Source of the DNA: Dechloromonas sp. ZY10
GTDB lineage: Bacteria > Pseudomonadota > Gammaproteobacteria > Burkholderiales > Rhodocyclaceae
NCBI RefSeq assembly: GCF_041378895.1
Contig: NZ_CP144212.1
Location: 2,651,501 to 2,715,500, forward strand
DNA: 64,000 nucleotides
Reading direction: 5' to 3'
Shown: piece after piece, positions 1 to 64,000 of the stretch
Position numbering within the stretch: position 1 is the stretch's first letter
Layout of the letters: every line of letters starts with the position of its first letter
Position numbers and translations under genes: made by a program
Notes under the pieces: generated by a model
Seen by the model: only the letters and a program-made list of their open reading frames with translations
Told to the model about the DNA's origin: nothing
Database searches by the model: none

Positions 1-596
1 ACGATTTCGCTTTGCGGCACCGGGCCGCTGGCTTCGCGTGACTTGCCGCCAGCCTCTTGTTCAAGCCAATTCAAGCCATCAAGCCAGGCTCCAACACCGA
101 CCAAAACAGTCCCGACATGCACGCCAACTGCATGCGTCACCTTTGCCGAGCCAATCGCCCCCAGCCCCCATAAACCAACGGCCAGCGAAGTCAGCTGACC
201 GTAACGATACTGATTGACCACGCGATCAGGAGAAAAGCGGTAGGCCGCATAGCGCACATCAACGCTCAAAGCCCCTTGCGGCTGCGTCGCCACCGGTACG
301 CCACGCTCGACCAGCGCAGTGATCAGCAACTCGCGAAAACCTTCAACGAAAGCCTGTTCGCCGCCCGGCTGCGGCACATACAAGGCCCGCCCAGCAAGCT
401 TGTCGCCGATGCTCAGATCGGCCGCCAACTGCTCGGCGACATGCCCGGCGATCACCTGCCAGTGATGTGCCGCCTGCAGCTTCTTCTGCGCCGCCGCTTC
501 AAAGCGGGTCGGCGTCGGCACATCGGCATATTTCGAGGCACAACCGGACAACCCCAGCCCGGCCAGCAGCGCGCACAAAATGGCGCTCTTGTTCAT
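1..596 (-). CDS. Predicted outer-membrane lipoprotein, 3' end outside window
   Basis: The reading frame starts at an ATG at 596 and stays open to the first base of the window, so the stop codon is missing. A GGGAG ribosome-binding site lies just upstream of the ATG. The N-terminus has a short hydrophobic stretch ending in the lipobox LSGC, followed by ASKYADVP, so this is a lipoprotein exported by Sec and processed by LspA. The roughly 198 residues seen contain a mixed alpha/beta region and then a glycine/valine-rich hydrophobic part near the window edge. I do not recognise the family and assign no function. It is divergent from tyrS. Confidence 0.7.
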   Translation of the reverse strand, partial: MNKSAILCALLAGLGLSGCASKYADVPTPTRFEAAAQKKLQAAHHWQVIAGHVAEQLAADLSIGDKLAGRALYVPQPGGEQAFVEGFRELLITALVERGVPVATQPQGALSVDVRYAAYRFSPDRVVNQYRYGQLTSLAVGLWGLGAIGSAKVTHAVGVHVGTVLVGVGAWLDGLNWLEQEAGGKSREASGPVPQSEI

Positions 597-1132
597 ATAA
601 AACTCCCTGTCGACGAGGACAAAACCTTTCTGCCAAAGCAGATACAAGCCAATGGCAGCAGCAAAAAACAACCATGGGATTATGCCAAACACCCATCGCA
701 ATGCCAAAAGGAATATTCCATCAGTACCAAACGATGAAAAACAACATTTTTTAGATCATCCACGGTCAACAACCTTCACACTTAAAAACCAGCCTCGCGA
801 CAAGGCCGACCGACCGCCATCCACCTCCCGCCGTCGAAACCAGACTCCGGGAAGTCTCATCATGCGCTTAGCACCGAATACTGATCAGCGGTACCGACAC
901 CTGTCCGTGGCCAAATGCCCCTTACTTGAGATACCGGATGAAACAAGGGGCTCGGGCGTTCACGCGATACGCATAGCCGCCTAGCCATACGCGAATCAGC
1001 GACACCACATTCCCCTCCGGTCAAAAGCATGCCGAACTGCAGTCGACCGCAGCGCCTCTGTTAAAATCTGCGGTCCGATTTTTGGCGCGTCGGAATCTTT
1101 CTCAACTTGCGCCGGTTTGTGGAGAAAACGCA
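597..1132. other. Divergent intergenic region upstream of tyrS
   Basis: This 536-base gap between the lipoprotein gene and tyrS holds no convincing gene. The open frames in it have no good start site and no recognisable protein. Bases about 640 to 790 are clearly richer in A and T than the surroundings. A degenerate half copy of the ACGGTCGACCGT repeat lies at 762-767, with a six-T run exactly 21 bases out from the repeat centre, as in the full copies. A TAAAAT hexamer at 1062-1067 could be the -10 box of tyrS, but I see no good -35 box. Confidence 0.5.
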
Positions 1133-2407
1133 ATGTACAAGTCCCCCCTCCTTCAGGACCTGCAGGATCGCGGCCTGATCGCCCAGCTCACCGATGCGGA
1201 GACGCTCGACCAGATGCTGACCGAGGAGAAGGTGACGCTGTATTGCGGCTTCGACCCGACCGCCGACAGCCTGCACCTCGGCCATCTGGTGCCGGTGCTG
1301 ATCCTCAAGCGTTTCCAGGACGCCGGCCACACCCCGATTGCGCTGGTCGGCGGCGCCACCGGGATGATCGGCGACCCCAGCTTCAAGGCCACCGAGCGCA
1401 AGCTGAACACGCCGGACGTGATCGCCAGCTGGGTCGGCAAGATCCGTGACCAGGTCAAGCCCTTTCTCAAGTTCGAGGGCGACAACGCGGCGATCATGGC
1501 CAACAACTACGACTGGTTCAGCGGCATGAACTGCCTGGAATTCCTGCGCGACATCGGCAAGCATTTCTCGGTCAACGCCATGATCAAGAAGGAATCGGTG
1601 CAGCAGCGCATCCAGCGCGAAGACCAGGGCATTTCCTACACCGAGTTTTCCTACAGCCTGCTGCAGGGCTACGATTTTGCCGAGTTGTACAAGCGCCACG
1701 GCTGCAAGATCCAGGTCGGCGGCTCCGACCAGTGGGGCAACATCACCGCCGGCACCGACCTGACCCGTCGCCTGCATCAGACTCAGGCCTACGGCATGAC
1801 CGTACCGCTGATCACCAAGGCCGACGGCACCAAGTTCGGCAAGACCGAGTCCGGCGCCGTCTGGCTCGACCCGAAAAAGACCTCGCCCTACGCCTTCTAC
1901 CAGTTCTGGCTGAACACGGCCGATGCCGACGTCTACAAATTCCTGAAGTTTTTCACTTTCCTGCCGGTCGACCGGATCAACGAGATCGAAGCCGCCGATA
2001 AAGCCAGCGGCGGCAAGCCGGAAGCCCAGCGCATTCTGGCCGAGGAAGCCACCCGTCTGGTGCATGGCGAAGTGGCGCTGATGGCCGCCCGCCGCATCAC
2101 CGAAAGCCTGTTCTCCGGCCAGCTGGCCGACCTGACCGAGAACGACCTGGAGCAACTGGCGCAGGACGGCATGCCCGGCGTCCAGATCGACGGCGCCAAC
2201 GCTGGCCTGATCGACGCGCTGGTGGCCGCCGGCCTGGCCAAGTCCAAGTCGGAAGCGCGCACCTTCATCTCGGGTGGCAGCGTCGCGATCAACGGCGTCA
2301 AGGCCGACTCGCTCGATCACCAGATCGTTGGCGACGACCGCCTGTTCGGCCGCTTCAGCATCCTGCGCCGGGGCAAGAAGAACTACGGCCTGATCAGCTG
2401 GCAGTAA
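1133..2407 (+). CDS. tyrS: Tyrosyl-tRNA synthetase
   Basis: Charges tRNA-Tyr with tyrosine in the cytoplasm, using ATP. The 424-residue product matches the usual bacterial TyrS length. The class I HIGH-type signature is HLGH at about residues 48-51 and the second signature is KFGKT at about 234-238. The tyrosine pocket region [13 protein letters not shown] and the GGSDQWGN motif are present. The last 65 or so residues form an S4 RNA-binding domain ([12 protein letters not shown]). The ATG at 1133 was chosen because GGAGA lies seven bases upstream; the frame is open further upstream only from a TTG without a ribosome-binding site. A strong terminator follows at 2424-2457. Confidence 0.97.
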
Positions 2408-2423
2408 CCCGACGCCCGTCCTG

Positions 2424-2457
2424 AACGCCCCGCCCCGCTGCGGGGCGTTGCTTTTTT
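2424..2457 (+). terminator. Rho-independent terminator of tyrS
   Basis: A perfect ten-pair stem (AACGCCCCGC with GCGGGGCGTT) closes a six-base loop and is followed by a run of six T. It lies 16 bases after the tyrS stop codon. Confidence 0.9.
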
Positions 2458-2486
2458 ACCGGCAGCACCATCACTGCCGGCGAGCA

Positions 2487-2528
2487 TTTTCTGTATTTAC
2501 CACGGTCGACCGTGGCAAAGCGCCATTT
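2487..2528. repeat. Palindromic repeat, exact core copy (site B)
   Basis: The core ACGGTCGACCGT is at 2502-2513. The inverted symmetry extends to TTTACCACGGTC / GACCGTGGCAAA with a single mismatch. It lies between the convergent tyrS and histidine kinase genes and ends directly at the kinase stop codon. Confidence 0.9.
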
Positions 2529-5207
2529 TCAGCCGACCGCACTCATCTCAGCAGCCTTGCTGCGACTCAGCCAGCGATGAATGGTGGCGTAAACCAGTTC
2601 CAGATCGACCGGCTTGCTGATGTGGTCGTTCATCCCGGCGTCGAGACAGGCCAGGCGATCCTGTTCAAAGGCATTGGCAGTCAGGGCGACAATCGGCGTC
2701 TGCCGGTTCAACGAGTCGGCACGGATTGCGCGCGCTGCCTCAATCCCGTTGAGATGCGGCATTTGCATATCCATCAGCACCAGCGCGTATTTCTGCTGGT
2801 TCGCCAGCACCACCGCCGCAGCGCCGTCCTCTGCCAGATCCGCAATCAACCCAACCTCTTCCAAAGCGCCCTGCATCACCGCCTGGCTGATCGGCTCGTC
2901 TTCCGCCAGCAGCACGCATGCGCCAGCAAAATCACGGCGCAGCCGGCTCTCCGCCGACTCATCGCTGCCGTGCGGCAGGAGTTGGCCGTTGGCAGCCTCA
3001 TCGGCCAACGGCAGGCGCACGGTGAACCAGAAACAACTCCCCTGCCCCAACTGGCTGCTGACACCGATTTCCCCGCCCATCAACTCGACCAGACGCCGGC
3101 TGATCGCCAGCCCCAACCCGGTACCGCCGAAGCGGCGGGTCATCGACTCGTCGGCCTGGACAAAGGGACAGAACAGACGCGCCTGTTCATCCTCGCCAAT
3201 CCCGATCCCCTGGTCGCTGACCGAAAAGCGCAACAGTACTTCCTGCCCGACCTCAGCCGCCAGTTCGACCGTGATCCTGATCTCGCCATGCTGGCTGAAT
3301 TTGATCGCATTGGACGCCAGATTATTGAGGATCTGGCCAAGCCGCAGGGGGTCGCCGAGCAAGGGTTTGCGCCCCAATTCCCAAGGCAGGTCAACCGCCA
3401 GCGTCAGCCCCTTTTCTTCGGCCCGGGCGCCTAGCATCGAGTAAACATTGCCGAGTACGGTCGAGAGATGCAGGGGAATCCGCTCCAGGGTCATCCGTTC
3501 GGCTTCGATCTTGGACAAATCGAGAATGTCATTGAGGATGCCCAGCAAATGCTCGGCTGACGTCCGGGCCCGCTCCAACTGCTCCTCGCCGCGCGGATCG
3601 CTCATCCGCTTGCGGGCCAGCGCGATCATCCCCAGCACCCCGTTCATCGGCGTCCGCAGTTCGTGGCTCATATTGGCCAGGAAGGTACTCTTGGCCCGAC
3701 TGGCCCGCTCGGCGTCCTCCTTGGCCTGCGCCAGATCGCGGGTACGAGTCTCGACCATTTCCAGCAACTGGGTCTGGTATTCGAGCAATTTGGCTTCGGC
3801 CGCCTTGCGCTCGGAAATATCCTCAACCATCGCCACGCAGTAATCGACCTGACCATCGGCCTTGCGGACCACGCTGACCGCCAGCCGGGTATGCACCGGG
3901 TGTCCGTCGCGATGAACGAAACGCTTGTCCATTGCATAGCCATTGATTTCGCCGGCCAGCAGGCGCCGGAACTGTGCTGCGTCAGCCTCCAGATCATCAG
4001 GATGCGTCAGTTCGACCCAGGTCATCCGCTGCAATTCCTCGCGTGCATAACCAAAGGACTGGCACAGCGCATCATTGACCTCGACCCACCCCTTCTCCGG
4101 GCTGGTGATTGCCATCCCGATCATTGCGTAATCGAAATAGGCATGGAAGCGGGCTTCGCGTTCGCGGATTCCCTCCAGCATCAAGACCCGTTCGGTGACG
4201 TTGTGACCGATTCCGAGCACCCCCAGCAAATCGCCGCTACCCGAGTAAATCGGCGTCTTGGTAGTTTCCAGCAACACCCGCGGACCACCGTGGGCATAGG
4301 TCACCCATTCTTCATTGACCGTCGGCCCCCCGCGCTCGACAGCCCGCTGATCGTTGCGGCGGAAAAAGTCGGCCAGTGCCTGATCGACAAAATCGTAGTC
4401 GGTCCGTCCGATGATCGCCGCCTCGGCCGCCCCGAAAAAGCGTTCGAATTCGGCATTGCAGGCCAGATAAATCCCAGCCGGGTCCTTCAGCCAGATCATC
4501 GCCGGCGCCGACTGGATCACCGTCTTGAGCAGGCGCCGTTCACGCTCCAGTTCCTCGGTACGCTCGATCACCCGCTGCTCCAGCCCGCTCTGGGCCTGAT
4601 TCACTTGCTCGGCCATATGGTTAAAGGCCAGCCCCAGCGCCAAGAATTCACTACAGGACTCGCCATCCGTGGCCACCCGCCGCTGCCGCTCTCCGCCGCC
4701 AAAGGCTCGCGCGGTTTCGGCCAGGCGGGCCAGCGGCTGGGTCAAGCGGCGTACCGCGCCCCAAACCAGCCCCAGGCCGACCAGCAAGAAGAGCGTCCCG
4801 ACCAGCAACAAGCCGGTACGAATCCGGCCAGCCCCCTCCAGCATTTCGGCCTTGCGCTGAAAATGCACCAGGCGCAAGCCCTCGCTGCCGCTGATCGCAA
4901 CGTGCCGATAACTGGCCACCAGTTCGCCCAAAGGCTCAACCACCTGGGCCACACTGCCTTCGAAACCGGCAGTGATTGCCAGCAGGCGCAGTACTTCGCG
5001 CTCTCCCGGCTGCCCCGACAAGGTGTTTAGCAGCACCTCTCCGGAAGTATCGGCAAGCAACATGTGCCGCTGCAAGTTGGGCATCGCCGCACTGCCGAGT
5101 TCGGCCATCGGCAACAACTGCTCGTGGTTGAGCACCGCCAGCAGCACCCCCAGCGGTCGCCCGACCGGCCGACCTTCACTGTCTAGCGCATGCACCTGGC
5201 GTAGCAC
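2529..5207 (-). CDS. Hybrid sensor histidine kinase, C-terminal part of a frameshifted gene
   Basis: This open frame of up to 892 codons carries most of a membrane-bound hybrid histidine kinase. In order it shows the end of a periplasmic sensor domain, a transmembrane helix (about 132-152), HAMP, two PAS domains (about 235-345 and 350-470), a HisKA dimerisation domain with the phospho-accepting His in [11 protein letters not shown], a HATPase domain (N box SNAIKF, G box [10 protein letters not shown]) and a receiver domain with the phospho-acceptor Asp in [13 protein letters not shown]. The first methionine has no ribosome-binding site. The true N-terminus is encoded in another frame at 5183-5722, and the two join across a run of eight G. 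No output domain follows the receiver, so phosphotransfer to another protein is expected. Confidence 0.85.
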
Positions 5208-5722
5208 GGTAAGCGCCAGCCCCCCCCGCCGGCATCGGGCAGCAGACGGATCATTTCATGCACTCCGGGCTCGCCCATGGCACGCAAGGTCTCGGCTGCC
5301 AGCAAGCGCCGTCCGATTTGCGAGGCCGAAGTGCTGAACCGCACCTCGCCACTACCCGGATCGAGAATCTGCAGGTAGCGGTAATGGTCGGGGTAGGCCC
5401 GCAACAACCGCTCGAGCGTCACTTCGACCGTTGCCTGTGTAACCTCGCCTGGCCGCTGCAAGGCACGGGCAACCACCTCGTTTTCAGCCAGCACCAGCAG
5501 GTCGCCGCGCCGCTCCTTGATCCGCTGAGTCAGCAAGGATTGCTGGTAGTCCGCCCCCTGCTCCAGCAGTTGCACCGCGCCGGTCACGTGGCGCTGCCAC
5601 TCGCCGGTCAACCCCAGCGCCGGGACACCGAAGTACCAGGCACACATGACGGCAGCGATACTGAGGGCAAAAAGCAGGGCGAAATAGCGACTGACGCGGG
5701 CGGAGAAGGAGTGCGGGCGCAT
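5183..5722 (-). CDS. Hybrid sensor histidine kinase, N-terminal part of a frameshifted gene
   Basis: Encodes the start of the kinase: a membrane helix at about residues 10-30 ([19 protein letters not shown]) and the first part of a periplasmic sensor domain with a helical bundle and the [17 protein letters not shown] segment typical of Cache-like sensors. The frame leaves the kinase after LLPDAGGGG at a tract of eight G (eight C on the plus strand, 5220-5227) and stops soon after. One extra G, or two fewer, would continue into [13 protein letters not shown] of the downstream part. ATG 5722 is preferred; TTG 5734 and GTG 5725 are alternatives. It overlaps the end of the binding-protein gene, suggesting translational coupling. 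It may be a sequencing error, a phase-variable tract or a real null allele. Confidence 0.75.
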
Positions 5723-5730
5723 CACGATGA

Positions 5731-6819
5731 TCAATTCTCGTAATCAAAAACCGACAGGCGATAGCGTTTGGGATCAGCGATGACTCTGGCCAGGCCGTCA
5801 TACCGCAGAGCGGCTTCGACGGCGGACCATTGCGCACCTTCCGGCAAGCGCCCCTGACGACTTAAAAAGTCGAACTCACCGCGCAACGGCGGCCGGCTCA
5901 AGCGCTCGGGAATAGCCGGTGCCGATGGCACCTCAAGCAAATCCTGACGGACAATCCGTACCGCCTGCGCATCCGTCACACCGACCGGCTTACCCGAAAA
6001 GGCCAAGGCATCGGCCTTCATCCAGCGCACTGCCCGCTCCAGATTGGACTGGGAACGACGCATCCACTCCAATGCCCTGACGAAGGATGCGGCCACCTGC
6101 AGGGCGCTCTCCGGCTGCCGCTCGGCGAATGCACGGCCAAACACCAGATAGTCGCTGGTCAAGCCGCGAAATACCACCCGGTTATCGCGGCTCGCGGCCA
6201 GGGCAATCGCCGGCGCCGGCTCCCAGCCGGCAAATGCGTCGATGCGGCCAGCCGCCAGTGCTTCTGGCATCTCGCTGACGGCCAGCGGCAACAGCTGCAC
6301 CCGCTGCTCGTCGAGCCCAGCCGAGCGCAGGCCCTGCAGCAGGGTGTGATGCGCACTCGACCCCTCGACATAACCAATCCGCTTGCCGGCCAGTTCGCCC
6401 ACCTGAATCACGCCCCGTCCGACAATCGCAGTCGAGGTCTGCTTGACCAGGCCGACAATCACGGCCTGCCCGCCGACCGTAGCCATCAGCGTTGGCATGT
6501 CGCCGAGCAACCCGACCTCCAGCTGACGGCGATTAAGCAACGGAACAATCTCCGGCCCACGCCAGAAGGGATGAAACACTGCAGTCCCGCGCGACACCTC
6601 AAGCGCCCGCTGCAAAACCCGGTCGCGCTGCATCACCGCGCTAACCACCCCTGACGGTATACCCAACGGCTGCACACCGACATCAACCGCAGGCGAATCG
6701 GCAACCGGCAACGCACGCCCGGCATCAGCCGCCAGCACCAGCGGCAACACCAAGCCCAAGCCCAACCCGCACAGCCACGACCAAGCGCGGCTTTGGCAAT
6801 CATTTTTCCGGCATCTCAT
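5731..6819 (-). CDS. Periplasmic substrate-binding protein (SsuA/NMT1-like)
   Basis: A 362-residue exported protein with a signal peptide (LCGLGLGLVLPLVLAADA). It resembles the nitrate/sulfonate/taurine binding proteins of ABC transporters: a first lobe with the FHPFWRGPEIVPLLNRRQLEVGLLG region, the central GKRIGYVEGSSAHHTLLQGL segment, and the second-lobe motif AAGRIDAFAGWEPAPAIAL. The ATG has an excellent GGAGGAG site nine bases upstream. No permease or ATPase genes are adjacent. Instead the stop codon overlaps the start region of the hybrid kinase, so the protein may present a ligand to the kinase sensor rather than feed a transporter. That role is an inference, and the ligand is unknown. 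Confidence 0.8.
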   Translation of the reverse strand: MRCRKNDCQSRAWSWLCGLGLGLVLPLVLAADAGRALPVADSPAVDVGVQPLGIPSGVVSAVMQRDRVLQRALEVSRGTAVFHPFWRGPEIVPLLNRRQLEVGLLGDMPTLMATVGGQAVIVGLVKQTSTAIVGRGVIQVGELAGKRIGYVEGSSAHHTLLQGLRSAGLDEQRVQLLPLAVSEMPEALAAGRIDAFAGWEPAPAIALAASRDNRVVFRGLTSDYLVFGRAFAERQPESALQVAASFVRALEWMRRSQSNLERAVRWMKADALAFSGKPVGVTDAQAVRIVRQDLLEVPSAPAIPERLSRPPLRGEFDFLSRQGRLPEGAQWSAVEAALRYDGLARVIADPKRYRLSVFDYEN

Positions 6820-6915
6820 GCAGGCACTCCTCCCCGCGTCGATAGACCTTCCCCTGACTCAATATAGCGGCTTTTCCGCCGCAGCACCGTATGACCTATG
6901 GTGCAAATCATGGCG

Positions 6916-6957
6916 AATTGGCCGCTGTTTAGGGTCGACCGTAAAAATCGCAAAAAA
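6916..6957. repeat. Palindromic repeat, near-exact copy (site C)
   Basis: AGGGTCGACCGT at 6931-6942 differs from the core at one base. The right arm has the two A tracts (AAAAATCGCAAAAAA), and the left arm is degenerate. It lies in the divergent region between the binding-protein gene and hda. Confidence 0.7.
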
Positions 6958-7033
6958 TGCCACTTGCCAGGCACCTCTCGGCGCGCTTCCGGTTTACCAG
7001 TAAAATCCGCCCCTCGTCGTTTCTCCCCCCACC

Positions 7034-7684
7034 ATGCGCCAACTTACCCTCGACCTCGTGCCCGACAGCCCTCCGACGCTGGACAACTTCGTCGCTGGCA
7101 GCAATGCCGAAACCGTCGCGGCACTGACCGAATGGCTGGCTGGGGCGCGGCCCGACACCTCGTTTGCCCTTTACGGCGAGTCCGGCTGCGGCCGAACGCA
7201 CCTGCTGCTGGCCAGCGGTTTCGCCTATGTCGATGCCGCCACCAACCCGGCCTTGGCTGGGATTACCGCCAACGGCGAGTTGGCGATCGACAATGTCGAC
7301 CGGCTCGACGCCGATGGCCAGATTGCGCTGTTCGCGCTGTTCAATCAGCTCAAGGCTGCAACCGGTCGCCTGCTCACCGCCGCCCCGCAACCACCGGCCC
7401 ACCTGGCCTTGCGCGAGGACTTGCGCACCCGCCTCGGCTCCGGCCTGATCTACCGGCTGCAAGCCTTGTCAGACAGCGAAAAGGCCGAGGCGCTGCAAGC
7501 CCTGGCCCGCGAACGCAGCCTGCGCCTGCCCGGCGAAATCAGCAGCTACTTGTTACGCCACGTCAGCCGCGACATGCGGACCCTGGCGATGCTACTGCTG
7601 GCGCTCGACCAGTATTCGCTGGAGCAGAAACGTCCGCTGACCCTGCCGCTATTGCGCGAACTGCTGCAGCAATACGCCCCCTGA
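7034..7684 (+). CDS. hda: DnaA regulatory inactivator Hda
   Basis: A 216-residue DnaA-family AAA+ protein without the C-terminal DNA-binding domain of DnaA. In E. coli, Hda with the DNA-loaded clamp stimulates ATP hydrolysis by DnaA after initiation. The N-terminal MRQLTLDL carries the clamp-binding QLxL motif. The phosphate-binding loop is GESGCGRTHLLLA at about residues 45-57, and the sensor region RDMRTLAMLLLALD is near the C-terminus. A TAAAAT hexamer at 7001-7006 could be its -10 box. The HAD phosphatase, pcnB and folK follow on the same strand with small gaps. Confidence 0.9.
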   Translation: MRQLTLDLVPDSPPTLDNFVAGSNAETVAALTEWLAGARPDTSFALYGESGCGRTHLLLASGFAYVDAATNPALAGITANGELAIDNVDRLDADGQIALFALFNQLKAATGRLLTAAPQPPAHLALREDLRTRLGSGLIYRLQALSDSEKAEALQALARERSLRLPGEISSYLLRHVSRDMRTLAMLLLALDQYSLEQKRPLTLPLLRELLQQYAP

Positions 7685-7722
7685 ATCCTTCATCCTCTTC
7701 CTTGTCTGCACCGCCTGTCACC

Positions 7723-8397
7723 ATGAATCTTGCCCTGTTCGACCTCGACAACACCCTTCTTGCCGGCGACTCCGATTTTGAGTGGGCGCAATTCCTGATT
7801 TCGCGCGGGGTGGTCGACCGCGAAGTGCAGGAGGCCAAGAACATCGAGTTTTACGAGCACTACAAGGCCGGCACGCTCGACATTTACGCCTTCCTCGAAT
7901 TCCAGCTGGCACCGCTGGCCCGCCACCCGCGCAGCGAACTTGATGCCTGGCACCGCGAGTACATGGCCAAGCACATCCGCCCGATCATGACCCCGCAGGC
8001 CCGGACCAAAGTTCTCGAGCACCTCGCCGACGGCGACCTGTGCGCCATCGTCACCGCCACCAACAGTTTCGTGACCGGTCCGATTGCCCGCGAATTCGGG
8101 ATCAGCAACCTGATCGGAACAATTCCTGCGGTCGACGTCGCCAGCGGCCGTTTTTCCGGGCAGCCGACTGGCACCCCCTCATTCCAGGGCGGCAAGATCA
8201 CCCGCGTCGAAGCCTGGCTGGAAAGCCAGGGTCTGTGGTGGGGAAGTTTCGAAAAAAGCTACTTCTACAGCGACTCGCACAACGACCTGCCGCTGATGGA
8301 GAAAGTCAGTCATCCGGTTGCGGTAGACCCCGACGACAAGCTGCGGGCACACGCCACGGCAGCCGGCTGGCCGGTCATCAGTCTGCGTCCGGCTTAA
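7723..8397 (+). CDS. HAD-IB family hydrolase (SerB-like phosphatase)
   Basis: A 224-residue haloacid dehalogenase-fold phosphatase. Motif I is FDLDNTLL at residues 5-12 with the nucleophilic Asp, motif II is the Thr/Asn segment IVTATNSF, and motif IV is YSDSHNDLPLM near residue 185. Length and motif spacing match the HAD-IB subfamily (SerB/CicA-like), whose members act on small phosphomonoesters. The substrate cannot be read from sequence. A helical cap lies between motifs I and II. ATG 7723 is 38 bases after the hda stop codon, and upstream in-frame codons lie inside hda in another frame, so this start is preferred. Confidence 0.85.
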   Translation: MNLALFDLDNTLLAGDSDFEWAQFLISRGVVDREVQEAKNIEFYEHYKAGTLDIYAFLEFQLAPLARHPRSELDAWHREYMAKHIRPIMTPQARTKVLEHLADGDLCAIVTATNSFVTGPIAREFGISNLIGTIPAVDVASGRFSGQPTGTPSFQGGKITRVEAWLESQGLWWGSFEKSYFYSDSHNDLPLMEKVSHPVAVDPDDKLRAHATAAGWPVISLRPA

Positions 8398-8481
8398 CAT
8401 TCTTCATCGGCAATTGCGCAAAAAGCCCTACGCCTTCCGGTAGAATCCGCAGGTTTTCGCAGTGCAACATTTCTTTTTCCC

Positions 8482-9828
8482 GTGATCCGCAAACTCATTT
8501 CCCGTGTTTTCGGCGGCAAAAAAGCCGCCCCCAGCAAGAACGAACCGGCCGTCATCCCGGTTTCCAGTCACGGCATCACCCGCGACCGCCTCAGTTCAGG
8601 CAGCCGCCGCACCTGCGAAACCCTGCAGCAGCACGGCTACAAGGCCTTCGTCGTCGGTGGCGCGGTACGCGACCTGCTGATCGGCGCCGACCCCAAGGAT
8701 TTCGACGTCGCGACCAACGCCACGCCGGAGCAGGTCCGTGCCTGCTTCCGCCGCTCGCGGATCATCGGCCGCCGCTTCCAGATCGTGCATGTGATGATGG
8801 GGCAGGAGACGATCGAGGTCACCACCTTCCGCGGTGAACTCGACGCCAACACCAAGAAAGACGAGCACGGTCGCGTCCTGCACGACAATGTTTTCGGCAC
8901 CCAGGCCGAAGATGCGGCGCGCCGAGACTTCACCGCCAACGCCCTGTATTACGACCCAGCCACGGAAGCGATCATCGACTACCACCACGGCGTCGGCGAC
9001 CTCAAGGCAAAAACCCTGCGCATGATCGGCGAGCCGAAGACCCGCTACCGCGAGGACCCGGTGCGCATGCTCCGCGCCGTTCGCCTGGCGGCCAAGCTCG
9101 GGCTGCAGATCGATCCAGACGCCAAGCGCCCGATCCGCGAAATGACCAGCCTGCTGGAAAACGTCCCGCCAGCCCGGCTGTTCGACGAAATGCTCAAGCT
9201 GCTGACCTCGGGCCATGCAGTGAAATGCCTGCGCCAATTGCGCGACGAAGGCCTGCACCACGGCCTGCTACCGCTGCTCGACGTCATCCTCGAACAGCCG
9301 CTCGGAGAAAAGTTCGTTATGCTGGCGCTGGCCAATACCGACGAACGAATCCGCAAAGGCAAGGGAAGTTCGCCCGGCTTCCTGTTCGCCACCCTGCTCT
9401 GGCACGAAGTGTTGATGCACTGGGACAAACTGAAGGCCAAAGGCGAGTTGAAGATTCCGGCGCTGTATCAGGCAATGGACCACGTGCTCGACGTCCAGGC
9501 GGAAAAGCTGGCGATCACCCGCCGCATCGTCGGCGACATCAAGGAAATCTGGTCGCTGCAGCCGCGCTTCGAGCAGCGCGCCGGCAAGCGCCCCTACGCA
9601 CTGCTCGAACAGCCGCGTTTCCGTGCTGCCTACGATTTTCTGGTGCTGCGTGCCCAGGCCGGCGAGATCGAGATGGAGATTGCCGACTGGTGGACCCGCT
9701 TCCAGCGTGCCGACTTCGACCAGCGTGGCGAAATGCTGCTGCCGGAAGCCGCTGGCGACAAGAAAAAACGTCGCCGGCGCAAGAAAAAACCGGCTCCCGG
9801 CGACGTTGACCGTAGCAGCGGCGAATAA
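8482..9828 (+). CDS. pcnB: Poly(A) polymerase I
   Basis: Adds 3' poly(A) tails to RNA, which promotes RNA decay. The 448-residue protein starts with GTG. The nucleotidyltransferase signature GGAVRDLLIG with the catalytic DFDVATNA acidic pair lies at about residues 58-78. The head-domain segments RDFTANALYY and the RNA-binding motif RYREDPVRMLRAVRLAAKLG follow. The C-terminal tail is strongly basic (KKKRRRRKKK), as in other PcnB proteins. These features separate it from the CCA-adding enzyme. The gene ends 15 bases before folK, an arrangement common in proteobacteria. Confidence 0.93.
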   Translation: MIRKLISRVFGGKKAAPSKNEPAVIPVSSHGITRDRLSSGSRRTCETLQQHGYKAFVVGGAVRDLLIGADPKDFDVATNATPEQVRACFRRSRIIGRRFQIVHVMMGQETIEVTTFRGELDANTKKDEHGRVLHDNVFGTQAEDAARRDFTANALYYDPATEAIIDYHHGVGDLKAKTLRMIGEPKTRYREDPVRMLRAVRLAAKLGLQIDPDAKRPIREMTSLLENVPPARLFDEMLKLLTSGHAVKCLRQLRDEGLHHGLLPLLDVILEQPLGEKFVMLALANTDERIRKGKGSSPGFLFATLLWHEVLMHWDKLKAKGELKIPALYQAMDHVLDVQAEKLAITRRIVGDIKEIWSLQPRFEQRAGKRPYALLEQPRFRAAYDFLVLRAQAGEIEMEIADWWTRFQRADFDQRGEMLLPEAAGDKKKRRRRKKKPAPGDVDRSSGE

Positions 9829-9843
9829 ACGCAAGGATTACCC

Positions 9844-10326
9844 ATGGCGATTGCCTATCTTGCGCTGGGCGCCAACCTCGGCGACCCGGTTGCCACGGTC
9901 AACGCCGCTTTTGCGGCCATTTCCCGGCTGCCGGACAGCGAACTGCAAGCCCGCTCGGCGCTCTACCGCACCGCGCCGGTCGGAATTGCCGAGCAACCCG
10001 AATTCATCAACGCCGCTGCCCGCATCAAAACCGCGCTGGCACCGGAAGCGCTGCTCGACGCGCTGTTGGCCATCGAACAGGATTTCGGACGCATCCGCAG
10101 CCTGCGCAACGGCCCGCGTACTTTGGATCTCGACGTCCTGCTTTACGGCGACCTGACGCTGGATACGCCGCGCCTGCAGTTGCCGCACCCGCGCCTGCAC
10201 CTGCGGGCCTTCGTCCTGCAACCGCTGGCTGATGTCGTACCCGCTGCCGACTTTCCGCTGCCCGGCCGGGGCACCCTCGCCGCCTGGCTGCCAGCCGTCG
10301 CCAATCAGGGCATCGTCCGTCTCTGA
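9844..10326 (+). CDS. folK: 2-amino-4-hydroxy-6-hydroxymethyldihydropteridine pyrophosphokinase
   Basis: Transfers pyrophosphate from ATP to 6-hydroxymethyl-dihydropterin in folate synthesis. At 160 residues it has the family length. The N-terminus AYLALGANLGDP is the HPPK beta-strand/loop signature. The catalytic loop region ALYRTAPVG, the motif GPRTLDLDVLLYGD (with the Mg-binding DLD) and the closing PHPRLHLRAFVLQPL are all present. It follows pcnB closely. Confidence 0.95.
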   Translation: MAIAYLALGANLGDPVATVNAAFAAISRLPDSELQARSALYRTAPVGIAEQPEFINAAARIKTALAPEALLDALLAIEQDFGRIRSLRNGPRTLDLDVLLYGDLTLDTPRLQLPHPRLHLRAFVLQPLADVVPAADFPLPGRGTLAAWLPAVANQGIVRL

Positions 10327-10344
10327 TCCCGCCCGGATGCCTGC

Positions 10345-10704
10345 ATGAGCGCCTTGACCGGACTTCCCGTCCTCTGGCAGACCGTCATCCTGCTGACGCT
10401 CTCGAACGTCTTCATGACCTTTGCCTGGTATTCGCACCTCAAGCATTTGAACGACCGCCCCTGGTGGATCGCCGCGCTGCTGTCGTGGGGCATCGCACTG
10501 TTCGAATACCTGCTGCAGGTACCGGCCAATCGCATCGGCAGCAGCCAGCTGAGCCTGGCCCAGCTCAAGATTTTGCAGGAAGTGATCACCCTGACGGTAT
10601 TCATTCCGTTCGTCGTCTTCTATATGGATCAACCGCTGAAGCTTGACTATCTGTGGGCGGCTCTGTGTATCCTAGGCGCCGTCTATTTCGTTTTCCGCGG
10701 CTGA
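10345..10704 (+). CDS. DMT/DUF486-family small membrane protein
   Basis: A 119-residue protein with four predicted membrane helices. The segments [36 protein letters not shown] and [21 protein letters not shown] are typical of the DUF486 family, a half-size relative of drug/metabolite exporters. Its physiological role is not known. It starts 18 bases after folK and ends 67 bases before panB, so it may be transcribed with either. Confidence 0.85.
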
Positions 10705-10771
10705 AGATCACGCCGTCACCGTCCGTCGCGGCCACGCCGCACCTAACCCTCACTCCTACTTTCGACTCAGG

Positions 10772-12474
<1,703 letters not shown>

Positions 12475-12502
12475 GCCCCGCACAAATTCATAATTACACT
12501 GG

Positions 12503-12530
12503 TTGACAGAGGGGCGATTGCCGTTACAAT
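12503..12530 (+). promoter_or_regulatory. Sigma-70 promoter of panD
   Basis: A perfect -35 box TTGACA (12503-12508) and a -10 box TACAAT (12525-12530) are separated by 16 bases. The -10 box lies 41 bases before the panD start codon, so panD probably has its own promoter besides read-through from panC. Confidence 0.8.
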
Positions 12531-12571
12531 GCGCTTCCCCGACCTTCCTTAACCATGGATGAGTGAAACCT

Positions 12572-12961
12572 ATGCAGAGAACAATGCTGAAATCCAAGCT
12601 GCATCGCGTGACCACGACCCACGCCGATTTGCACTACGAGGGTTCCTGCGCCATCGACGAAGATCTGCTTGACGCAGCCAATATCAAGGAATACGAACAG
12701 ATCGACATCTGGAACGTCAACAATGGCGAGCGTTTCACCACCTACGCCATTCGCGCCGAGCGCGGCTCCGGGGTGATCTCGGTCAACGGTTCGGCCGCCC
12801 GCCGCGCCGCCCCGGGTGACATCCTGATCATCGCCACCTTTGCCATCTACAACGACCTTGAGATTGCCAAGTACGAGCCGGACCTGATCTACGTCGACTC
12901 ACAGAACCGCATCGTCCGTCGCGGCCACAAGATTCCGGTACAACCGGCCGAGGCCGCCTGA
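12572..12961 (+). CDS. panD: Aspartate 1-decarboxylase precursor
   Basis: Makes beta-alanine from aspartate for pantothenate. The proenzyme self-cleaves at Gly-Ser to form a pyruvoyl group; the cleavage motif HYEGSCAID is at about residues 21-29. The 129-residue frame starts [13 protein letters not shown], aligning with the usual N-terminus, so ATG 12572 is preferred to the in-frame GTG 12563. The [12 protein letters not shown] and [11 protein letters not shown] active-site segments are intact. A hairpin terminator follows. Confidence 0.95.
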
Positions 12962-13004
12962 GACCTGCCACCGGGTCGCCGGCTGACCGCCGGGCACAAG
13001 TTCC

Positions 13005-13016
13005 ACGGTCGACCCG
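13005..13016. repeat. Degenerate palindromic repeat (site D)
   Basis: ACGGTCGACCCG differs from the core at the last positions of the right arm. It lies directly before the shared terminator between the convergent panD and NYN genes. Confidence 0.5.
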
Positions 13017-13021
13017 CCAGC

Positions 13022-13055
13022 CGATAAAAAACCGCCCGAGGGCGGTTTTTTATCG
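13022..13055. terminator. Bidirectional terminator between panD and the NYN gene
   Basis: A perfect inverted repeat CGATAAAAAACCGCCC / GGGCGGTTTTTTATCG with a two-base centre gives a GC stem followed by a U run on either strand. It suits the two convergent genes. Confidence 0.9.
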
Positions 13056-13092
13056 TCCTTGAAGGCAGGCACCAGCGCCTGCCTTCGGTCGC

Positions 13093-14574
13093 TTATTCAC
13101 CGACTTCGGCCGCCCCTTTGGCATCTTTCGCCTCTTTAGCCTCTTTAGCCTTGCGCGGCCGGGAAGAGCGCTGTCGGGCCGGCTTGACGGATTTGACCGC
13201 AGCCTCAGGCTCGGCAGCGACCACCGGAGCCACTTCGCCGACCACTGCAGTCTCTGTCGCCACACGCTTCTCTGCAGTCTTGCGCCGACTACGGGCAGGC
13301 TTCTCCTCGCTGCTTTCCGCAAGCGACGCCACCTGGCTGCCTTTGGCCTTTGGCCCGGCTTTTTGCCCGGCCTTCTGTTCGCTCTTCTCCTTGCGGGCTG
13401 GCTTGTGCGCGCGGCGAGCCTTGCCCGCAGCCTCAGCGGGCGCCTCGCCTGCACGCTCATCGCCCACGCTGGCAACCGCTAACGCATCTGGCGACGAGAC
13501 CAGCTGCGCGGGCCCAGCTGAAAGTTCCGTCTCCGGCAAAGGTTCGGCAGACTCGCGACGCGACGTCTCGGCGACGGCCGACTGGGCCTCACCCTTGCGA
13601 CCACGGCCTCGCCCCCGACCGCCGCGACGACCGGAACCCGCTTCGACGGCGGCAACATCAACCGGTGCGGCAGTCGCCGCCGGCACCATCTCGGCCTCAT
13701 GCTCTCCTGACAGTTCCCCCGGGGCTTCTCCCGCTTCCGGCTCGGATTCGGCCGCACGAGGCTGGGCGCGGGTCACATAGTTGCCTGACTTTTCATCGCG
13801 GCCAACACTGAGCAGCCCCCGCTGTGCCGCCTCTTCCAGCAGGTTGCCAAAGGTGCGGAAGCCGAAATAGCTCTCGTTGAAGCCAGGATTACGCCGCTTG
13901 ATCACTTCCTTGAGCACCGAGGCCCAGATCCGTTCGTTCTCGCCCCGATCGGCAATCATGTCGGCAAAAGTCGCTGCGGCGAGTTCGACCGCCCGAGTCT
14001 TGCGCTCTTCGAGTTTCTCGCGCCGTTTCTGCTCTTCTTCCGGCGTCCGCTTGCCCTGTTCACGCTCGCGGCGCAGCGAAGCGCGCTGCGCCTCGCGCTC
14101 GCGCACCAGATCGTCGTAATAGATGAATTCGTCACAATTGGTGACCAGCAGATCGGAGCAGGACTGCTTGACGCCGACCCCGATCACCCGTTTGGCGTTT
14201 TCGCGGAGTTTGGAAACCAGCGGCGAGAAATCAGAATCCCCCGAGATGATCACGAAGGTATCGACGTGGGCCTTGGTATAACAGAGGTCGAGCGCATCGA
14301 CCACCATCCGGATATCGGCGGAGTTCTTGCCGGACTGGCGAACATGGGGAATTTCGATCAGTTCGAAATTGGCTTCATGCATTCCGGCCTTGAAACCTTT
14401 ATAGCGCTCCCAGTCGCAATAAGCCTTCTTGACGACGATGCTGCCCTTGGCCAGCAAGCGCTCAAGCACCGGCTTGATATCGAATTTTTCGTATTGCGCA
14501 TCGCGCACGCCGAGGGCGATGTTCTCGAAATCGCAAAATAACGCCATGCTGGCGGTGTCGTTGGCTACTGCCAT
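13093..14574 (-). CDS. NYN/LabA-like putative ribonuclease with OST-HTH domain and long charged tail
   Basis: A 493-residue protein. Residues about 8-150 form a PIN-like NYN nuclease domain with acidic active-site segments LFCDFENIALG, SADIRMVVDAL and FVIISGDSDFSPLV. A basic/acidic helical stretch follows (about 165-200), then an OST-HTH/LOTUS-type domain (about 205-270: ERIWASVLKEVIKRRNPGF, FRTFGNLLEEAAQ). LOTUS domains bind RNA. The last 200 or so residues are low-complexity Ala/Lys/Arg/Glu, with Arg-Gly-rich RRGGRGRGRGRK, suggesting RNA binding. A role in RNA turnover is an inference. The gene lies 81 bases after the TerB-like gene on the same strand. Confidence 0.85.
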   Translation of the reverse strand: MAVANDTASMALFCDFENIALGVRDAQYEKFDIKPVLERLLAKGSIVVKKAYCDWERYKGFKAGMHEANFELIEIPHVRQSGKNSADIRMVVDALDLCYTKAHVDTFVIISGDSDFSPLVSKLRENAKRVIGVGVKQSCSDLLVTNCDEFIYYDDLVREREAQRASLRREREQGKRTPEEEQKRREKLEERKTRAVELAAATFADMIADRGENERIWASVLKEVIKRRNPGFNESYFGFRTFGNLLEEAAQRGLLSVGRDEKSGNYVTRAQPRAAESEPEAGEAPGELSGEHEAEMVPAATAAPVDVAAVEAGSGRRGGRGRGRGRKGEAQSAVAETSRRESAEPLPETELSAGPAQLVSSPDALAVASVGDERAGEAPAEAAGKARRAHKPARKEKSEQKAGQKAGPKAKGSQVASLAESSEEKPARSRRKTAEKRVATETAVVGEVAPVVAAEPEAAVKSVKPARQRSSRPRKAKEAKEAKDAKGAAEVGE

Positions 14575-14655
14575 GTCTAACCCTTCCCTAGAAGAGTGCG
14601 CAGTATACCGTCTTGGCCGCTGCCGGGACCCGCCTGCGTCCCGGCAGCCCGGCGC

Positions 14656-15075
14656 TTAGCGGTTGAACACGCTGCGGTCGTTCTTCACCACAATGACTTC
14701 GAAATATGGACGGAACTGTTCCTCGCCGATACCAAAGCCGCTGAGGAAGCGGTTGAACAGGGCCTGCTCGGCCGCTGCCGCATTGCCGTCGGCCAGCAAG
14801 GAATCCGCCAGATTGGTCAAAATGCACAGCTTCTGCGACTCTGACAGAACCGCCGCAGCCTGCGGCAGGAAGGCATCGACTGGATTTTTGCGGGCATATT
14901 TCAGTGCCGCATCAAGCGTCGCGCGGTCACCGCCAAGGGCCGAAATCAATTGCCCGACCTCTTCCTCCTCGATCTGGCCATCGGCCGACATCATGTACAG
15001 CAGGGCTGCAGCAAAAGCCAGCTTGGGAGTCATTTCCTCGTTATTGCTGCCTTTGAACATATCGAACAAACCCAT
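14656..15075 (-). CDS. TerB-like (tellurite resistance/Co-chaperone-type) helical protein
   Basis: A 139-residue soluble helical protein starting MGLFDMFKG, preceded by a GGAGA ribosome-binding site. The segment LAFAAALLYMMSADGQIEEEEVGQL matches the metal-binding ADGxIxxxE signature of TerB-like domains. The rest is predicted helical. TerB-like proteins are linked to tellurite resistance and membrane-associated stress complexes, but isolated copies have no settled role. Upstream in-frame codons would extend into a non-conserved region with no ribosome-binding site. Confidence 0.75.
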   Translation of the reverse strand: MGLFDMFKGSNNEEMTPKLAFAAALLYMMSADGQIEEEEVGQLISALGGDRATLDAALKYARKNPVDAFLPQAAAVLSESQKLCILTNLADSLLADGNAAAAEQALFNRFLSGFGIGEEQFRPYFEVIVVKNDRSVFNR

Positions 15076-15323
15076 GGTTTTCTCCTCGCTCGGGACAAAA
15101 AGCGCCATTCTAAGCACCGAAAGCCACCGATAAAACCAGAAAAAACCCAAAAAACATTCCCATAAAAACAGCAATTCTCCCTCTCGCGTACAGCACAACC
15201 CTTGCTCCGGCAAGGCTTTCCGCTGCCTGCACATTTCCCATTTTTAGCGGACATCAAAGCCGCAACCGCCCCCCGCCACTACCATCGGTCGGCCAAACAT
15301 ATATTCCGAAAGGGGGAAAATCC

Positions 15324-17148
<1,825 letters not shown>

Positions 17149-17173
17149 CCGGGATATTCCTCCTCGCAGTATT

Positions 17174-17204
17174 AAGCGCGGTACTTCGGTACCGCGCTTT
17201 TTTT
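17174..17204 (+). terminator. Terminator of norCB
   Basis: An eleven-pair stem (AAGCGCGGTAC with GTACCGCGCTT) closed by a stable C(TTCG)G tetraloop and followed by seven or more T. It lies 25 bases after norB and separates norCB from the following genes. Confidence 0.93.
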
Positions 17205-17307
17205 ATCGTCGAATCGTCAGGTCGACAACGATCATCCTTCTCCACCAGCCCCGGAACAAAGGGGACTTTCTGTTAGCATTCAGGGATACATTCCATCGTT
17301 TTACCCC

Positions 17308-18534
17308 ATGCGCTTACGCCTTCTTCCGGCCTTCTTACTGCTGCTCGCCACCTCCGGCCACGCCGAGACATCGCTACCCGGAGGCGTGCAGTTCAATGGC
17401 TTCGGCAGCATTGGCCTGACCCGTTCCAGCAGCCGCCAAGCAGCCTTTGTCCGCGACCTTGGACAAGCCAAGGGAAGCCGCGGCGACTGGCGCAGCGAAA
17501 CCGACAGCCTGCTCGGGCTGCAAGCCAGCTGGCAGGTGAATCCGCAACTGGCACTGGTTGCACAGGGAATCAGTCGCTACCGGGTGGGTAACAACTACAA
17601 CCCGGAACTGATGTCCGCCTTTGTCCGCTACGAACCGGATGCCCGGGCCACCCTGCGGGTGGGACGGATGCCGACCGATTTTTACCTGTTCTCCGATTCG
17701 CGTCACATCGGTTACAGCTATCTCACAGTCCGCCCTTCGGGTGACTTCTTTGGCGCCCTGCCTTTTGCCCATTTCGACGGCACCGATCTGCAATTGGCGC
17801 ATCCCTTGGGCGACAGTCTGCTCCGGGGCAAGCTGTACTGGGGTTACCTGGACGAAGAACTCCCTCTGGCCGAACGTCGCTGGCCATTGCGCGGCTCCCA
17901 GCTCAGCGGCGGCAACCTGAGTCTGCAGCAAGGCCCCTGGACCCTCCGGCTGAGCACGACCTTGCTGCACTTCCGCCACAACCTGCCGATCGCCGAGATC
18001 AGCGACAACCTGCGCCAGCTTGCCCCCCTCTTTCCTGCCGCCGGCACGGCTGCCGAACGCCTCGAGGTGGCAGGCGCGCACAGCCGCTTTCACTCACTGG
18101 GCGTAGTCTATGACGATGGCCCGCTGCAGTTCCAGGCCATGCTCAGCCGCGCCACTCACTCGACCTCTGCCTTCCAGAACTGGCAGGCCGGATACCTGCA
18201 GGTCGGCTACCGGCGTGGCACAGTTACTCCTTTTATCGGCCACTCCTGGATTCGCTCAAACCGGCGGACACTCGAAAGCGGCCTGCCCAGCGGCGTTGCA
18301 CCGGCTTTCGACCTGCTCAACGCCGGCGTTGCCAGCGTGCTCGCCGACAGCCACAGCGCCCAGCAGACCACCACGCTGGGGCTACGCTGGGATCTGGCCA
18401 GCCAGTTTGCGCTGAAGATCCAGTACGACATGATTCGCGGCAAGCCTGATTCGATCTTTCCCTATCGCGACGAAACCCGGGCCTGGAACGGTAGAACCCA
18501 GGTTCTCTCGGCGGTTCTCGACTTCATTTTCTGA
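17308..18534 (+). CDS. Putative outer-membrane porin-like beta-barrel protein
   Basis: A 408-residue exported protein. Residues 1-20 are a signal peptide ending GHA. The mature part has alternating polar/hydrophobic strands (VQFNGFGSIGLTRS, QLALVAQGISRY, LMSAFVRYEPDARATLRVGRM, FALKIQYDMIRGK) and ends in Phe (VLSAVLDFIF), the usual signal for barrel assembly. The GRMPTDFYLFSDSRHIGYSY block resembles porin-like proteins found beside PstS-like and GGDEF proteins in Betaproteobacteria. Substrate unknown. It is followed after 2 bases by the PstS-like gene, so the three genes form an operon. Confidence 0.7.
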   Translation: MRLRLLPAFLLLLATSGHAETSLPGGVQFNGFGSIGLTRSSSRQAAFVRDLGQAKGSRGDWRSETDSLLGLQASWQVNPQLALVAQGISRYRVGNNYNPELMSAFVRYEPDARATLRVGRMPTDFYLFSDSRHIGYSYLTVRPSGDFFGALPFAHFDGTDLQLAHPLGDSLLRGKLYWGYLDEELPLAERRWPLRGSQLSGGNLSLQQGPWTLRLSTTLLHFRHNLPIAEISDNLRQLAPLFPAAGTAAERLEVAGAHSRFHSLGVVYDDGPLQFQAMLSRATHSTSAFQNWQAGYLQVGYRRGTVTPFIGHSWIRSNRRTLESGLPSGVAPAFDLLNAGVASVLADSHSAQQTTTLGLRWDLASQFALKIQYDMIRGKPDSIFPYRDETRAWNGRTQVLSAVLDFIF

Positions 18535-18536
18535 TC

Positions 18537-18962
18537 ATGCGTTACCTGCGCCTGCTTCCTCTCCTGTTGCTGCTCGGCCTCCCGGCCGTTCGGGCCGAGA
18601 TGGTCGTGGTGGTGCGCGCGGACAGTGAAATCAGCGCGCTGGGGAAAACCGAGGTCACCAATATTTTTCTCGGCCGCTACCGTCAGTTGGCCAGCGGCCA
18701 ACTTGCCGAGCCGATTGACCTGCCCACCGGCTCGGCCGAACACGCAGCGTTCTACGATACCCTGCTCAACAAGACCAGCGCCGAGATTCGCGCTTACTGG
18801 GCCCGCCTGGTGTTTACGGGGCGGGTCGCCCCACCGCGAACGGTGGATAGCAGCGAACGTCTGCTGGAGCAGTTGCTGATCAACCCACGCGCCATCGGCT
18901 ATATCGAACGTAGCAAAGCCGACCGGCGCCTGCGCGTGGTCTTCGAGGTGAGCAGCCGATGA
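18537..18962 (+). CDS. Small PstS-like periplasmic protein
   Basis: A 141-residue exported protein with a signal peptide ([17 protein letters not shown]). The mature sequence resembles a single lobe of phosphate-binding PstS proteins: [23 protein letters not shown], then [25 protein letters not shown] and the RAIGYIERS segment. Such short proteins are common next to porin and c-di-GMP genes. Whether it binds a ligand is unknown. Its stop codon overlaps the next start (ATGA), implying translational coupling. Confidence 0.75.
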
Positions 18963-21352
18963 AGCCGCCTTCCCCGCTCTGGCAACGCAGCCTGCTGTTT
19001 CGCACGGTCGCCAGCATCATCGCCATGACCTTGCTGGTCGGAGGCCTGCTGGTCGCCGGGCTCTCGGTGCTGGTCAAGCAAAAGGCCGAGGCCGACGCCT
19101 ATCGCCAACTCGGGGAACTGATCGACACCGTTGAAAGTACTGTCCGCATCGCCTGCTTCGTCAAGGACGAGCAACTGGCGGCGGAAGTCGCCCGCGGCCT
19201 GATGCGGACGCGGGAAATCAGCGCAGTCCGCATCTCCGACGAATTACAGCCGCTCACCTACCAGGAGCGCAGCCCCGAACCCGGACGCAAGATGCCACTG
19301 ACGGTGGCGCCGCTGGAACGGGAAGTGCATTCCCCCTTCGACGAACGGGAACGGGTCGGCAGCATCACCCTGTATCCGAACAAGGCCTTGATCGAGGAAC
19401 GGATCGTTACCTCGACCCTGTATATCGCCTCGCAGTTCGGCCTGCTGATCGCCGCAGTAGCCGCAGCGCTGACCCTGACCGTCTATCGCCTGGTAATGCG
19501 CCCGATTGCCCGGCTGTCACACGGCTTGCACGCCCTGGATGCCGAGTCGGGAGCCCACCTGCAGCCACCGCGCAGTCATGAGCACAACCTGCTGGGCACC
19601 CTGACGGCCGACATCAATGCTCTGACTGCGCGACTGGTGGCCTCTCTGCATGACGAACAGAGTCTGCGCCGGCAGCGGGAAATCGACGAGCGCAAATACC
19701 GCGGGATTTTCGAAAACGCCGAATCGGGCATTTTTGTCGCCGACGGACGTTGCCGAATGAGTTCTTACAACCGTTCTCTCGCCCGCTTGGCCGGCCTGCC
19801 GCCGGCCGCCGAACAGGCTGCGGCGCTGGCCCTGACCGACCTTCCCTGGGCCGCACCGGAACATCTGCCAGCACTGATTGGCCGCTGCCTGCAAGACAAC
19901 CTCACCGTTGGCGACGACTTCGAACTGATGCATCCGGAAACCGGCTGGTGCTGGCTGAACATCACCCTGACACCGGTCGGCCCCGACCTGGTCCAGGGCA
20001 TTGTCAGCGATGTAACCGAGCGCCGCGAGGCCGAAATCCGCGCCCGTCGCCTCGCCATCACCGATCCACTGACCGGCCTGCCGAATCGTAGCGGCTTCGA
20101 ACAAGCCTTGCTGCAACAACTGAAAAACCAGCCGGAGCAGGAATTCACCCTGCTCCTGCTCGACCTCGACGGTTTCCGCCAGATCAACGATGCACTCGGC
20201 TTTGCCGTCGGCGACCAGGTCCTGGTCGGAATGGCCGCCCGCTGCCTGGCCGCGCTCAAGCCCGGCGACCAGGTAGCACGTCTTGGTGGCGACGATTTTG
20301 CCATCTGTTTGCCCGGTGTCTCCAGCAGCATTTCCGCCGGCAAACTGGCGCAGCGACTGAAAGGCCAGATTGCCGAACCGATCCGCGTTGCCGACCGCGA
20401 ACACGGCTTGCACGCAAGCATCGGCATCGCCCGTTACCCGGCCGACGGCAACACGTTGCCGGATCTGCTGCGACACGCCGAACTGGCGCTGGCCAGCGCC
20501 CAGAGTAGCGGAGGTAACGCCTGGCGGCTGTTCGAGCCGTCAATGGCCAAGGCAGTCGAGCAACGCCAGCAGTTGGCCAGTGACCTGCGGGAAGCCGCCA
20601 GCCGGGGCGAACTGCGCCTGCACTATCAACCCATCGTCGACCTCGCCAGTCATCGTGTCAGCAGCGCCGAATGCCTGCTGCGCTGGCAGCACCCGACCCT
20701 TGGCATGATCCCGCCCGACCGCTTCATCCCGCTCGCCGAAGAGACCGGGCTGATCGACGAAATCGGCCTGTGGTGCCTGCAAACCGCTTGCCAGCAGTTA
20801 TCCAAATGGGATGCAGGCGGCCTGGGCCTGAATCTCACGGTCAACGTTTCGGCACGGCAAATTCCCACCGGCCTTGCCCCCGAAGCGGTGCTCGCGCTGC
20901 TCGCCAGACATCAGCTGGCCCCACACCGGATCGGTCTGGAAATCACCGAAAGCACGCTGATCGGCGACCGCAGTGCCGTCGAAACCTGGATCGACACCCT
21001 GCGTGCCGCCGGCTGCCGGATTTATCTCGATGATTTCGGCACCGGCTACTCGTCGCTGTCCTATCTGAAATCCCTGCAACTCGATACGCTCAAGATCGAC
21101 AAGGCCTTTGTCCGCGACCTCGACGAGGCCTCCCATGACCGGGTGATGGTCGAGGCGGTGACAATGATGGCCGACAGCCTGCAGTTGTCAGTCGTCGCCG
21201 AAGGGATCGAAACCCCCGAGCAACTCGCGGTGCTGCGCCAGATGGGCTGCCGCTACGGGCAAGGCTATCTGTTCTCGCGCCCGGTCCCGGCCGAACAGTT
21301 ACCAGAGGCCCTGGTGCGGATCAATACCCACGCACTGGCAGCGACGATTTAG
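18959..21352 (+). CDS. Membrane sensor with PAS, GGDEF and EAL domains
   Basis: A 797-residue inner-membrane protein for c-di-GMP turnover. Two membrane helices (about 15-38 and 150-175) bracket a periplasmic sensor region; then come HAMP, a PAS domain (about 240-355), GGDEF (about 360-525) and EAL (about 540-790). The cyclase signature reads GGDDF instead of GGDEF or GGEEF. The phosphodiesterase signature reads ECLLRW with the metal-binding Glu kept, and [14 protein letters not shown] and the closing VAEGIET are intact. The phosphodiesterase is probably active; cyclase activity is less certain. The PstS-like and porin partners suggest a ligand-controlled c-di-GMP switch. Confidence 0.88.
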
Positions 21353-21396
21353 GCCAGATCAAGTTGGCCGGCGCAGCGGATCATTAAGATGCGCTC

Positions 21397-21987
21397 ATGC
21401 AGACCCCAACCCCTTCCGAAGCCACAACTGCCCCGCGCCGACTGCCCGGCGACCTGGCAATCTGGTTTTTCATCCTTGCCGAACTGCTCGCCTTTGCCGT
21501 GTTTTTCTCGGCCTACGCCTTCGCTCGCGCCCGTCATGTCGAGGAATTCAACCTCTACCAGCAGACGCTGGACCTGACTGCCGGCGCAGTCAATACCGTG
21601 CTGCTGATCACCGGCTCGTGGTTCGTCGCCCTGGCGGTCCAAGCCGCCCACCGTAACGATCAGGCCGCGATCAGCCGGCACCTGGCCCTCGGCTGGCTCT
21701 GTGGCGCAGCCTTTCTTGGCGTCAAATGCTACGAATACGCGGCCAAGTTCGGCGCCGGCATCACGCTGTCGACCAACACCTTCTACATGTTCTACATCTC
21801 GCTGACCTTCTTTCACTTCATGCACGTGATCCTCGGCATGGTGATCCTCGGCATTTTGTGGAAACAGGCGCGCAAGGGCGTCTATGGCGCCAGCGAGGCC
21901 AACGGCCTGGAGAGCGGTGCTGCGTACTGGCACATGGTCGATCTGCTGTGGATCGTGCTCTTTCCTCTGGTTTATGTGATGCGCTGA
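21397..21987 (+). CDS. norE: NorE, heme-copper oxidase subunit III-like protein
   Basis: A 196-residue membrane protein with five predicted helices, homologous to cytochrome oxidase subunit III. The segments GDLAIWFFILAELLAFAVFFSAYAF, TGSWFVALAVQAA and FYMFYISLTFFHFMHVILGM are diagnostic. NorE and NorF are accessory proteins of the nor cluster that help full NO reductase activity in some denitrifiers. The stop codon overlaps the norF start. Confidence 0.9.
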   Translation: MQTPTPSEATTAPRRLPGDLAIWFFILAELLAFAVFFSAYAFARARHVEEFNLYQQTLDLTAGAVNTVLLITGSWFVALAVQAAHRNDQAAISRHLALGWLCGAAFLGVKCYEYAAKFGAGITLSTNTFYMFYISLTFFHFMHVILGMVILGILWKQARKGVYGASEANGLESGAAYWHMVDLLWIVLFPLVYVMR

Positions 21988-22256
21988 TGATGAAGTTCCT
22001 TGCCAATCCCATCCACCGCGCCTGGCTGGTGCTGCTCGCCGCCACCGGCCTGACCTGGTATCTCGGCGAAAGCGGTGCTGCCGGCACCGGTGCGATCGTC
22101 GCCATGCTGCTGATCGCTTTCGTCAAGGGTCGCCTGGTAATCCTCGATTTCATGGAACTGCGCCATGCCCCACGACTCTGGCGCATTCTGCTCGAAGGCT
22201 GGATGCTGCTGGTCGGCGGGCTGATCCTGCTCGCCTACTGGCTATCGCTCAAATAA
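21987..22256 (+). CDS. norF: NorF, subunit IV-like small membrane protein
   Basis: An 89-residue protein with three predicted helices, starting MMKFLANPIHRAWLVLLAATG. The motif GRLVILDFMELRHAP and the short C-terminal helix match the NorF/cytochrome c oxidase subunit IV family. Its ATG overlaps the norE stop codon by one base, so the two are translationally coupled. A degenerate palindromic repeat lies between it and norQ. Confidence 0.85.
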   Translation: MMKFLANPIHRAWLVLLAATGLTWYLGESGAAGTGAIVAMLLIAFVKGRLVILDFMELRHAPRLWRILLEGWMLLVGGLILLAYWLSLK

Positions 22257-22269
22257 GCCCGCTCCGGCC

Positions 22270-22306
22270 CGTTTTTTTGCCCCTTTTTTCCGCGTTGACC
22301 GTAAAA
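22270..22306. repeat. Degenerate palindromic repeat arm (site E)
   Basis: Two T tracts separated by GCCCC are followed by GTTGACCGTAAAAC. This gives the spacing of the repeat family with only the right half core intact. It fills most of the norF-norQ gap, and norQ has no recognisable Shine-Dalgarno sequence. Confidence 0.45.
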
Positions 22307-22310
22307 CTCC

Positions 22311-23099
22311 ATGTCCGACCACTCCCTGCCCTTCTACGAACCGTCCGGTAACGAAATCGCGCTGTTCGAACACGCCTACCGCGAGCGCCTGCCGCTGCTG
22401 ATCAAGGGCCCGACCGGCTGCGGCAAGACCCGCTTCGTCGCGCACATGGCCGCCCGCCTCAAGCTGCCGCTGTACACCGTCGCCTGCCACGACGACCTGA
22501 CCGCCGCTGACCTGGTCGGCCGCCACCTGATCTCCGGCAGCGGCACCTACTGGACCGACGGCCCGCTGACCCGCGCGGTACGCGAAGGCGGCATCTGCTA
22601 CCTCGACGAAGTGGTCGAAGCACGCAAGGACACCACCGTCGTCCTCCATCCGCTGGCCGACGACCGTCGCATCCTGCCGATCGACCGCACCGGCGAGACG
22701 CTCGAAGCCCCGCCCAACTTCATGCTGGTGGTGTCGTATAACCCCGGCTACCAGAACCTGCTCAAGGGCCTCAAGCCCTCGACCCGCCAGCGTTTCGTCT
22801 CGCTGCGCTTCGATTTTCCGTCGGCCGAGCGCGAAAGCTCGATCCTGATCGGCGAAACCGGCTGCGACGGTGATCTGGCCAAGCGCCTGATCGGCATTGC
22901 CCGCGCCTTCCGCGCGCTCAAGGACCGCGATCTCGAAGAAGTGGTCAGTACCCGCCTGCTGGTCTATGCCGCCACCCTGATCAAGTCAGGGATGGACGTT
23001 TCGGTCGCTTGCCGCGCCGCGCTGGTCGAAAGCTTGACCGACGACGAAGAAACGGTCGAAGCCCTGATGGAAATCGTCAACGCGACCTTCGGTCGCTGA
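22311..23099 (+). CDS. norQ: NorQ/CbbQ-type MoxR AAA+ ATPase
   Basis: Cytoplasmic ATPase that works with the VWA protein NorD to activate NorB, probably by helping insertion of the non-heme iron. The 262-residue protein has Walker A GPTGCGKTRF at about residues 38-47, the YLDEVVEARKD Walker B region, the sensor SYNPGYQNLLKGLKPSTRQRF and an arginine-finger region. These match the CbbQ/NirQ/NorQ family closely. Confidence 0.95.
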   Translation: MSDHSLPFYEPSGNEIALFEHAYRERLPLLIKGPTGCGKTRFVAHMAARLKLPLYTVACHDDLTAADLVGRHLISGSGTYWTDGPLTRAVREGGICYLDEVVEARKDTTVVLHPLADDRRILPIDRTGETLEAPPNFMLVVSYNPGYQNLLKGLKPSTRQRFVSLRFDFPSAERESSILIGETGCDGDLAKRLIGIARAFRALKDRDLEEVVSTRLLVYAATLIKSGMDVSVACRAALVESLTDDEETVEALMEIVNATFGR

Positions 23100-23110
23100 G
23101 GAGAAGTGCG

Positions 23111-23539
23111 ATGAGCAGCGAAGACGACTTCGGCATCCCGGAAGAAAAACTCGGCCAGGGTCTGGCCGTTGCCGCCGAAGCCCTGTTTCTGCTCAACCTG
23201 CTGGCCTTTCCCGGCCTCGCCTTTGCCGTTCTGGCCGGGCTCTGGTTCAAATTCCGCCACAGCGCCCCGCCGCTGGCCCGCCAGCATCTCAAGCAGGCCA
23301 CCTGGGTCAGCTTCTGGGGCGGCCTGCTGATCGTCGGCCTCTCCGCCATCATCCTCGCCGCCGGCGGCCTGCAGTCGGAATGGACCTGGGTCACGCTGAT
23401 CCTCTATTTCACCTGCATCCACTCGACCCTGGTGCTGTTCGGCATGTACGCACTGATCAAGGCACTCAACGGGCAGACCTGGCGCTACCCGTTGATCGGC
23501 CCCACGGTCGACGGCGAAAACACCGGAAAATCATCGTGA
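23111..23539 (+). CDS. Unrecognised membrane protein between norQ and the Fe-S gene
   Basis: A 142-residue protein with about three predicted helices (LLNLLAFPGLAFAVLAGLWF, WVSFWGGLLIVGLSAIILAAGG, LILYFTCIHSTLVLFGMYALI). I do not recognise the family. A GAGGAG sequence lies ahead of ATG 23111. The C-terminal tail GPTVDGENTGKSS is encoded by a near-copy of the palindromic repeat (ACGGTCGACGGC at 23504-23515 plus two A tracts), so the repeat seems to have supplied the end of the protein. Its stop codon overlaps the next gene's GTG, implying coupled expression with the Fe-S protein and a role near NorQ/NorD. That role is inferred from position only. Confidence 0.7.
   Translation: MSSEDDFGIPEEKLGQGLAVAAEALFLLNLLAFPGLAFAVLAGLWFKFRHSAPPLARQHLKQATWVSFWGGLLIVGLSAIILAAGGLQSEWTWVTLILYFTCIHSTLVLFGMYALIKALNGQTWRYPLIGPTVDGENTGKSS
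23504..23533. repeat. Near-exact palindromic repeat inside a coding region (site F)
   Basis: ACGGTCGACGGC at 23504-23515 with A tracts GAAAA and GGAAAA downstream. It encodes the C-terminal TVDGENTGK of the preceding membrane protein. Confidence 0.55.
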
Positions 23540-24504
23540 GCAAACCCGCGCTGCAACGCGCCCGGGTACTGGCGCAGATCGCCTTTTTTGCGCTTTTCGC
23601 CCTGACCCCGGTATTCGACCTTTTCCGCTATGACCTGATTGCCGGTCACGCCTGGTTCCTGACCTTTCCCTGGCACCTCGGCATCGACGAATTGATCGCC
23701 GGCACGGGCCACCCGCTCGCCGCCGCCGGCAATATCGTGCTTTTTCTGTTCCTGCCGGTGCTCGGCACGCTGGCACTGATCATCCTGGTCGCCTGGAAGT
23801 GGGGCCGCCTCTATTGCGGCTGGCTGTGCCCGCATTTTTCGGTAGTCGAAACGATCAATCGGCTGATGCTGTTCGCCACCGGCAAGCATTCGCTATGGGA
23901 CAAGAAGACGACGCCACCGTGGGAGCCTGACGGCACGCCGGCGCCGCGCGACAAACGCTACTGGTTTGCGGTCGTCCCCGCCGCCATCGCCTTTGCCTTT
24001 GCCTGGGCCCTGGTCGGCCTGACCTACCTGATGCCACCCTCCCAGGTCTATTCAGGGCTGTTGAACGGTAGCCTGACCCGTGGCGAAGTGATTTTCCTGA
24101 CCGCCGCAACCACCGTCCTCAGCCTCGAATTCCTCTTCGCCCGCCACCTGTTCTGCCGCTACGCCTGCGCGATCGGCCTGTTCCAGAGCTTTGCCTGGAT
24201 GGGTAACAAGAAGGCGATGGTGGTCGGCTTCGAGCGCGAACGCCTGAGCGACTGCGCCAACTGCCTGAATGGCCATGGCTCGGCCTGCGACGCGGTCTGC
24301 CCGATGCGCCTCAAGCCGCGCAACGTCAAGCGCTGGATGTTCGCCTGCACCCAATGCGGCCAGTGCGTCTCGGCCTGCGCCACGGTCAACCGCGAGCATC
24401 CGCAAGGCCAGTTGCTGCGCTGGGTCAGCAACGATGCCGCCAGACGTAACGAAGCCCGCTTTTCAGCGCTATCGCAGACCGACGAAGACGCCGGCGCCCG
24501 CTGA
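23536..24504 (+). CDS. Membrane-bound 4Fe-4S protein (NapH/NosR/CcoG-like)
   Basis: A 322-residue polytopic protein with about five helices and two kinds of cysteine motif. Membrane-edge CxxxCP-type sites are LYCGWLCPHF and FCRYACAIGLFQ. Cytoplasmic ferredoxin-type clusters are SDCANCLNGHGSACDAVCPM and FACTQCGQCVSACATVN. This pattern is shared by NapH, NosR C-terminal parts and CcoG, which move electrons or assist metal-centre assembly. The GTG start overlaps the previous stop codon. Position between norQ and norD suggests a role in maturing or feeding NO reductase; this is inferred. Confidence 0.8.
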   Translation: MSKPALQRARVLAQIAFFALFALTPVFDLFRYDLIAGHAWFLTFPWHLGIDELIAGTGHPLAAAGNIVLFLFLPVLGTLALIILVAWKWGRLYCGWLCPHFSVVETINRLMLFATGKHSLWDKKTTPPWEPDGTPAPRDKRYWFAVVPAAIAFAFAWALVGLTYLMPPSQVYSGLLNGSLTRGEVIFLTAATTVLSLEFLFARHLFCRYACAIGLFQSFAWMGNKKAMVVGFERERLSDCANCLNGHGSACDAVCPMRLKPRNVKRWMFACTQCGQCVSACATVNREHPQGQLLRWVSNDAARRNEARFSALSQTDEDAGAR

Positions 24505-24548
24505 AGTCAGCGCACTGCCCCCTCAACCTGAATGCTCGCCCCAAAAAA

Positions 24549-26390
24549 ATGGAAGAACTGATCGGCAAACTCTGGCATAACTGGGTCACCAAGGCCGCCG
24601 GCGGCCATTACCCGGCTGCCGCCGTCAAGCTGGTCGAGGTTGAGAAAACCGCCGGCATCCTGTTCCGCGCCTTTGGCGGTGACCCTGGGCTGAACGTTGC
24701 TGCCGCCACGCTCGACGCCCACGGCGCCCGCCGCAACTGGTTGCAACGCTTGGCCGGCAGCGGCGAAAAGGTCGCGCAGGCCCGCCGCGACGCCGAAACC
24801 CTGCGCCTGCCGCCGGAAATCGCCGCCTTCCCCGATAAAGCGCTGAACCGCGACCTCTACCTGTGGCTGGCTGCGCTCGCCGCCTGCGATGTTTCGCCAC
24901 AGCGCGGCTGGCTGATTCGCAATCAGCACGCCACCCAGGCTGCCTTGCTGCGCTTTCCCGGACTCAAACCGCGCTACGAACGGCTGGTTGCCGCGCACCT
25001 GGCCAACCGCATCGGCCCCGAGCAAATGCTGCCCGACGAGGCCGCGCAGGAAAATGCCCTGCGCGCCGCACTGCTTGATCCCGGCTCGGTCGCCGGCCTG
25101 CCGCCGCTCAATTCGCTGAAGGCCAAGCCGCCGCAGCCGGTACTGCTGTGGCTGATCGCCGCCGACGAACCGGCTGTGGCGCCACTCGGCAACCTGCCCG
25201 ACGAACAACTGCCAACCGAAGGCAGCAGCCAGACCGACGCGCGCAAGGAAGCGCACAAGGCCGAACAGGTGGAGAAGCCGGACAACAAGGCACCGGTACT
25301 GGCGATGTTCCGCGCCGAAAGCCTGCCAACCTGGGCCGAATACGTGCGGGTGAACCGCGCCTTCGACGAGGACGAGAATCCGGACGCGCAGAACGCCGCG
25401 CGCGACCTCGACCGGCTGTCATTGATGCGCGACGGGGAAACCGGCAAGTCGCGGGTCAAGTTCGACCTTGATCTGCCTTCGGCGGCCGAGGACGATACCC
25501 CGATCGGTCCCGGCATTGCATTGCCGGAATGGGATTACCGCAAGGAACTGATGCAGGAAAAACACTGCCTGCTGCAACCGATGGTTGCGCAGGATGCCGA
25601 ACCGGCGGCGCTGCCTGGCCCGCTGGTCGCCACCGCCAAGAAGCTGCGCGGCCAGTTCGCTGCGCTGGCGCCGCAGCGCCGCTGGCTCAAGGCGCAGCCC
25701 GACGGCCCGGAGCTCGATCTCGACAATTGCGTGCGTAACCAGGCCGACCGCCTCTGCGGGCAAACTCCGGAAGCCGGCAGCTATCTGGCGCAGGCCCGTT
25801 GCGAACGCGACCTCGCCTGCCTGCTGCTGGCCGACCTGTCGATGTCCACCGACGCGCCGATTTCCGACACCCATCGCATCGTCGACGTGATCCGTGATTC
25901 GCTGCTTCTTTTTTCCGAAGCGCTGACTGCCACCGGCGACCGCTTCGGGATTTACGGTTTTTCGTCGTTGCGCCGGCAGAACGTCCGCTTCCACCTGCTC
26001 AAGGATTTCGGCCAACGCTATGATGCTGCCGCCCGCGGCCGGATTCTGGCGCTCAAACCCGGCTTTTACACGCGGATGGGCGCCGCGCTGCGCCAGGCCG
26101 CCGCAATCCTGGCCGAACAGCCGGCCAGCCGTCGGCTGCTGCTGATCATTACCGACGGCAAGCCCAACGACCTCGACCTCTACGACTCGCGTTACGGCAT
26201 CGAAGATACCCGGATGGCAGTGCACGAAGCCCGCCGCCTCGGACTGACGCCATTCTGTGTCACCATCGACCGCGAAGCTGGCGCTTACCTCCCCTACCTG
26301 TTCGGCCCGGCGGGTTTCTGCGTCATCCGCAAGCCCGAAGAATTGCCCAAACGCCTGCCCCTGCTTTATGCTCAACTGACCCGCCAATAG
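24549..26390 (+). CDS. norD: NorD, VWA-domain activator of NO reductase
   Basis: A 613-residue soluble protein that acts with NorQ. The first 350 or so residues are helical and poorly conserved, with a charged linker rich in Glu/Lys. The C-terminal von Willebrand A domain (about 415-605) carries the MIDAS motif in LLLADLSMSTDAP, the GIYGFSS segment, a conserved Thr near YTRMGAALRQAAAIL and LLLIITDGKPNDLDLYD. These match NorD. It ends 74 bases before the Crp/Fnr regulator gene. Confidence 0.93.
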   Translation: MEELIGKLWHNWVTKAAGGHYPAAAVKLVEVEKTAGILFRAFGGDPGLNVAAATLDAHGARRNWLQRLAGSGEKVAQARRDAETLRLPPEIAAFPDKALNRDLYLWLAALAACDVSPQRGWLIRNQHATQAALLRFPGLKPRYERLVAAHLANRIGPEQMLPDEAAQENALRAALLDPGSVAGLPPLNSLKAKPPQPVLLWLIAADEPAVAPLGNLPDEQLPTEGSSQTDARKEAHKAEQVEKPDNKAPVLAMFRAESLPTWAEYVRVNRAFDEDENPDAQNAARDLDRLSLMRDGETGKSRVKFDLDLPSAAEDDTPIGPGIALPEWDYRKELMQEKHCLLQPMVAQDAEPAALPGPLVATAKKLRGQFAALAPQRRWLKAQPDGPELDLDNCVRNQADRLCGQTPEAGSYLAQARCERDLACLLLADLSMSTDAPISDTHRIVDVIRDSLLLFSEALTATGDRFGIYGFSSLRRQNVRFHLLKDFGQRYDAAARGRILALKPGFYTRMGAALRQAAAILAEQPASRRLLLIITDGKPNDLDLYDSRYGIEDTRMAVHEARRLGLTPFCVTIDREAGAYLPYLFGPAGFCVIRKPEELPKRLPLLYAQLTRQ

Positions 26391-26403
26391 CTAATCAAAA
26401 AGG

Positions 26404-26420
26404 AGGATTGCGACCATCCT
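26404..26420. promoter_or_regulatory. Inverted repeat upstream of the Crp/Fnr gene
   Basis: AGGAT and ATCCT flank a seven-base centre, 45 bases before the start codon of the regulator. It could be an operator, but it does not match the TTGAT-N4-ATCAA consensus and may be chance. Confidence 0.3.
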
Positions 26421-26464
26421 ACCCGGGTGCGAACATCCCCCCCTTCGGATTCACTACCCTGCCC

Positions 26465-27160
26465 ATGCCGAACTCACAACCGATCAATATCGAAGCCCTG
26501 CTTGCCAACATCCCCCTGTTCAATGGCCTGGCGCCCGAGGAAATCGCCCGGATCGCCCGCGGCACGCGCGAGATCAACGCCAGCAAGGGCGAAATCCTGT
26601 TCCACAAGGGCGACCCGTGCAACGGCTTCCACCTGCTGGTATACGGTCAGATCAAACTGGCCTTCACCTCATCGCAAGGCACCGAGAAAGTGGTCGAGAT
26701 CCTGACCCAGGGACAGAGCTTCGGCGAGGCGGTGATGTTCATGGAGAAGCCCTACATCGTCTTCGCCCAGGCGCTGACCGATACCCTGCTGCTGCACATC
26801 TCCAAGAACGCGGTGTTTGACGAACTGGCGCGCGACCACAATCTCTGCCGCAAAATGCTGGCTGGCATGGCAATGCGTCTGCATCAACTGATGAACGACG
26901 TTGAATCGTATTCGCTGCACTCGGGCAAGCAGCGGATCATCGGCTACCTGCTGCGCGAACTGCCGGAAGTCGAAGGCAGCGGCAAAAACGTGGTGATCAC
27001 CCTGCCGACCAACAAGGGCATCATCGCCTCGCGCCTCAACCTGACCCAGGAACACTTCTCGCGCATCCTGCACGAGCTTTCAGAAGACGGCCTGATCGTC
27101 GTCGAAGGCCGCAAAATCCACATTCCCTGCGTTGCCAACCTGAAGAAGCACGAAGGCTGA
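26465..27160 (+). CDS. Crp/Fnr-family regulator, probably Dnr/NnrR-like
   Basis: A 231-residue transcription regulator. A cyclic-nucleotide-binding-type beta roll occupies about residues 15-130, a long dimerisation helix about 130-165, and a winged helix the C-terminus. The recognition helix region RLNLTQEHFSRILHEL keeps the Glu and Ser-Arg residues that contact TTGAT-type half sites in FNR. There is no N-terminal cysteine cluster, so it is not an oxygen-sensing FNR with a 4Fe-4S cluster; a heme-based NO sensor of the Dnr type fits the nor neighbourhood. ATG 26465 gives the normal N-terminus. The signal it senses is inferred. Confidence 0.85.
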   Translation: MPNSQPINIEALLANIPLFNGLAPEEIARIARGTREINASKGEILFHKGDPCNGFHLLVYGQIKLAFTSSQGTEKVVEILTQGQSFGEAVMFMEKPYIVFAQALTDTLLLHISKNAVFDELARDHNLCRKMLAGMAMRLHQLMNDVESYSLHSGKQRIIGYLLRELPEVEGSGKNVVITLPTNKGIIASRLNLTQEHFSRILHELSEDGLIVVEGRKIHIPCVANLKKHEG

Positions 27161-27191
27161 AGCCGCAGCAGCGACCTGCCTGCTGCAACGA

Positions 27192-27223
27192 CAACGGCGC
27201 CAGATTCGGCGCCGTTGCTTTTT
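27192..27223 (+). terminator. Terminator of the Crp/Fnr gene
   Basis: A perfect ten-pair stem CAACGGCGCC / GGCGCCGTTG with a six-base loop, followed by five T. It lies 31 bases after the stop codon. Confidence 0.9.
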
Positions 27224-27247
27224 CTCGGCTGCGGCCGCTGGGGTTTT

Positions 27248-27281
27248 TGCAGCGGTTCACGGTCGACCGTGAACCGCTGCA
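27248..27281. repeat. 34-bp perfect palindrome containing the repeat core (site G)
   Basis: The exact core ACGGTCGACCGT is at 27259-27270. The inverted symmetry extends without a mismatch for 17 bases on each side (arms GCAGCGGTTCACGGTC / GACCGTGAACCGCTGC plus flanking T/A). It lies between the convergent Crp/Fnr and hppA genes, eight bases from the hppA stop codon. With T-rich flanks on both sides it may also terminate transcription. Confidence 0.92.
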
Positions 27282-27288
27282 TTTTTGC

Positions 27289-29343
<2,055 letters not shown>

Positions 29344-29591
29344 CACACACCCCCTGCGTCGATGAAACACTCGGCCGGTCGGGATGACCGGCCACAGCAA
29401 CCAAACCAGAAAACACTCCTGAACCTGATCACACAAACAACTCACTGACAGCCCAGGTGGCCTGGCGGGGCTTTCTGCGGCGACCGGTAACTGGCGCCCG
29501 CCCCCGACCAACAGGCTGGCTAACCCTCTCCAGCCTCTGGGAAATCAGTGTTGTGCTACGTCCTCTCGGTTTGAAACGAGAGTTATCAGGA
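29344..29591. other. Gap between PPi-phosphofructokinase and hppA
   Basis: The 248 bases contain an inverted repeat CTCTCG / CGAGAG with an eight-base loop at 29562-29581, just after the phosphofructokinase stop codon. It has no U run, so I do not call it a terminator. No gene is seen. Confidence 0.4.
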
Positions 29592-30863
29592 TCAAACAGC
29601 AAATGCGGCGAGCTTTTTCTCTACAGCGTTATTCTGCAAACGAACATAGTCGGGCAACCCGGCCCGGAACGGCGGCGGTGCCTCGCCCTCGATCAAGGGC
29701 TGCAAATAGCGGCGGCAGGCATCGGTAATCTGAAAACCGTCGGCCGAGATGAATTCGGCCGGCATCTTGCGTTCGACATTGGCCACAGCGGCCAGTGGCA
29801 CCTCGCCGATATGCCAGCGATACGGCGCATCCGCCTCGCGGACGATGGTCGCCATCACCGCGTTTTTTCCCTGCAGGGCGAGGTCGACCGCAGCCACGCC
29901 CAAGGCGTGCGCCTGTTCGAGATCGGTCCGCGAAGCCAGGTGGCGGGCCGAACGCTGCAGATAATCGGCGAGCGCCCAATGGTATTTGTGACCGAGACGG
30001 TCCTTGATCAATTGCGCGACGTACTGGCCGACGCCACCCAGCTGCGCATGCCCGAAGGCATCGCGACTGCCGCTCTCGGCCAGCAAATGACCGGCTGCAT
30101 CACGCAAACCTTCGGAAACGGCCACCGTGCAATAGCCGTAATCGCGTACGCACTGGTCCACGCGGGCGAGGAAGGCCTCGGGGTCGAACGGCACCTCCGG
30201 GAACAGCAACAAATGGGGCGGTTCGCCGGCCTGCTCGGCGGCCAGGCCGCAGGCCGCAGTGATCCAGCCGGCGTGGCGGCCCATCACTTCAAGGACGAAA
30301 ATCCTGGTCGAGGTGCGCGCCATCGACGCGACATCGTAGCCGGCCTCGCGGATCGAGGTCGCAACGTACTTGGCGACCGAACCGAAGCCGGGACAGCAAT
30401 CGGTCAGCGGCAGATCGTTGTCGATGGTCTTGGGAATCCCGACACAGACCACCGGATACCCCATCGCCTCCGAAATCTGCGACACCTTCCACGCGGTGTC
30501 CATCGAATCGTTACCGCCGTTGTAGAAGAAATAGCCGATCTCATGGGCGCGAAAGACCTCGATCAGCCGTTCGTACTGCGCGCGATGCTGCTCCAGACTC
30601 TTCAGCTTGTAGCGGCAGGAGCCGAAAGCGCCGCCCGGTGTCTGCAGCAGGCGGGCAATATCGGCATCGGACTCTCTGCTGGTGTCGATCAGATCCTCGG
30701 TCAGCGCGCCGATGATCCCGTCGCGCCCGGCCAGCACCTTGCCGATTTTTTCCGGGTGCAGCAAATGCAAACGGCGCGCTTCCTGAATCAGGCCGCACGC
30801 CGTTGCATTGATGACCGCAGTCACACCTCCCGACTGCGCATAGAAGGCATTGATCGCGGCCAT
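29592..30863 (-). CDS. pfp: Pyrophosphate-dependent 6-phosphofructokinase
   Basis: Interconverts fructose 6-phosphate and fructose 1,6-bisphosphate with PPi instead of ATP. The 423-residue product has QSGGVTAVINA at the N-terminus, the phosphoryl-donor motif GGNDSM where ATP enzymes have GGDGS, and the active-site PKTIDNDLPLTD. The sugar-binding segment EVMGRHAGWITA is intact. The Asp/Asn at the donor motif is the usual marker for PPi use. Its reaction is reversible and can produce PPi in gluconeogenesis, which the adjacent proton-pumping pyrophosphatase could use. The start has GGAG nearby. Confidence 0.9.
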   Translation of the reverse strand: MAAINAFYAQSGGVTAVINATACGLIQEARRLHLLHPEKIGKVLAGRDGIIGALTEDLIDTSRESDADIARLLQTPGGAFGSCRYKLKSLEQHRAQYERLIEVFRAHEIGYFFYNGGNDSMDTAWKVSQISEAMGYPVVCVGIPKTIDNDLPLTDCCPGFGSVAKYVATSIREAGYDVASMARTSTRIFVLEVMGRHAGWITAACGLAAEQAGEPPHLLLFPEVPFDPEAFLARVDQCVRDYGYCTVAVSEGLRDAAGHLLAESGSRDAFGHAQLGGVGQYVAQLIKDRLGHKYHWALADYLQRSARHLASRTDLEQAHALGVAAVDLALQGKNAVMATIVREADAPYRWHIGEVPLAAVANVERKMPAEFISADGFQITDACRRYLQPLIEGEAPPPFRAGLPDYVRLQNNAVEKKLAAFAV

Positions 30864-30887
30864 GGGCTTCTCCTTACATGGGAGGAA

Positions 30888-31559
<672 letters not shown>

Positions 31560-31651
31560 TTATAAAAGTTGTACTACTGAAACCTGTTCTCGACCGCTTT
31601 CGATCTTGTGGCGCTGCCGCCTGTGTTTTTTCGAAAAAAGTACTCGCTATT

Positions 31652-32419
31652 TCAGACCCGGTCAAACAGTTTGCGCATCCGCTCGGCATCTTCCGGCGTA
31701 TCCACACCGGGTGCCGGCGCAGCGTCGATCAGCGCGACGCTGATGCGGTAGCCATGCCACAGCGCACGCAACTGCTCGAGCGATTCGAACTGTTCGGTCG
31801 GCGCCGGAGCCAGGCCGGCATAGGCTTTGAGGAAAGCCGCCCGGTAAGCGTAGAGACCGACATGGCGCAAGGCCGGCAAGCCCGCCGGCAGCACGCTGCG
31901 GTCACGGGCGAAATCGTCGCGGGCGTAGGGCAGCGGTGCGCGCGAGAAATACGCGGCGTCGCCATCGGCGCGGCACACCACCTTGACCACATTGGGGTTG
32001 AAAAACTCTTCGGCGGCGGCAATCGGGTGCGCCACCGTCGCAATATCGGCGCCGCTGGCCGCCAGTTGCCGGGCGGTTTGCAGGATCACCGCCGGTTCGA
32101 TCAGCGGTTCGTCGCCCTGCACGTTCACCACCAGCGTATCGCTGGCCCAGCCGCGCTGGGCGACCACTTCAGCCAGCCGGTCGGTGCCGGTGGGATGGTC
32201 GCCGCGGGTCATGATTGCGGCGACCTCGTGCGCGCAGCAGGCAGCATGCACCCGTTCGTCGTCGGTCGCGACCCAGATTTCCTCGGCCCCGGACTGCCGT
32301 GCCCGCTCGGCCACACGCACCACCATCGGCTTGCCGCCGAGGTCGAGCAAGGGCTTGCCGGGCAGGCGGGTCGAGGCGTAGCGGGCCGGGATGACGACCT
32401 TGAACGCCGGGGTCGGCAT
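31652..32419 (-). CDS. kdsB: 3-deoxy-manno-octulosonate cytidylyltransferase
   Basis: Activates Kdo with CTP for lipid A-core synthesis. At 255 residues it has the normal length. The N-terminal nucleotide-binding segment [19 protein letters not shown], the [13 protein letters not shown] motif and the [13 protein letters not shown] block identify it. Its ATG overlaps the last base of the Trm112-like gene, and lpxK lies next upstream, so the three form a lipid A-related operon. Confidence 0.97.
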
Positions 32420-32595
32420 TACTGGCCTTCCGCTTCGAGGCGGCGAGCCTCGTCGACCAGCATCACCGGAATGTCATCGCGCACCGGGAAGGCCAGCTTG
32501 CACGGCTTGCAGACCAGTTCCTGTTCATTCTTGCGATGTTCCAGATTGCCCTTGCAGATCGGGCAGACAAGGATGTCAAGCAGCCTGGCGTCCAC
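32419..32595 (-). CDS. Trm112-like (YcaR/UPF0434) zinc-ribbon protein
   Basis: A 58-residue protein starting at GTG 32595 with GAGGAG upstream. It has the zinc-binding pair CPICKG and CKPCK, then the conserved [18 protein letters not shown]. The family is commonly found between lpxK and kdsB, as here. It overlaps lpxK at its start by 20 bases and kdsB at its end by one base. Function in bacteria is not settled; eukaryotic Trm112 activates methyltransferases. Confidence 0.88.
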
Positions 32596-33607
32596 GGAGT
32601 TTCTCCTCAACGAGTTCAATCAGCGCCGGCGGCAGTTCCGCCTCGACCGGCAGGTACCAGGCTTCGCCCGGCACAAGAGCCAAACATTTTACTGCATCCT
32701 TCTCGGTCATCAGCAGGATATCGTCGCCAGCAAAGGATAAATCGGCAACGGTATAGGCATGATGGTCGGGAAAGGGATGGGCGACGAAATCGATGCCCAA
32801 GCCCAGCAAGGTGGCGAAGAAGCGTCCGGGATCGCCGATTCCGGCCAGGGCATGCACCCGGCGGCCGGCAAAGTATCCGGCCTCGACCGCTGCTGCCGGC
32901 CGGTCCAGCCGTTCGAAACGTCCTGGCTGCAAGGTCATCGGAAAATATGCCGGACCGGCCGGCAACTCGACGCCCGGTGGCAGCATGGTTGCCGCCCCGG
33001 AAAAATTGCCGATCACCGCGTCGACCGTGGATAACCGCGACAAGGGTTCGCGCAGCGGCCCCAGGGGCAGGCGCCAGCCGTTGCCAGCGCCACGCCCGTC
33101 GAATACCGCCAGTTCGACATCGCGCGCCAAACGCAAATGCTGCAAGCCGTCGTCGCAGAGAATCAGATCGACCTGCGGCTGCGCCGCCAGTAGCGCCCGC
33201 GCCGCCGCGCCCCGGTCGCGTCCGACATAAACCGGCACACCACTACGCCGGGCAAGCAACAGCGGCTCGTCGCCAACCTCAGATGCAACGCTGTCGGCAG
33301 TGACCGCGACCACGCCGTCGCCCCGCCGGCCATAGCCCCGGCTGACGATCCCCGGCTGCCAGCCGCGTGCCGCCAGCCTGCGGGCCAGCCACAGGGTCAG
33401 CGGGGTCTTCCCGGCGCCGCCGACGGTCAGGTTGCCGACCACCAGCACCGGAACCGGCAAGCGTTGCGGCTGCGCCCGTCGCCGCTGCCAGCCGGAAACC
33501 AGCACGAACAAGGCATGCAGCGGCAACAATGGCCACAACAGGAACAACAACGCCGGCGTCAGCCGGCGTTGGAACCATTGGCGTTGCAGCCAGCGGGCAA
33601 ACATCAC
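32576..33607 (-). CDS. lpxK: Tetraacyldisaccharide 4'-kinase
   Basis: Phosphorylates the lipid A precursor at the 4' position at the inner membrane. The 343-residue protein has an N-terminal hydrophobic helix ([22 protein letters not shown]), the Walker A region [17 protein letters not shown] at about 60-76, SRGYGRRG, the [13 protein letters not shown] motif and [12 protein letters not shown]. It overlaps exbD upstream by four bases and the Trm112-like gene downstream. Confidence 0.95.
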
Positions 33608-34020
33608 TGCGCCGTCTGGGTAGCGAAGGAAATGTGCGGGTAGCCTGCGGTCTGCGCCGCCTGCATCACATCGACCACGCTCTGGTGGGTCGCCTTGGCG
33701 TCGGCATTGATCACGATGACCGGATCGTTGCGGCTGCCGGCGGCGCGGCGCAGCGCATCGGAAATCGCCGGCACGTTGCTGTTGGCCAGCGGCGATTTGT
33801 TGATCAGGACCTGGCCACTGGCGGTCACCGCGACGTCAATCTCGTTCGGCTGCTCGGCCTGCTTTCCGGCTTCGGCAGTCGGCAGGTTGATTTCCAGCCC
33901 GGAGAACTTGGAGTAGGTGGTCGTCAGCATCAGGAAAATGATGATCACCAGCAACACGTCGATCATCGGCACCAGGTTGATTTCCGGCTCTTCGCGAGCG
34001 GCTCCGCGACGGAAGTTCAT
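33604..34020 (-). CDS. exbD: ExbD/TolR-type biopolymer transport protein
   Basis: A 138-residue protein with one N-terminal membrane helix (INLVPMIDVLLVIIIFLML) that includes the essential membrane Asp, and a periplasmic C-terminal domain. With the ExbB-like protein it uses the proton gradient to energise TonB- or Tol-type partners. No tonB gene is adjacent. It starts four bases after the exbB stop codon. Confidence 0.88.
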   Translation of the reverse strand: MNFRRGAAREEPEINLVPMIDVLLVIIIFLMLTTTYSKFSGLEINLPTAEAGKQAEQPNEIDVAVTASGQVLINKSPLANSNVPAISDALRRAAGSRNDPVIVINADAKATHQSVVDVMQAAQTAGYPHISFATQTAQ

Positions 34021-34024
34021 GATT

Positions 34025-34630
34025 TCACTTCCGGTCGCCGTGCATGTACTCGACCAGGCGCACGGCCTGCTGCTCCATCTCGACCACGAAGCCATCGACC
34101 AGCGCCCGGAAATGGCGCCAGAAGATCATGCTCGGAATCGCAATGAAGATGCCAAAGCCGGTGTTGTACAGCGCAATCGAAATCCCGTGCGCCAGCTGCT
34201 GCGGATTGCCGCTGCCCGGTGCTTGCGCGCCAAAAATCTCGATCATCCCGACCACCGTGCCAAACAAGCCCATCAGCGGGCTGATCGAGGCGATGGTGCC
34301 GAGCGTGGTCAGGTAGCGACTGAGTTCATGGGTGACAGCCGAACCGGCCTCCTCGATCGACTCTTTCATCACCTCGCGGGAGTTATCCACATTGCGCAGG
34401 CCAGCCGCCAGTACGCGACCCAACGGGGAATGACGCTCCAGGTTGTCGAGCAGGGCGGTGTTGTCCTGGCCGCGCTTGAATTCACCGACGGCATTTTGCA
34501 ACAAGCCGGGCGGAACGATCTTGCTGCGACGCAGCGCAACCAGACGCTCGATGATCAGGGCGACGGCAATGATGGAGGCCAGCAACAAGGGCCAGATTGG
34601 CCAGCCGGCCGCTTTGACGATTTCGAACAC
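34025..34630 (-). CDS. exbB: ExbB/MotA/TolQ-type proton channel protein
   Basis: A 201-residue membrane protein with three predicted helices. The segment TTLGTIASISPLMGLFGTVVGMI carries the conserved channel-forming threonine and glycines, and the last helix is NTGFGIFIAIPSMIFW. It forms a proton channel with ExbD. It is the first gene of a tight run continuing into exbD, lpxK, the Trm112-like gene and kdsB, an order seen in many Betaproteobacteria. Confidence 0.88.
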   Translation of the reverse strand: MFEIVKAAGWPIWPLLLASIIAVALIIERLVALRRSKIVPPGLLQNAVGEFKRGQDNTALLDNLERHSPLGRVLAAGLRNVDNSREVMKESIEEAGSAVTHELSRYLTTLGTIASISPLMGLFGTVVGMIEIFGAQAPGSGNPQQLAHGISIALYNTGFGIFIAIPSMIFWRHFRALVDGFVVEMEQQAVRLVEYMHGDRK

Positions 34631-34729
34631 TTCAATTTCCCCGGTGGAATGTCAGCCCGCGATTTTGCCCTGCCCCCCGACGCAGGGCAAGCCAGCTTGC
34701 TTGCGGCAAAATGCCACACCTCCGGCCGC

Positions 34730-34752
34730 TTATCCCCAGAAGCTGTGGATAA
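34730..34752. promoter_or_regulatory. Pair of inverted DnaA-box-like sequences
   Basis: TTATCCCCA (34730-34738) and TGTGGATAA (34744-34752, the exact reverse complement of TTATCCACA) face each other five bases apart. An A/T-rich stretch follows at about 34818-34875. They lie in the 294-base divergent gap between exbB and xseA, where no gene was seen. They may bind DnaA, but dnaA, dnaN and gidA are not nearby. Confidence 0.45.
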
Positions 34753-34924
34753 ACCTGTGCACGAGCTGTCAGCAGAATGACAAAAGCCACAGATTTAAAG
34801 GCTCCGGCCTACCCTGCCCAAAAAAAGAGCAAAACAGCAATAACAAATAAAAACAACAGTTTACAAAGTATGCGCGACTGTCAAGCCCTGCCTGAGCCAC
34901 CGCTTCGCCAGTAGAATCGCGCCC

Positions 34925-36304
34925 ATGCCCACGCCTCACCTCCCTGTAGACAACCCGGTCCTCAGCGTTTCGGCACTCAATCGCCGGGTACGCGACTGCC
35001 TCGAACAAAACTTCCCGCTCAGTTGGGTTGCCGGCGAAATCTCGAATCTGACCCAGGCTGCTTCGGGCCACGTCTATTTCTCGCTGAAGGACGCCCAGGC
35101 GCAGGTCCGCTGCGTGATGTGGCGCAGCCGGGCGCAATTGCTCGGCTGGCGGCTGGAGAACGGGCAGAAAGTCGAAGTCCGGGCGCTGGTATCGTTTTAC
35201 GAGCCGCGCGGAGAATTCCAGCTCAGCGTCGAAGCCATCCGCCGTGCCGGCCAGGGCGATCTGTTCGAGCGCTTTTTACGGCTCAAGGCCAAGCTCGAAG
35301 GCGAAGGCCTGTTTGCCCCTGAACGTAAGCGCCCACTCGCGGAACATCCCCGCTCACTAGCCATCGTCACCAGCCCGCAAGCGGCCGCCCTGCGCGACGT
35401 GCTAAGCACCTTGCGGCGGCGTGCGCCCTACCTGCAACTGACCCTCTACCCGACCCTGGTCCAGGGAGAGGGTGCCGGCGAACGCATCGCAGCCGCCCTC
35501 GCGACAGCGGCTGCCGGCGCTCACGACACGATCATTCTCTGCCGTGGCGGCGGCAGTATCGAAGACCTGTGGGCCTTCAACGAAGAAGTCGTCGCCCGGG
35601 CGATTGCCGCCAGCGCCGTGCCAGTCATCAGCGGTGTCGGCCATGAAACCGACTTCACCATTGCCGACTTTGTCGCCGACCTGCGCGCCCCGACCCCAAC
35701 CGCTGCCGCCGAACTGGCAGCCCCCGACCGCGTCACCCTGCTCGCCCGACTCGCCGATTGCCAACGAAGGCTCAAACGCGCAAGTGAGCGCCTGCTCGCA
35801 CAAGATCGCCAGCAACTCGACCTGCTCGCTGCCCGCCTGCTTCATCCGGCGCAACGCCTGCATCAGCAACGCCAGACCCTGCACGCCCTGGGCGCGGCAC
35901 TAGGTTTTGCAAGCGAGCGCATGCTTGCGCGTCGCCGCGAGCGTTTAAGCCAACTTCAGCGCGAATTGCAACGCCGGCGACCGCAAGCCGAACGGCACCA
36001 GACGCAGCTGGGCGAACTCGGTCACCGACTGGCACAAGCCCTGCACCGCCGCCTCGACGGCAAAAAAATGCAACTAAACACGCTGGCCGCCAGTCTGAAG
36101 CAACTCGATCCCCATGCGGTGCTGACCCGCGGCTACGCGATCGCCGTCGGTGCCGACGGACGCAGCATCCGCGATGCCGCTCAGCTGACCCCGGGCAGCC
36201 GGCTGCAACTGAGCTTTGCCCGAGGTCGCGCAGCGGTCACGGTCGACGCGGTAGCCAGCGAAAAAAGCGCTCCGCCGGTTGTCGCCACCCCGGAAGCCCA
36301 ATAG
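34925..36304 (+). CDS. xseA: Exodeoxyribonuclease VII large subunit
   Basis: Catalytic subunit of the single-strand exonuclease VII. The 459-residue product has an N-terminal OB-fold ([28 protein letters not shown]), the catalytic core with [12 protein letters not shown] and [28 protein letters not shown], and a long coiled coil of Gln/Arg/Leu repeats to the end, closed by a [12 protein letters not shown] segment. The small subunit gene xseB is not in the window. A TAGAAT hexamer lies just before the start codon. Confidence 0.96.
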
Positions 36305-36307
36305 AAT
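36279..36307 (+). promoter_or_regulatory. Probable sigma-70 promoter of sodB
   Basis: TTGTCG (36279-36284) and TAGAAT (36302-36307) are spaced by 17 bases and lie at the end of xseA, 35 bases before the sodB start codon. Confidence 0.55.
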
Positions 36308-36341
36308 TTTTGCTTTACCCCTGAAAACAACGGAGAAAACC

Positions 36342-36929
36342 ATGGAACATCAACTGCCCGCCCTGCCCTACGCCAAGGACGCACTGGCTCCGCACATGTC
36401 CGCCGAGACTTTCGACTACCACTACAGCAAGCACCACAACGCCTACGTGGTTAACCTGAACAACCTGATCAAGGGTACCGAGTACGAAGCCCTTGACCTC
36501 GAAGCCATCGTCAAGAAGGCCCCGGCCGGCGGCATCTACAACAACGCTGCCCAGGTCTGGAACCACACCTTCTTCTGGAACTGCATGACCCCGAACGGCG
36601 GCGGCGCTCCGAGCGGCGCCCTGGCCGACGCGATCAATGCCAAGTGGGGTTCGCTGGATGCCTTCAAGGCCGCCTTCCAGGCTTCCGCCGTCGGCAACTT
36701 CGGTTCCGGCTGGACCTGGCTGGTCAAGAAGGCCGACGGTTCCCTCGACATCGTCAACATGGGCGCCGCCGGCACCCCGCTGACCACCGGCGACAAGGCC
36801 CTGCTCTGCGTCGACGTCTGGGAACACGCCTACTACATCGACTACCGCAACCTGCGTCCGAAGTTCGTCGAAACCTTCCTCAACCATCTGGTCAACTGGA
36901 ACTTCGCTGCCGCCAATTTCGCCGGCTAA
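36342..36929 (+). CDS. sodB: Superoxide dismutase (Fe type)
   Basis: Converts superoxide to oxygen and hydrogen peroxide in the cytoplasm. At 195 residues it has the normal length. Metal ligands are visible as His in ETFDYHYSKHH, His in NHTFFWNCM, and the Asp and His of DVWEHAYYIDY. The GGGAPSGALADAI segment and the residues around the ligands favour iron over manganese. GGAG lies just upstream of ATG 36342, and a terminator follows. Confidence 0.96.
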   Translation: MEHQLPALPYAKDALAPHMSAETFDYHYSKHHNAYVVNLNNLIKGTEYEALDLEAIVKKAPAGGIYNNAAQVWNHTFFWNCMTPNGGGAPSGALADAINAKWGSLDAFKAAFQASAVGNFGSGWTWLVKKADGSLDIVNMGAAGTPLTTGDKALLCVDVWEHAYYIDYRNLRPKFVETFLNHLVNWNFAAANFAG

Positions 36930-36952
36930 GCGACTCCCCGCCAAGCAGAACG

Positions 36953-36977
36953 ACCCCGCCACGTGCGGGGTTTTTTT
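36953..36977 (+). terminator. Terminator of sodB
   Basis: Seven-pair stem ACCCCGC / GCGGGGT with a five-base loop followed by seven T, 23 bases after the stop codon. Confidence 0.92.
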
Positions 36978-37045
36978 GTGCACTGCAACTTGCCTGCCGC
37001 CTGCACCATGGCTAATGTCAGCATTCAGCCAAACCAAGGGCAGCC

Positions 37046-38206
37046 ATGAGCGAACCTGATTTCCCCCACAGCGGCAGCCGCCTGCTGGTCGTCGATGATG
37101 ACCGCCTCTGCCGGACCACGCACCGTTTGATGCTGGCGAAGCATTTTGACGTGCTTTCTGCCGCCTCCGGTGAGGAAGCACTCACCTTGTGCGACCAGGC
37201 CCTGCCCGACCTGATCCTGCTCGACGTGACCATGCCCGGTCTCGATGGCTACCAGACCTGTCGCCTGCTGCGCGAACGCCATCCGCGCATACCGATCATC
37301 TTCGTCACCGGCTGCCAGACGCTGGACGAGCACTTAACAGCCTTCGAAGCCGGCGGCGACGATCTGATCGTCAAGCCGGTCGAATACGAGATCCTGCTCC
37401 ACAAGATCCGCCTGGCCTTGCAGCGCCACGCGACCGCCGCCCAGTTGCAGGCCGAAAAGGACAACCTGCACAGCATGGCGATGCAGTTCCTGTCCTCGGC
37501 TGGTGAAAACGGCACCCTGCTCAACTTCACCCGCGCTGCGATCCAGTGCCGCGATTACGGCACGCTGTCCGAGCAACTGGTCGCCGCGATCCGCGAATTC
37601 GATCTCGGCTGCAGCGTGATGATCCGCCACGGCGGCGAAACCACCATCCGCACCGGTGCCGGCGAGCCCTCGCCACTGGAACAGGCGATTCTCGAACACG
37701 CCTCGACCATGGGCCGGATTTTCCAGTTGGGCAGCCAGTGCGTATTCAATTACGACCATGTTTCGATTGTCGTGCGCGGCCTGCCCGAAGACGAAGACAA
37801 GCGCGGCCGCATCCGCGACAACCTGACCATCCTTGCCGAAACCGCCGAAGGCCTGTGCGACAACGTCGCGATGCGGCAAAAATCCGGCGCCCATGCCGAA
37901 CAGCTGCAACTGGCGCTGGGCGGCGCGGTCGCGTCGATTGAAAGCCTGCGCCTGCGCCAGCAGCAATTGCTGCTCGACAGCCGCCTGCTGCTGCAGGAGA
38001 TGATCGACAGCATCGAAAAGGCTTATGCCTGGCTCGACACCGCCCCCAACCAGGAACAGGCGATCAGCAGCACGATGGAAGCAGCGGTGCACAAGGTGCT
38101 GGACATGCTCACTGCCGGCAACCAGAAAGACGCGGCTGATTTTCAGAGCGTGCTCGACGCGCTGCGCGGCCCCGGTGCCGGCAACGACGACGTCAGCCTG
38201 TTCTGA
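37046..38206 (+). CDS. Response regulator with unclassified C-terminal domain
   Basis: A 386-residue protein. Residues about 12-130 form a receiver domain: acidic pair VVDDDR, phospho-acceptor Asp in LILLDVTMPG, the switch Thr/Ser in FVTGCQ and the conserved Lys in DLIVKPVEY. The remaining 250 residues contain a short coiled coil, a GAF-like region (EFDLGCSVMIRHGGETTIRTG) and a long helical end. There is no DNA-binding, GGDEF or phosphatase motif that I recognise, so the output is unknown. No kinase gene is adjacent. Confidence 0.8.
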   Translation: MSEPDFPHSGSRLLVVDDDRLCRTTHRLMLAKHFDVLSAASGEEALTLCDQALPDLILLDVTMPGLDGYQTCRLLRERHPRIPIIFVTGCQTLDEHLTAFEAGGDDLIVKPVEYEILLHKIRLALQRHATAAQLQAEKDNLHSMAMQFLSSAGENGTLLNFTRAAIQCRDYGTLSEQLVAAIREFDLGCSVMIRHGGETTIRTGAGEPSPLEQAILEHASTMGRIFQLGSQCVFNYDHVSIVVRGLPEDEDKRGRIRDNLTILAETAEGLCDNVAMRQKSGAHAEQLQLALGGAVASIESLRLRQQQLLLDSRLLLQEMIDSIEKAYAWLDTAPNQEQAISSTMEAAVHKVLDMLTAGNQKDAADFQSVLDALRGPGAGNDDVSLF

Positions 38207-38224
38207 CCGGGCGCCGCGCCTGGC

Positions 38225-38764
38225 TCAGCCGGTGAGGGCCCGGATCGCCGGCAGGAAGACCTCGCAAACACTGACCTGCTGCCCGCCCAGCGCGTGCGTC
38301 GAACGGCGCGCCCAGAGTTGCGGCGGCAGGGCGCTGCCGGCTGGCAGCGCTGCCAGCGCGGCGCGATACAGCGGGTCGCGCCGGTCCAGCCGGGTACACT
38401 CGATGGCCCCCCGGCAAAAGCCCGGATAGGCAAACAGCAAGGAACCCAGCGAACGGCTGCCGAGTCGGGCCAGCCAGCGGTTGAGGCGGCCGCGCCCCAC
38501 GGTCGACAGCGTGGTGTGGGCAAAAATCACCGGCACCCCGTCGCAACAGAGCAGGACTTCGCGCACCAGCGTCTGGCGCGCCCGCGCCGGCTTGGCGGCG
38601 ACCAGGTCCGGCGCCCGCCCCTGGGCGAGCAGACACACCTGGAAATGCCGGCACCGGCCCTGGCAGCGCCGGGTCAGCGAACCCGGCTCCAGCAACCAGG
38701 AACGCAGCCAGGCTTCGGGCGCTGGCGCCGCCAGCGTGGCGCGCCAGGATTTGCGCAGCCGCAC
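38225..38764 (-). CDS. ubiC: Chorismate--pyruvate lyase
   Basis: Releases pyruvate from chorismate to give 4-hydroxybenzoate for ubiquinone. The 179-residue product fits the family: WLLEPGSLTRRC near the N-terminus, the VREVLLCCDGVPVIFAHTTL core, the GSLLFAYPG segment and the C-terminal VCEVFLPA with the catalytic Glu. It starts at GTG 38764, six bases after the DUF192 gene. A near-copy of the palindromic repeat (ACGGTCGACAGC, 38499-38510) lies in frame and encodes part of TTLSTVGRG. Confidence 0.88.
   Translation of the reverse strand: MRLRKSWRATLAAPAPEAWLRSWLLEPGSLTRRCQGRCRHFQVCLLAQGRAPDLVAAKPARARQTLVREVLLCCDGVPVIFAHTTLSTVGRGRLNRWLARLGSRSLGSLLFAYPGFCRGAIECTRLDRRDPLYRAALAALPAGSALPPQLWARRSTHALGGQQVSVCEVFLPAIRALTG
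38499..38510. repeat. Near-exact palindromic repeat inside ubiC (site I)
   Basis: ACGGTCGACAGC keeps the first nine bases of the core; GCAAAAATC lies downstream. It is translated as part of ubiC. Confidence 0.45.
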
Positions 38765-38770
38765 CGGCGT

Positions 38771-39214
38771 TTACCGTGGCTGCGGCGCGCGCTCGATGCC
38801 GCCGATCTTGCTGCCGGATTTGATCCCGCGTTCGCGGAACCAGCCGAGGTTCATTTCCAGCGCAAACCGTGCCGGGCGCTTGGCGCAGTGGCTGTCCTCG
38901 GTTTGCGGCTGCATGTCCTCGATATTGATCACCACACCGTTGTCGTCGATGAAGGCGACCGACAGCGGCAGCAGCGTGTTGCGCATCCACATGCAGTGGG
39001 TATTCGCCTGCGGAAACACGAACAGCATGCCATGGTGCTGCGGCATGCTCTTGCGGTGCATCAGGCCGAGCATGCGGTTCTGCTGGTCGGCGGCAACTTC
39101 GGTATCAATCCGGTACATGCCGGCGGTCAGCTCCATGCGCGGCATCTCGGCCTGCGCCACTGGCACCAGAACAAGCGCCAGCAAGCCGGCGAGGAGGGAA
39201 AAAATGGATTTCAT
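38771..39214 (-). CDS. Exported DUF192 protein
   Basis: A 147-residue protein with a signal peptide (SLLAGLLALVLVPVAQA). The mature part has the DUF192 signatures VAADQQNRMLGLMHRKSMP, GMLFVFPQANTHCMWMRNTLLPLSVAFID and the closing LEMNLGWFRERGIKSGSKI. The family is widespread and periplasmic, with no settled function. It lies between ubiC and the Lys-rich peptide gene on the same strand. Confidence 0.85.
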   Translation of the reverse strand: MKSIFSLLAGLLALVLVPVAQAEMPRMELTAGMYRIDTEVAADQQNRMLGLMHRKSMPQHHGMLFVFPQANTHCMWMRNTLLPLSVAFIDDNGVVINIEDMQPQTEDSHCAKRPARFALEMNLGWFRERGIKSGSKIGGIERAPQPR

Positions 39215-39226
39215 GCGACTCCGGAA

Positions 39227-39451
39227 TTACTGGGCGGCCACGCGCGGACCGGCGTAAGCACGCTGCGACACGCGCTTGGCCTTTTTCGCAGACAGCGATT
39301 TCTTCGCCTTCTTGGCCTTGACGCTTTTGCCGGCCTTGGCCTTGTGCATCTTGACGGCCTTGACGCCGTGCTTGTGACGCGGCGCGGCTTCGGCGACGAA
39401 AGAGGTGGAAACGAGGGCAAAGGCAGCCAGCAGGCTGATCAGCTTTTTCAT
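39227..39451 (-). CDS. Small exported lysine-rich protein
   Basis: A 74-residue protein starting MKKLISLLAAFALVSTSFVAEA, a clear signal peptide. The mature part is about half Lys, Ala, Arg and His (HKAKAGKSVKAKKAKKS) and has no hydrophobic core, so it is probably disordered. I do not recognise a family. Its ATG overlaps the stop codon of the pseudouridine synthase (ATGA), and the DUF192 gene follows after 12 bases. Confidence 0.65.
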   Translation of the reverse strand: MKKLISLLAAFALVSTSFVAEAAPRHKHGVKAVKMHKAKAGKSVKAKKAKKSLSAKKAKRVSQRAYAGPRVAAQ

Positions 39452-40077
39452 GGTGTGTATTTTCCTGTTTTTTTGCGGGAAGGGGGCGCTACCGGACGCT
39501 GCGCCAAGGCAGCCGGCGGCGCCAGATCGGCCAGACCACCGACGAATTGACGCCACTCGCCGGGCGCCAGTCCGGCCAGGTCGAGCCGGCCAATCGCCGC
39601 CCGAACCAGGCGCAGCGTAGGATAGCCGATGGCCGCCGTCATCTTCCTGACCTGCCGGTTCTTGCCCTCGCTGATGCGGATTTCCAGCCAGCTGGTCGGA
39701 ATTGCCGCCCGGTAGCGGATCGGCGGATCGCGCTCCCACAGCCCTGCGGGCGCGTCGATCAGCCGCACCTTGGCGGGTTTGGCAACGTAGTCGGACAAGG
39801 CGATCCCGGCGCGCAGCCGGTCGAGCGCCGCTTCGTCGGGAATACCCTCGACCTGCGCCCAGTAGGTTTTTTCCAGCTTGTGCTTGGGCTCGGCGATGCG
39901 CGCCTGCAACTGGCCGTCGTCGGTCAGCAGCAGCAGTCCTTCGCTGTCGGCATCGAGGCGGCCGGCGACATACACCCCCTTGAGCGGGATGAACTCGGCC
40001 AGCGCCCGCCACTTCCCCTCGGGGGTGAATTGGCTGAGCACGCCATAAGGCTTGTTGAAAACGACGATCCGGGCCAC
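39448..40077 (-). CDS. rluE: RsuA/RluE-family pseudouridine synthase
   Basis: Isomerises a uridine in rRNA. The 209-residue frame from GTG 40077 starts VARIVVFNKPYGVLSQF and holds the catalytic motif AGRLDADSEGLLLLTDDG, with the nucleophilic Asp, at about residues 38-55. The later segments ISEGKNRQVRKMTAAIGYPTLRLVR are typical. It lacks an N-terminal S4 domain, which fits RluE rather than RsuA. The frame is open much further upstream, but that part is non-conserved and contains a palindromic repeat. The exact target base is inferred. Confidence 0.85.
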   Translation of the reverse strand: MARIVVFNKPYGVLSQFTPEGKWRALAEFIPLKGVYVAGRLDADSEGLLLLTDDGQLQARIAEPKHKLEKTYWAQVEGIPDEAALDRLRAGIALSDYVAKPAKVRLIDAPAGLWERDPPIRYRAAIPTSWLEIRISEGKNRQVRKMTAAIGYPTLRLVRAAIGRLDLAGLAPGEWRQFVGGLADLAPPAALAQRPVAPPSRKKTGKYTP

Positions 40078-40140
40078 GAAATACCAGCGAGGCAGAAAAA
40101 AACGGATTGTGCGCCAGCCGCCGCGCCGGCGTCGAGCGGG

Positions 40141-40182
40141 TTTTTGCCCTTTTTCACGGTCGACCGTGAAAATCAGGGAAAA
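40141..40182. repeat. Palindromic repeat, exact core, best symmetric copy (site J)
   Basis: A perfect 22-bp palindrome TTTTCACGGTC / GACCGTGAAAA (40151-40172) lies within a 42-base unit that ends in T5 on the left and A4 on the right, with GC-rich spacers between. It lies in the gap between the SpmA/SpmB-like gene and the pseudouridine synthase gene. Confidence 0.93.
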
Positions 40183-40226
40183 CCCGCAAGTCGACCAGGC
40201 GGGCAGCCAGGAGGCCAGGCGGCGGC

Positions 40227-41513
40227 TCAGTGATAAAAGGCGTAGCCGATCAAGATTGCACCGACCAGCCCGACCGCGTCGGCGATCAGGCCGCCGGCCA
40301 CCGCGTAGCGGGTTTGCGTGATGCCGACGCTGCCGAAATACACCGCCAGCACATAGAAGGTGGTTTCGGTCGAGCCCTGGATGATCGCCGCCAGCCGCCC
40401 GGCGAAGGAATCGACGCCGTAGGTGGTCATTACATCGACCATCAAGCCGCGCGCGCCGCTGCCCGACAGGGTTTTCATCAGCCCGACCGGCAGCGCCGGG
40501 ACAAAATCGGTATTCAGCCCCAGCCCGCGCACGCCCCAGGCGATGCCCTCGACCAGCCAGCCCATGCCGCCGCTGGCGCGGAACAGCGCAATCGCCGCCA
40601 GCATCGCGACCAGGTAAGGCACGATCTGGATCGCGACATTGAAGCCATCCTTGGCGCCCTCGACAAAGCTGGCGTACACATCGACGCCGCGCCAGGCGGC
40701 GACGCCGACAAAGAGCCCGATGATCGCCAGCACCGTGCCGCTGCCCAGCGCCCCCATCGCCCGCGCCATTTCTTCCGGCGGCAAGCCGCCCAGCCACAGG
40801 TACAGCCCGGCGAGCAGCGCGGCAAAACCGGCAAAGAAGACCAGTACCGGCCGGCACAACAGGTTGATGCGCTGCCAGCGGGCGACCGCGATCAGCCCGG
40901 CGGTAAACGAGACAAAGGTCGCCAGCAGGGTCGGCAGAAAGATGTCGGCGGCGTTGAAGCCGACCAGCCCCTGCTTGAGCGCCAGGCTCTGGCGGATCGC
41001 GATCACCGAGGTCGGGATCAGGGTGATCCCGGCGGTATTGAGGACCAGGAACATCAGCATCGGGTCGCTCGCCACCGTCTTCTGCGGGTTGATCTCCTGC
41101 AGTTCGCGCATCGCCTTCAGCCCCAGCGGCGTCGCCGCGTTGTCGAGGCCGAGCAGGTTGGCCGAAAAATTCATCGCGATGCTGCCGCTGGCCGGGTGCC
41201 CCGGCGGAATCGCCGGAAAGATGCAGCGGAAAAACGGCGCCAGCAGCCGCGCCAGCGCCTCGATCAGGCCGCCGCGCTCGCCCACCTTCATCACCCCCAG
41301 CCACAGGCTCATCAGCCCGACCAGCCCGAGCGCGATGTCGAAACTGGTCTTGGCGCTGTCGAACAAAGCTGTCAGCAGCCGCGCAAAGACCTCGACATCG
41401 CCGTGCAGCGCCTGCCACGACGCCGCCGCGAAGGCGAACAAGACAAAAGCAATCCAGATCCGGTTGAGCACGCTGTACGGGGCGGCGGCAGGCCGCGCAA
41501 AAGGCAAAGGCAC
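40227..41513 (-). CDS. SpmA/SpmB-like nucleoside-recognition (gate domain) membrane protein
   Basis: A 428-residue protein with about ten membrane helices in two related halves. Each half carries a gate/nucleoside-recognition domain: the first with GLMSLWLGVMKVGERGGLIEAL and MNFSANLLGLDNAATPLGLKAM, the second with FVEGAKDGFNVAIQIVPYLVAMLAAIALFRASGG and GSTETTFYVLAVYFGSVGI. In Bacillus the halves are the separate SpmA and SpmB; fused forms occur in many proteobacteria without sporulation. The transported or bound substrate is unknown. Confidence 0.85.
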   Translation of the reverse strand: MPLPFARPAAAPYSVLNRIWIAFVLFAFAAASWQALHGDVEVFARLLTALFDSAKTSFDIALGLVGLMSLWLGVMKVGERGGLIEALARLLAPFFRCIFPAIPPGHPASGSIAMNFSANLLGLDNAATPLGLKAMRELQEINPQKTVASDPMLMFLVLNTAGITLIPTSVIAIRQSLALKQGLVGFNAADIFLPTLLATFVSFTAGLIAVARWQRINLLCRPVLVFFAGFAALLAGLYLWLGGLPPEEMARAMGALGSGTVLAIIGLFVGVAAWRGVDVYASFVEGAKDGFNVAIQIVPYLVAMLAAIALFRASGGMGWLVEGIAWGVRGLGLNTDFVPALPVGLMKTLSGSGARGLMVDVMTTYGVDSFAGRLAAIIQGSTETTFYVLAVYFGSVGITQTRYAVAGGLIADAVGLVGAILIGYAFYH

Positions 41514-41625
41514 AGTTTACGTGAAGACATTGAGCTGCCATAGCCAACACCCCAGAAACCAGCGAGCTCATTGGCATAAAATGCCGTGGTTATTTGTTCC
41601 AACACCAAAAACCGGGAGGGATTGC

Positions 41626-42693
41626 ATGTCTTTACATCGCCATTACGCGTTATTTTTTTCCGCAGCGAGTTTGCTATTTGCCGGCTGCGTTCCACAATCG
41701 GGCATGCCGGTCAAACCCACTGAGCAGGTTGAAAGCCCCGCTCAAATCCCGACCTCTGCCGAAACCGTAAAAGCCTCACCAATCGGCAGCAGGCCGTCCG
41801 GCAAACTCTCCTGCAAGGCGATCAACGGCACATTGGTTTCTCTACGCGCAGAAATCGAGCGCCTTGAGGAATTGGATGCCGAAGCCCGCCAGAAGATGGC
41901 AACCCAAGCCTCTACCGGCTCCCTCTTCCTCTCGGCACTGAATCCGGCGAATTTCGGCAACTCCCCATTCGCCAAACAACTGAGTCTGCAACCTTCCCCC
42001 CGGCTGATCGCGGCAGACCTGGAGCGACTCGAACTGGAGCAACTGGCGCAGGAACAAAAATGCAAACTTTCGCCTGACGCCACCCTCCCCCCTTCCTTGA
42101 ACAAACTCAGTTGTCCGAAAATCCACGCCGAATGGAAGTCATTGACTGACAACCACCTGCAAAACAACCGCGAACTCGACAAGTACAAAAAAATGGCAGA
42201 CGAAAGCAAAAAGTTCGGGATGGTTGCAGGCTCGGCCGGTCTCCTGGCCGGCGCCACCCCGCTGGCTGCCGCCGGGCACCTGGCAGGAAAAATGGAGGTA
42301 GGCCCCCAAAGTTATGAAATGGCACGCCTGACCCAGTCCGCCGTCAGCAAATACTCGGGAGAAGATCTCAAGGCCGCCGCCGCCAGCAAGAAATGTCGAA
42401 TCAGCGACCCTCAGGACCTGGCCAAGCAAACCACCTTCAGCCCACTGATCCGCTCGTGCCGGCTACTGCAGATCGAACTCAGCAATGCCCAGACAGCTGA
42501 AGAAGCAACACACTTGACCACAGGCCAAAAAGTAGCCGGCATACTTGCCATATACACCGCTAGCGGGGTCATCGGCGGGAGCCGGGCCCATGAGGACTAT
42601 AAAAAACAGCGCATCGCAATTGAAAAACAGATGGCCGAGCAGCGCTGTGAGCAATACGTGAAGCGGCTAACGGATGCGGAGCAAATCCATTAA
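41626..42693 (+). CDS. Predicted lipoprotein of unknown family
   Basis: A 355-residue protein with a lipoprotein signal ending LFAGC at residue 21 and GGGAGGG upstream of ATG 41626. The mature part is mostly helical with regularly spaced single cysteines (LSCKAI, EQKCKL, LSCPKI, SKKCRI, IRSCRL, EQRCEQ), giving three Cys pairs that may form disulfides in three repeat-like modules. Two short hydrophobic Ala/Gly-rich segments (GMVAGSAGLLAGATPLAAAG and AGILAIYTASGVIGG) follow modules two and three. I do not recognise it. Base composition is less GC-rich than its neighbours. It overlaps the convergent YkuD gene by 27 bases. Confidence 0.7.
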   Translation: MSLHRHYALFFSAASLLFAGCVPQSGMPVKPTEQVESPAQIPTSAETVKASPIGSRPSGKLSCKAINGTLVSLRAEIERLEELDAEARQKMATQASTGSLFLSALNPANFGNSPFAKQLSLQPSPRLIAADLERLELEQLAQEQKCKLSPDATLPPSLNKLSCPKIHAEWKSLTDNHLQNNRELDKYKKMADESKKFGMVAGSAGLLAGATPLAAAGHLAGKMEVGPQSYEMARLTQSAVSKYSGEDLKAAAASKKCRISDPQDLAKQTTFSPLIRSCRLLQIELSNAQTAEEATHLTTGQKVAGILAIYTASGVIGGSRAHEDYKKQRIAIEKQMAEQRCEQYVKRLTDAEQIH

Positions 42694-43569
42694 GGGGAGC
42701 ACCCCGGACAAGCCGTAGCAGGCCAGGTCGCTCTCGGCGGCCTGCGGCCACTGCAGCAGCAGCGGCTGCGCGGCGGCGTCGAGCCAGCCGGCCAGTTCGC
42801 GCATCGCCGGCAGCGCCAGCGCGGTGCAGCCGGCGGTCGGCACGCCCGGCGCCTCCCACACGTGCAAAAAAATGCACGAACCGCGCCCGGGCTGCGGCGG
42901 CTGGTTGTAGGCGACGACCGCGCCGAGCTCGTAACGCCCATCGGCCCGCCGCATTTCTTCGGCCGAACCCCAGTCGACCGTGACAGCGGCACGATCCACC
43001 ACCTGGTTGTAATGCGCCGACATGGCATCATCGACGCACTGCAAACCCGGATGCGCCGCCAGATACGGCAGCCGCGCCGCCCGCGCCAGCTCGCTGTCGG
43101 CAGCGGCATAACCAAACAAGGCCGTCACCGGAAACAGCCCGACCGGCGCCCGACCGTCGCCTTCGATTTTGTGTGGAGCGGCTTGCGGTGCGGTTGCGGT
43201 TGCGGTTGCGGACAGGGCTAAGTCTGGTGCGCCTGCGAGTGCACTTCCCGGGACATTCTCCGGCGCGGTGTTGAGCGCACCGGCCGGCATGCCGACCATC
43301 CCCCAGGCCAAGCCGTTGCGCCCCAGCATCACCGGCCACGCCTCGCCCACCGGTTGCCAGCCGGCCGCATCGCGTTCAAACCGCTGCAAATGCCCGCTCG
43401 TCGCCTGCCAATCGGCAGCGAGACAGAGCAGCAACTGGCGGCAGGAGGCCAGCGCCGTCGCCAGCGTATCGGCAACAGCGCTGGCCGCTTCGGGCACGGC
43501 ACCCACAGGAGACAGCACCGGCCAAGCAGCAGGCGCGGCAGAACAAGTTGAGGATTCGGACACGATCAA
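42667..43569 (-). CDS. YkuD-type L,D-transpeptidase-like protein
   Basis: A frame of up to 300 codons beginning at TTG 43569 (GTG 43563 is an alternative; neither has a good ribosome-binding site). The core has QATSGHLQRFERDAAGWQPVG, HKIEGDGRAPVGLFPV and the active-site region CIFLHVWEAPGVPTAGCTAL. The Cys and upstream His fit the YkuD catalytic pair, but Ala replaces the usual Arg after the Cys. A run of GGTTGC hexanucleotides (43189-43213) encodes ATATATAP in the linker. L,D-transpeptidases crosslink peptidoglycan in the periplasm, but no clear signal peptide is seen here. Confidence 0.7.
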   Translation of the reverse strand: MIVSESSTCSAAPAAWPVLSPVGAVPEAASAVADTLATALASCRQLLLCLAADWQATSGHLQRFERDAAGWQPVGEAWPVMLGRNGLAWGMVGMPAGALNTAPENVPGSALAGAPDLALSATATATAPQAAPHKIEGDGRAPVGLFPVTALFGYAAADSELARAARLPYLAAHPGLQCVDDAMSAHYNQVVDRAAVTVDWGSAEEMRRADGRYELGAVVAYNQPPQPGRGSCIFLHVWEAPGVPTAGCTALALPAMRELAGWLDAAAQPLLLQWPQAAESDLACYGLSGVLPLMDLLRIR

Positions 43570-43615
43570 GGCGAAAAAGGATCAAAAAACACCGGGAACA
43601 CCGGCAGAGCAAGCA

Positions 43616-43657
43616 TTTTCGCCGATTTTCACGGTCGACCGTGGAAATGGCGAAAAA
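43616..43657. repeat. Palindromic repeat, exact core (site K)
   Basis: The core is at 43631-43642. Both arms carry A/T tracts: TTTTCGCCGATTTTCACGGTC on the left, mirrored on the right by GACCGTGGAAATGGCGAAAAA-type sequence. It lies between divergent genes. Confidence 0.92.
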
Positions 43658-43857
43658 CGGCGCAATGGACTGAGGCCAGCGTAAAACGTCCGCCAAAGAC
43701 TGGGAGAACAATTGGCAAATCAACGCCGCCAAAGCCACCGCCCCAACCCGGCAATCAACGGCCAAAGATCAGCAAAAACCGGGTAAGCGGGTTGCGCCCG
43801 CAGAGCGCACAAAAGACCCGCCCCCGCCGCTGTCGTAAAAATGCCGCAAGCGGCCGA

Positions 43858-43899
43858 TTTTTGCCGGCGGATACGGTCGACCGTGAAAAAGATCAAAAA
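43858..43899. repeat. Palindromic repeat, exact core (site L)
   Basis: The core is at 43873-43884. The outer T5 tract on the left and both A5 tracts on the right are at the standard distance; the left inner tract is GC-rich. It lies 34 bases upstream of the TAGAAT box of the HIT gene. Confidence 0.9.
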
Positions 43900-43981
43900 C
43901 CACGCCATGCCGTCCGGCTAGAATAAGACCTTTGTCCTAGCCCGCATTCGCGCCCTCGCCGCGCCCCAAGGAGCCCGCCGC

Positions 43982-44425
43982 ATGCCGATGTTTGTTGATA
44001 CCTCGCCGCCCGGCGAATGCATTTTCTGCCGCCTGATTGCCGGCGAAATCCCCGCCGCCAAGGTCTATGAAGACGAACTGACGCTGGCCTTCATGGACAT
44101 CGGCCAGGTCAACCCCGGCCACGTGCTGGTCGCCGTCAAACGCCACGCCGCCACCCTGCTCGACCTGACGCCGGCAGAAGCCGGCGCCGCAATGCAAACC
44201 GCGCAGCGCATCGCGCAAGCCCTCAAAGCCAGCTTCGACCCGCCCGGCATCACCCTGCTGCAAGCCAACGGCAAGGAAGGCGACCAAACCGTCTTCCACT
44301 TCCACCTGCACGTCGTCCCCCGCCACGGCAACGACGGCATCGCCCTCTCCTGGCCGAGAAAAGACCCGCCGAGGGAGGTGCTGGAGGAGTATGCGGGGAG
44401 GTTGCGGGGGAGTTTGGTGGGGTGA
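43982..44425 (+). CDS. HIT-family nucleotide hydrolase/transferase
   Basis: A 147-residue protein of the histidine-triad superfamily. The N-terminal CIFCRLIAGEIPAAKVYED, the central INPGH-like VNPGHVLVAVKRH and the active-site HFHLHVVPRH (about residues 108-117) are present. Members hydrolyse AMP-linked or dinucleoside polyphosphate substrates; the substrate here is unknown. Confidence 0.9.
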   Translation: MPMFVDTSPPGECIFCRLIAGEIPAAKVYEDELTLAFMDIGQVNPGHVLVAVKRHAATLLDLTPAEAGAAMQTAQRIAQALKASFDPPGITLLQANGKEGDQTVFHFHLHVVPRHGNDGIALSWPRKDPPREVLEEYAGRLRGSLVG

Positions 44426-44624
44426 GAGTGCGTTTTCGTCCAGAGGAATAAGGCAGGAATTGTCTGCTACCGGCCAGAAGCAGTCCTTCACGAAAATCGC
44501 CTAAGGAAGCCATTGGAACCTTCAGGCAGTATGCTAAAGACCTGCTTTTAGACGCACTACTTTCTGGGGGCTGCCCACTGTTCTTGGCCCTGTTCTTGAG
44601 CTTGTTGACCAAGAGAGTTTCGCA

Positions 44625-44805
44625 ATGAACACTACGTTCTACCTTGATGAAAGCGGCCACAGCGGCGATATGGTGAATAGTGGCGATAACTTCGACTTCA
44701 ACAGCCAACCATACTTTGTGTTGGCGGCGGTTGGATTGAGCGACGAAGCTGCACATGCTACGCATGTGGCCAAACTGCGCACCTTGCACAGAATCCCTAA
44801 AGGAG
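44625..44805 (+). pseudogene. DUF3800 gene truncated by the IS256-type element
   Basis: An ATG at 44625 opens a frame beginning MNTTFYLDESGHSGD, the YLDESG acidic signature at the start of DUF3800 proteins, followed by QPYFVLAAVGLSDE. It enters the insertion element at 44806, about 60 codons in, and ends inside it; the rest of the DUF3800 domain is not found on the other side. DUF3800 proteins have an RNase H-like fold and are often seen in accessory and defence islands. That link is general knowledge, not shown here. Confidence 0.75.
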
Positions 44806-44833
44806 GGGCGTGTAAGAATTTTTGTGTAAACGG
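44806..44833. repeat. Left terminal inverted repeat of the IS
   Basis: Starts GGGCGTGT and continues to TTTTTGTGTAAACGG; pairs with 46107-46134 with about four mismatches. Confidence 0.85.
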
Positions 44834-44868
44834 TCATTTGGCAGGAGACTGCCACGCCCCAAGGAGCG

Positions 44869-46098
44869 ATGATGGCCGTAGCAAAGAAAGCAGTACCCAA
44901 AGAGTTGCTGGACAGCCTGCTGGCTGACTATCGAAAACCGGAAGACCTGATTGGCGAGAACGGCTTGCTCAAGCAGCTCACCAAGTTGCTGGTCGAGAAA
45001 GCGTTGGAGGCGGAGATGGCCGACCATCTCGGCCACGGCAAGAATGAGCCGGTGGAGAATCCGGCGGGCAATACGCGTAACGGAAAGAGCCGTAAGACGC
45101 TCAAAGGGGAATTCGGCGAACTACCGATAGAAATTCCCCGCGACCGCCACGGCACCTTCGAGCCGCAGCTGATTCCCAAGCACCAGACCCGCTGGACGGG
45201 CTTCGACGACAAGATTCTGTCACTGTACGCCCGGGGCATGACGGTCCGCGAAATCCAGTCGCACCTGGAAGAGATGTATGGCGCCGAGGTCTCGCCTACA
45301 CTGATTTCATTAATCACCGATGCCGTGGTTGATGAGGCCAAAGCCTGGCAGTCACGGCCTCTGGACAGCATCTACCCCATCGTTTATCTGGACTGCATCC
45401 ACGTCAAAGTCAGGGATGGCAGCGTACGGGTCAAAGCCGTCTATCTGGCGATTGGACTCAACTTGGCCGGTGAGAAGGAAGTGCTGGGGCTGTGGATTGC
45501 CCAGACGGAAGGCGCCAAGTTCTGGTTGCAAGTCGTCACAGAACTCAAAAACCGGGGGGTGCAGGATATCTTCATTGCCTGCGTCGATGGCCTGAAGGGC
45601 TTTCCAGAGGCCATTGAAGCCGTTTATCCCCACGCCGCCGTTCAACTGTGCGTCGTCCATATGGTTCGGCATAGCCTGAACTACGTCTCATGGAAAATGC
45701 GCAAGGCGGTGGCCGCTGACCTCCGGCGGATTTACACCAGCGCTACTGCTGACGAAGCGGAGCAAATGCTCGGCGAATTCGAAGACAAATGGGACGATGC
45801 CTACCTGCCCATTAGCCAGTCCTGGCGCCGCAATTGGCCGCGAATCATCCCGTTCTTCGACTACCCGCCGGAAATACGTAAAGTCATCTACACGACCAAT
45901 GCGATTGAGTCGGTGAACATGAGCCTGCGCAAAATCACCAAGAACCGAGGCTCGTTTCCTAGCGATGAGGCACTGATGAAATTGTTCTACCTGGCACTGC
46001 GCAACATCAGCCAGAAATGGACACTGCCTATTCGGGATTGGAAGGCAGCATTGACCCGATTTACTATCCAGTTCGAAGACCGGATGAACAACCTGTAA
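44869..46098 (+). CDS. IS256-family transposase
   Basis: A 409-residue mutator-type DDE transposase. Catalytic acidic residues sit in YLDCIHVKVRDG (first Asp), ACVDGLKGFPEAIEAVYP (second Asp) and the Glu of TTNAIESVNMSLRK. The CVVHMVRHSLNYVS segment is the C/D-x2-H signature of the family. AAGGAG precedes ATG 44869. The frame is complete, so the element may still move. Confidence 0.95.
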   Translation: MMAVAKKAVPKELLDSLLADYRKPEDLIGENGLLKQLTKLLVEKALEAEMADHLGHGKNEPVENPAGNTRNGKSRKTLKGEFGELPIEIPRDRHGTFEPQLIPKHQTRWTGFDDKILSLYARGMTVREIQSHLEEMYGAEVSPTLISLITDAVVDEAKAWQSRPLDSIYPIVYLDCIHVKVRDGSVRVKAVYLAIGLNLAGEKEVLGLWIAQTEGAKFWLQVVTELKNRGVQDIFIACVDGLKGFPEAIEAVYPHAAVQLCVVHMVRHSLNYVSWKMRKAVAADLRRIYTSATADEAEQMLGEFEDKWDDAYLPISQSWRRNWPRIIPFFDYPPEIRKVIYTTNAIESVNMSLRKITKNRGSFPSDEALMKLFYLALRNISQKWTLPIRDWKAALTRFTIQFEDRMNNL

Positions 46099-46106
46099 CT
46101 CAAACC

Positions 46107-46134
46107 CCGTTTACACAAAATTCCAGACACGCCC
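46107..46134. repeat. Right terminal inverted repeat of the IS
   Basis: CCGTTTACACAAAA to ACACGCCC, the inverted partner of 44806-44833. Confidence 0.85.
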
Positions 46135-46141
46135 GAACCAC

Positions 46142-46888
46142 ATGGATGATGCAGAAAAATTAGCTAACCACATCGAAACACTCGCTAAGCAAGGGAAGCT
46201 CGTACTGGCTAGTGCCAAACTCCCTGATGAATATTTCTACAGTTCGCTATCTCTTTGTGTCATCGATTCCGTTTTTTCGATCGGTGTGCGCTACCAACAG
46301 GTTCAAGCGGTAGTCAATCGCTACTGCGATTACTACAACCTGAACCAGGATCGAAGGACCCCCCCTCCAGTTGCCGAGCAAGAACGACGACTGGAAAGTC
46401 TTGTTATGCGAATCAACCAACTAGGCGTACAGGCTTTTGCTGAACAGGTCGTCAAGAACCGGCAACGAACATCAACAAGGAATGGGATTCTGAAAGCTGA
46501 AGCAGTCAAATTTTTCGCCGAATCGTTGATTAAGAATGGTATCCAGACATTTCAGGATGCGATTGAAGCGACTCGAGATCCACAAAAGGAAAGGGGCATC
46601 CGGAAGGCTATCAAATCCATTCCTGGCCAGCGCTCGGGAATTTCCCTGCAATATTTCTCTATGCTTGCTGGCTCCGATGATTTCATTAAGCCAGACCGCA
46701 TGATTCTCCGCTTTGTGCAGCCTGTACTTGGCAGATCTGTAGCCCTAGATGAAGCACAAGCCCTGCTTGCAGCAACCGTTCGCTTTCTTAATAACAGCTA
46801 TCCCACGCTGACGCCACGTCTTCTTGATTACATTCTTTGGAATTATCAACGAGGAGCAAAAGAGGCCAAGCCCTGCTCGCCGAACTAA
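46142..46888 (+). CDS. Unrecognised protein with a helix-hairpin-helix/glycosylase-like segment
   Basis: A 248-residue soluble, mostly helical protein starting MDDAEKLANHIETLAKQGK. The segment AIKSIPGQRSGISLQYFSMLAGSDDFIKPDRMILRF resembles the HhH-GPD pattern of DNA glycosylases (hairpin Pro-Gly, then an Asp in the position before an Arg), but the catalytic Lys is not evident. I do not assign an enzyme function. Base composition is noticeably lower in GC than nearby genes. No ribosome-binding site precedes the ATG, because the insertion element ends seven bases before it; the original leader may be lost. It probably belonged with the truncated DUF3800 gene. Confidence 0.65.
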   Translation: MDDAEKLANHIETLAKQGKLVLASAKLPDEYFYSSLSLCVIDSVFSIGVRYQQVQAVVNRYCDYYNLNQDRRTPPPVAEQERRLESLVMRINQLGVQAFAEQVVKNRQRTSTRNGILKAEAVKFFAESLIKNGIQTFQDAIEATRDPQKERGIRKAIKSIPGQRSGISLQYFSMLAGSDDFIKPDRMILRFVQPVLGRSVALDEAQALLAATVRFLNNSYPTLTPRLLDYILWNYQRGAKEAKPCSPN

Positions 46889-47001
46889 CGCATACCATTC
46901 CGCACAACCCCATATGCATACCCCCGCGTGTAAGCCACGTCGGCAATAACCCTTCGTTACAGTCTGGTATGCCCTGCAAGAACAAAAGGGACCAGGGTCA
47001 G

Positions 47002-47043
47002 TTTTTTCCCAAAACCACGGTCGACCGTAATTTCGAGCAAAAA
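47002..47043. repeat. Palindromic repeat, exact core (site M)
   Basis: The core is at 47017-47028, with T6 on the left and A6 on the right at the usual 16-21 base distance from the centre. It lies between convergent genes. Confidence 0.9.
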
Positions 47044-47064
47044 ATCCATCTGATCACCGCCCCC

Positions 47065-47101
47065 AAAAAAACAAAAGCCCAGGCATCCGCCCGGGCTTTT
47101 G
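47065..47101 (-). terminator. Terminator of the Csp-like gene
   Basis: Stem CAAAAGCCC / GGGCTTTTG, with extra pairs inside the loop, followed on the minus strand by a long U run (the A run at 47065-47071). It lies 61 bases past the stop codon. Confidence 0.8.
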
Positions 47102-47161
47102 CTTTCCTTCCCCCGCCACCCACCTTCCCGGCGGGCAGCCATGGGGGTACGCGACCTCGCC

Positions 47162-47617
47162 TTACGCCGCCGCCTTCTTGCACTCCTTGACGCAAGCGGC
47201 GCAGGAATCGGCGCAGGCTTTGCATTCGGCGTGGTGGTCGGCGTGTTTGCGGCATTCTTTTTCGCAGTTGGCGCAGATTTCGCCGGCAACCTTGGCCAGG
47301 GCGGGGACGTAGCGGGAGTCCTGGCCGGCGAGTTTCATCAGCGCGGTGCAGGAGGCGAGGAGTTCGTTGACCGACTGGGCGCAGGCGGCCATTTCCTTGT
47401 CGCCGTTGCCGAGCAGGTAGAGGCAGTGGGCAAGGCAGGCTTCGCCGGTTTTGAGGCAGTCGGCGGTGGCGGCGATCAGTGCGGCGTTGCGTTGGGCACC
47501 GCCGTGGTCGTGGTGCTCATGGTGGTGATGGTCGTGCTGACCGGCAGCGAAGGCGCTGGCGGAGAGCGCGCCGGCAACGGCGGCGGCAGCAGTTTTGAGA
47601 ACTTCGCGACGTTCCAT
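47162..47617 (-). CDS. Csp-like cysteine-rich four-helix-bundle copper-storage protein
   Basis: A 151-residue exported protein. The N-terminus MERREVLKTAAAAVAGALSASAFA has a twin-arginine-like RRxxLK signal, so a Tat route is likely. A His-rich stretch (HDHHHHEHHDHGG) follows. The mature part has 13 cysteines in helical spacing (ADCLKTGEACLAHC, ICANCEKECRKH, AECKACADSCAACVKECKK), the pattern and number seen in the methanotroph copper-storage protein Csp1. Such bundles hold many Cu(I) ions. ATG 47617 with GGAAG upstream is preferred over an extended start. Placement next to nirN suggests copper buffering under denitrification; this is inferred. Confidence 0.85.
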   Translation of the reverse strand: MERREVLKTAAAAVAGALSASAFAAGQHDHHHHEHHDHGGAQRNAALIAATADCLKTGEACLAHCLYLLGNGDKEMAACAQSVNELLASCTALMKLAGQDSRYVPALAKVAGEICANCEKECRKHADHHAECKACADSCAACVKECKKAAA

Positions 47618-47699
47618 GGGGGCTTCCTTGCTTTCCTTGTTTGTTGGTGGATGCAACACCGGGCAGCCAGGCGATTGACTCATCACCCGGCGCCGGCAA

Positions 47700-49307
47700 T
47701 CAATGGCTGGTACCTTCGGACTTGGTGATCTTGTTCCAGATGTTGTACTTGCCGACCGGCTTTTTCATCGGCAGGCGCTTGACTTCCTTGAGCGTGACGG
47801 CGTCGTAGATGATCAGCGCGCCGTCCATTTCCCACAGGCTGGCGAGGACGTACTTGCCGTCGCGGGTGAATTCGACGTGAGCGAAGGTCTTGCCCGGCTC
47901 GGGCTTGAGTTCGGCGACGACTTCCAGGCTTTGCTTGTCGATCACCTGCATGGTGTCCTTGAATTCGCGGCTCATCATCGAGTCGGTCCAGGCGTAGCGG
48001 CTGAGCTCGTGGCTGCGCATGAAGAAGCCGGGGCCACGGGTCTTGATCTGCTTGATCGTTTTCCAGGTCGCCATGTCGATGATGCTGATGATCCCCTCGT
48101 TGAGATTGGGGGTCGCCATCACCGTGCGTTCCTGACCCTGCGCGTCCTTCCACTTCCAGCTGATGCCGGAGCCGAGGTGGGGCATGCCGGGCAGTTCGAG
48201 GTCGGCGATCTTCTTGCGCGCGTCAAGATTGATCACCTGGCCGCTGACCACGCTCTTGGCGTCGTTGCGCGAGGCGCCCATCACCTCGTCGTAGTTCTGG
48301 GTGAAATAGAAGTCGTCGAGGTAATCCTCGGTCTGGCTGCGCTGCGGGTTGAGGAAGCCAGGGACAAAAGCGCCTTCGCGGTACTTGAAGTCGTGGATGA
48401 TGCCGGCGGGGATTTCCGGCGCTTGCGGGTTGTACGAGATTTCCCAGATTTCCTTGACGTCCTTGAGCGCGGCGACAAAGCTCTGGCGCGGGCTGGCGTC
48501 ATAGACGGCGGAAACCCGCGAAGTGGTTTTGCCGTCCTTGTCGGCGACCGGGATGGACTTCACGAAATTGAGGTCGGCATCGAGGATGACCAGGCTGTGC
48601 GGCAGGTAGTTGGCAACCGCGACAAACTTGCCGTCACCGGAGACGGCGGCGTTGCGGGTGTTGATCCCGGCGCGGACTTCGCTGATCACCTTGAGGTTCC
48701 ACAGGTCGTACTTGGTGACCCAGCCGTCGCGCGAGGCGAAATAGACGTAGCGGCCATCCGGCGTGAACTTCGGCCCGCCGTGCAGCGCAAAGCGCGAGGG
48801 GAAGCGGTGGATGCGTTCCAGCTTGTCGCCGTCGAGCACCGAAACATGATGGTCGCCGGATTCGACGACGACGAAGAGGTTGAGCGGGTCGGCCTTGAAT
48901 ACCGGCCGGTCGGGCAGGGGCTGCGCTTCATGCACGATGCGCGAGGCGGTGATTTCCTTCTCGCCCCACACCGGCAGCGGCTTGACCGGGGTGTAGATGT
49001 AGTCGACCAGGGCCTTGACCTCGGCCGCCGAAAGCTGGTCACCAAAAGCCGGCATTTGCGTGGCCGGGCGGCTTTCGCGGATGACCTTTTCGGCTTCGGC
49101 CTTGCGCAGGCGGGCCAGGTTGTCCGGCAGCAGCGCCGGGCCGATGCCGCCCAACCGCGCCTCGCCGTGACAGGAAGCGCAGTGTTCCTTGTAGGCAACA
49201 GGTGCAGCCGGCGCATCGGCGGCCTGGGCCAGTTCGCTCAGCGCCAGCAGCGAACACAGCGCGAAGCCGGCGGGGATCATGATCTTGGTGATTTCCTTGA
49301 GGTTCAT
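47700..49307 (-). CDS. nirN: NirN, heme d1-type dehydrogenase with cytochrome c domain
   Basis: A 535-residue periplasmic protein: signal peptide (residues 1-29), a cytochrome c domain with heme site CASCH at about 43-47 and a methionine in ATQMPAFGD, then an eight-bladed propeller like the d1 domain of NirS. The propeller has HELSRYAWTDSMMSREF and the family-typical end VGKYNIWNKITKSEGTSH. NirN carries out the last step of heme d1 synthesis, oxidising dihydro-d1. It is told from NirS by the C-terminus and by the presence of a true nirS at the other end of the region. It overlaps nirJ by four bases. Confidence 0.92.
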   Translation of the reverse strand: MNLKEITKIMIPAGFALCSLLALSELAQAADAPAAPVAYKEHCASCHGEARLGGIGPALLPDNLARLRKAEAEKVIRESRPATQMPAFGDQLSAAEVKALVDYIYTPVKPLPVWGEKEITASRIVHEAQPLPDRPVFKADPLNLFVVVESGDHHVSVLDGDKLERIHRFPSRFALHGGPKFTPDGRYVYFASRDGWVTKYDLWNLKVISEVRAGINTRNAAVSGDGKFVAVANYLPHSLVILDADLNFVKSIPVADKDGKTTSRVSAVYDASPRQSFVAALKDVKEIWEISYNPQAPEIPAGIIHDFKYREGAFVPGFLNPQRSQTEDYLDDFYFTQNYDEVMGASRNDAKSVVSGQVINLDARKKIADLELPGMPHLGSGISWKWKDAQGQERTVMATPNLNEGIISIIDMATWKTIKQIKTRGPGFFMRSHELSRYAWTDSMMSREFKDTMQVIDKQSLEVVAELKPEPGKTFAHVEFTRDGKYVLASLWEMDGALIIYDAVTLKEVKRLPMKKPVGKYNIWNKITKSEGTSH

Positions 49308-50443
49308 GCCGCGATCTCCTCGTCGCTCAGGTAGCAGCCGGGGTCTTCCGCCCACGGGTTGCCGGTCAGTTGTTGGGCGCGCACGCGGGTATTGCCGTTG
49401 CAGCGCGCGAGGTGGGCACAACCGGCACAACGCCCTTCGACCGCGCGCGGGTGCTGCTTGAGGCCGGCCAGCAGCGGGTCCGAGAGGTCGCTCCAGATTT
49501 GCGAAAACGGCCGCTCGCGAACATTGCCGAGGGTGTGGTGCCACCACATGGTGTCGGGGTGCACATTGCCCAGGTTGTCGATATTGGCGACATTGACCCC
49601 GGAAGCATTGCCGCCCCACTGCACCAGCTTGGCGGCGATGTGTTCGGCGCTGGCCGGGAAGCGGCGGCGCACCCAGTGCAGGAAATAGGCGCCGTCGGCG
49701 TCGTTGTTGCCGGTGGTGAATTCCTTGTGCAGGCCGCGCTGCTGGTAGTCGAGGCAGGTGTCGAAGAGGAGGTCCATCGCCCAGCGCGTCAGCTGGTGCT
49801 GCGCGTCGTCCTTGCGGTTCTTGTTGCCGCGCCCGGCGTAGTTGAGGTGCGAGAAGTAGAAGCGGTCGATGCCCTCATCCTCGATCAGTTTGAGCAGACC
49901 GGGCAGGTCCTGCGCGTTGTCCTGCGTCATCGTGTAACGGACGCCGATCTTGAGGTCGAGGTCGCGGCAGAGGCGGATGCCGTGCAGCGACTTTTCGAAG
50001 GCGCCGTCAAGGCGGCGGAATTTGTCGTGGGTGGCGCCCAGCCCGTCGAGCGAGACGCCGACGTAGTTGAAATCGCATTCGGCAATGCGCTCGATGTTGC
50101 TTTCGTCGATCAGCGTGCCATTGGATGAGAGCGCGACGTAAAAGCCCTGCGCCTTGGCCCGCTGGGCGATCTCGAAAATATCCGGGCGCAGCAGCGGCTC
50201 GCCGCCGGAAAGGATCAGCACCGGCACGCGGAAAGCCTTGAGGTCGTCCATCACCGTCGCCACTTCGGCAAAATTCAGCTCGCCGGCAAACTCGGTATCG
50301 GCAGAAATCGAATAACAGTGCTTGCAGGTCAGGTTGCAGCGGCGGATCAGGTTCCAGATCACGACCGGACCGGGGGGATTGCGGCGCGGCCCGACCGGGG
50401 TCGGGGCGTTGATTTCCTGCATGAATTGCGAAATGCGGAACAT
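49304..50443 (-). CDS. nirJ: NirJ, radical SAM enzyme of heme d1 synthesis
   Basis: A 379-residue cytoplasmic radical SAM protein that removes propionate side chains from the d1 precursor. The radical SAM cluster site is CNLTCKHC at about residues 36-43, with SGGEPLLRPD nearby. A SPASM-like C-terminal cysteine region includes CAGCAHLARCNGN and the late Cys in EDPGCYLSD. The MFRISQF start gives the normal N-terminus. nirN follows with an ATGA-type overlap. Confidence 0.93.
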   Translation of the reverse strand: MFRISQFMQEINAPTPVGPRRNPPGPVVIWNLIRRCNLTCKHCYSISADTEFAGELNFAEVATVMDDLKAFRVPVLILSGGEPLLRPDIFEIAQRAKAQGFYVALSSNGTLIDESNIERIAECDFNYVGVSLDGLGATHDKFRRLDGAFEKSLHGIRLCRDLDLKIGVRYTMTQDNAQDLPGLLKLIEDEGIDRFYFSHLNYAGRGNKNRKDDAQHQLTRWAMDLLFDTCLDYQQRGLHKEFTTGNNDADGAYFLHWVRRRFPASAEHIAAKLVQWGGNASGVNVANIDNLGNVHPDTMWWHHTLGNVRERPFSQIWSDLSDPLLAGLKQHPRAVEGRCAGCAHLARCNGNTRVRAQQLTGNPWAEDPGCYLSDEEIAA

Positions 50444-50553
50444 GGGTTTCCTTGCGCGGGTGCGGCAAATTGGGCGTCGGCGTATTCAATGGCAGAGCGG
50501 CCCTGGCGACATTGATGCGAGTCAAGCTTGGCCGCTGCCAACGCAGTCACCGC

Positions 50554-50598
50554 CACGGTCGACGGGAAAAAAGGCGATTTTTCCGGGTCGACCGTGGC
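50554..50598. repeat. Composite palindromic repeat forming a long hairpin (sites N and O)
   Basis: Two near-cores, ACGGTCGACGGG (50555-50566) and CGGGTCGACCGT (50584-50595), face each other across A6-GGCGA-T5. The arms pair over about 20 bases with two mismatches and a five-base loop. It lies between the divergent nirJ and ABC transporter genes. Confidence 0.85.
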
Positions 50599-50663
50599 CA
50601 CAGCGGGTCAACCGCAATCCCGCCCGGACGTTACGCAACAGCACCTTCCGGTATACTCCCGCG

Positions 50664-52988
<2,325 letters not shown>

Positions 52989-53009
52989 GTCACTGACCGA
53001 GTATTCCGC

Positions 53010-53480
53010 ATGTCCACAGCTTCCTTCCAACTTGAACGCGACGCCTACGGTCGACTGGTCCTGACCGGCGAAAACGGCGAGCGCCACGAAGGCGTCACCC
53101 CGGTGCGCGCCTTTCCGATTGCCGCGCCGGACGAAGGCATTTCGCTGATCAGCGCTGAAGGCCACGAAGTGGCCTGGGCCGACCGCGTGGCCGACCTGCC
53201 GCCGGCGGCCCGCGCCCTGGTCGAGGACGAACTAGCCAGCCGCGAATTCGTCCCCGAGATCGACAAGATCATCGCCGTTTCCAGCTTTGCCTGCCCCAGC
53301 ACCTGGCAGGTGAGTACCAGCCGGGGCGCCTGTGAACTGCTGCTCAAGGGCGAGGAAGACATCCGCCGGCTGTCGCGCACGCAATTGCTGATCGCCGACA
53401 GCCACGGCATCCAGTTCCTGGTGCGCGACCTGACCCAGCTCGACCGGCACAGCCGCAAGCTGCTCGACCGCTTCCTGTAA
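53010..53480 (+). CDS. DUF1854 protein of the cyanophycin locus
   Basis: A 156-residue cytoplasmic protein without signal or membrane helices. The segments RDAYGRLVLTGENGERHEGVTPVRAFPI, SEGHE-like SAEGHEVAWADRV, TWQVSTSRGACELLLKGEEDIRRL and the final FLVRDLTQLDRHSRKLLDRFL are the DUF1854 hallmarks. The family occurs with the cyanophycin ABC transporter, often directly after it as here (21-base gap). Its biochemical role is unknown. Confidence 0.85.
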   Translation: MSTASFQLERDAYGRLVLTGENGERHEGVTPVRAFPIAAPDEGISLISAEGHEVAWADRVADLPPAARALVEDELASREFVPEIDKIIAVSSFACPSTWQVSTSRGACELLLKGEEDIRRLSRTQLLIADSHGIQFLVRDLTQLDRHSRKLLDRFL

Positions 53481-53608
53481 GGCGCCGCCCTGTAACCGCC
53501 TGTGGCGAAACGGTGACATTTTTTGCCAGCGGTCAGCCCGGTGGCGAACAAATGCGTTGATAATCGTGAATTCGTCGCAGTGCCCTAGACACTTACCAAG
53601 CTGCTAGC

Positions 53609-55831
53609 ATGAAGAACGCAAACATCATCATCAGGGAAACCTTTTCGCTGCCCGGCCCGAACATCTGGACCATCTACCCGGTTCTGGAAGCCTGGATCGA
53701 CATCGGCGAGCTGGAAGACTACCCGTCCGACAAGATTCCCGGTCTCTACGAGCGACTGACCGCGTGGATTCCCAGCCTGATCGAACACCGCTGCAACATC
53801 GGCGAACGCGGCGGCTTCCTGCAGCGCTTGCGCAACGGCACCTGGAGCGGCCACATCCTCGAACACGTCGTGCTGGAATTGATGAACCTGGCCGGCCTGA
53901 CCGGGACCCGCGACGGCTTCGGGCGGACCCGCGAAATGACCGAGCGCGGCGTGTACAAGCTGATCATCAGCAATTTGCACGAGGAATGCACCCGCTACGC
54001 GCTGGACCTCGCCCGCGACCTGCTGCTGGCCGCGATCCGCGACGAGCCACACGATGTCGAGGCGACCATCGCCAAGCTGCGCCGCCAAGTCGACCGCAAG
54101 CACCTTGGTCCGTCCACCGCCGCCATCGTTCAGGCCGCCGAAAAGCGCGATATTCCGCACATCCGCCTGCTGCCCAACGGCAACCTGGTGCAACTCGGCT
54201 ACGGCGCCGCGATGCGCCGCATCTGGACCGCCGAAACCGACCAGACCAGCGCCATCGCCGAGACCATCTCGCGCGACAAGGATTTGACCAAGGAGTTGAT
54301 TTCCTCGGTCGGCGTACCGGTGCCGGAAGGCCGCGAGGTCGATAGCGCCGAAGATGCAGTCGAAGCCGCCGAAGATATCGGCTACCCGGTGGTGGTCAAG
54401 CCGACCGACGGCAACCACGGGCGTGGCGTGTTCATCGACCTGGTGACGCCGGAAGCGGTGCGCAAGGCCTACCCGATTGCCGCCGAGGAAGGTTCCGGCG
54501 TGCTCGTCGAACGCGCCATTCAGGGCATCGAACACCGCCTGCTGGTGGTCGGCGGCAAGCTGGTCGCGGCCAACCGCAGCGATTTCATCACGGTTACCGG
54601 CGACGGCCAGCAGACCGTTCAGCAACTGATCGATAGCCAGATCAACGTCGATCCGCGCCGTGGCAACACCGAACTGCATCCGCTGTCGATCATCAAGATC
54701 GACACCGCTGCCAAGATCGAACTCGAACGCCAGGGGCTGGGCGAAGACAGCGTGCCGGCTGCCGGCCGCGAAGTGCTGATCCAGCGCAACGCCAACCACG
54801 CCTTTGACTGCACCGACGAGGTTCACCCCGAAACCGCCGCCGTCGCCGCGCTGGCGGCCCGCGTGGTCGGCCTCGACATTGCCGGCATCGACCTGGTCTG
54901 CGCCGATATTTCGCAGCCGCTGGCCGCCCAGGGCGGTGCCATCGTCGAAGTCAATGCCGGCCCCAGCCTGCTGATGCACATCAAGCCCGGCGTCGGCAAA
55001 CCGCGTCCGGTTGGACAGGCGATTGTGGACAACCTGTTCGCCGCGCACGAAAGCGGCCGCGTGCCGCTGGTCGGTGTCAGCGGTACGCACGGCAAGACGG
55101 CGGTCGCCAAAATCATCGCCCACCTGCTCTACCTCTCCGGCAAGCACACCGGTCTGGCCTGCAGCGACGGCCTCTACCTCGGCCGCCGCCAGGTCCAGAA
55201 AACCGATGCCGGCAATTTCGCCGGCGCCCGCCGCCTGTTGATGAACCGCGCGGTCGAGGCCGCAGTGGTCGAAGCCGGGGCCGAAGTGATCCTCGGCGAA
55301 GGCATTCCCTACGACTTCTGCTCAGTCGGTGTGGTCACCAACGTTGCTCCGGCCGACGAGGATTTGTCGCGCTGGGACGTGCAGCCGGTAGACAGCGACT
55401 ATTACACGACGCCGCGTGCGATTTACCGCTCGCAGGTCGATGTGGTGCAGCCGAACACCGGGATCGCCGTGCTCAATGCCGACGATGCACTGGTCGCCGA
55501 CTTCGCCGAGTTGTGCGAAGGGAAAACCCTCTTTTTCACGGTCGACCGTAAAAATCCGCGCATTTTCTCTCACCTCGCCGCCGGTGAACGCGTCGTCACC
55601 ATTGACGACGGGCGCATCGTGCTGCTTACCGGCAGCGACGAAGTCCGCCTCTGCCGCCTGGGCGACGTGCCGCTGATCGGCAAGGAGAAAAAGCCGGCCG
55701 ACATCGCCAACGTGCTCGCGGCCACGGCCACCGGCTGGGCGCTGGGGCTGTCCAAGGACGTGCTGAAGACCGGCCTGAAGACTTACGGAATCGAGCTGGC
55801 CGACCTGGCCACGCTGCTGTCGCAGAAATAA
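53609..55831 (+). CDS. cphA': CphA' (short cyanophycin synthetase-like protein)
   Basis: A 740-residue relative of cyanophycin synthetase. It has the N-terminal CphA domain, an ATP-grasp domain (about 220-480: VVVKPTDGNHGRGVFIDL, AIVEVNAGPSL) and a Mur ligase-like domain with P-loop GVSGTHGKTAVAK at about 492-504. The final Mur C-terminal domain is missing compared with the 862-residue neighbour. An exact palindromic repeat core (55538-55549) is read in frame as FFTVDRKNPRIF, which aligns without a gap to FFARDKKNPVLA of the neighbour. Whether it makes polymer by itself or helps CphA is unknown. The pair of genes is typical of Betaproteobacteria. Confidence 0.9.
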   Translation: MKNANIIIRETFSLPGPNIWTIYPVLEAWIDIGELEDYPSDKIPGLYERLTAWIPSLIEHRCNIGERGGFLQRLRNGTWSGHILEHVVLELMNLAGLTGTRDGFGRTREMTERGVYKLIISNLHEECTRYALDLARDLLLAAIRDEPHDVEATIAKLRRQVDRKHLGPSTAAIVQAAEKRDIPHIRLLPNGNLVQLGYGAAMRRIWTAETDQTSAIAETISRDKDLTKELISSVGVPVPEGREVDSAEDAVEAAEDIGYPVVVKPTDGNHGRGVFIDLVTPEAVRKAYPIAAEEGSGVLVERAIQGIEHRLLVVGGKLVAANRSDFITVTGDGQQTVQQLIDSQINVDPRRGNTELHPLSIIKIDTAAKIELERQGLGEDSVPAAGREVLIQRNANHAFDCTDEVHPETAAVAALAARVVGLDIAGIDLVCADISQPLAAQGGAIVEVNAGPSLLMHIKPGVGKPRPVGQAIVDNLFAAHESGRVPLVGVSGTHGKTAVAKIIAHLLYLSGKHTGLACSDGLYLGRRQVQKTDAGNFAGARRLLMNRAVEAAVVEAGAEVILGEGIPYDFCSVGVVTNVAPADEDLSRWDVQPVDSDYYTTPRAIYRSQVDVVQPNTGIAVLNADDALVADFAELCEGKTLFFTVDRKNPRIFSHLAAGERVVTIDDGRIVLLTGSDEVRLCRLGDVPLIGKEKKPADIANVLAATATGWALGLSKDVLKTGLKTYGIELADLATLLSQK
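55523..55564. repeat. Palindromic repeat inside cphA', exact core (site P)
   Basis: The core is at 55538-55549. T5 on the left and A5 on the right are directly flanking (TTTTTCACGGTC / GACCGTAAAAAT). It is translated as FTVDRKN. Confidence 0.9.
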
Positions 55832-55847
55832 CAAGGAATAAAGCGTC

Positions 55848-58436
55848 ATGGACGTTTCCCGCATTCGTGCCCTGCGCGGTCCCAACCTGTGGAGCCGCCA
55901 CACCGCCATTCAGGCCATCGTTACCTGCGAAGGCAACGAGACCGCCATTGCCCAACTGCCCGGCTTTGAAGCCCGCCTGCGCGAGCGTTTCCCCGAGCTG
56001 GGCGACCTGATCCCGTCCGACCACCTCGACACCGTGTCGATGGCCCACGCGCTGGAGTTCTGCGCCCTCGGGCTGCAGGCCCAGGCTGGTTGCCCGGTGA
56101 CCTTCAGCCGTACCGCCCAGACCGTCGAAGCCGGGGTCTATCAGGTGGTGGTCGAATACACCGAAGAGGATGTCGGCCGCCTCGCCTTCGAACGTGCCGA
56201 ACAGCTGTGCCTGGCGGCGCTCAACGACACCCCGTTCGACCTTGAAGGCACGCTCAAGGAACTGCGCGATCTCGACGAAGATATCCGCCTCGGCCCCTCC
56301 ACCGGTGCCATCGTCGCCGCAGCCGTCGCTCGCGGCATTCCCTACCGCCGGCTGACCCAGGGCAGCCTGGTGCAACTCGGCTGGGGCTCGAAACAGAAGC
56401 GCATCCAGGCTGCTGAAACCAGCTTCACCAGCGCGATTGGCGAAGCGATTGCACAGGACAAGGAACTGACCAAGCAATTGCTGCACGCCGCCGGCGTGGC
56501 CGTCCCCTTCGGTCGTCCGGTCGATGATGAGGACGATGCCTGGGCGGCGGCGCAGGAAATCGGCCTGCCGGTGGTGGTCAAGCCGCAGGACGGCAACCAG
56601 GGCAAAGGGATTTCGGTCAATCTCACCAGCGAAGAGCAGGTCCGCCATGCCTACCGCGTTGCAATCGAGTTCCGCGACGACATCATGGTCGAGAAATACC
56701 TGCCCGGCCACGACTGGCGCCTGCTGGTGATCGGCAACAAGCTGATCGCCGCCGCCCGCCGTGATCCGCCGCTGGTAGTCGGCGACGGCACCCATACCGT
56801 GCGCGAACTGGTCGACATCGTGAATAGCGATCCGCGCCGCTCCGACGGCCACGCGACCTCGTTGACCAAGATCCGCTTCGACGAAATCGCCATCGCCCGT
56901 CTCGCCGAGCAAGGCTACCAGCCGGACTCGATCCCGGCGCGCGGCGCCCGCGTGGTCTTGCGCAACAACGCCAACCTGTCTACCGGCGGCACCGCTACCG
57001 ATGTCACCGACGACGTGCATCCGGAGCTGGCCGCTGCCGCCGTTGCCGCTGCGCAGACCGTCGGTCTCGACATCGCCGGCATCGACGTGGTCTGCGACAC
57101 CATCCTCAAGCCGCTCGAAGAACAAGGCGGCGGCATCGTCGAGGTCAACGCCGCGCCCGGCCTGCGGATGCACCTCGATCCGTCTTACGGCAAGGGCCGC
57201 GCAGTCGGCGAGGCGATCATCGAGATGATGTTCAAGCCCGGCCCCGACGGCAAGCCCGATAACGCCCGCATCCCGGTCGTTGCGATCACCGGCACCAACG
57301 GCAAGACCACCACCAGCCGCCTGATCGGCCGGATTTTCGAGGCCGACAACAAGCGCGTCGGGATGACCAGCACCGACGGCATTTATGTCGAGAACCGCCG
57401 CATCGACAGCGGCGACTGCTCCGGCCCGCGCTCAGCCCGCAATGTGCTGATGCACCCGGACGTTGACGCTGCGGTGTTCGAAACCGCGCGCGGTGGCGTG
57501 CTGCGCGAAGGCCTCGGCTTCGATGTCTGCGACGTCGCCGTGGTCACCAATATCGGCGTCGGCGATCACCTCGGTCTGAACTACATCACCACGGTCGACG
57601 AGCTCAGCGTGGTCAAACGGGTGATCATCGAAAACGTCAAGCGCGACGGCCACGCCGTGCTCAACGCCGGCGACCCGATCGTCGCCCGGATGGCGCCGCA
57701 CTGCTCGGGTGAGGTGATCTTCTTCGCCCGCGACAAGAAAAACCCGGTACTGGCCACGCACAAGGCGCAAGGCAAGCGGGTGGTCTATGCCGAGCGCGAT
57801 GCGATGATTTTCCAGCACGGCAACAAGAAGCACCGTGTTCCTTTCGTCAATATTCCGCTGACCCGCAACGGCAGCATCGGCTTTCAGGTCGAGAACGCAA
57901 TGGCCGCTGCCGCCGCCGGCTGGGCGCTGGGCATCGACTGGCCGCTGATCGAACAGGCGATGGCCGGCTTCACCAGCGACGCCAGTACCGCCCCCGGCCG
58001 CTTCAACGTCTTCGACTACAAGGGCGCAACGCTGATTGCCGACTACGGCCACAACCCGGACGCGATTCAGGCACTGACCCAGGCAATCGAAGGCATGCCC
58101 GCCGTGCGCCGCTCGGTGGTGATCAGCGCCGCCGGCGACCGCCGCGACGAGGACATCCGCCAGCAGACCGAAATCCTCGGCGGTGCCTTCGACGATGTGA
58201 TCCTCTACCAGGATGCCTGCCAGCGCGGCCGCGAGGACGGCGAAGTGATTGCCCTGCTCCGCCAGGGCCTGAGCAATGCCAGCCGTACCCGCCGCATCGA
58301 CGAGATTACCGGTGAATTCGTCGCCATCGACCTGGCGCTCGAACGCCTGCATCCCGGCGACCTCTGCCTGATCCTGATCGACCAGGTCGACGAGGCCTTG
58401 GCACACATCGGGCAGCGGATCGCAGAAAGCAAGTAA
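55848..58436 (+). CDS. cphA: Cyanophycin synthetase
   Basis: Makes cyanophycin, the aspartate backbone polymer with arginine side chains, using ATP; acts in the cytoplasm on storage granules. The 862-residue protein has the full architecture: N-terminal domain (1-160), ATP-grasp (about 215-475: PVVVKPQDGNQGKGISVNL, GGGIVEVNAAPGLRMHLDP), Mur ligase-like domain with P-loop ITGTNGKTTTSRL at about 482-494, and the Mur C-terminal domain with YGHNPDAIQAL. It starts 16 bases after cphA' and is followed by a strong terminator. Confidence 0.96.
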   Translation: MDVSRIRALRGPNLWSRHTAIQAIVTCEGNETAIAQLPGFEARLRERFPELGDLIPSDHLDTVSMAHALEFCALGLQAQAGCPVTFSRTAQTVEAGVYQVVVEYTEEDVGRLAFERAEQLCLAALNDTPFDLEGTLKELRDLDEDIRLGPSTGAIVAAAVARGIPYRRLTQGSLVQLGWGSKQKRIQAAETSFTSAIGEAIAQDKELTKQLLHAAGVAVPFGRPVDDEDDAWAAAQEIGLPVVVKPQDGNQGKGISVNLTSEEQVRHAYRVAIEFRDDIMVEKYLPGHDWRLLVIGNKLIAAARRDPPLVVGDGTHTVRELVDIVNSDPRRSDGHATSLTKIRFDEIAIARLAEQGYQPDSIPARGARVVLRNNANLSTGGTATDVTDDVHPELAAAAVAAAQTVGLDIAGIDVVCDTILKPLEEQGGGIVEVNAAPGLRMHLDPSYGKGRAVGEAIIEMMFKPGPDGKPDNARIPVVAITGTNGKTTTSRLIGRIFEADNKRVGMTSTDGIYVENRRIDSGDCSGPRSARNVLMHPDVDAAVFETARGGVLREGLGFDVCDVAVVTNIGVGDHLGLNYITTVDELSVVKRVIIENVKRDGHAVLNAGDPIVARMAPHCSGEVIFFARDKKNPVLATHKAQGKRVVYAERDAMIFQHGNKKHRVPFVNIPLTRNGSIGFQVENAMAAAAAGWALGIDWPLIEQAMAGFTSDASTAPGRFNVFDYKGATLIADYGHNPDAIQALTQAIEGMPAVRRSVVISAAGDRRDEDIRQQTEILGGAFDDVILYQDACQRGREDGEVIALLRQGLSNASRTRRIDEITGEFVAIDLALERLHPGDLCLILIDQVDEALAHIGQRIAESK

Positions 58437-58457
58437 GCCACGCCCTGAACGCATGAC

Positions 58458-58493
58458 AAAACGGCCCGGTTGGCAGCAACCGGGCCGTTTTTA
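58458..58493. terminator. Bidirectional terminator between cphA and nirH
   Basis: A perfect 14-pair stem AAAACGGCCCGGTT / AACCGGGCCGTTTT with a six-base loop gives U runs on both strands. It separates the convergent cphA and nirH genes. Confidence 0.94.
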
Positions 58494-58527
58494 TTGGTGG
58501 CCCTTGCGGTGCCTGCCCGCCTGCGGC

Positions 58528-59034
58528 TCAACCGATCCGCAGGCCGCTTTTCTTCAGGATTTTGCTCGAATACAAAATATCGCCGGAGCGGCAGGCATCA
58601 CCCAGCAGTTCCCGAATCTGCCCGGCCTTGGCCTCGCATTCGTCACGCGAACTGCCGTGCACCATCGCGAACAGGTTGTATGGCCAATCCGGCAGCGCGC
58701 GCGGGCGGCGATAGCAGTGGGTGACGAACTCCAGCGCCCCGACCTGCGCGCCGAGGGCGTCGATCCGGGCGTCGTCGACGTCCCAGACGGTCATCCCGTT
58801 GGCGGTCCAGCCGATCGCGTAGTGATTGGGCACCGCGCCGATCCGGCGGATCACGCCGCTGGCTAGCATCGCCTGCAGCCGGGCAATCGCTTCCGTTTCG
58901 GGAATCCCGACCTCGGCGGCAATCCGCGCGTAAGGTTCGGGCACCAGCGGCAGGCCGGCCTGGGTGGCGACGATCAGGGCGCGGTCGACGGCATCGAGCA
59001 CCACCGCCGGCTCCTTGGCAGACAAGGCGCTCAT
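58528..59034 (-). CDS. nirH: NirH, siroheme decarboxylase component
   Basis: A 168-residue AsnC/Lrp-like protein: helix-turn-helix at about 15-65 and a ligand-type ferredoxin fold with NHYAIGWTANGMTVWDV and VTHCYRRPRALPDWPYNLFAMVHG. NirDL, NirG and NirH together decarboxylate siroheme in the first dedicated step of heme d1 synthesis. The CYRRPR and WPYNLFAM motifs are typical. nirG and nirH are alike; this assignment rests on gene order. It overlaps nirG by four bases. Confidence 0.88.
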   Translation of the reverse strand: MSALSAKEPAVVLDAVDRALIVATQAGLPLVPEPYARIAAEVGIPETEAIARLQAMLASGVIRRIGAVPNHYAIGWTANGMTVWDVDDARIDALGAQVGALEFVTHCYRRPRALPDWPYNLFAMVHGSSRDECEAKAGQIRELLGDACRSGDILYSSKILKKSGLRIG

Positions 59035-59519
59035 ACCCTGGCCTCCAGTTTCATTTCGACGAAGTACTCGCGCTCCTTGGGAAAGGCATGCACCTTGAGC
59101 CCGGTCGCCGCTTCAATTTCGGCAATCGCCGCCGGGATTCCTTCCGGCGTTTCGGTGGCCAGCACGAACCACATGTTGAGCAGGTGCTCGCGGCGATAAT
59201 TGTGGGCGACCTGCGGCAGCGCATTGACCTGTGCCGCAACCTCGTCGTAGCGCACCTCTGGCACCGCCAGCGCGGCCAGCACGAAGGCGCCGCCGATGCG
59301 CTCGATCTGCACCATTGGCCCGAAGCGGGTCAATACCCGGGCGTCAAGCAGGCGCTGCAGACGCTGCAGCAACTCGGCCTCGCAGATCCCGAGATGCTCG
59401 GCGGCAGCCTGATAGGGACGGGAGCAAAGCGGGAAATCGCCCTGCATTTTGGCCAGAATTTCACGGTCGACCGTGTCCAGGGCGATTTTTTCGGCTGGCG
59501 GCGTCTGTCGCTCACGCAT
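59031..59519 (-). CDS. nirG: NirG, siroheme decarboxylase component
   Basis: A 162-residue AsnC-like protein of the siroheme decarboxylase group, with HTH-like GDFPLCSRPYQAAAEHLG, the GPMVQIERIGGAFVLAALAVP strand and the NYRREHLLNMWFVLATET motif. It overlaps nirDL upstream by eight bases and nirH downstream by four, so all are translationally coupled. An exact palindromic repeat core (59463-59474) is read in frame near the N-terminus as DTVDREILAK. That N-terminal peptide is conserved in type with the paralogues (AVDRALI in nirH), so the repeat overlaps coding need. Confidence 0.88.
   Translation of the reverse strand: MRERQTPPAEKIALDTVDREILAKMQGDFPLCSRPYQAAAEHLGICEAELLQRLQRLLDARVLTRFGPMVQIERIGGAFVLAALAVPEVRYDEVAAQVNALPQVAHNYRREHLLNMWFVLATETPEGIPAAIAEIEAATGLKVHAFPKEREYFVEMKLEARV
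59448..59489. repeat. Palindromic repeat inside nirG, exact core (site Q)
   Basis: The core is at 59463-59474 with AATTTC on the left; the right arm has GGCGATTTTTT. It lies near the 5' end of nirG. Confidence 0.85.
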
Positions 59520-60498
59520 AGCGGGCTCCGGTCTGCTTGAAGCGGGTTCGTGAAAAGAGGATTTCGTGCGCGTGCGCCTGCAGTTGGTGCTGCTCGCGCA
59601 ATTCGGCGATGCGCGCCTCGACCTCGCTGCGGTCGCGGCCGTGAATCATGCAGAAGAGGTTGTAGCGCCACTCCGGCAGCTGCCGTGGCCGCCGGTAGCA
59701 GAGCGTGACCCCGGCGGCTTCGGCAAGGGTCCGGCCGATGGCGCTGACCTGGTCGTCGGGGATGTCCTGGACCAGCATCGCATTGGCGGTGAAGCCGAGT
59801 TCGTGATGGCGGACAACGACGCCGAAACGCTTGATCGCGCCGTCCTCGACCCAGCGACGAATCCGCCCGAGGACTTCGGGTTCGGCCACGCCGATCCGCT
59901 CGGCAATCAGCTGAAAGGGGCGGATGAACAGCGGCAGTCCTTCCTGCAGCACCGCAATCAAGCGCCGCGCCTCCTCGTCGAGCGGCAATTGCGGTTGCAC
60001 CGGGCGCGCCTGCGCTGGTGCCGGCTTGCGCTCGCCGCCTTGCAGGCAAAAGCCAAGGTCGATATGGAATTCCTCGACCAGCGGCAAGGGCAGCAGCGGG
60101 TAACCGGCGCTCTGCTCAATGGCGCGCAGCGTTGCCTGCAGACGCTCCTCGCTGCCGGCGGTGACGACGAACCACAGGTTGTAGCGATGCTCGCGCTCGT
60201 AATTGTGATTGACCTCGGGAAAGCGGCTGACCGCCGCGCCGACTGCCGCCAGTTTTTCCGGCGGTACGGCCATCGCGGCCAGGGTCGAGGCGCCGATCCG
60301 TTTCGGGGCAAACACCGCGCCGACCCGCGAAATCTTGCCTTCACGGCGCAGCGCTTCGAGCCGGCCAAGCACCGTGCTCTCGCCAACGCCAAGACGGCTG
60401 GCGAGTTCGGCGAAGGGAGCCGGGCAGAGCGGAAAGTCGCGCTGGAACTCGTTAAGCAGGCGAAAATCGAGGCTGGCTTGCATGTCGTCGTTCATCAA
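59512..60498 (-). CDS. nirDL: NirDL fused siroheme decarboxylase subunit
   Basis: A 328-residue protein made of two AsnC-like halves: the first (1-155) with FPLCPAPFAELASRLGVGES and NYEREHRYNLWFVVTAG, the second (175-328) with LPLFIRPFQLIAERIGVAEPEVL and LCYRRPRQLPEWRYNLFCMIHG. In some Pseudomonas species NirD and NirL are separate genes; here they are fused. A Pro/Ala/Gln-rich linker joins the halves. Several methionines near the start (MMNDDMQASL) leave the exact start open by a few residues. Overlaps nirF by four bases. Confidence 0.92.
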   Translation of the reverse strand: MMNDDMQASLDFRLLNEFQRDFPLCPAPFAELASRLGVGESTVLGRLEALRREGKISRVGAVFAPKRIGASTLAAMAVPPEKLAAVGAAVSRFPEVNHNYEREHRYNLWFVVTAGSEERLQATLRAIEQSAGYPLLPLPLVEEFHIDLGFCLQGGERKPAPAQARPVQPQLPLDEEARRLIAVLQEGLPLFIRPFQLIAERIGVAEPEVLGRIRRWVEDGAIKRFGVVVRHHELGFTANAMLVQDIPDDQVSAIGRTLAEAAGVTLCYRRPRQLPEWRYNLFCMIHGRDRSEVEARIAELREQHQLQAHAHEILFSRTRFKQTGARYA

Positions 60499-61670
60499 AA
60501 ACCGATACGCGCGGCGCGCGTGGTGAAGAAAATCCCGGAAGGGTTGTCGGCAGCGATTTCGCCGACCCGGGCAAAGCTACCCGTATCGTAAATCACCACC
60601 TTGTTGTCGTCGCGGGCCGAGAGCCAGACATTTTCGCCGCGCGGCGTGAATTCCATGTGCAGGATGCCCTTGCCCGGTTCCAGCTGCTTGACCACCTTGC
60701 CCGCCAGGGTATCGACCACATCGACCATGCCGTAGTCGGGGAAGGCGAAATTGACCCAGATCTGCCGCCCGTCGGGCCGCGCCATCACGAACACCGGTTG
60801 ACCGCGCACCGGAATCCGGCCGACTTCCTTCCAGGTCGCGACATCGACCACCAGAATTTCGTGGCGCCCGATCGCCGGCAGGTAGGCCTTCCCTTGCGCC
60901 ACCGACCAGCCGCGCAGGTGCGGCATCTTGAACACCGGTAGCTTCTGCTCACCGCGACCGTAGTTTTCGAGAATCTTGCGCGCGCCCTTTTCCGGCTGCC
61001 ACAGGTCGAGCATCGCGACCCCGTCCTCGCCGAACAGGCCAGCCAGGAAATGCCGGCCATCGGGCGTCACCAATCCGTCGTAGGGCTGGCTGCCGGCCGG
61101 GTAGCGCTCGGTTTTTGGGGCTTTGGGATCGCTGAAATCGGTCACCCGGATCTCGCCGCCATCGAACAATGCGTAGGCGAACTTGTTGCCCGGCGAGTCG
61201 GCCAGGCCGACGACCTTGGAGAACTTGCCCGGCGCGTACTCGGCGGGCACCTCCGAAAGCAACTCCAAGGTGTCGGCATCGAAGGCCTTGATCCCGCCCG
61301 GGGTGTAGTTCTGCGCAACCACGATGCGGCCATCCTGCGAAATCGAACCGCCAATCGCGTTGCCGGACTGGATCACGCGCTTGACGATCTTGGCTTCCAG
61401 CAAGTCGACCTTGGTCAGCCCGCCGTCGCGGCCGAAGATGTAGGCATAGCGCCCATCCCGCGAATACACGGCGGAGGCGTGCGAAAGATCGCCAAGCCCG
61501 CTGATTCGGGCATAGGGCTGGCGCGTGCTGGTATTGACCAGGGTCAAGTGGCCGCTGGCCCGCTCGATGATCAGGCCGAGATCGCCAGTGCCGCGCAGGG
61601 GCTGGCCGGCGCAGGCCGCCAGCAGCAAGCTTGCGGCAGCGGCACACAACAGGGAACGCAGGCGCTTCAT
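60495..61670 (-). CDS. nirF: NirF, periplasmic lipoprotein of heme d1 synthesis
   Basis: A 391-residue protein with a lipoprotein signal (LLCAAAASLLLAAC) and an eight-bladed propeller related to the d1 domain of NirS but lacking the cytochrome c domain. It acts on the d1 precursor before NirN. Visible blades include YSRDGRYAYIFGRDGGLTKVD, SPGNKFAYALFDGGEIRVTDF and MEFTPRGENVWLSARDDNKVVIYD. ATG 61670 was chosen because it starts the signal peptide and overlaps the nirC stop codon; an upstream in-frame start would add 12 residues. Confidence 0.92.
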   Translation of the reverse strand: MKRLRSLLCAAAASLLLAACAGQPLRGTGDLGLIIERASGHLTLVNTSTRQPYARISGLGDLSHASAVYSRDGRYAYIFGRDGGLTKVDLLEAKIVKRVIQSGNAIGGSISQDGRIVVAQNYTPGGIKAFDADTLELLSEVPAEYAPGKFSKVVGLADSPGNKFAYALFDGGEIRVTDFSDPKAPKTERYPAGSQPYDGLVTPDGRHFLAGLFGEDGVAMLDLWQPEKGARKILENYGRGEQKLPVFKMPHLRGWSVAQGKAYLPAIGRHEILVVDVATWKEVGRIPVRGQPVFVMARPDGRQIWVNFAFPDYGMVDVVDTLAGKVVKQLEPGKGILHMEFTPRGENVWLSARDDNKVVIYDTGSFARVGEIAADNPSGIFFTTRAARIGF

Positions 61671-62008
61671 TGGGGAAACTCCGTCATCAGCCGCTCGGCG
61701 ATCCATTGCGCCTCGGCTTCATTGAGAAAACGTTGCCAGGGCGGCATCGCGGTGCCCGGCCGCCCGTAGTAGATGGTGGCGGCCAAGCCTTCGACCGGCT
61801 TGTCCTTGAGTTCGGCCGGCAGCAACGCCGGCCCGAGGCCGCCCTGCAGGGTCATGCCGTGGCAGGAGCCGCAATCCTGGCGGACCATGCGCACCAACTC
61901 GCGCTGCCGGGAGGTCAGCGGCTCAGCCGCATCGCTGGATACGGTCGACAGGGAAAAAAGGCAAAAAAGCAGCACGGAAATACCGGCGCGAGAAGCTACT
62001 GGATTCAT
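61667..62008 (-). CDS. nirC: NirC, small periplasmic cytochrome c
   Basis: A 113-residue monoheme cytochrome c with signal peptide (ISVLLFCLFSLSTVSSDAA), heme site CGSCH near residue 47 and methionine ligand region GTAMPPWQRFL. NirC can donate electrons to NirS or take part in d1 maturation. The near-repeat ACGGTCGACAGG (61941-61952, with two A6 tracts) is read within the signal peptide. The gene overlaps nirF. Confidence 0.92.
   Translation of the reverse strand: MNPVASRAGISVLLFCLFSLSTVSSDAAEPLTSRQRELVRMVRQDCGSCHGMTLQGGLGPALLPAELKDKPVEGLAATIYYGRPGTAMPPWQRFLNEAEAQWIAERLMTEFPQ
61926..61967. repeat. Near-exact palindromic repeat inside nirC (site R)
   Basis: ACGGTCGACAGG at 61941-61952 followed by GGGAAAAAAGGCAAAAAA, showing both A tracts clearly. 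The left arm is degenerate. Confidence 0.6.
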
Positions 62009-62077
62009 GGCGATCAGCGGGTGGCCGGGTAATCGACGTCCAGGTCATCGGCTGCCCGCCCCCGGCTTGCGGCGTGC

Positions 62078-62419
62078 TCACTCGACATCGACAACCCCTT
62101 GCATTTCCGGATGCGGGCCGCAACGATAGTGATGGCGACCGCTCCGCTCAAAAACCTTTTCCCACTGCTCGGCGGGAAACAAACGCTCCGACTCCTGGCC
62201 GGATGCTACCAACAGAACTGAATGGCTGGTCCGTTTTTCGCGGTTGATCCAGCGCACGGTATCGCCAGCCTTGATCCGTACCTCGGCCGGCACAAAGCGG
62301 TAATCGAGCATTTCGACTTCGACCGTTGCCGCCGCCACCCCTGGGGCTGCAGCAAAAGTCAGCAACAACGGACCGACCGCCTGGACGGTCCGTTGCACGA
62401 GGCGGGTGAGCCGGCTCAT
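62078..62419 (-). CDS. Cupredoxin (plastocyanin/amicyanin-like) copper protein
   Basis: A 113-residue exported protein: signal peptide (LLLTFAAAPGVAAA) and a single cupredoxin domain. The type 1 copper ligands are in place: His in RTSHSVLL, then Cys, His and Met in YRCGPHPEMQG. The N-terminal VEVEMLDYRFVPAEVRIKAGDTVRW strand is typical of amicyanin and pseudoazurin. It may serve as an alternative electron donor to NirS, or carry copper; neither is shown. Located between nirC and nirB on the same strand. Confidence 0.85.
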   Translation of the reverse strand: MSRLTRLVQRTVQAVGPLLLTFAAAPGVAAATVEVEMLDYRFVPAEVRIKAGDTVRWINREKRTSHSVLLVASGQESERLFPAEQWEKVFERSGRHHYRCGPHPEMQGVVDVE

Positions 62420-62437
62420 CCCCGGCTCCCGTCCGGC

Positions 62438-63274
62438 TTACTGCTTGACGGCCTTGACATCGCCGTCGGCCCCGAGGCCGATGGTATGGCCGAAGGAGAC
62501 ATGATGGAAACGACCGGCCGCATGATCGGCATGGATCGCGATCCCGAACGGTACGGCCTTGCCAGCGGCGAGCACGGCATTGCCGGCCAGCTTGCGGGTG
62601 AAGGTCACGGTATAGGTATCGCCGGCCTTGGCACCTTCGGCAGTAGCACCGGCCTTGCCGCCGGTCATGTTGCGCTTGTCGCTGACGAAGCCGTCGCTGC
62701 TCTTGCCGCTGCTCGCCCATTGCATCAGGTCGTAAGCACCGCTGCTGGTGTACTTGGTCTTGCTGTCGCTGCCCTTGGGCATGCCCTTGGCGTCCTGGTG
62801 GCAAGTGGCCCAGCAACCGACCTGCTCGCCCATTGCGACCTTATCGTTCGGGAACAGTACCGTGGCCTTGACCTCGTTGTCCTTGTCGGACTTGTCGGCA
62901 CCGCCGGCCGGCGCCTTGAAGGTGAGACGGACGTAAAGGTTGCTGGCATCGAAGGCAGCCTGCACGGCGACCGGGTAGGTCATGGTCTTGGGCGCGCCCT
63001 TGGGTTCCATTTCCTTGCTCGCCAGCCGCTTCAGGTCCAGGCTCAGCTTGCCGTCCTCGACGTGGCAGCCGGCACAGGTTTCACCCTTTTTCAGGCCGGC
63101 GGCACCGCTATGGTCGCCCTTGCCCTGCAGCCATTCGACCGGAGTTGCCCCCGGGTGGAAAACGTGGATGTCCTTCTTCGGCACCTTGCTCCAGTCCGGG
63201 GCAGCCAAGGCAGCCTGCGAACCGAGCGCCAGCAAGGCCCCGCCAACTGCCAGGGCAACGAGATTCTTCTTCAT
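62438..63274 (-). CDS. nirB: NirB-like diheme cytochrome c-552
   Basis: A 278-residue periplasmic protein with signal peptide (MKKNLVALAVGGALLALGSQAALA). It has one canonical heme site CAGCH (about residue 68) and a second site reading CWATCH, a C-x3-C-H spacing. The body resembles the ethylbenzene dehydrogenase-type heme-binding domain (VAVQAAFDASNLYVRLTF, FGIAIHADHAAGRFHHVSFG). The position after nirS and the size agree with cytochrome c-552 NirB of Pseudomonas stutzeri nir clusters. ATG 63274 with GGAGA upstream is preferred to upstream in-frame codons. Electron transfer to NirS is likely but inferred. Confidence 0.85.
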   Translation of the reverse strand: MKKNLVALAVGGALLALGSQAALAAPDWSKVPKKDIHVFHPGATPVEWLQGKGDHSGAAGLKKGETCAGCHVEDGKLSLDLKRLASKEMEPKGAPKTMTYPVAVQAAFDASNLYVRLTFKAPAGGADKSDKDNEVKATVLFPNDKVAMGEQVGCWATCHQDAKGMPKGSDSKTKYTSSGAYDLMQWASSGKSSDGFVSDKRNMTGGKAGATAEGAKAGDTYTVTFTRKLAGNAVLAAGKAVPFGIAIHADHAAGRFHHVSFGHTIGLGADGDVKAVKQ

Positions 63275-63348
63275 TGCAATCATCTCCAATAACGAGGTAA
63301 CGAAGGCCCCGGAGCAGCACCTTGCCATTTCCGGATGCCTCTAATGCT

Positions 63349-63368
63349 ACGGGGGCTTGCGCCCCCGT
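63349..63368. other. Hairpin between nirS and nirB
   Basis: ACGGGGGC / GCCCCCGT with a four-base loop, in the 129-base gap between nirS and nirB. On the coding (minus) strand no U run follows, so partial termination or 3'-end protection of nirS mRNA is more likely than full termination. Confidence 0.55.
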
Positions 63369-63403
63369 TTTAATGCTTCAGATCAAACTATTCCGGTAAA
63401 GGA

Positions 63404-64000
63404 TTAGTAGATGTCGTGCTGGGTGTTGTAGACGTTGAACTTGCCGGTCGGGGTGATCATCTTCGGATCGGTGATGACCTTCTTGACCTTGAGCGTAGCA
63501 TCGTCATAAACCACGATCGCCGACTGGTCGGTCTTGCCACCCCACAGGGAAATCCAGACTTCCTTGCCGTCAGCCGAGTATTCCGGATGCACGGCACGCT
63601 TGACCGCCTTGGTCACCGGCAGGCCCGAGTCCTTGGCCACGTTCAGCACGGCCTTCGGCTTGGAGAAGTCACCCTTGACGTCATACACGGCCACGGAGTT
63701 GGCGATGTCGGTATCCGGGTTCATCGGCGCATCGGCCCACAGGTGAGAAGACTTCGGATGGGTCTTGACGAACAGGTTGCCAGCACCGATGTGCTTGATT
63801 TCCTGCACAACCTTCCAGTTGTATTCCTTGAACTTGGCGTTCTTCTTGTCATCCGACGGGGTCGAGATCAGGGTGATCACATCGGCACCGAGGTGGCCGG
63901 TGGTCCACACCGGGCCAAACTTGCTATGCACGAAGTTGGCGCCGCGACCCGGGTGCGGAATCTTGGCGGTATCGACCAATGCAGCCAGCTTGCCGGTCTT
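63404..64000 (-). CDS. nirS: NirS, cytochrome cd1 nitrite reductase, 5' part outside window
   Basis: The C-terminal 198 codons of the cd1 nitrite reductase that reduces nitrite to NO in the periplasm. Visible d1 propeller segments include KIPHPGRGANFVHSKFGPVWTTGHLG, NLFVKTHPKSSHLWADAPMNPD, KRAVHPEYSADGKEVWISLWGG and the C-terminal PTGKFNVYNTQHDIY, all characteristic of NirS rather than NirN or NirF. The frame is open through the window edge. Confidence 0.96.
   Translation of the reverse strand, partial: KTGKLAALVDTAKIPHPGRGANFVHSKFGPVWTTGHLGADVITLISTPSDDKKNAKFKEYNWKVVQEIKHIGAGNLFVKTHPKSSHLWADAPMNPDTDIANSVAVYDVKGDFSKPKAVLNVAKDSGLPVTKAVKRAVHPEYSADGKEVWISLWGGKTDQSAIVVYDDATLKVKKVITDPKMITPTGKFNVYNTQHDIY

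What the first reader, a model, noticed from the sequence alone, without database searches (positions are those of the whole stretch)
2487..61967. Interspersed palindromic repeat with core ACGGTCGACCGT
The exact 12-base palindrome occurs nine times in this window, starting at 2502, 27259, 28886, 40156, 43631, 43873, 47017, 55538 and 59463. Near copies start at 6931, 13005, 23504, 38499, 50555, 50584 and 61941, with weaker arms near 762 and 22291. By my rough estimate for a GC-rich genome, chance would give about 0.01 exact copies in 64 kb. Symmetry often extends beyond 20 bases (best: TTTTCACGGTC / GACCGTGAAAA at 40151-40172). Most copies are intergenic, between either convergent or divergent genes. 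I do not recognise this as a described REP, RPE or parS family.
Basis: partly seen in the sequence, partly recalled or inferred. Interest (0 to 1): 0.88.

Follow-up and report, generated by a model that had tools for sequence, protein, structure and literature searches.

The report
Probable DNA-uptake tags in Azonexus bacteria
The repeated palindrome is two overlapping copies of a short one-way DNA tag, present about a thousand times in this bacterium, that looks like the self-recognition tags which some bacteria use to take up DNA of their own kind, a habit so far reported from only two other bacterial families.

Summary
The nine palindromes are real and genome-wide: 247 exact copies against 1 for the reversed control. 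The palindrome is not the unit. The unit is one-sided: core ACGGTCNAC, then two A/T tracts centred about 7.5 and 17.3 bp past the core, roughly one helical turn apart. In a 24% sample, 398 of 422 cores carry the far tract. The genome (GTDB genus Azonexus, including Dechloromonas) has 1,298 matches to the common pattern against 60 in the control.

Only core position 7 is free. No replication-strand bias. Units occur in genes and between them, form tight inverted pairs, appear to arise by substitution, and vary in dialect. Counts across the genus are bimodal: 40 of 76 genomes have 429 or more, 36 have 210 or fewer. Outside it, 297 sampled genomes of the order have at most 71.

Best explanation: a DNA uptake signal sequence like that of Haemophilus, probably independently evolved. 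ComEC, ComEA, DprA and a minor-pilin operon with a ComP_DUS-family pilin are present. Uptake is inferred, not shown; the receptor is unidentified.

The parts
2486..2529 (.). palindromic pair (two units overlapping at GTCGAC), core 2502-2513, convergent intergenic
27243..27286 (.). palindromic pair, core 27259-27270, convergent intergenic; long stem followed by ATTTTT, terminator-like
28870..28913 (.). palindromic pair, core 28886-28897, inside H+-pyrophosphatase gene 27289-29343
40140..40183 (.). palindromic pair, core 40156-40167, intergenic, co-directional genes
43615..43658 (.). palindromic pair, core 43631-43642, divergent intergenic
43857..43900 (.). palindromic pair, core 43873-43884, divergent intergenic
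47001..47044 (.). palindromic pair, core 47017-47028, convergent intergenic
55522..55565 (.). palindromic pair, core 55538-55549, in cyanophycin-synthetase-like gene 53609-55831; kept in 1 of 35 alignable relatives
59447..59490 (.). palindromic pair, core 59463-59474, in predicted gene 59031-59519; kept in 11 of 21 alignable relatives
50555..50595 (.). head-to-head pair (offset 32) sharing both A/T tracts, divergent intergenic
762..789 (+). single unit ACGGTCAAC + A/T tracts
6915..6942 (-). single unit
9786..9813 (-). single unit, in gene
9895..9922 (+). single unit, in gene
13005..13032 (+). single unit, convergent intergenic
20837..20864 (+). single unit, in gene
22275..22302 (-). single unit, intergenic
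23504..23531 (+). single unit, in gene
24382..24390 (+). core ACGGTCAAC without far A/T tract (the only one of 36 in the window; probably chance)
33001..33028 (-). single unit, in gene
36239..36266 (+). single unit, in gene
38499..38526 (+). single unit, in gene (opposite strand)
42954..42981 (-). single unit, in gene
53047..53074 (+). single unit, in gene; kept in 14 of 33 alignable relatives
57591..57618 (+). single unit, in cyanophycin synthetase gene; kept in 7 of 37 alignable relatives
61941..61968 (+). single unit, intergenic

Best explanation
Each unit (core ACGGTCNAC plus two helically phased A/T tracts on its 3' side) is a DNA uptake signal sequence. Shown here: the unit's anatomy, abundance, dialects, distribution among relatives and evolutionary behaviour, and the presence of competence genes. 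Inferred: a minor pilin of a type IV pilus (candidates: the FimT-like GspH-family pilin or the ComP_DUS-family pilin in the operon beside glmU) reads the core. The A/T tracts, on one face of the helix, help docking or kinking at the secretin. ComEA then pulls the DNA in, ComEC passes one strand, and recombination spreads better-matching alleles, so units build up by drive. Palindromes are two units sharing GTCGAC; they are tolerated best between genes, where many probably also serve as terminators.
For: Unit and specificity: 65 palindromes and 166 non-palindromic ACGGTCGAC cores in the sample; after the latter, bases +17 and +18 are 98% and 95% A/T in a genome with 38% A/T. 398 of 422 ACGGTCNAC cores carry the far tract. 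All three position-7 variants keep it (0.86-0.94); the other variants with at least 4 copies show 0.14-0.62. Abundance: 980 vs 3 (ACGGTCGAC-N15-WWW); 1,298 vs 60 (CGGTCRAC-N16-WWW). USS hallmarks taken from passages of PMC1626085: strict consensus; non-coding DNA preferred, yet many in genes (112 of 166 non-palindromic cores); close inverted pairs (65 overlapping, 12 facing at offset 31-33, every other spacing under 120 bp at most once); origin by substitution (gap-free alignment at 30 of 30 lost cases for 57591 and 13 of 19 for 53047). Dialects in the 5 motif-rich genomes sampled. Retention in relatives 42 of 63 (motif-rich) vs 20 of 61 (motif-poor), against 28-29% for random positions, at equal overall identity. 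Four low-GC 10-kb bins hold 1 unit against about 17.7 expected. No replication-strand bias, 171 vs 177. ComEC, ComEA (59), DprA (70), ComP_DUS and GspH pilins (25, 38) in this genome.
Against: No uptake or binding experiment exists here, and no report of natural transformation in the genus turned up (listings only). ComEC and ComP_DUS genes occur in motif-poor genomes too, so they do not track the motif and the receptor is unidentified. 24 of 422 cores lack the far tract. The retention test rests on 6 alignable sites in one 16-kb block; site 55539 is kept in none of 33 relatives, and 52705 is kept in 8 of 14 motif-poor ones. Lost cases at 55538 are gapped in 20 of 34 and at 59463 in 10 of 10. 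The low-GC depletion rests on 4 bins picked after seeing the data, three of which hold flagellar or ordinary chromosomal genes; one further empty bin, L046, has normal GC. Single mismatches (456 including position 7) outnumber the perfect G-form core (296), unlike H. influenzae. On the recA tree the motif-rich label is not clustered beyond chance: 146 of 500 shuffles are as low.
Confidence: 0.85

Rival explanations
1. Binding site of a nucleoid-organising or chromosome-segregation protein (parS, matS, Noc or SlmA type, or KOPS/Chi type).
For: Dyad symmetry and phased A/T tracts would suit a DNA-bending dimer.
Against: Density does not differ between the two ends of the GC-skew halves: 78 units in the 10 sampled stretches nearest the contig ends (presumed origin) and 83 in the 10 nearest the skew switch at about 1.75 Mb (presumed terminus), summed from the table; origin and terminus were inferred from GC skew only. 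No strand bias (171 vs 177). 166 of 296 cores are one-sided. Over a thousand matches, many in genes, with dialects that differ between species.
Confidence: 0.08
2. Mobile palindromic repeat (REP, MITE or RAYT-spread element).
For: High copy number; 50 of 65 palindromes are not inside a predicted gene.
Against: No conservation beyond about 22 bases from the dyad. The A/T tracts are conserved as A-or-T, not as a sequence. Lost cases of units 57591 (30 of 30) and 53047 (13 of 19) align without gaps, as expected from substitution; 55538 (14 of 34) and 59463 (0 of 10) do not settle it. Of units read on the gene's strand, 94 of 119 are in one codon frame. A RAYT gene was not searched for.
Confidence: 0.02
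3. Family of transcription terminators.
For: Palindromes are enriched between convergent genes (22 of 65 vs 2.2% of positions); 35 of 50 palindromes outside genes have a T-run on one side vs 19% of random intergenic positions.
Against: Does not explain single units in genes, on either strand, with the same tract (211 units). 9 of 15 palindromes inside genes also have a T-run, so part of the T-run signal is the tract itself. Likely a secondary use, as reported for DUS and USS pairs.
Confidence: 0.05

Closest known systems
Uptake signal sequence (USS) of Pasteurellaceae, Hin type AAGTGCGGT and Apl type ACAAGCGGT
   Same: 9-bp core with two A/T-rich segments on its 3' side; hundreds to about 1,500 copies per genome; in and between genes; close oppositely oriented pairs; types that differ between subclades; origin by mutation (passages)
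   Different: Core here is ACGGTCNAC (shares CGGT; the G-dialects share GCGGTC with the Apl ten-mer ACAAGCGGTC); tracts centred 7.5 and 17.3 bp past the core, 9.8 apart, versus one just past the core and one 12 further; overlapping palindromes are the commonest paired form; a different genus of another class by older taxonomy; function untested
DNA uptake sequence (DUS) of Neisseriaceae, GCCGTCTGAA and dialects
   Same: Dialects, inverted pairs linked to terminators; overlapping dyad pairs reported for simDUS and kingDUS in S. muelleri (passage); a ComP_DUS-family pilin is present here
   Different: Unrelated core; DUS has no flanking motifs (passage)
Noc, SlmA, MatP and ParB sites (recalled)
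   Same: Palindromic, dispersed
   Different: No presumed-origin/terminus pattern, asymmetric unit, far more copies

Membership tests
Uptake sequences (USS/DUS) as a functional class | DNA carrying the sequence is taken up preferentially by competent cells | not testable with these tools
   needs an uptake or transformation assay
Uptake sequences (USS/DUS) as a functional class | Strong over-representation across the whole genome | tested here: met
   980 vs 3 and 1,298 vs 60
[quoted passage not shown]
   296 perfect; 24 variants outside position 7 total 330, position-7 variants 126. Taking ACGGTCNAC as the consensus, 422 against 330, but those 330 were counted for the G form only. Far above the 1 in 27 of chance either way
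Uptake sequences (USS/DUS) as a functional class | In coding and non-coding DNA, non-coding preferred, close inverted pairs | tested here: met
Uptake sequences (USS/DUS) as a functional class | Origin by point mutation, not insertion | tested here: met
   gap-free at 30 of 30 (57591) and 13 of 19 (53047) lost cases; 14 of 34 (55538) and 0 of 10 (59463) leave those two open
Uptake sequences (USS/DUS) as a functional class | Competence machinery in the genome | tested here: met
   ComEC, ComEA, DprA, minor pilin operon; PilQ, PilT and ComM not tested
Pasteurellaceae USS | Core AAGTGCGGT or ACAAGCGGT | tested here: not met
   core ACGGTCNAC
Pasteurellaceae USS | Two A/T-rich 3' segments | tested here: met
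   spacing 9.8 vs 12 bp
Neisserial DUS | Continuous motif with inner core CTG, no A/T tracts | tested here: not met
REP/RAYT elements | Palindrome spread by copying | tested here: not met
   single asymmetric units and gap-free lost sites at two of four units
REP/RAYT elements | A RAYT gene in the genome | not tested
   no search made
parS/matS/Noc/SlmA sites | Bias toward or away from origin or terminus | tested here: not met
   78 vs 83 units in 10 + 10 stretches, origin and terminus presumed from GC skew

The most novel reading that the evidence does not exclude
A third, independently evolved system of self-DNA recognition in transformation, found in one betaproteobacterial genus, in which uptake specificity has been lost or gained several times between related species, and whose favoured paired form is a self-overlapping dyad that could be read by two receptor subunits or in either direction.
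Probability: 0.6. Interest if true: 0.88.

Novelty: new variant of a known kind. Interest (0 to 1): 0.83.

Why it matters
[quoted passage not shown] A third case in environmental bacteria (habitat recalled), with motif-rich and motif-poor species in one genus, gives a natural experiment on how uptake specificity arises, drifts into dialects and is lost, and a way to find a receptor by comparison. The similar layout (core plus two A/T tracts downstream) in unrelated families would point to a physical requirement of DNA entry.

Tried and rejected
A first recA tree mixed strands and was thrown out; one search replaces it. De novo search for core-plus-tract motifs in four motif-poor genomes (G060; G068, G065, G035; 80-100 kb each) and in five genomes of other genera of the family (60 kb each, best z 5.4 against 9.6 for this genome) found no comparable motif. 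Pooled orthologous loci of other taxa are not informative, because conserved genes inflate the statistic. ComEC state does not separate motif-rich from motif-poor genomes. A link between FimT and the motif could not be tested: 25 of 30 genomes were hit, many weakly. Whether ComP_DUS pilins also occur outside the genus was not tested beyond the 14 control genomes. A seemingly low-GC bin in L012 is an artefact of 5,000 N and was left out of the low-GC test (4 of 5 bins used). Structure prediction was not used: it would not decide between the explanations. Literature searches without a prior report: no paper; one unrelated paper each; only the listed part of 43, 122, 21 and 22 papers seen, as titles and starts of abstracts; open-licence PMC only, no preprints.
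Full report
WHAT IS THERE. The nine exact copies of ACGGTCGACCGT are at the stated places, against 0.01 expected from shuffles. The window is part of a single 3,568,927-base contig that holds 247 copies, against 1 for the reversed pattern.

THE UNIT IS NOT THE PALINDROME. I read 40 evenly spread 20-kb stretches plus the window (864 kb, of which 5,000 bases are N). The 9-mer ACGGTCGAC occurs 296 times, 130 of them in the 65 palindromes. The other 166 are followed, on their 3' side, by an A/T-rich patch and then a stronger one: bases +16 to +19 after the core are 86, 98, 95 and 83% A/T in a genome with 38% A/T. At +17 and +18 A and T are about equally common, so composition rather than sequence is kept. 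The tracts are centred 7.5 and 17.3 bp past the core, 9.8 apart. A weaker A/T preference lies just before the core (0.55-0.61 at four positions). Testing all 27 single substitutions, only position 7 is free: GAC 296, then AAC 107, CAC 15 and TAC 4, all with the tract (0.86-0.94). The other 24 variants total 330; those with at least 4 copies show 0.14-0.62, the commonest being GCGGTCGAC (64 copies, 0.55). So the unit is ACGGTCNAC plus two tracts; 398 of 422 cores far enough from a stretch end have at least 3 of 4 A/T at +16 to +19. In the window there are 36 cores, 35 with the tract.

PAIRS. Of 425 cores, neighbours in opposite orientation occur at offset 3 (65 pairs, the palindromes) and at offset 31-33 (12 pairs, where two facing units share both A/T tracts); every other spacing up to 120 bp occurs at most once per orientation.

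WHERE THEY ARE. With a home-made gene finder (702 genes), 15 of 65 palindromes lie in genes and 22 between convergent genes, against 83% and 2.2% of positions; 112 of 166 non-palindromic cores lie in genes. Units inside genes keep the tract (96% A/T at the best position, 211 units), lie on either strand (119 with, 92 against the gene), and 94 of the 119 same-strand units are in one frame, ACG-GTC-RAC. There is no bias to the G-rich strand, 171 vs 177. Palindromes outside genes have long stems (30 of 50 with at least 8 perfect pairs per arm, against 3 of 15 inside genes) and a T-run on one side in 35 of 50, against 19% of random intergenic positions, so many may act as terminators; but 9 of 15 inside genes have a T-run too. 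Four 10-kb bins with GC below 57% hold 1 unit against about 17.7 expected. Two lie in a flagellar cluster, one holds a PilS-like kinase and other ordinary genes, and one a transposase, restriction-type genes and a reverse-transcriptase gene. A fourth empty bin, L046, has normal GC. The bins were picked after seeing the data.

RELATIVES. With the common pattern CGGTCRAC-N16-WWW, 40 of 76 genomes of the genus have 429-2,410 matches and 36 have 25-210; controls are 18-67 (the 76 include incomplete genomes). In the order, 300 genomes drawn from a larger group, the 297 outside the genus (6 of them from other genera of the same family) have at most 71 (G366, control 42). Dialects differ: CACGGTCRAC here, mostly ACGGTCRAC in G031, TGCyGCGGTCRAC in G030, TGCtGCGGTCGAC in G064 and a looser form in G062; none was found in four motif-poor genomes. 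On a recA tree of 15 motif-rich and 15 motif-poor genomes, chosen by me, the label needs 9 changes, at least 4 forced by well-supported branches, and 0 of 200 bootstrap trees need only one; the label is not clustered beyond chance, 146 of 500 shuffles being as low. recA resolves the genus poorly, so this shows repeated change but not its direction. In 34 relatives aligned to the window beyond 47.6 kb (the nearest, L095, and loci under 8 kb left out), 6 of 8 sites could be aligned. Cores are kept in 53 of 79 cases in relatives rich in units at that locus and 9 of 45 in poor ones. Classing relatives only by units not orthologous to the tested sites gives 42 of 63 against 20 of 61 (Fisher p = 0.0003, not corrected for shared ancestry), at the same overall identity, 0.81; random positions give 28-29%. 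Where a unit is missing, the alignment is gap-free in 30 of 30 cases for 57591 and 13 of 19 for 53047, with a few substitutions in place of the core, but only in 14 of 34 for 55538 and 0 of 10 for 59463.

MACHINERY. The genome has ComEC in one open frame (808 aa, 358.6 bits against a cut-off of 190), ComEA, DprA and 13 prepilin-type matches. Beside glmU lies a minor-pilin operon: a pilin of Pfam ComP_DUS, the family of the Neisseria uptake-sequence receptor (40 bits, cut-off 27.3), a GspH-family pilin that I call FimT-like, a PilV-like gene (below the NCBIfam cut-off), a PilW, and genes that I take for PilX and PilY1 by position and recall. ComP_DUS is found in 70 of 76 genomes of the genus and 0 of 14 controls, motif-poor ones included, so it is a candidate, not proof.

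WHAT IT MOST LIKELY IS. This is the anatomy and behaviour of an uptake signal sequence. Passages of PMC1626085 give the hallmarks: a core with two A/T-rich segments on the 3' side, a very strict consensus, preference for non-coding DNA with many coding copies, close inverted pairs, subclade-specific types, and origin by mutation. Passages of PMC7811141 describe the A/T tracts as rigid and slightly bent, which is suggested to aid uptake. A passage of PMC3630211 reports overlapping dyad pairs of two DUS dialects and suggests a dimer-based recognition. The sequence hallmarks are met here, except that perfect copies of the G form do not outnumber all single mismatches, and that origin by mutation is clear at only two of four units tested. 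The core is unlike AAGTGCGGT and the tract spacing differs, so it is not a Pasteurellaceae USS; and a passage of PMC12616744 says that only Neisseriaceae and Pasteurellaceae are known to discriminate at this step. I therefore file it as a new variant of a known kind, probably independent. That it works in DNA uptake is inferred; no experiment was available.

Noticed in passing
window:44872-46098: Mutator-family transposase gene in a unit-free stretch between the palindromes at 43873 and 47017.
   Followed up: no
G088:C1:2218607-2251879 and G002:C33:109525-144033: comEC appears split by about 32-34 kb in two species (hits to profile positions 1-29 and 26-267 far apart on one strand; the small piece of G002 is below the cut-off), as if a large element had inserted into the competence gene.
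   Followed up: no
comEC of G008 and G035: comEC gives two partial hits: in G008 on two contigs, one with an in-frame TAG; in G035 side by side. G008 is still motif-rich; G035 is motif-poor although its neighbours G069 and G084 on the recA tree are motif-rich.
   Followed up: partly
L048:1-9897: Unit-free stretch with an IS3-type integrase, a large reverse-transcriptase protein, GmrSD and a restriction-type helicase subunit: looks like a defence island.
   Followed up: partly
G321:C1 (L249-L251): A repeated near-palindrome around CATGTCCGGCATG, 12-17 copies of its parts in 60 kb, in another genus of the family.
   Followed up: no
Azonexus hydrophilus ZS02 (L124) and Azonexus hydrophilus Isolate_3 (L130): Two records under one species name have 13 and 0 units at the same locus: a misnamed record or a recent change.
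   Followed up: no
window:53609-58436: Two adjacent cyanophycin synthetase-type genes; the region aligns in order in the 6 relatives compared.
   Followed up: no
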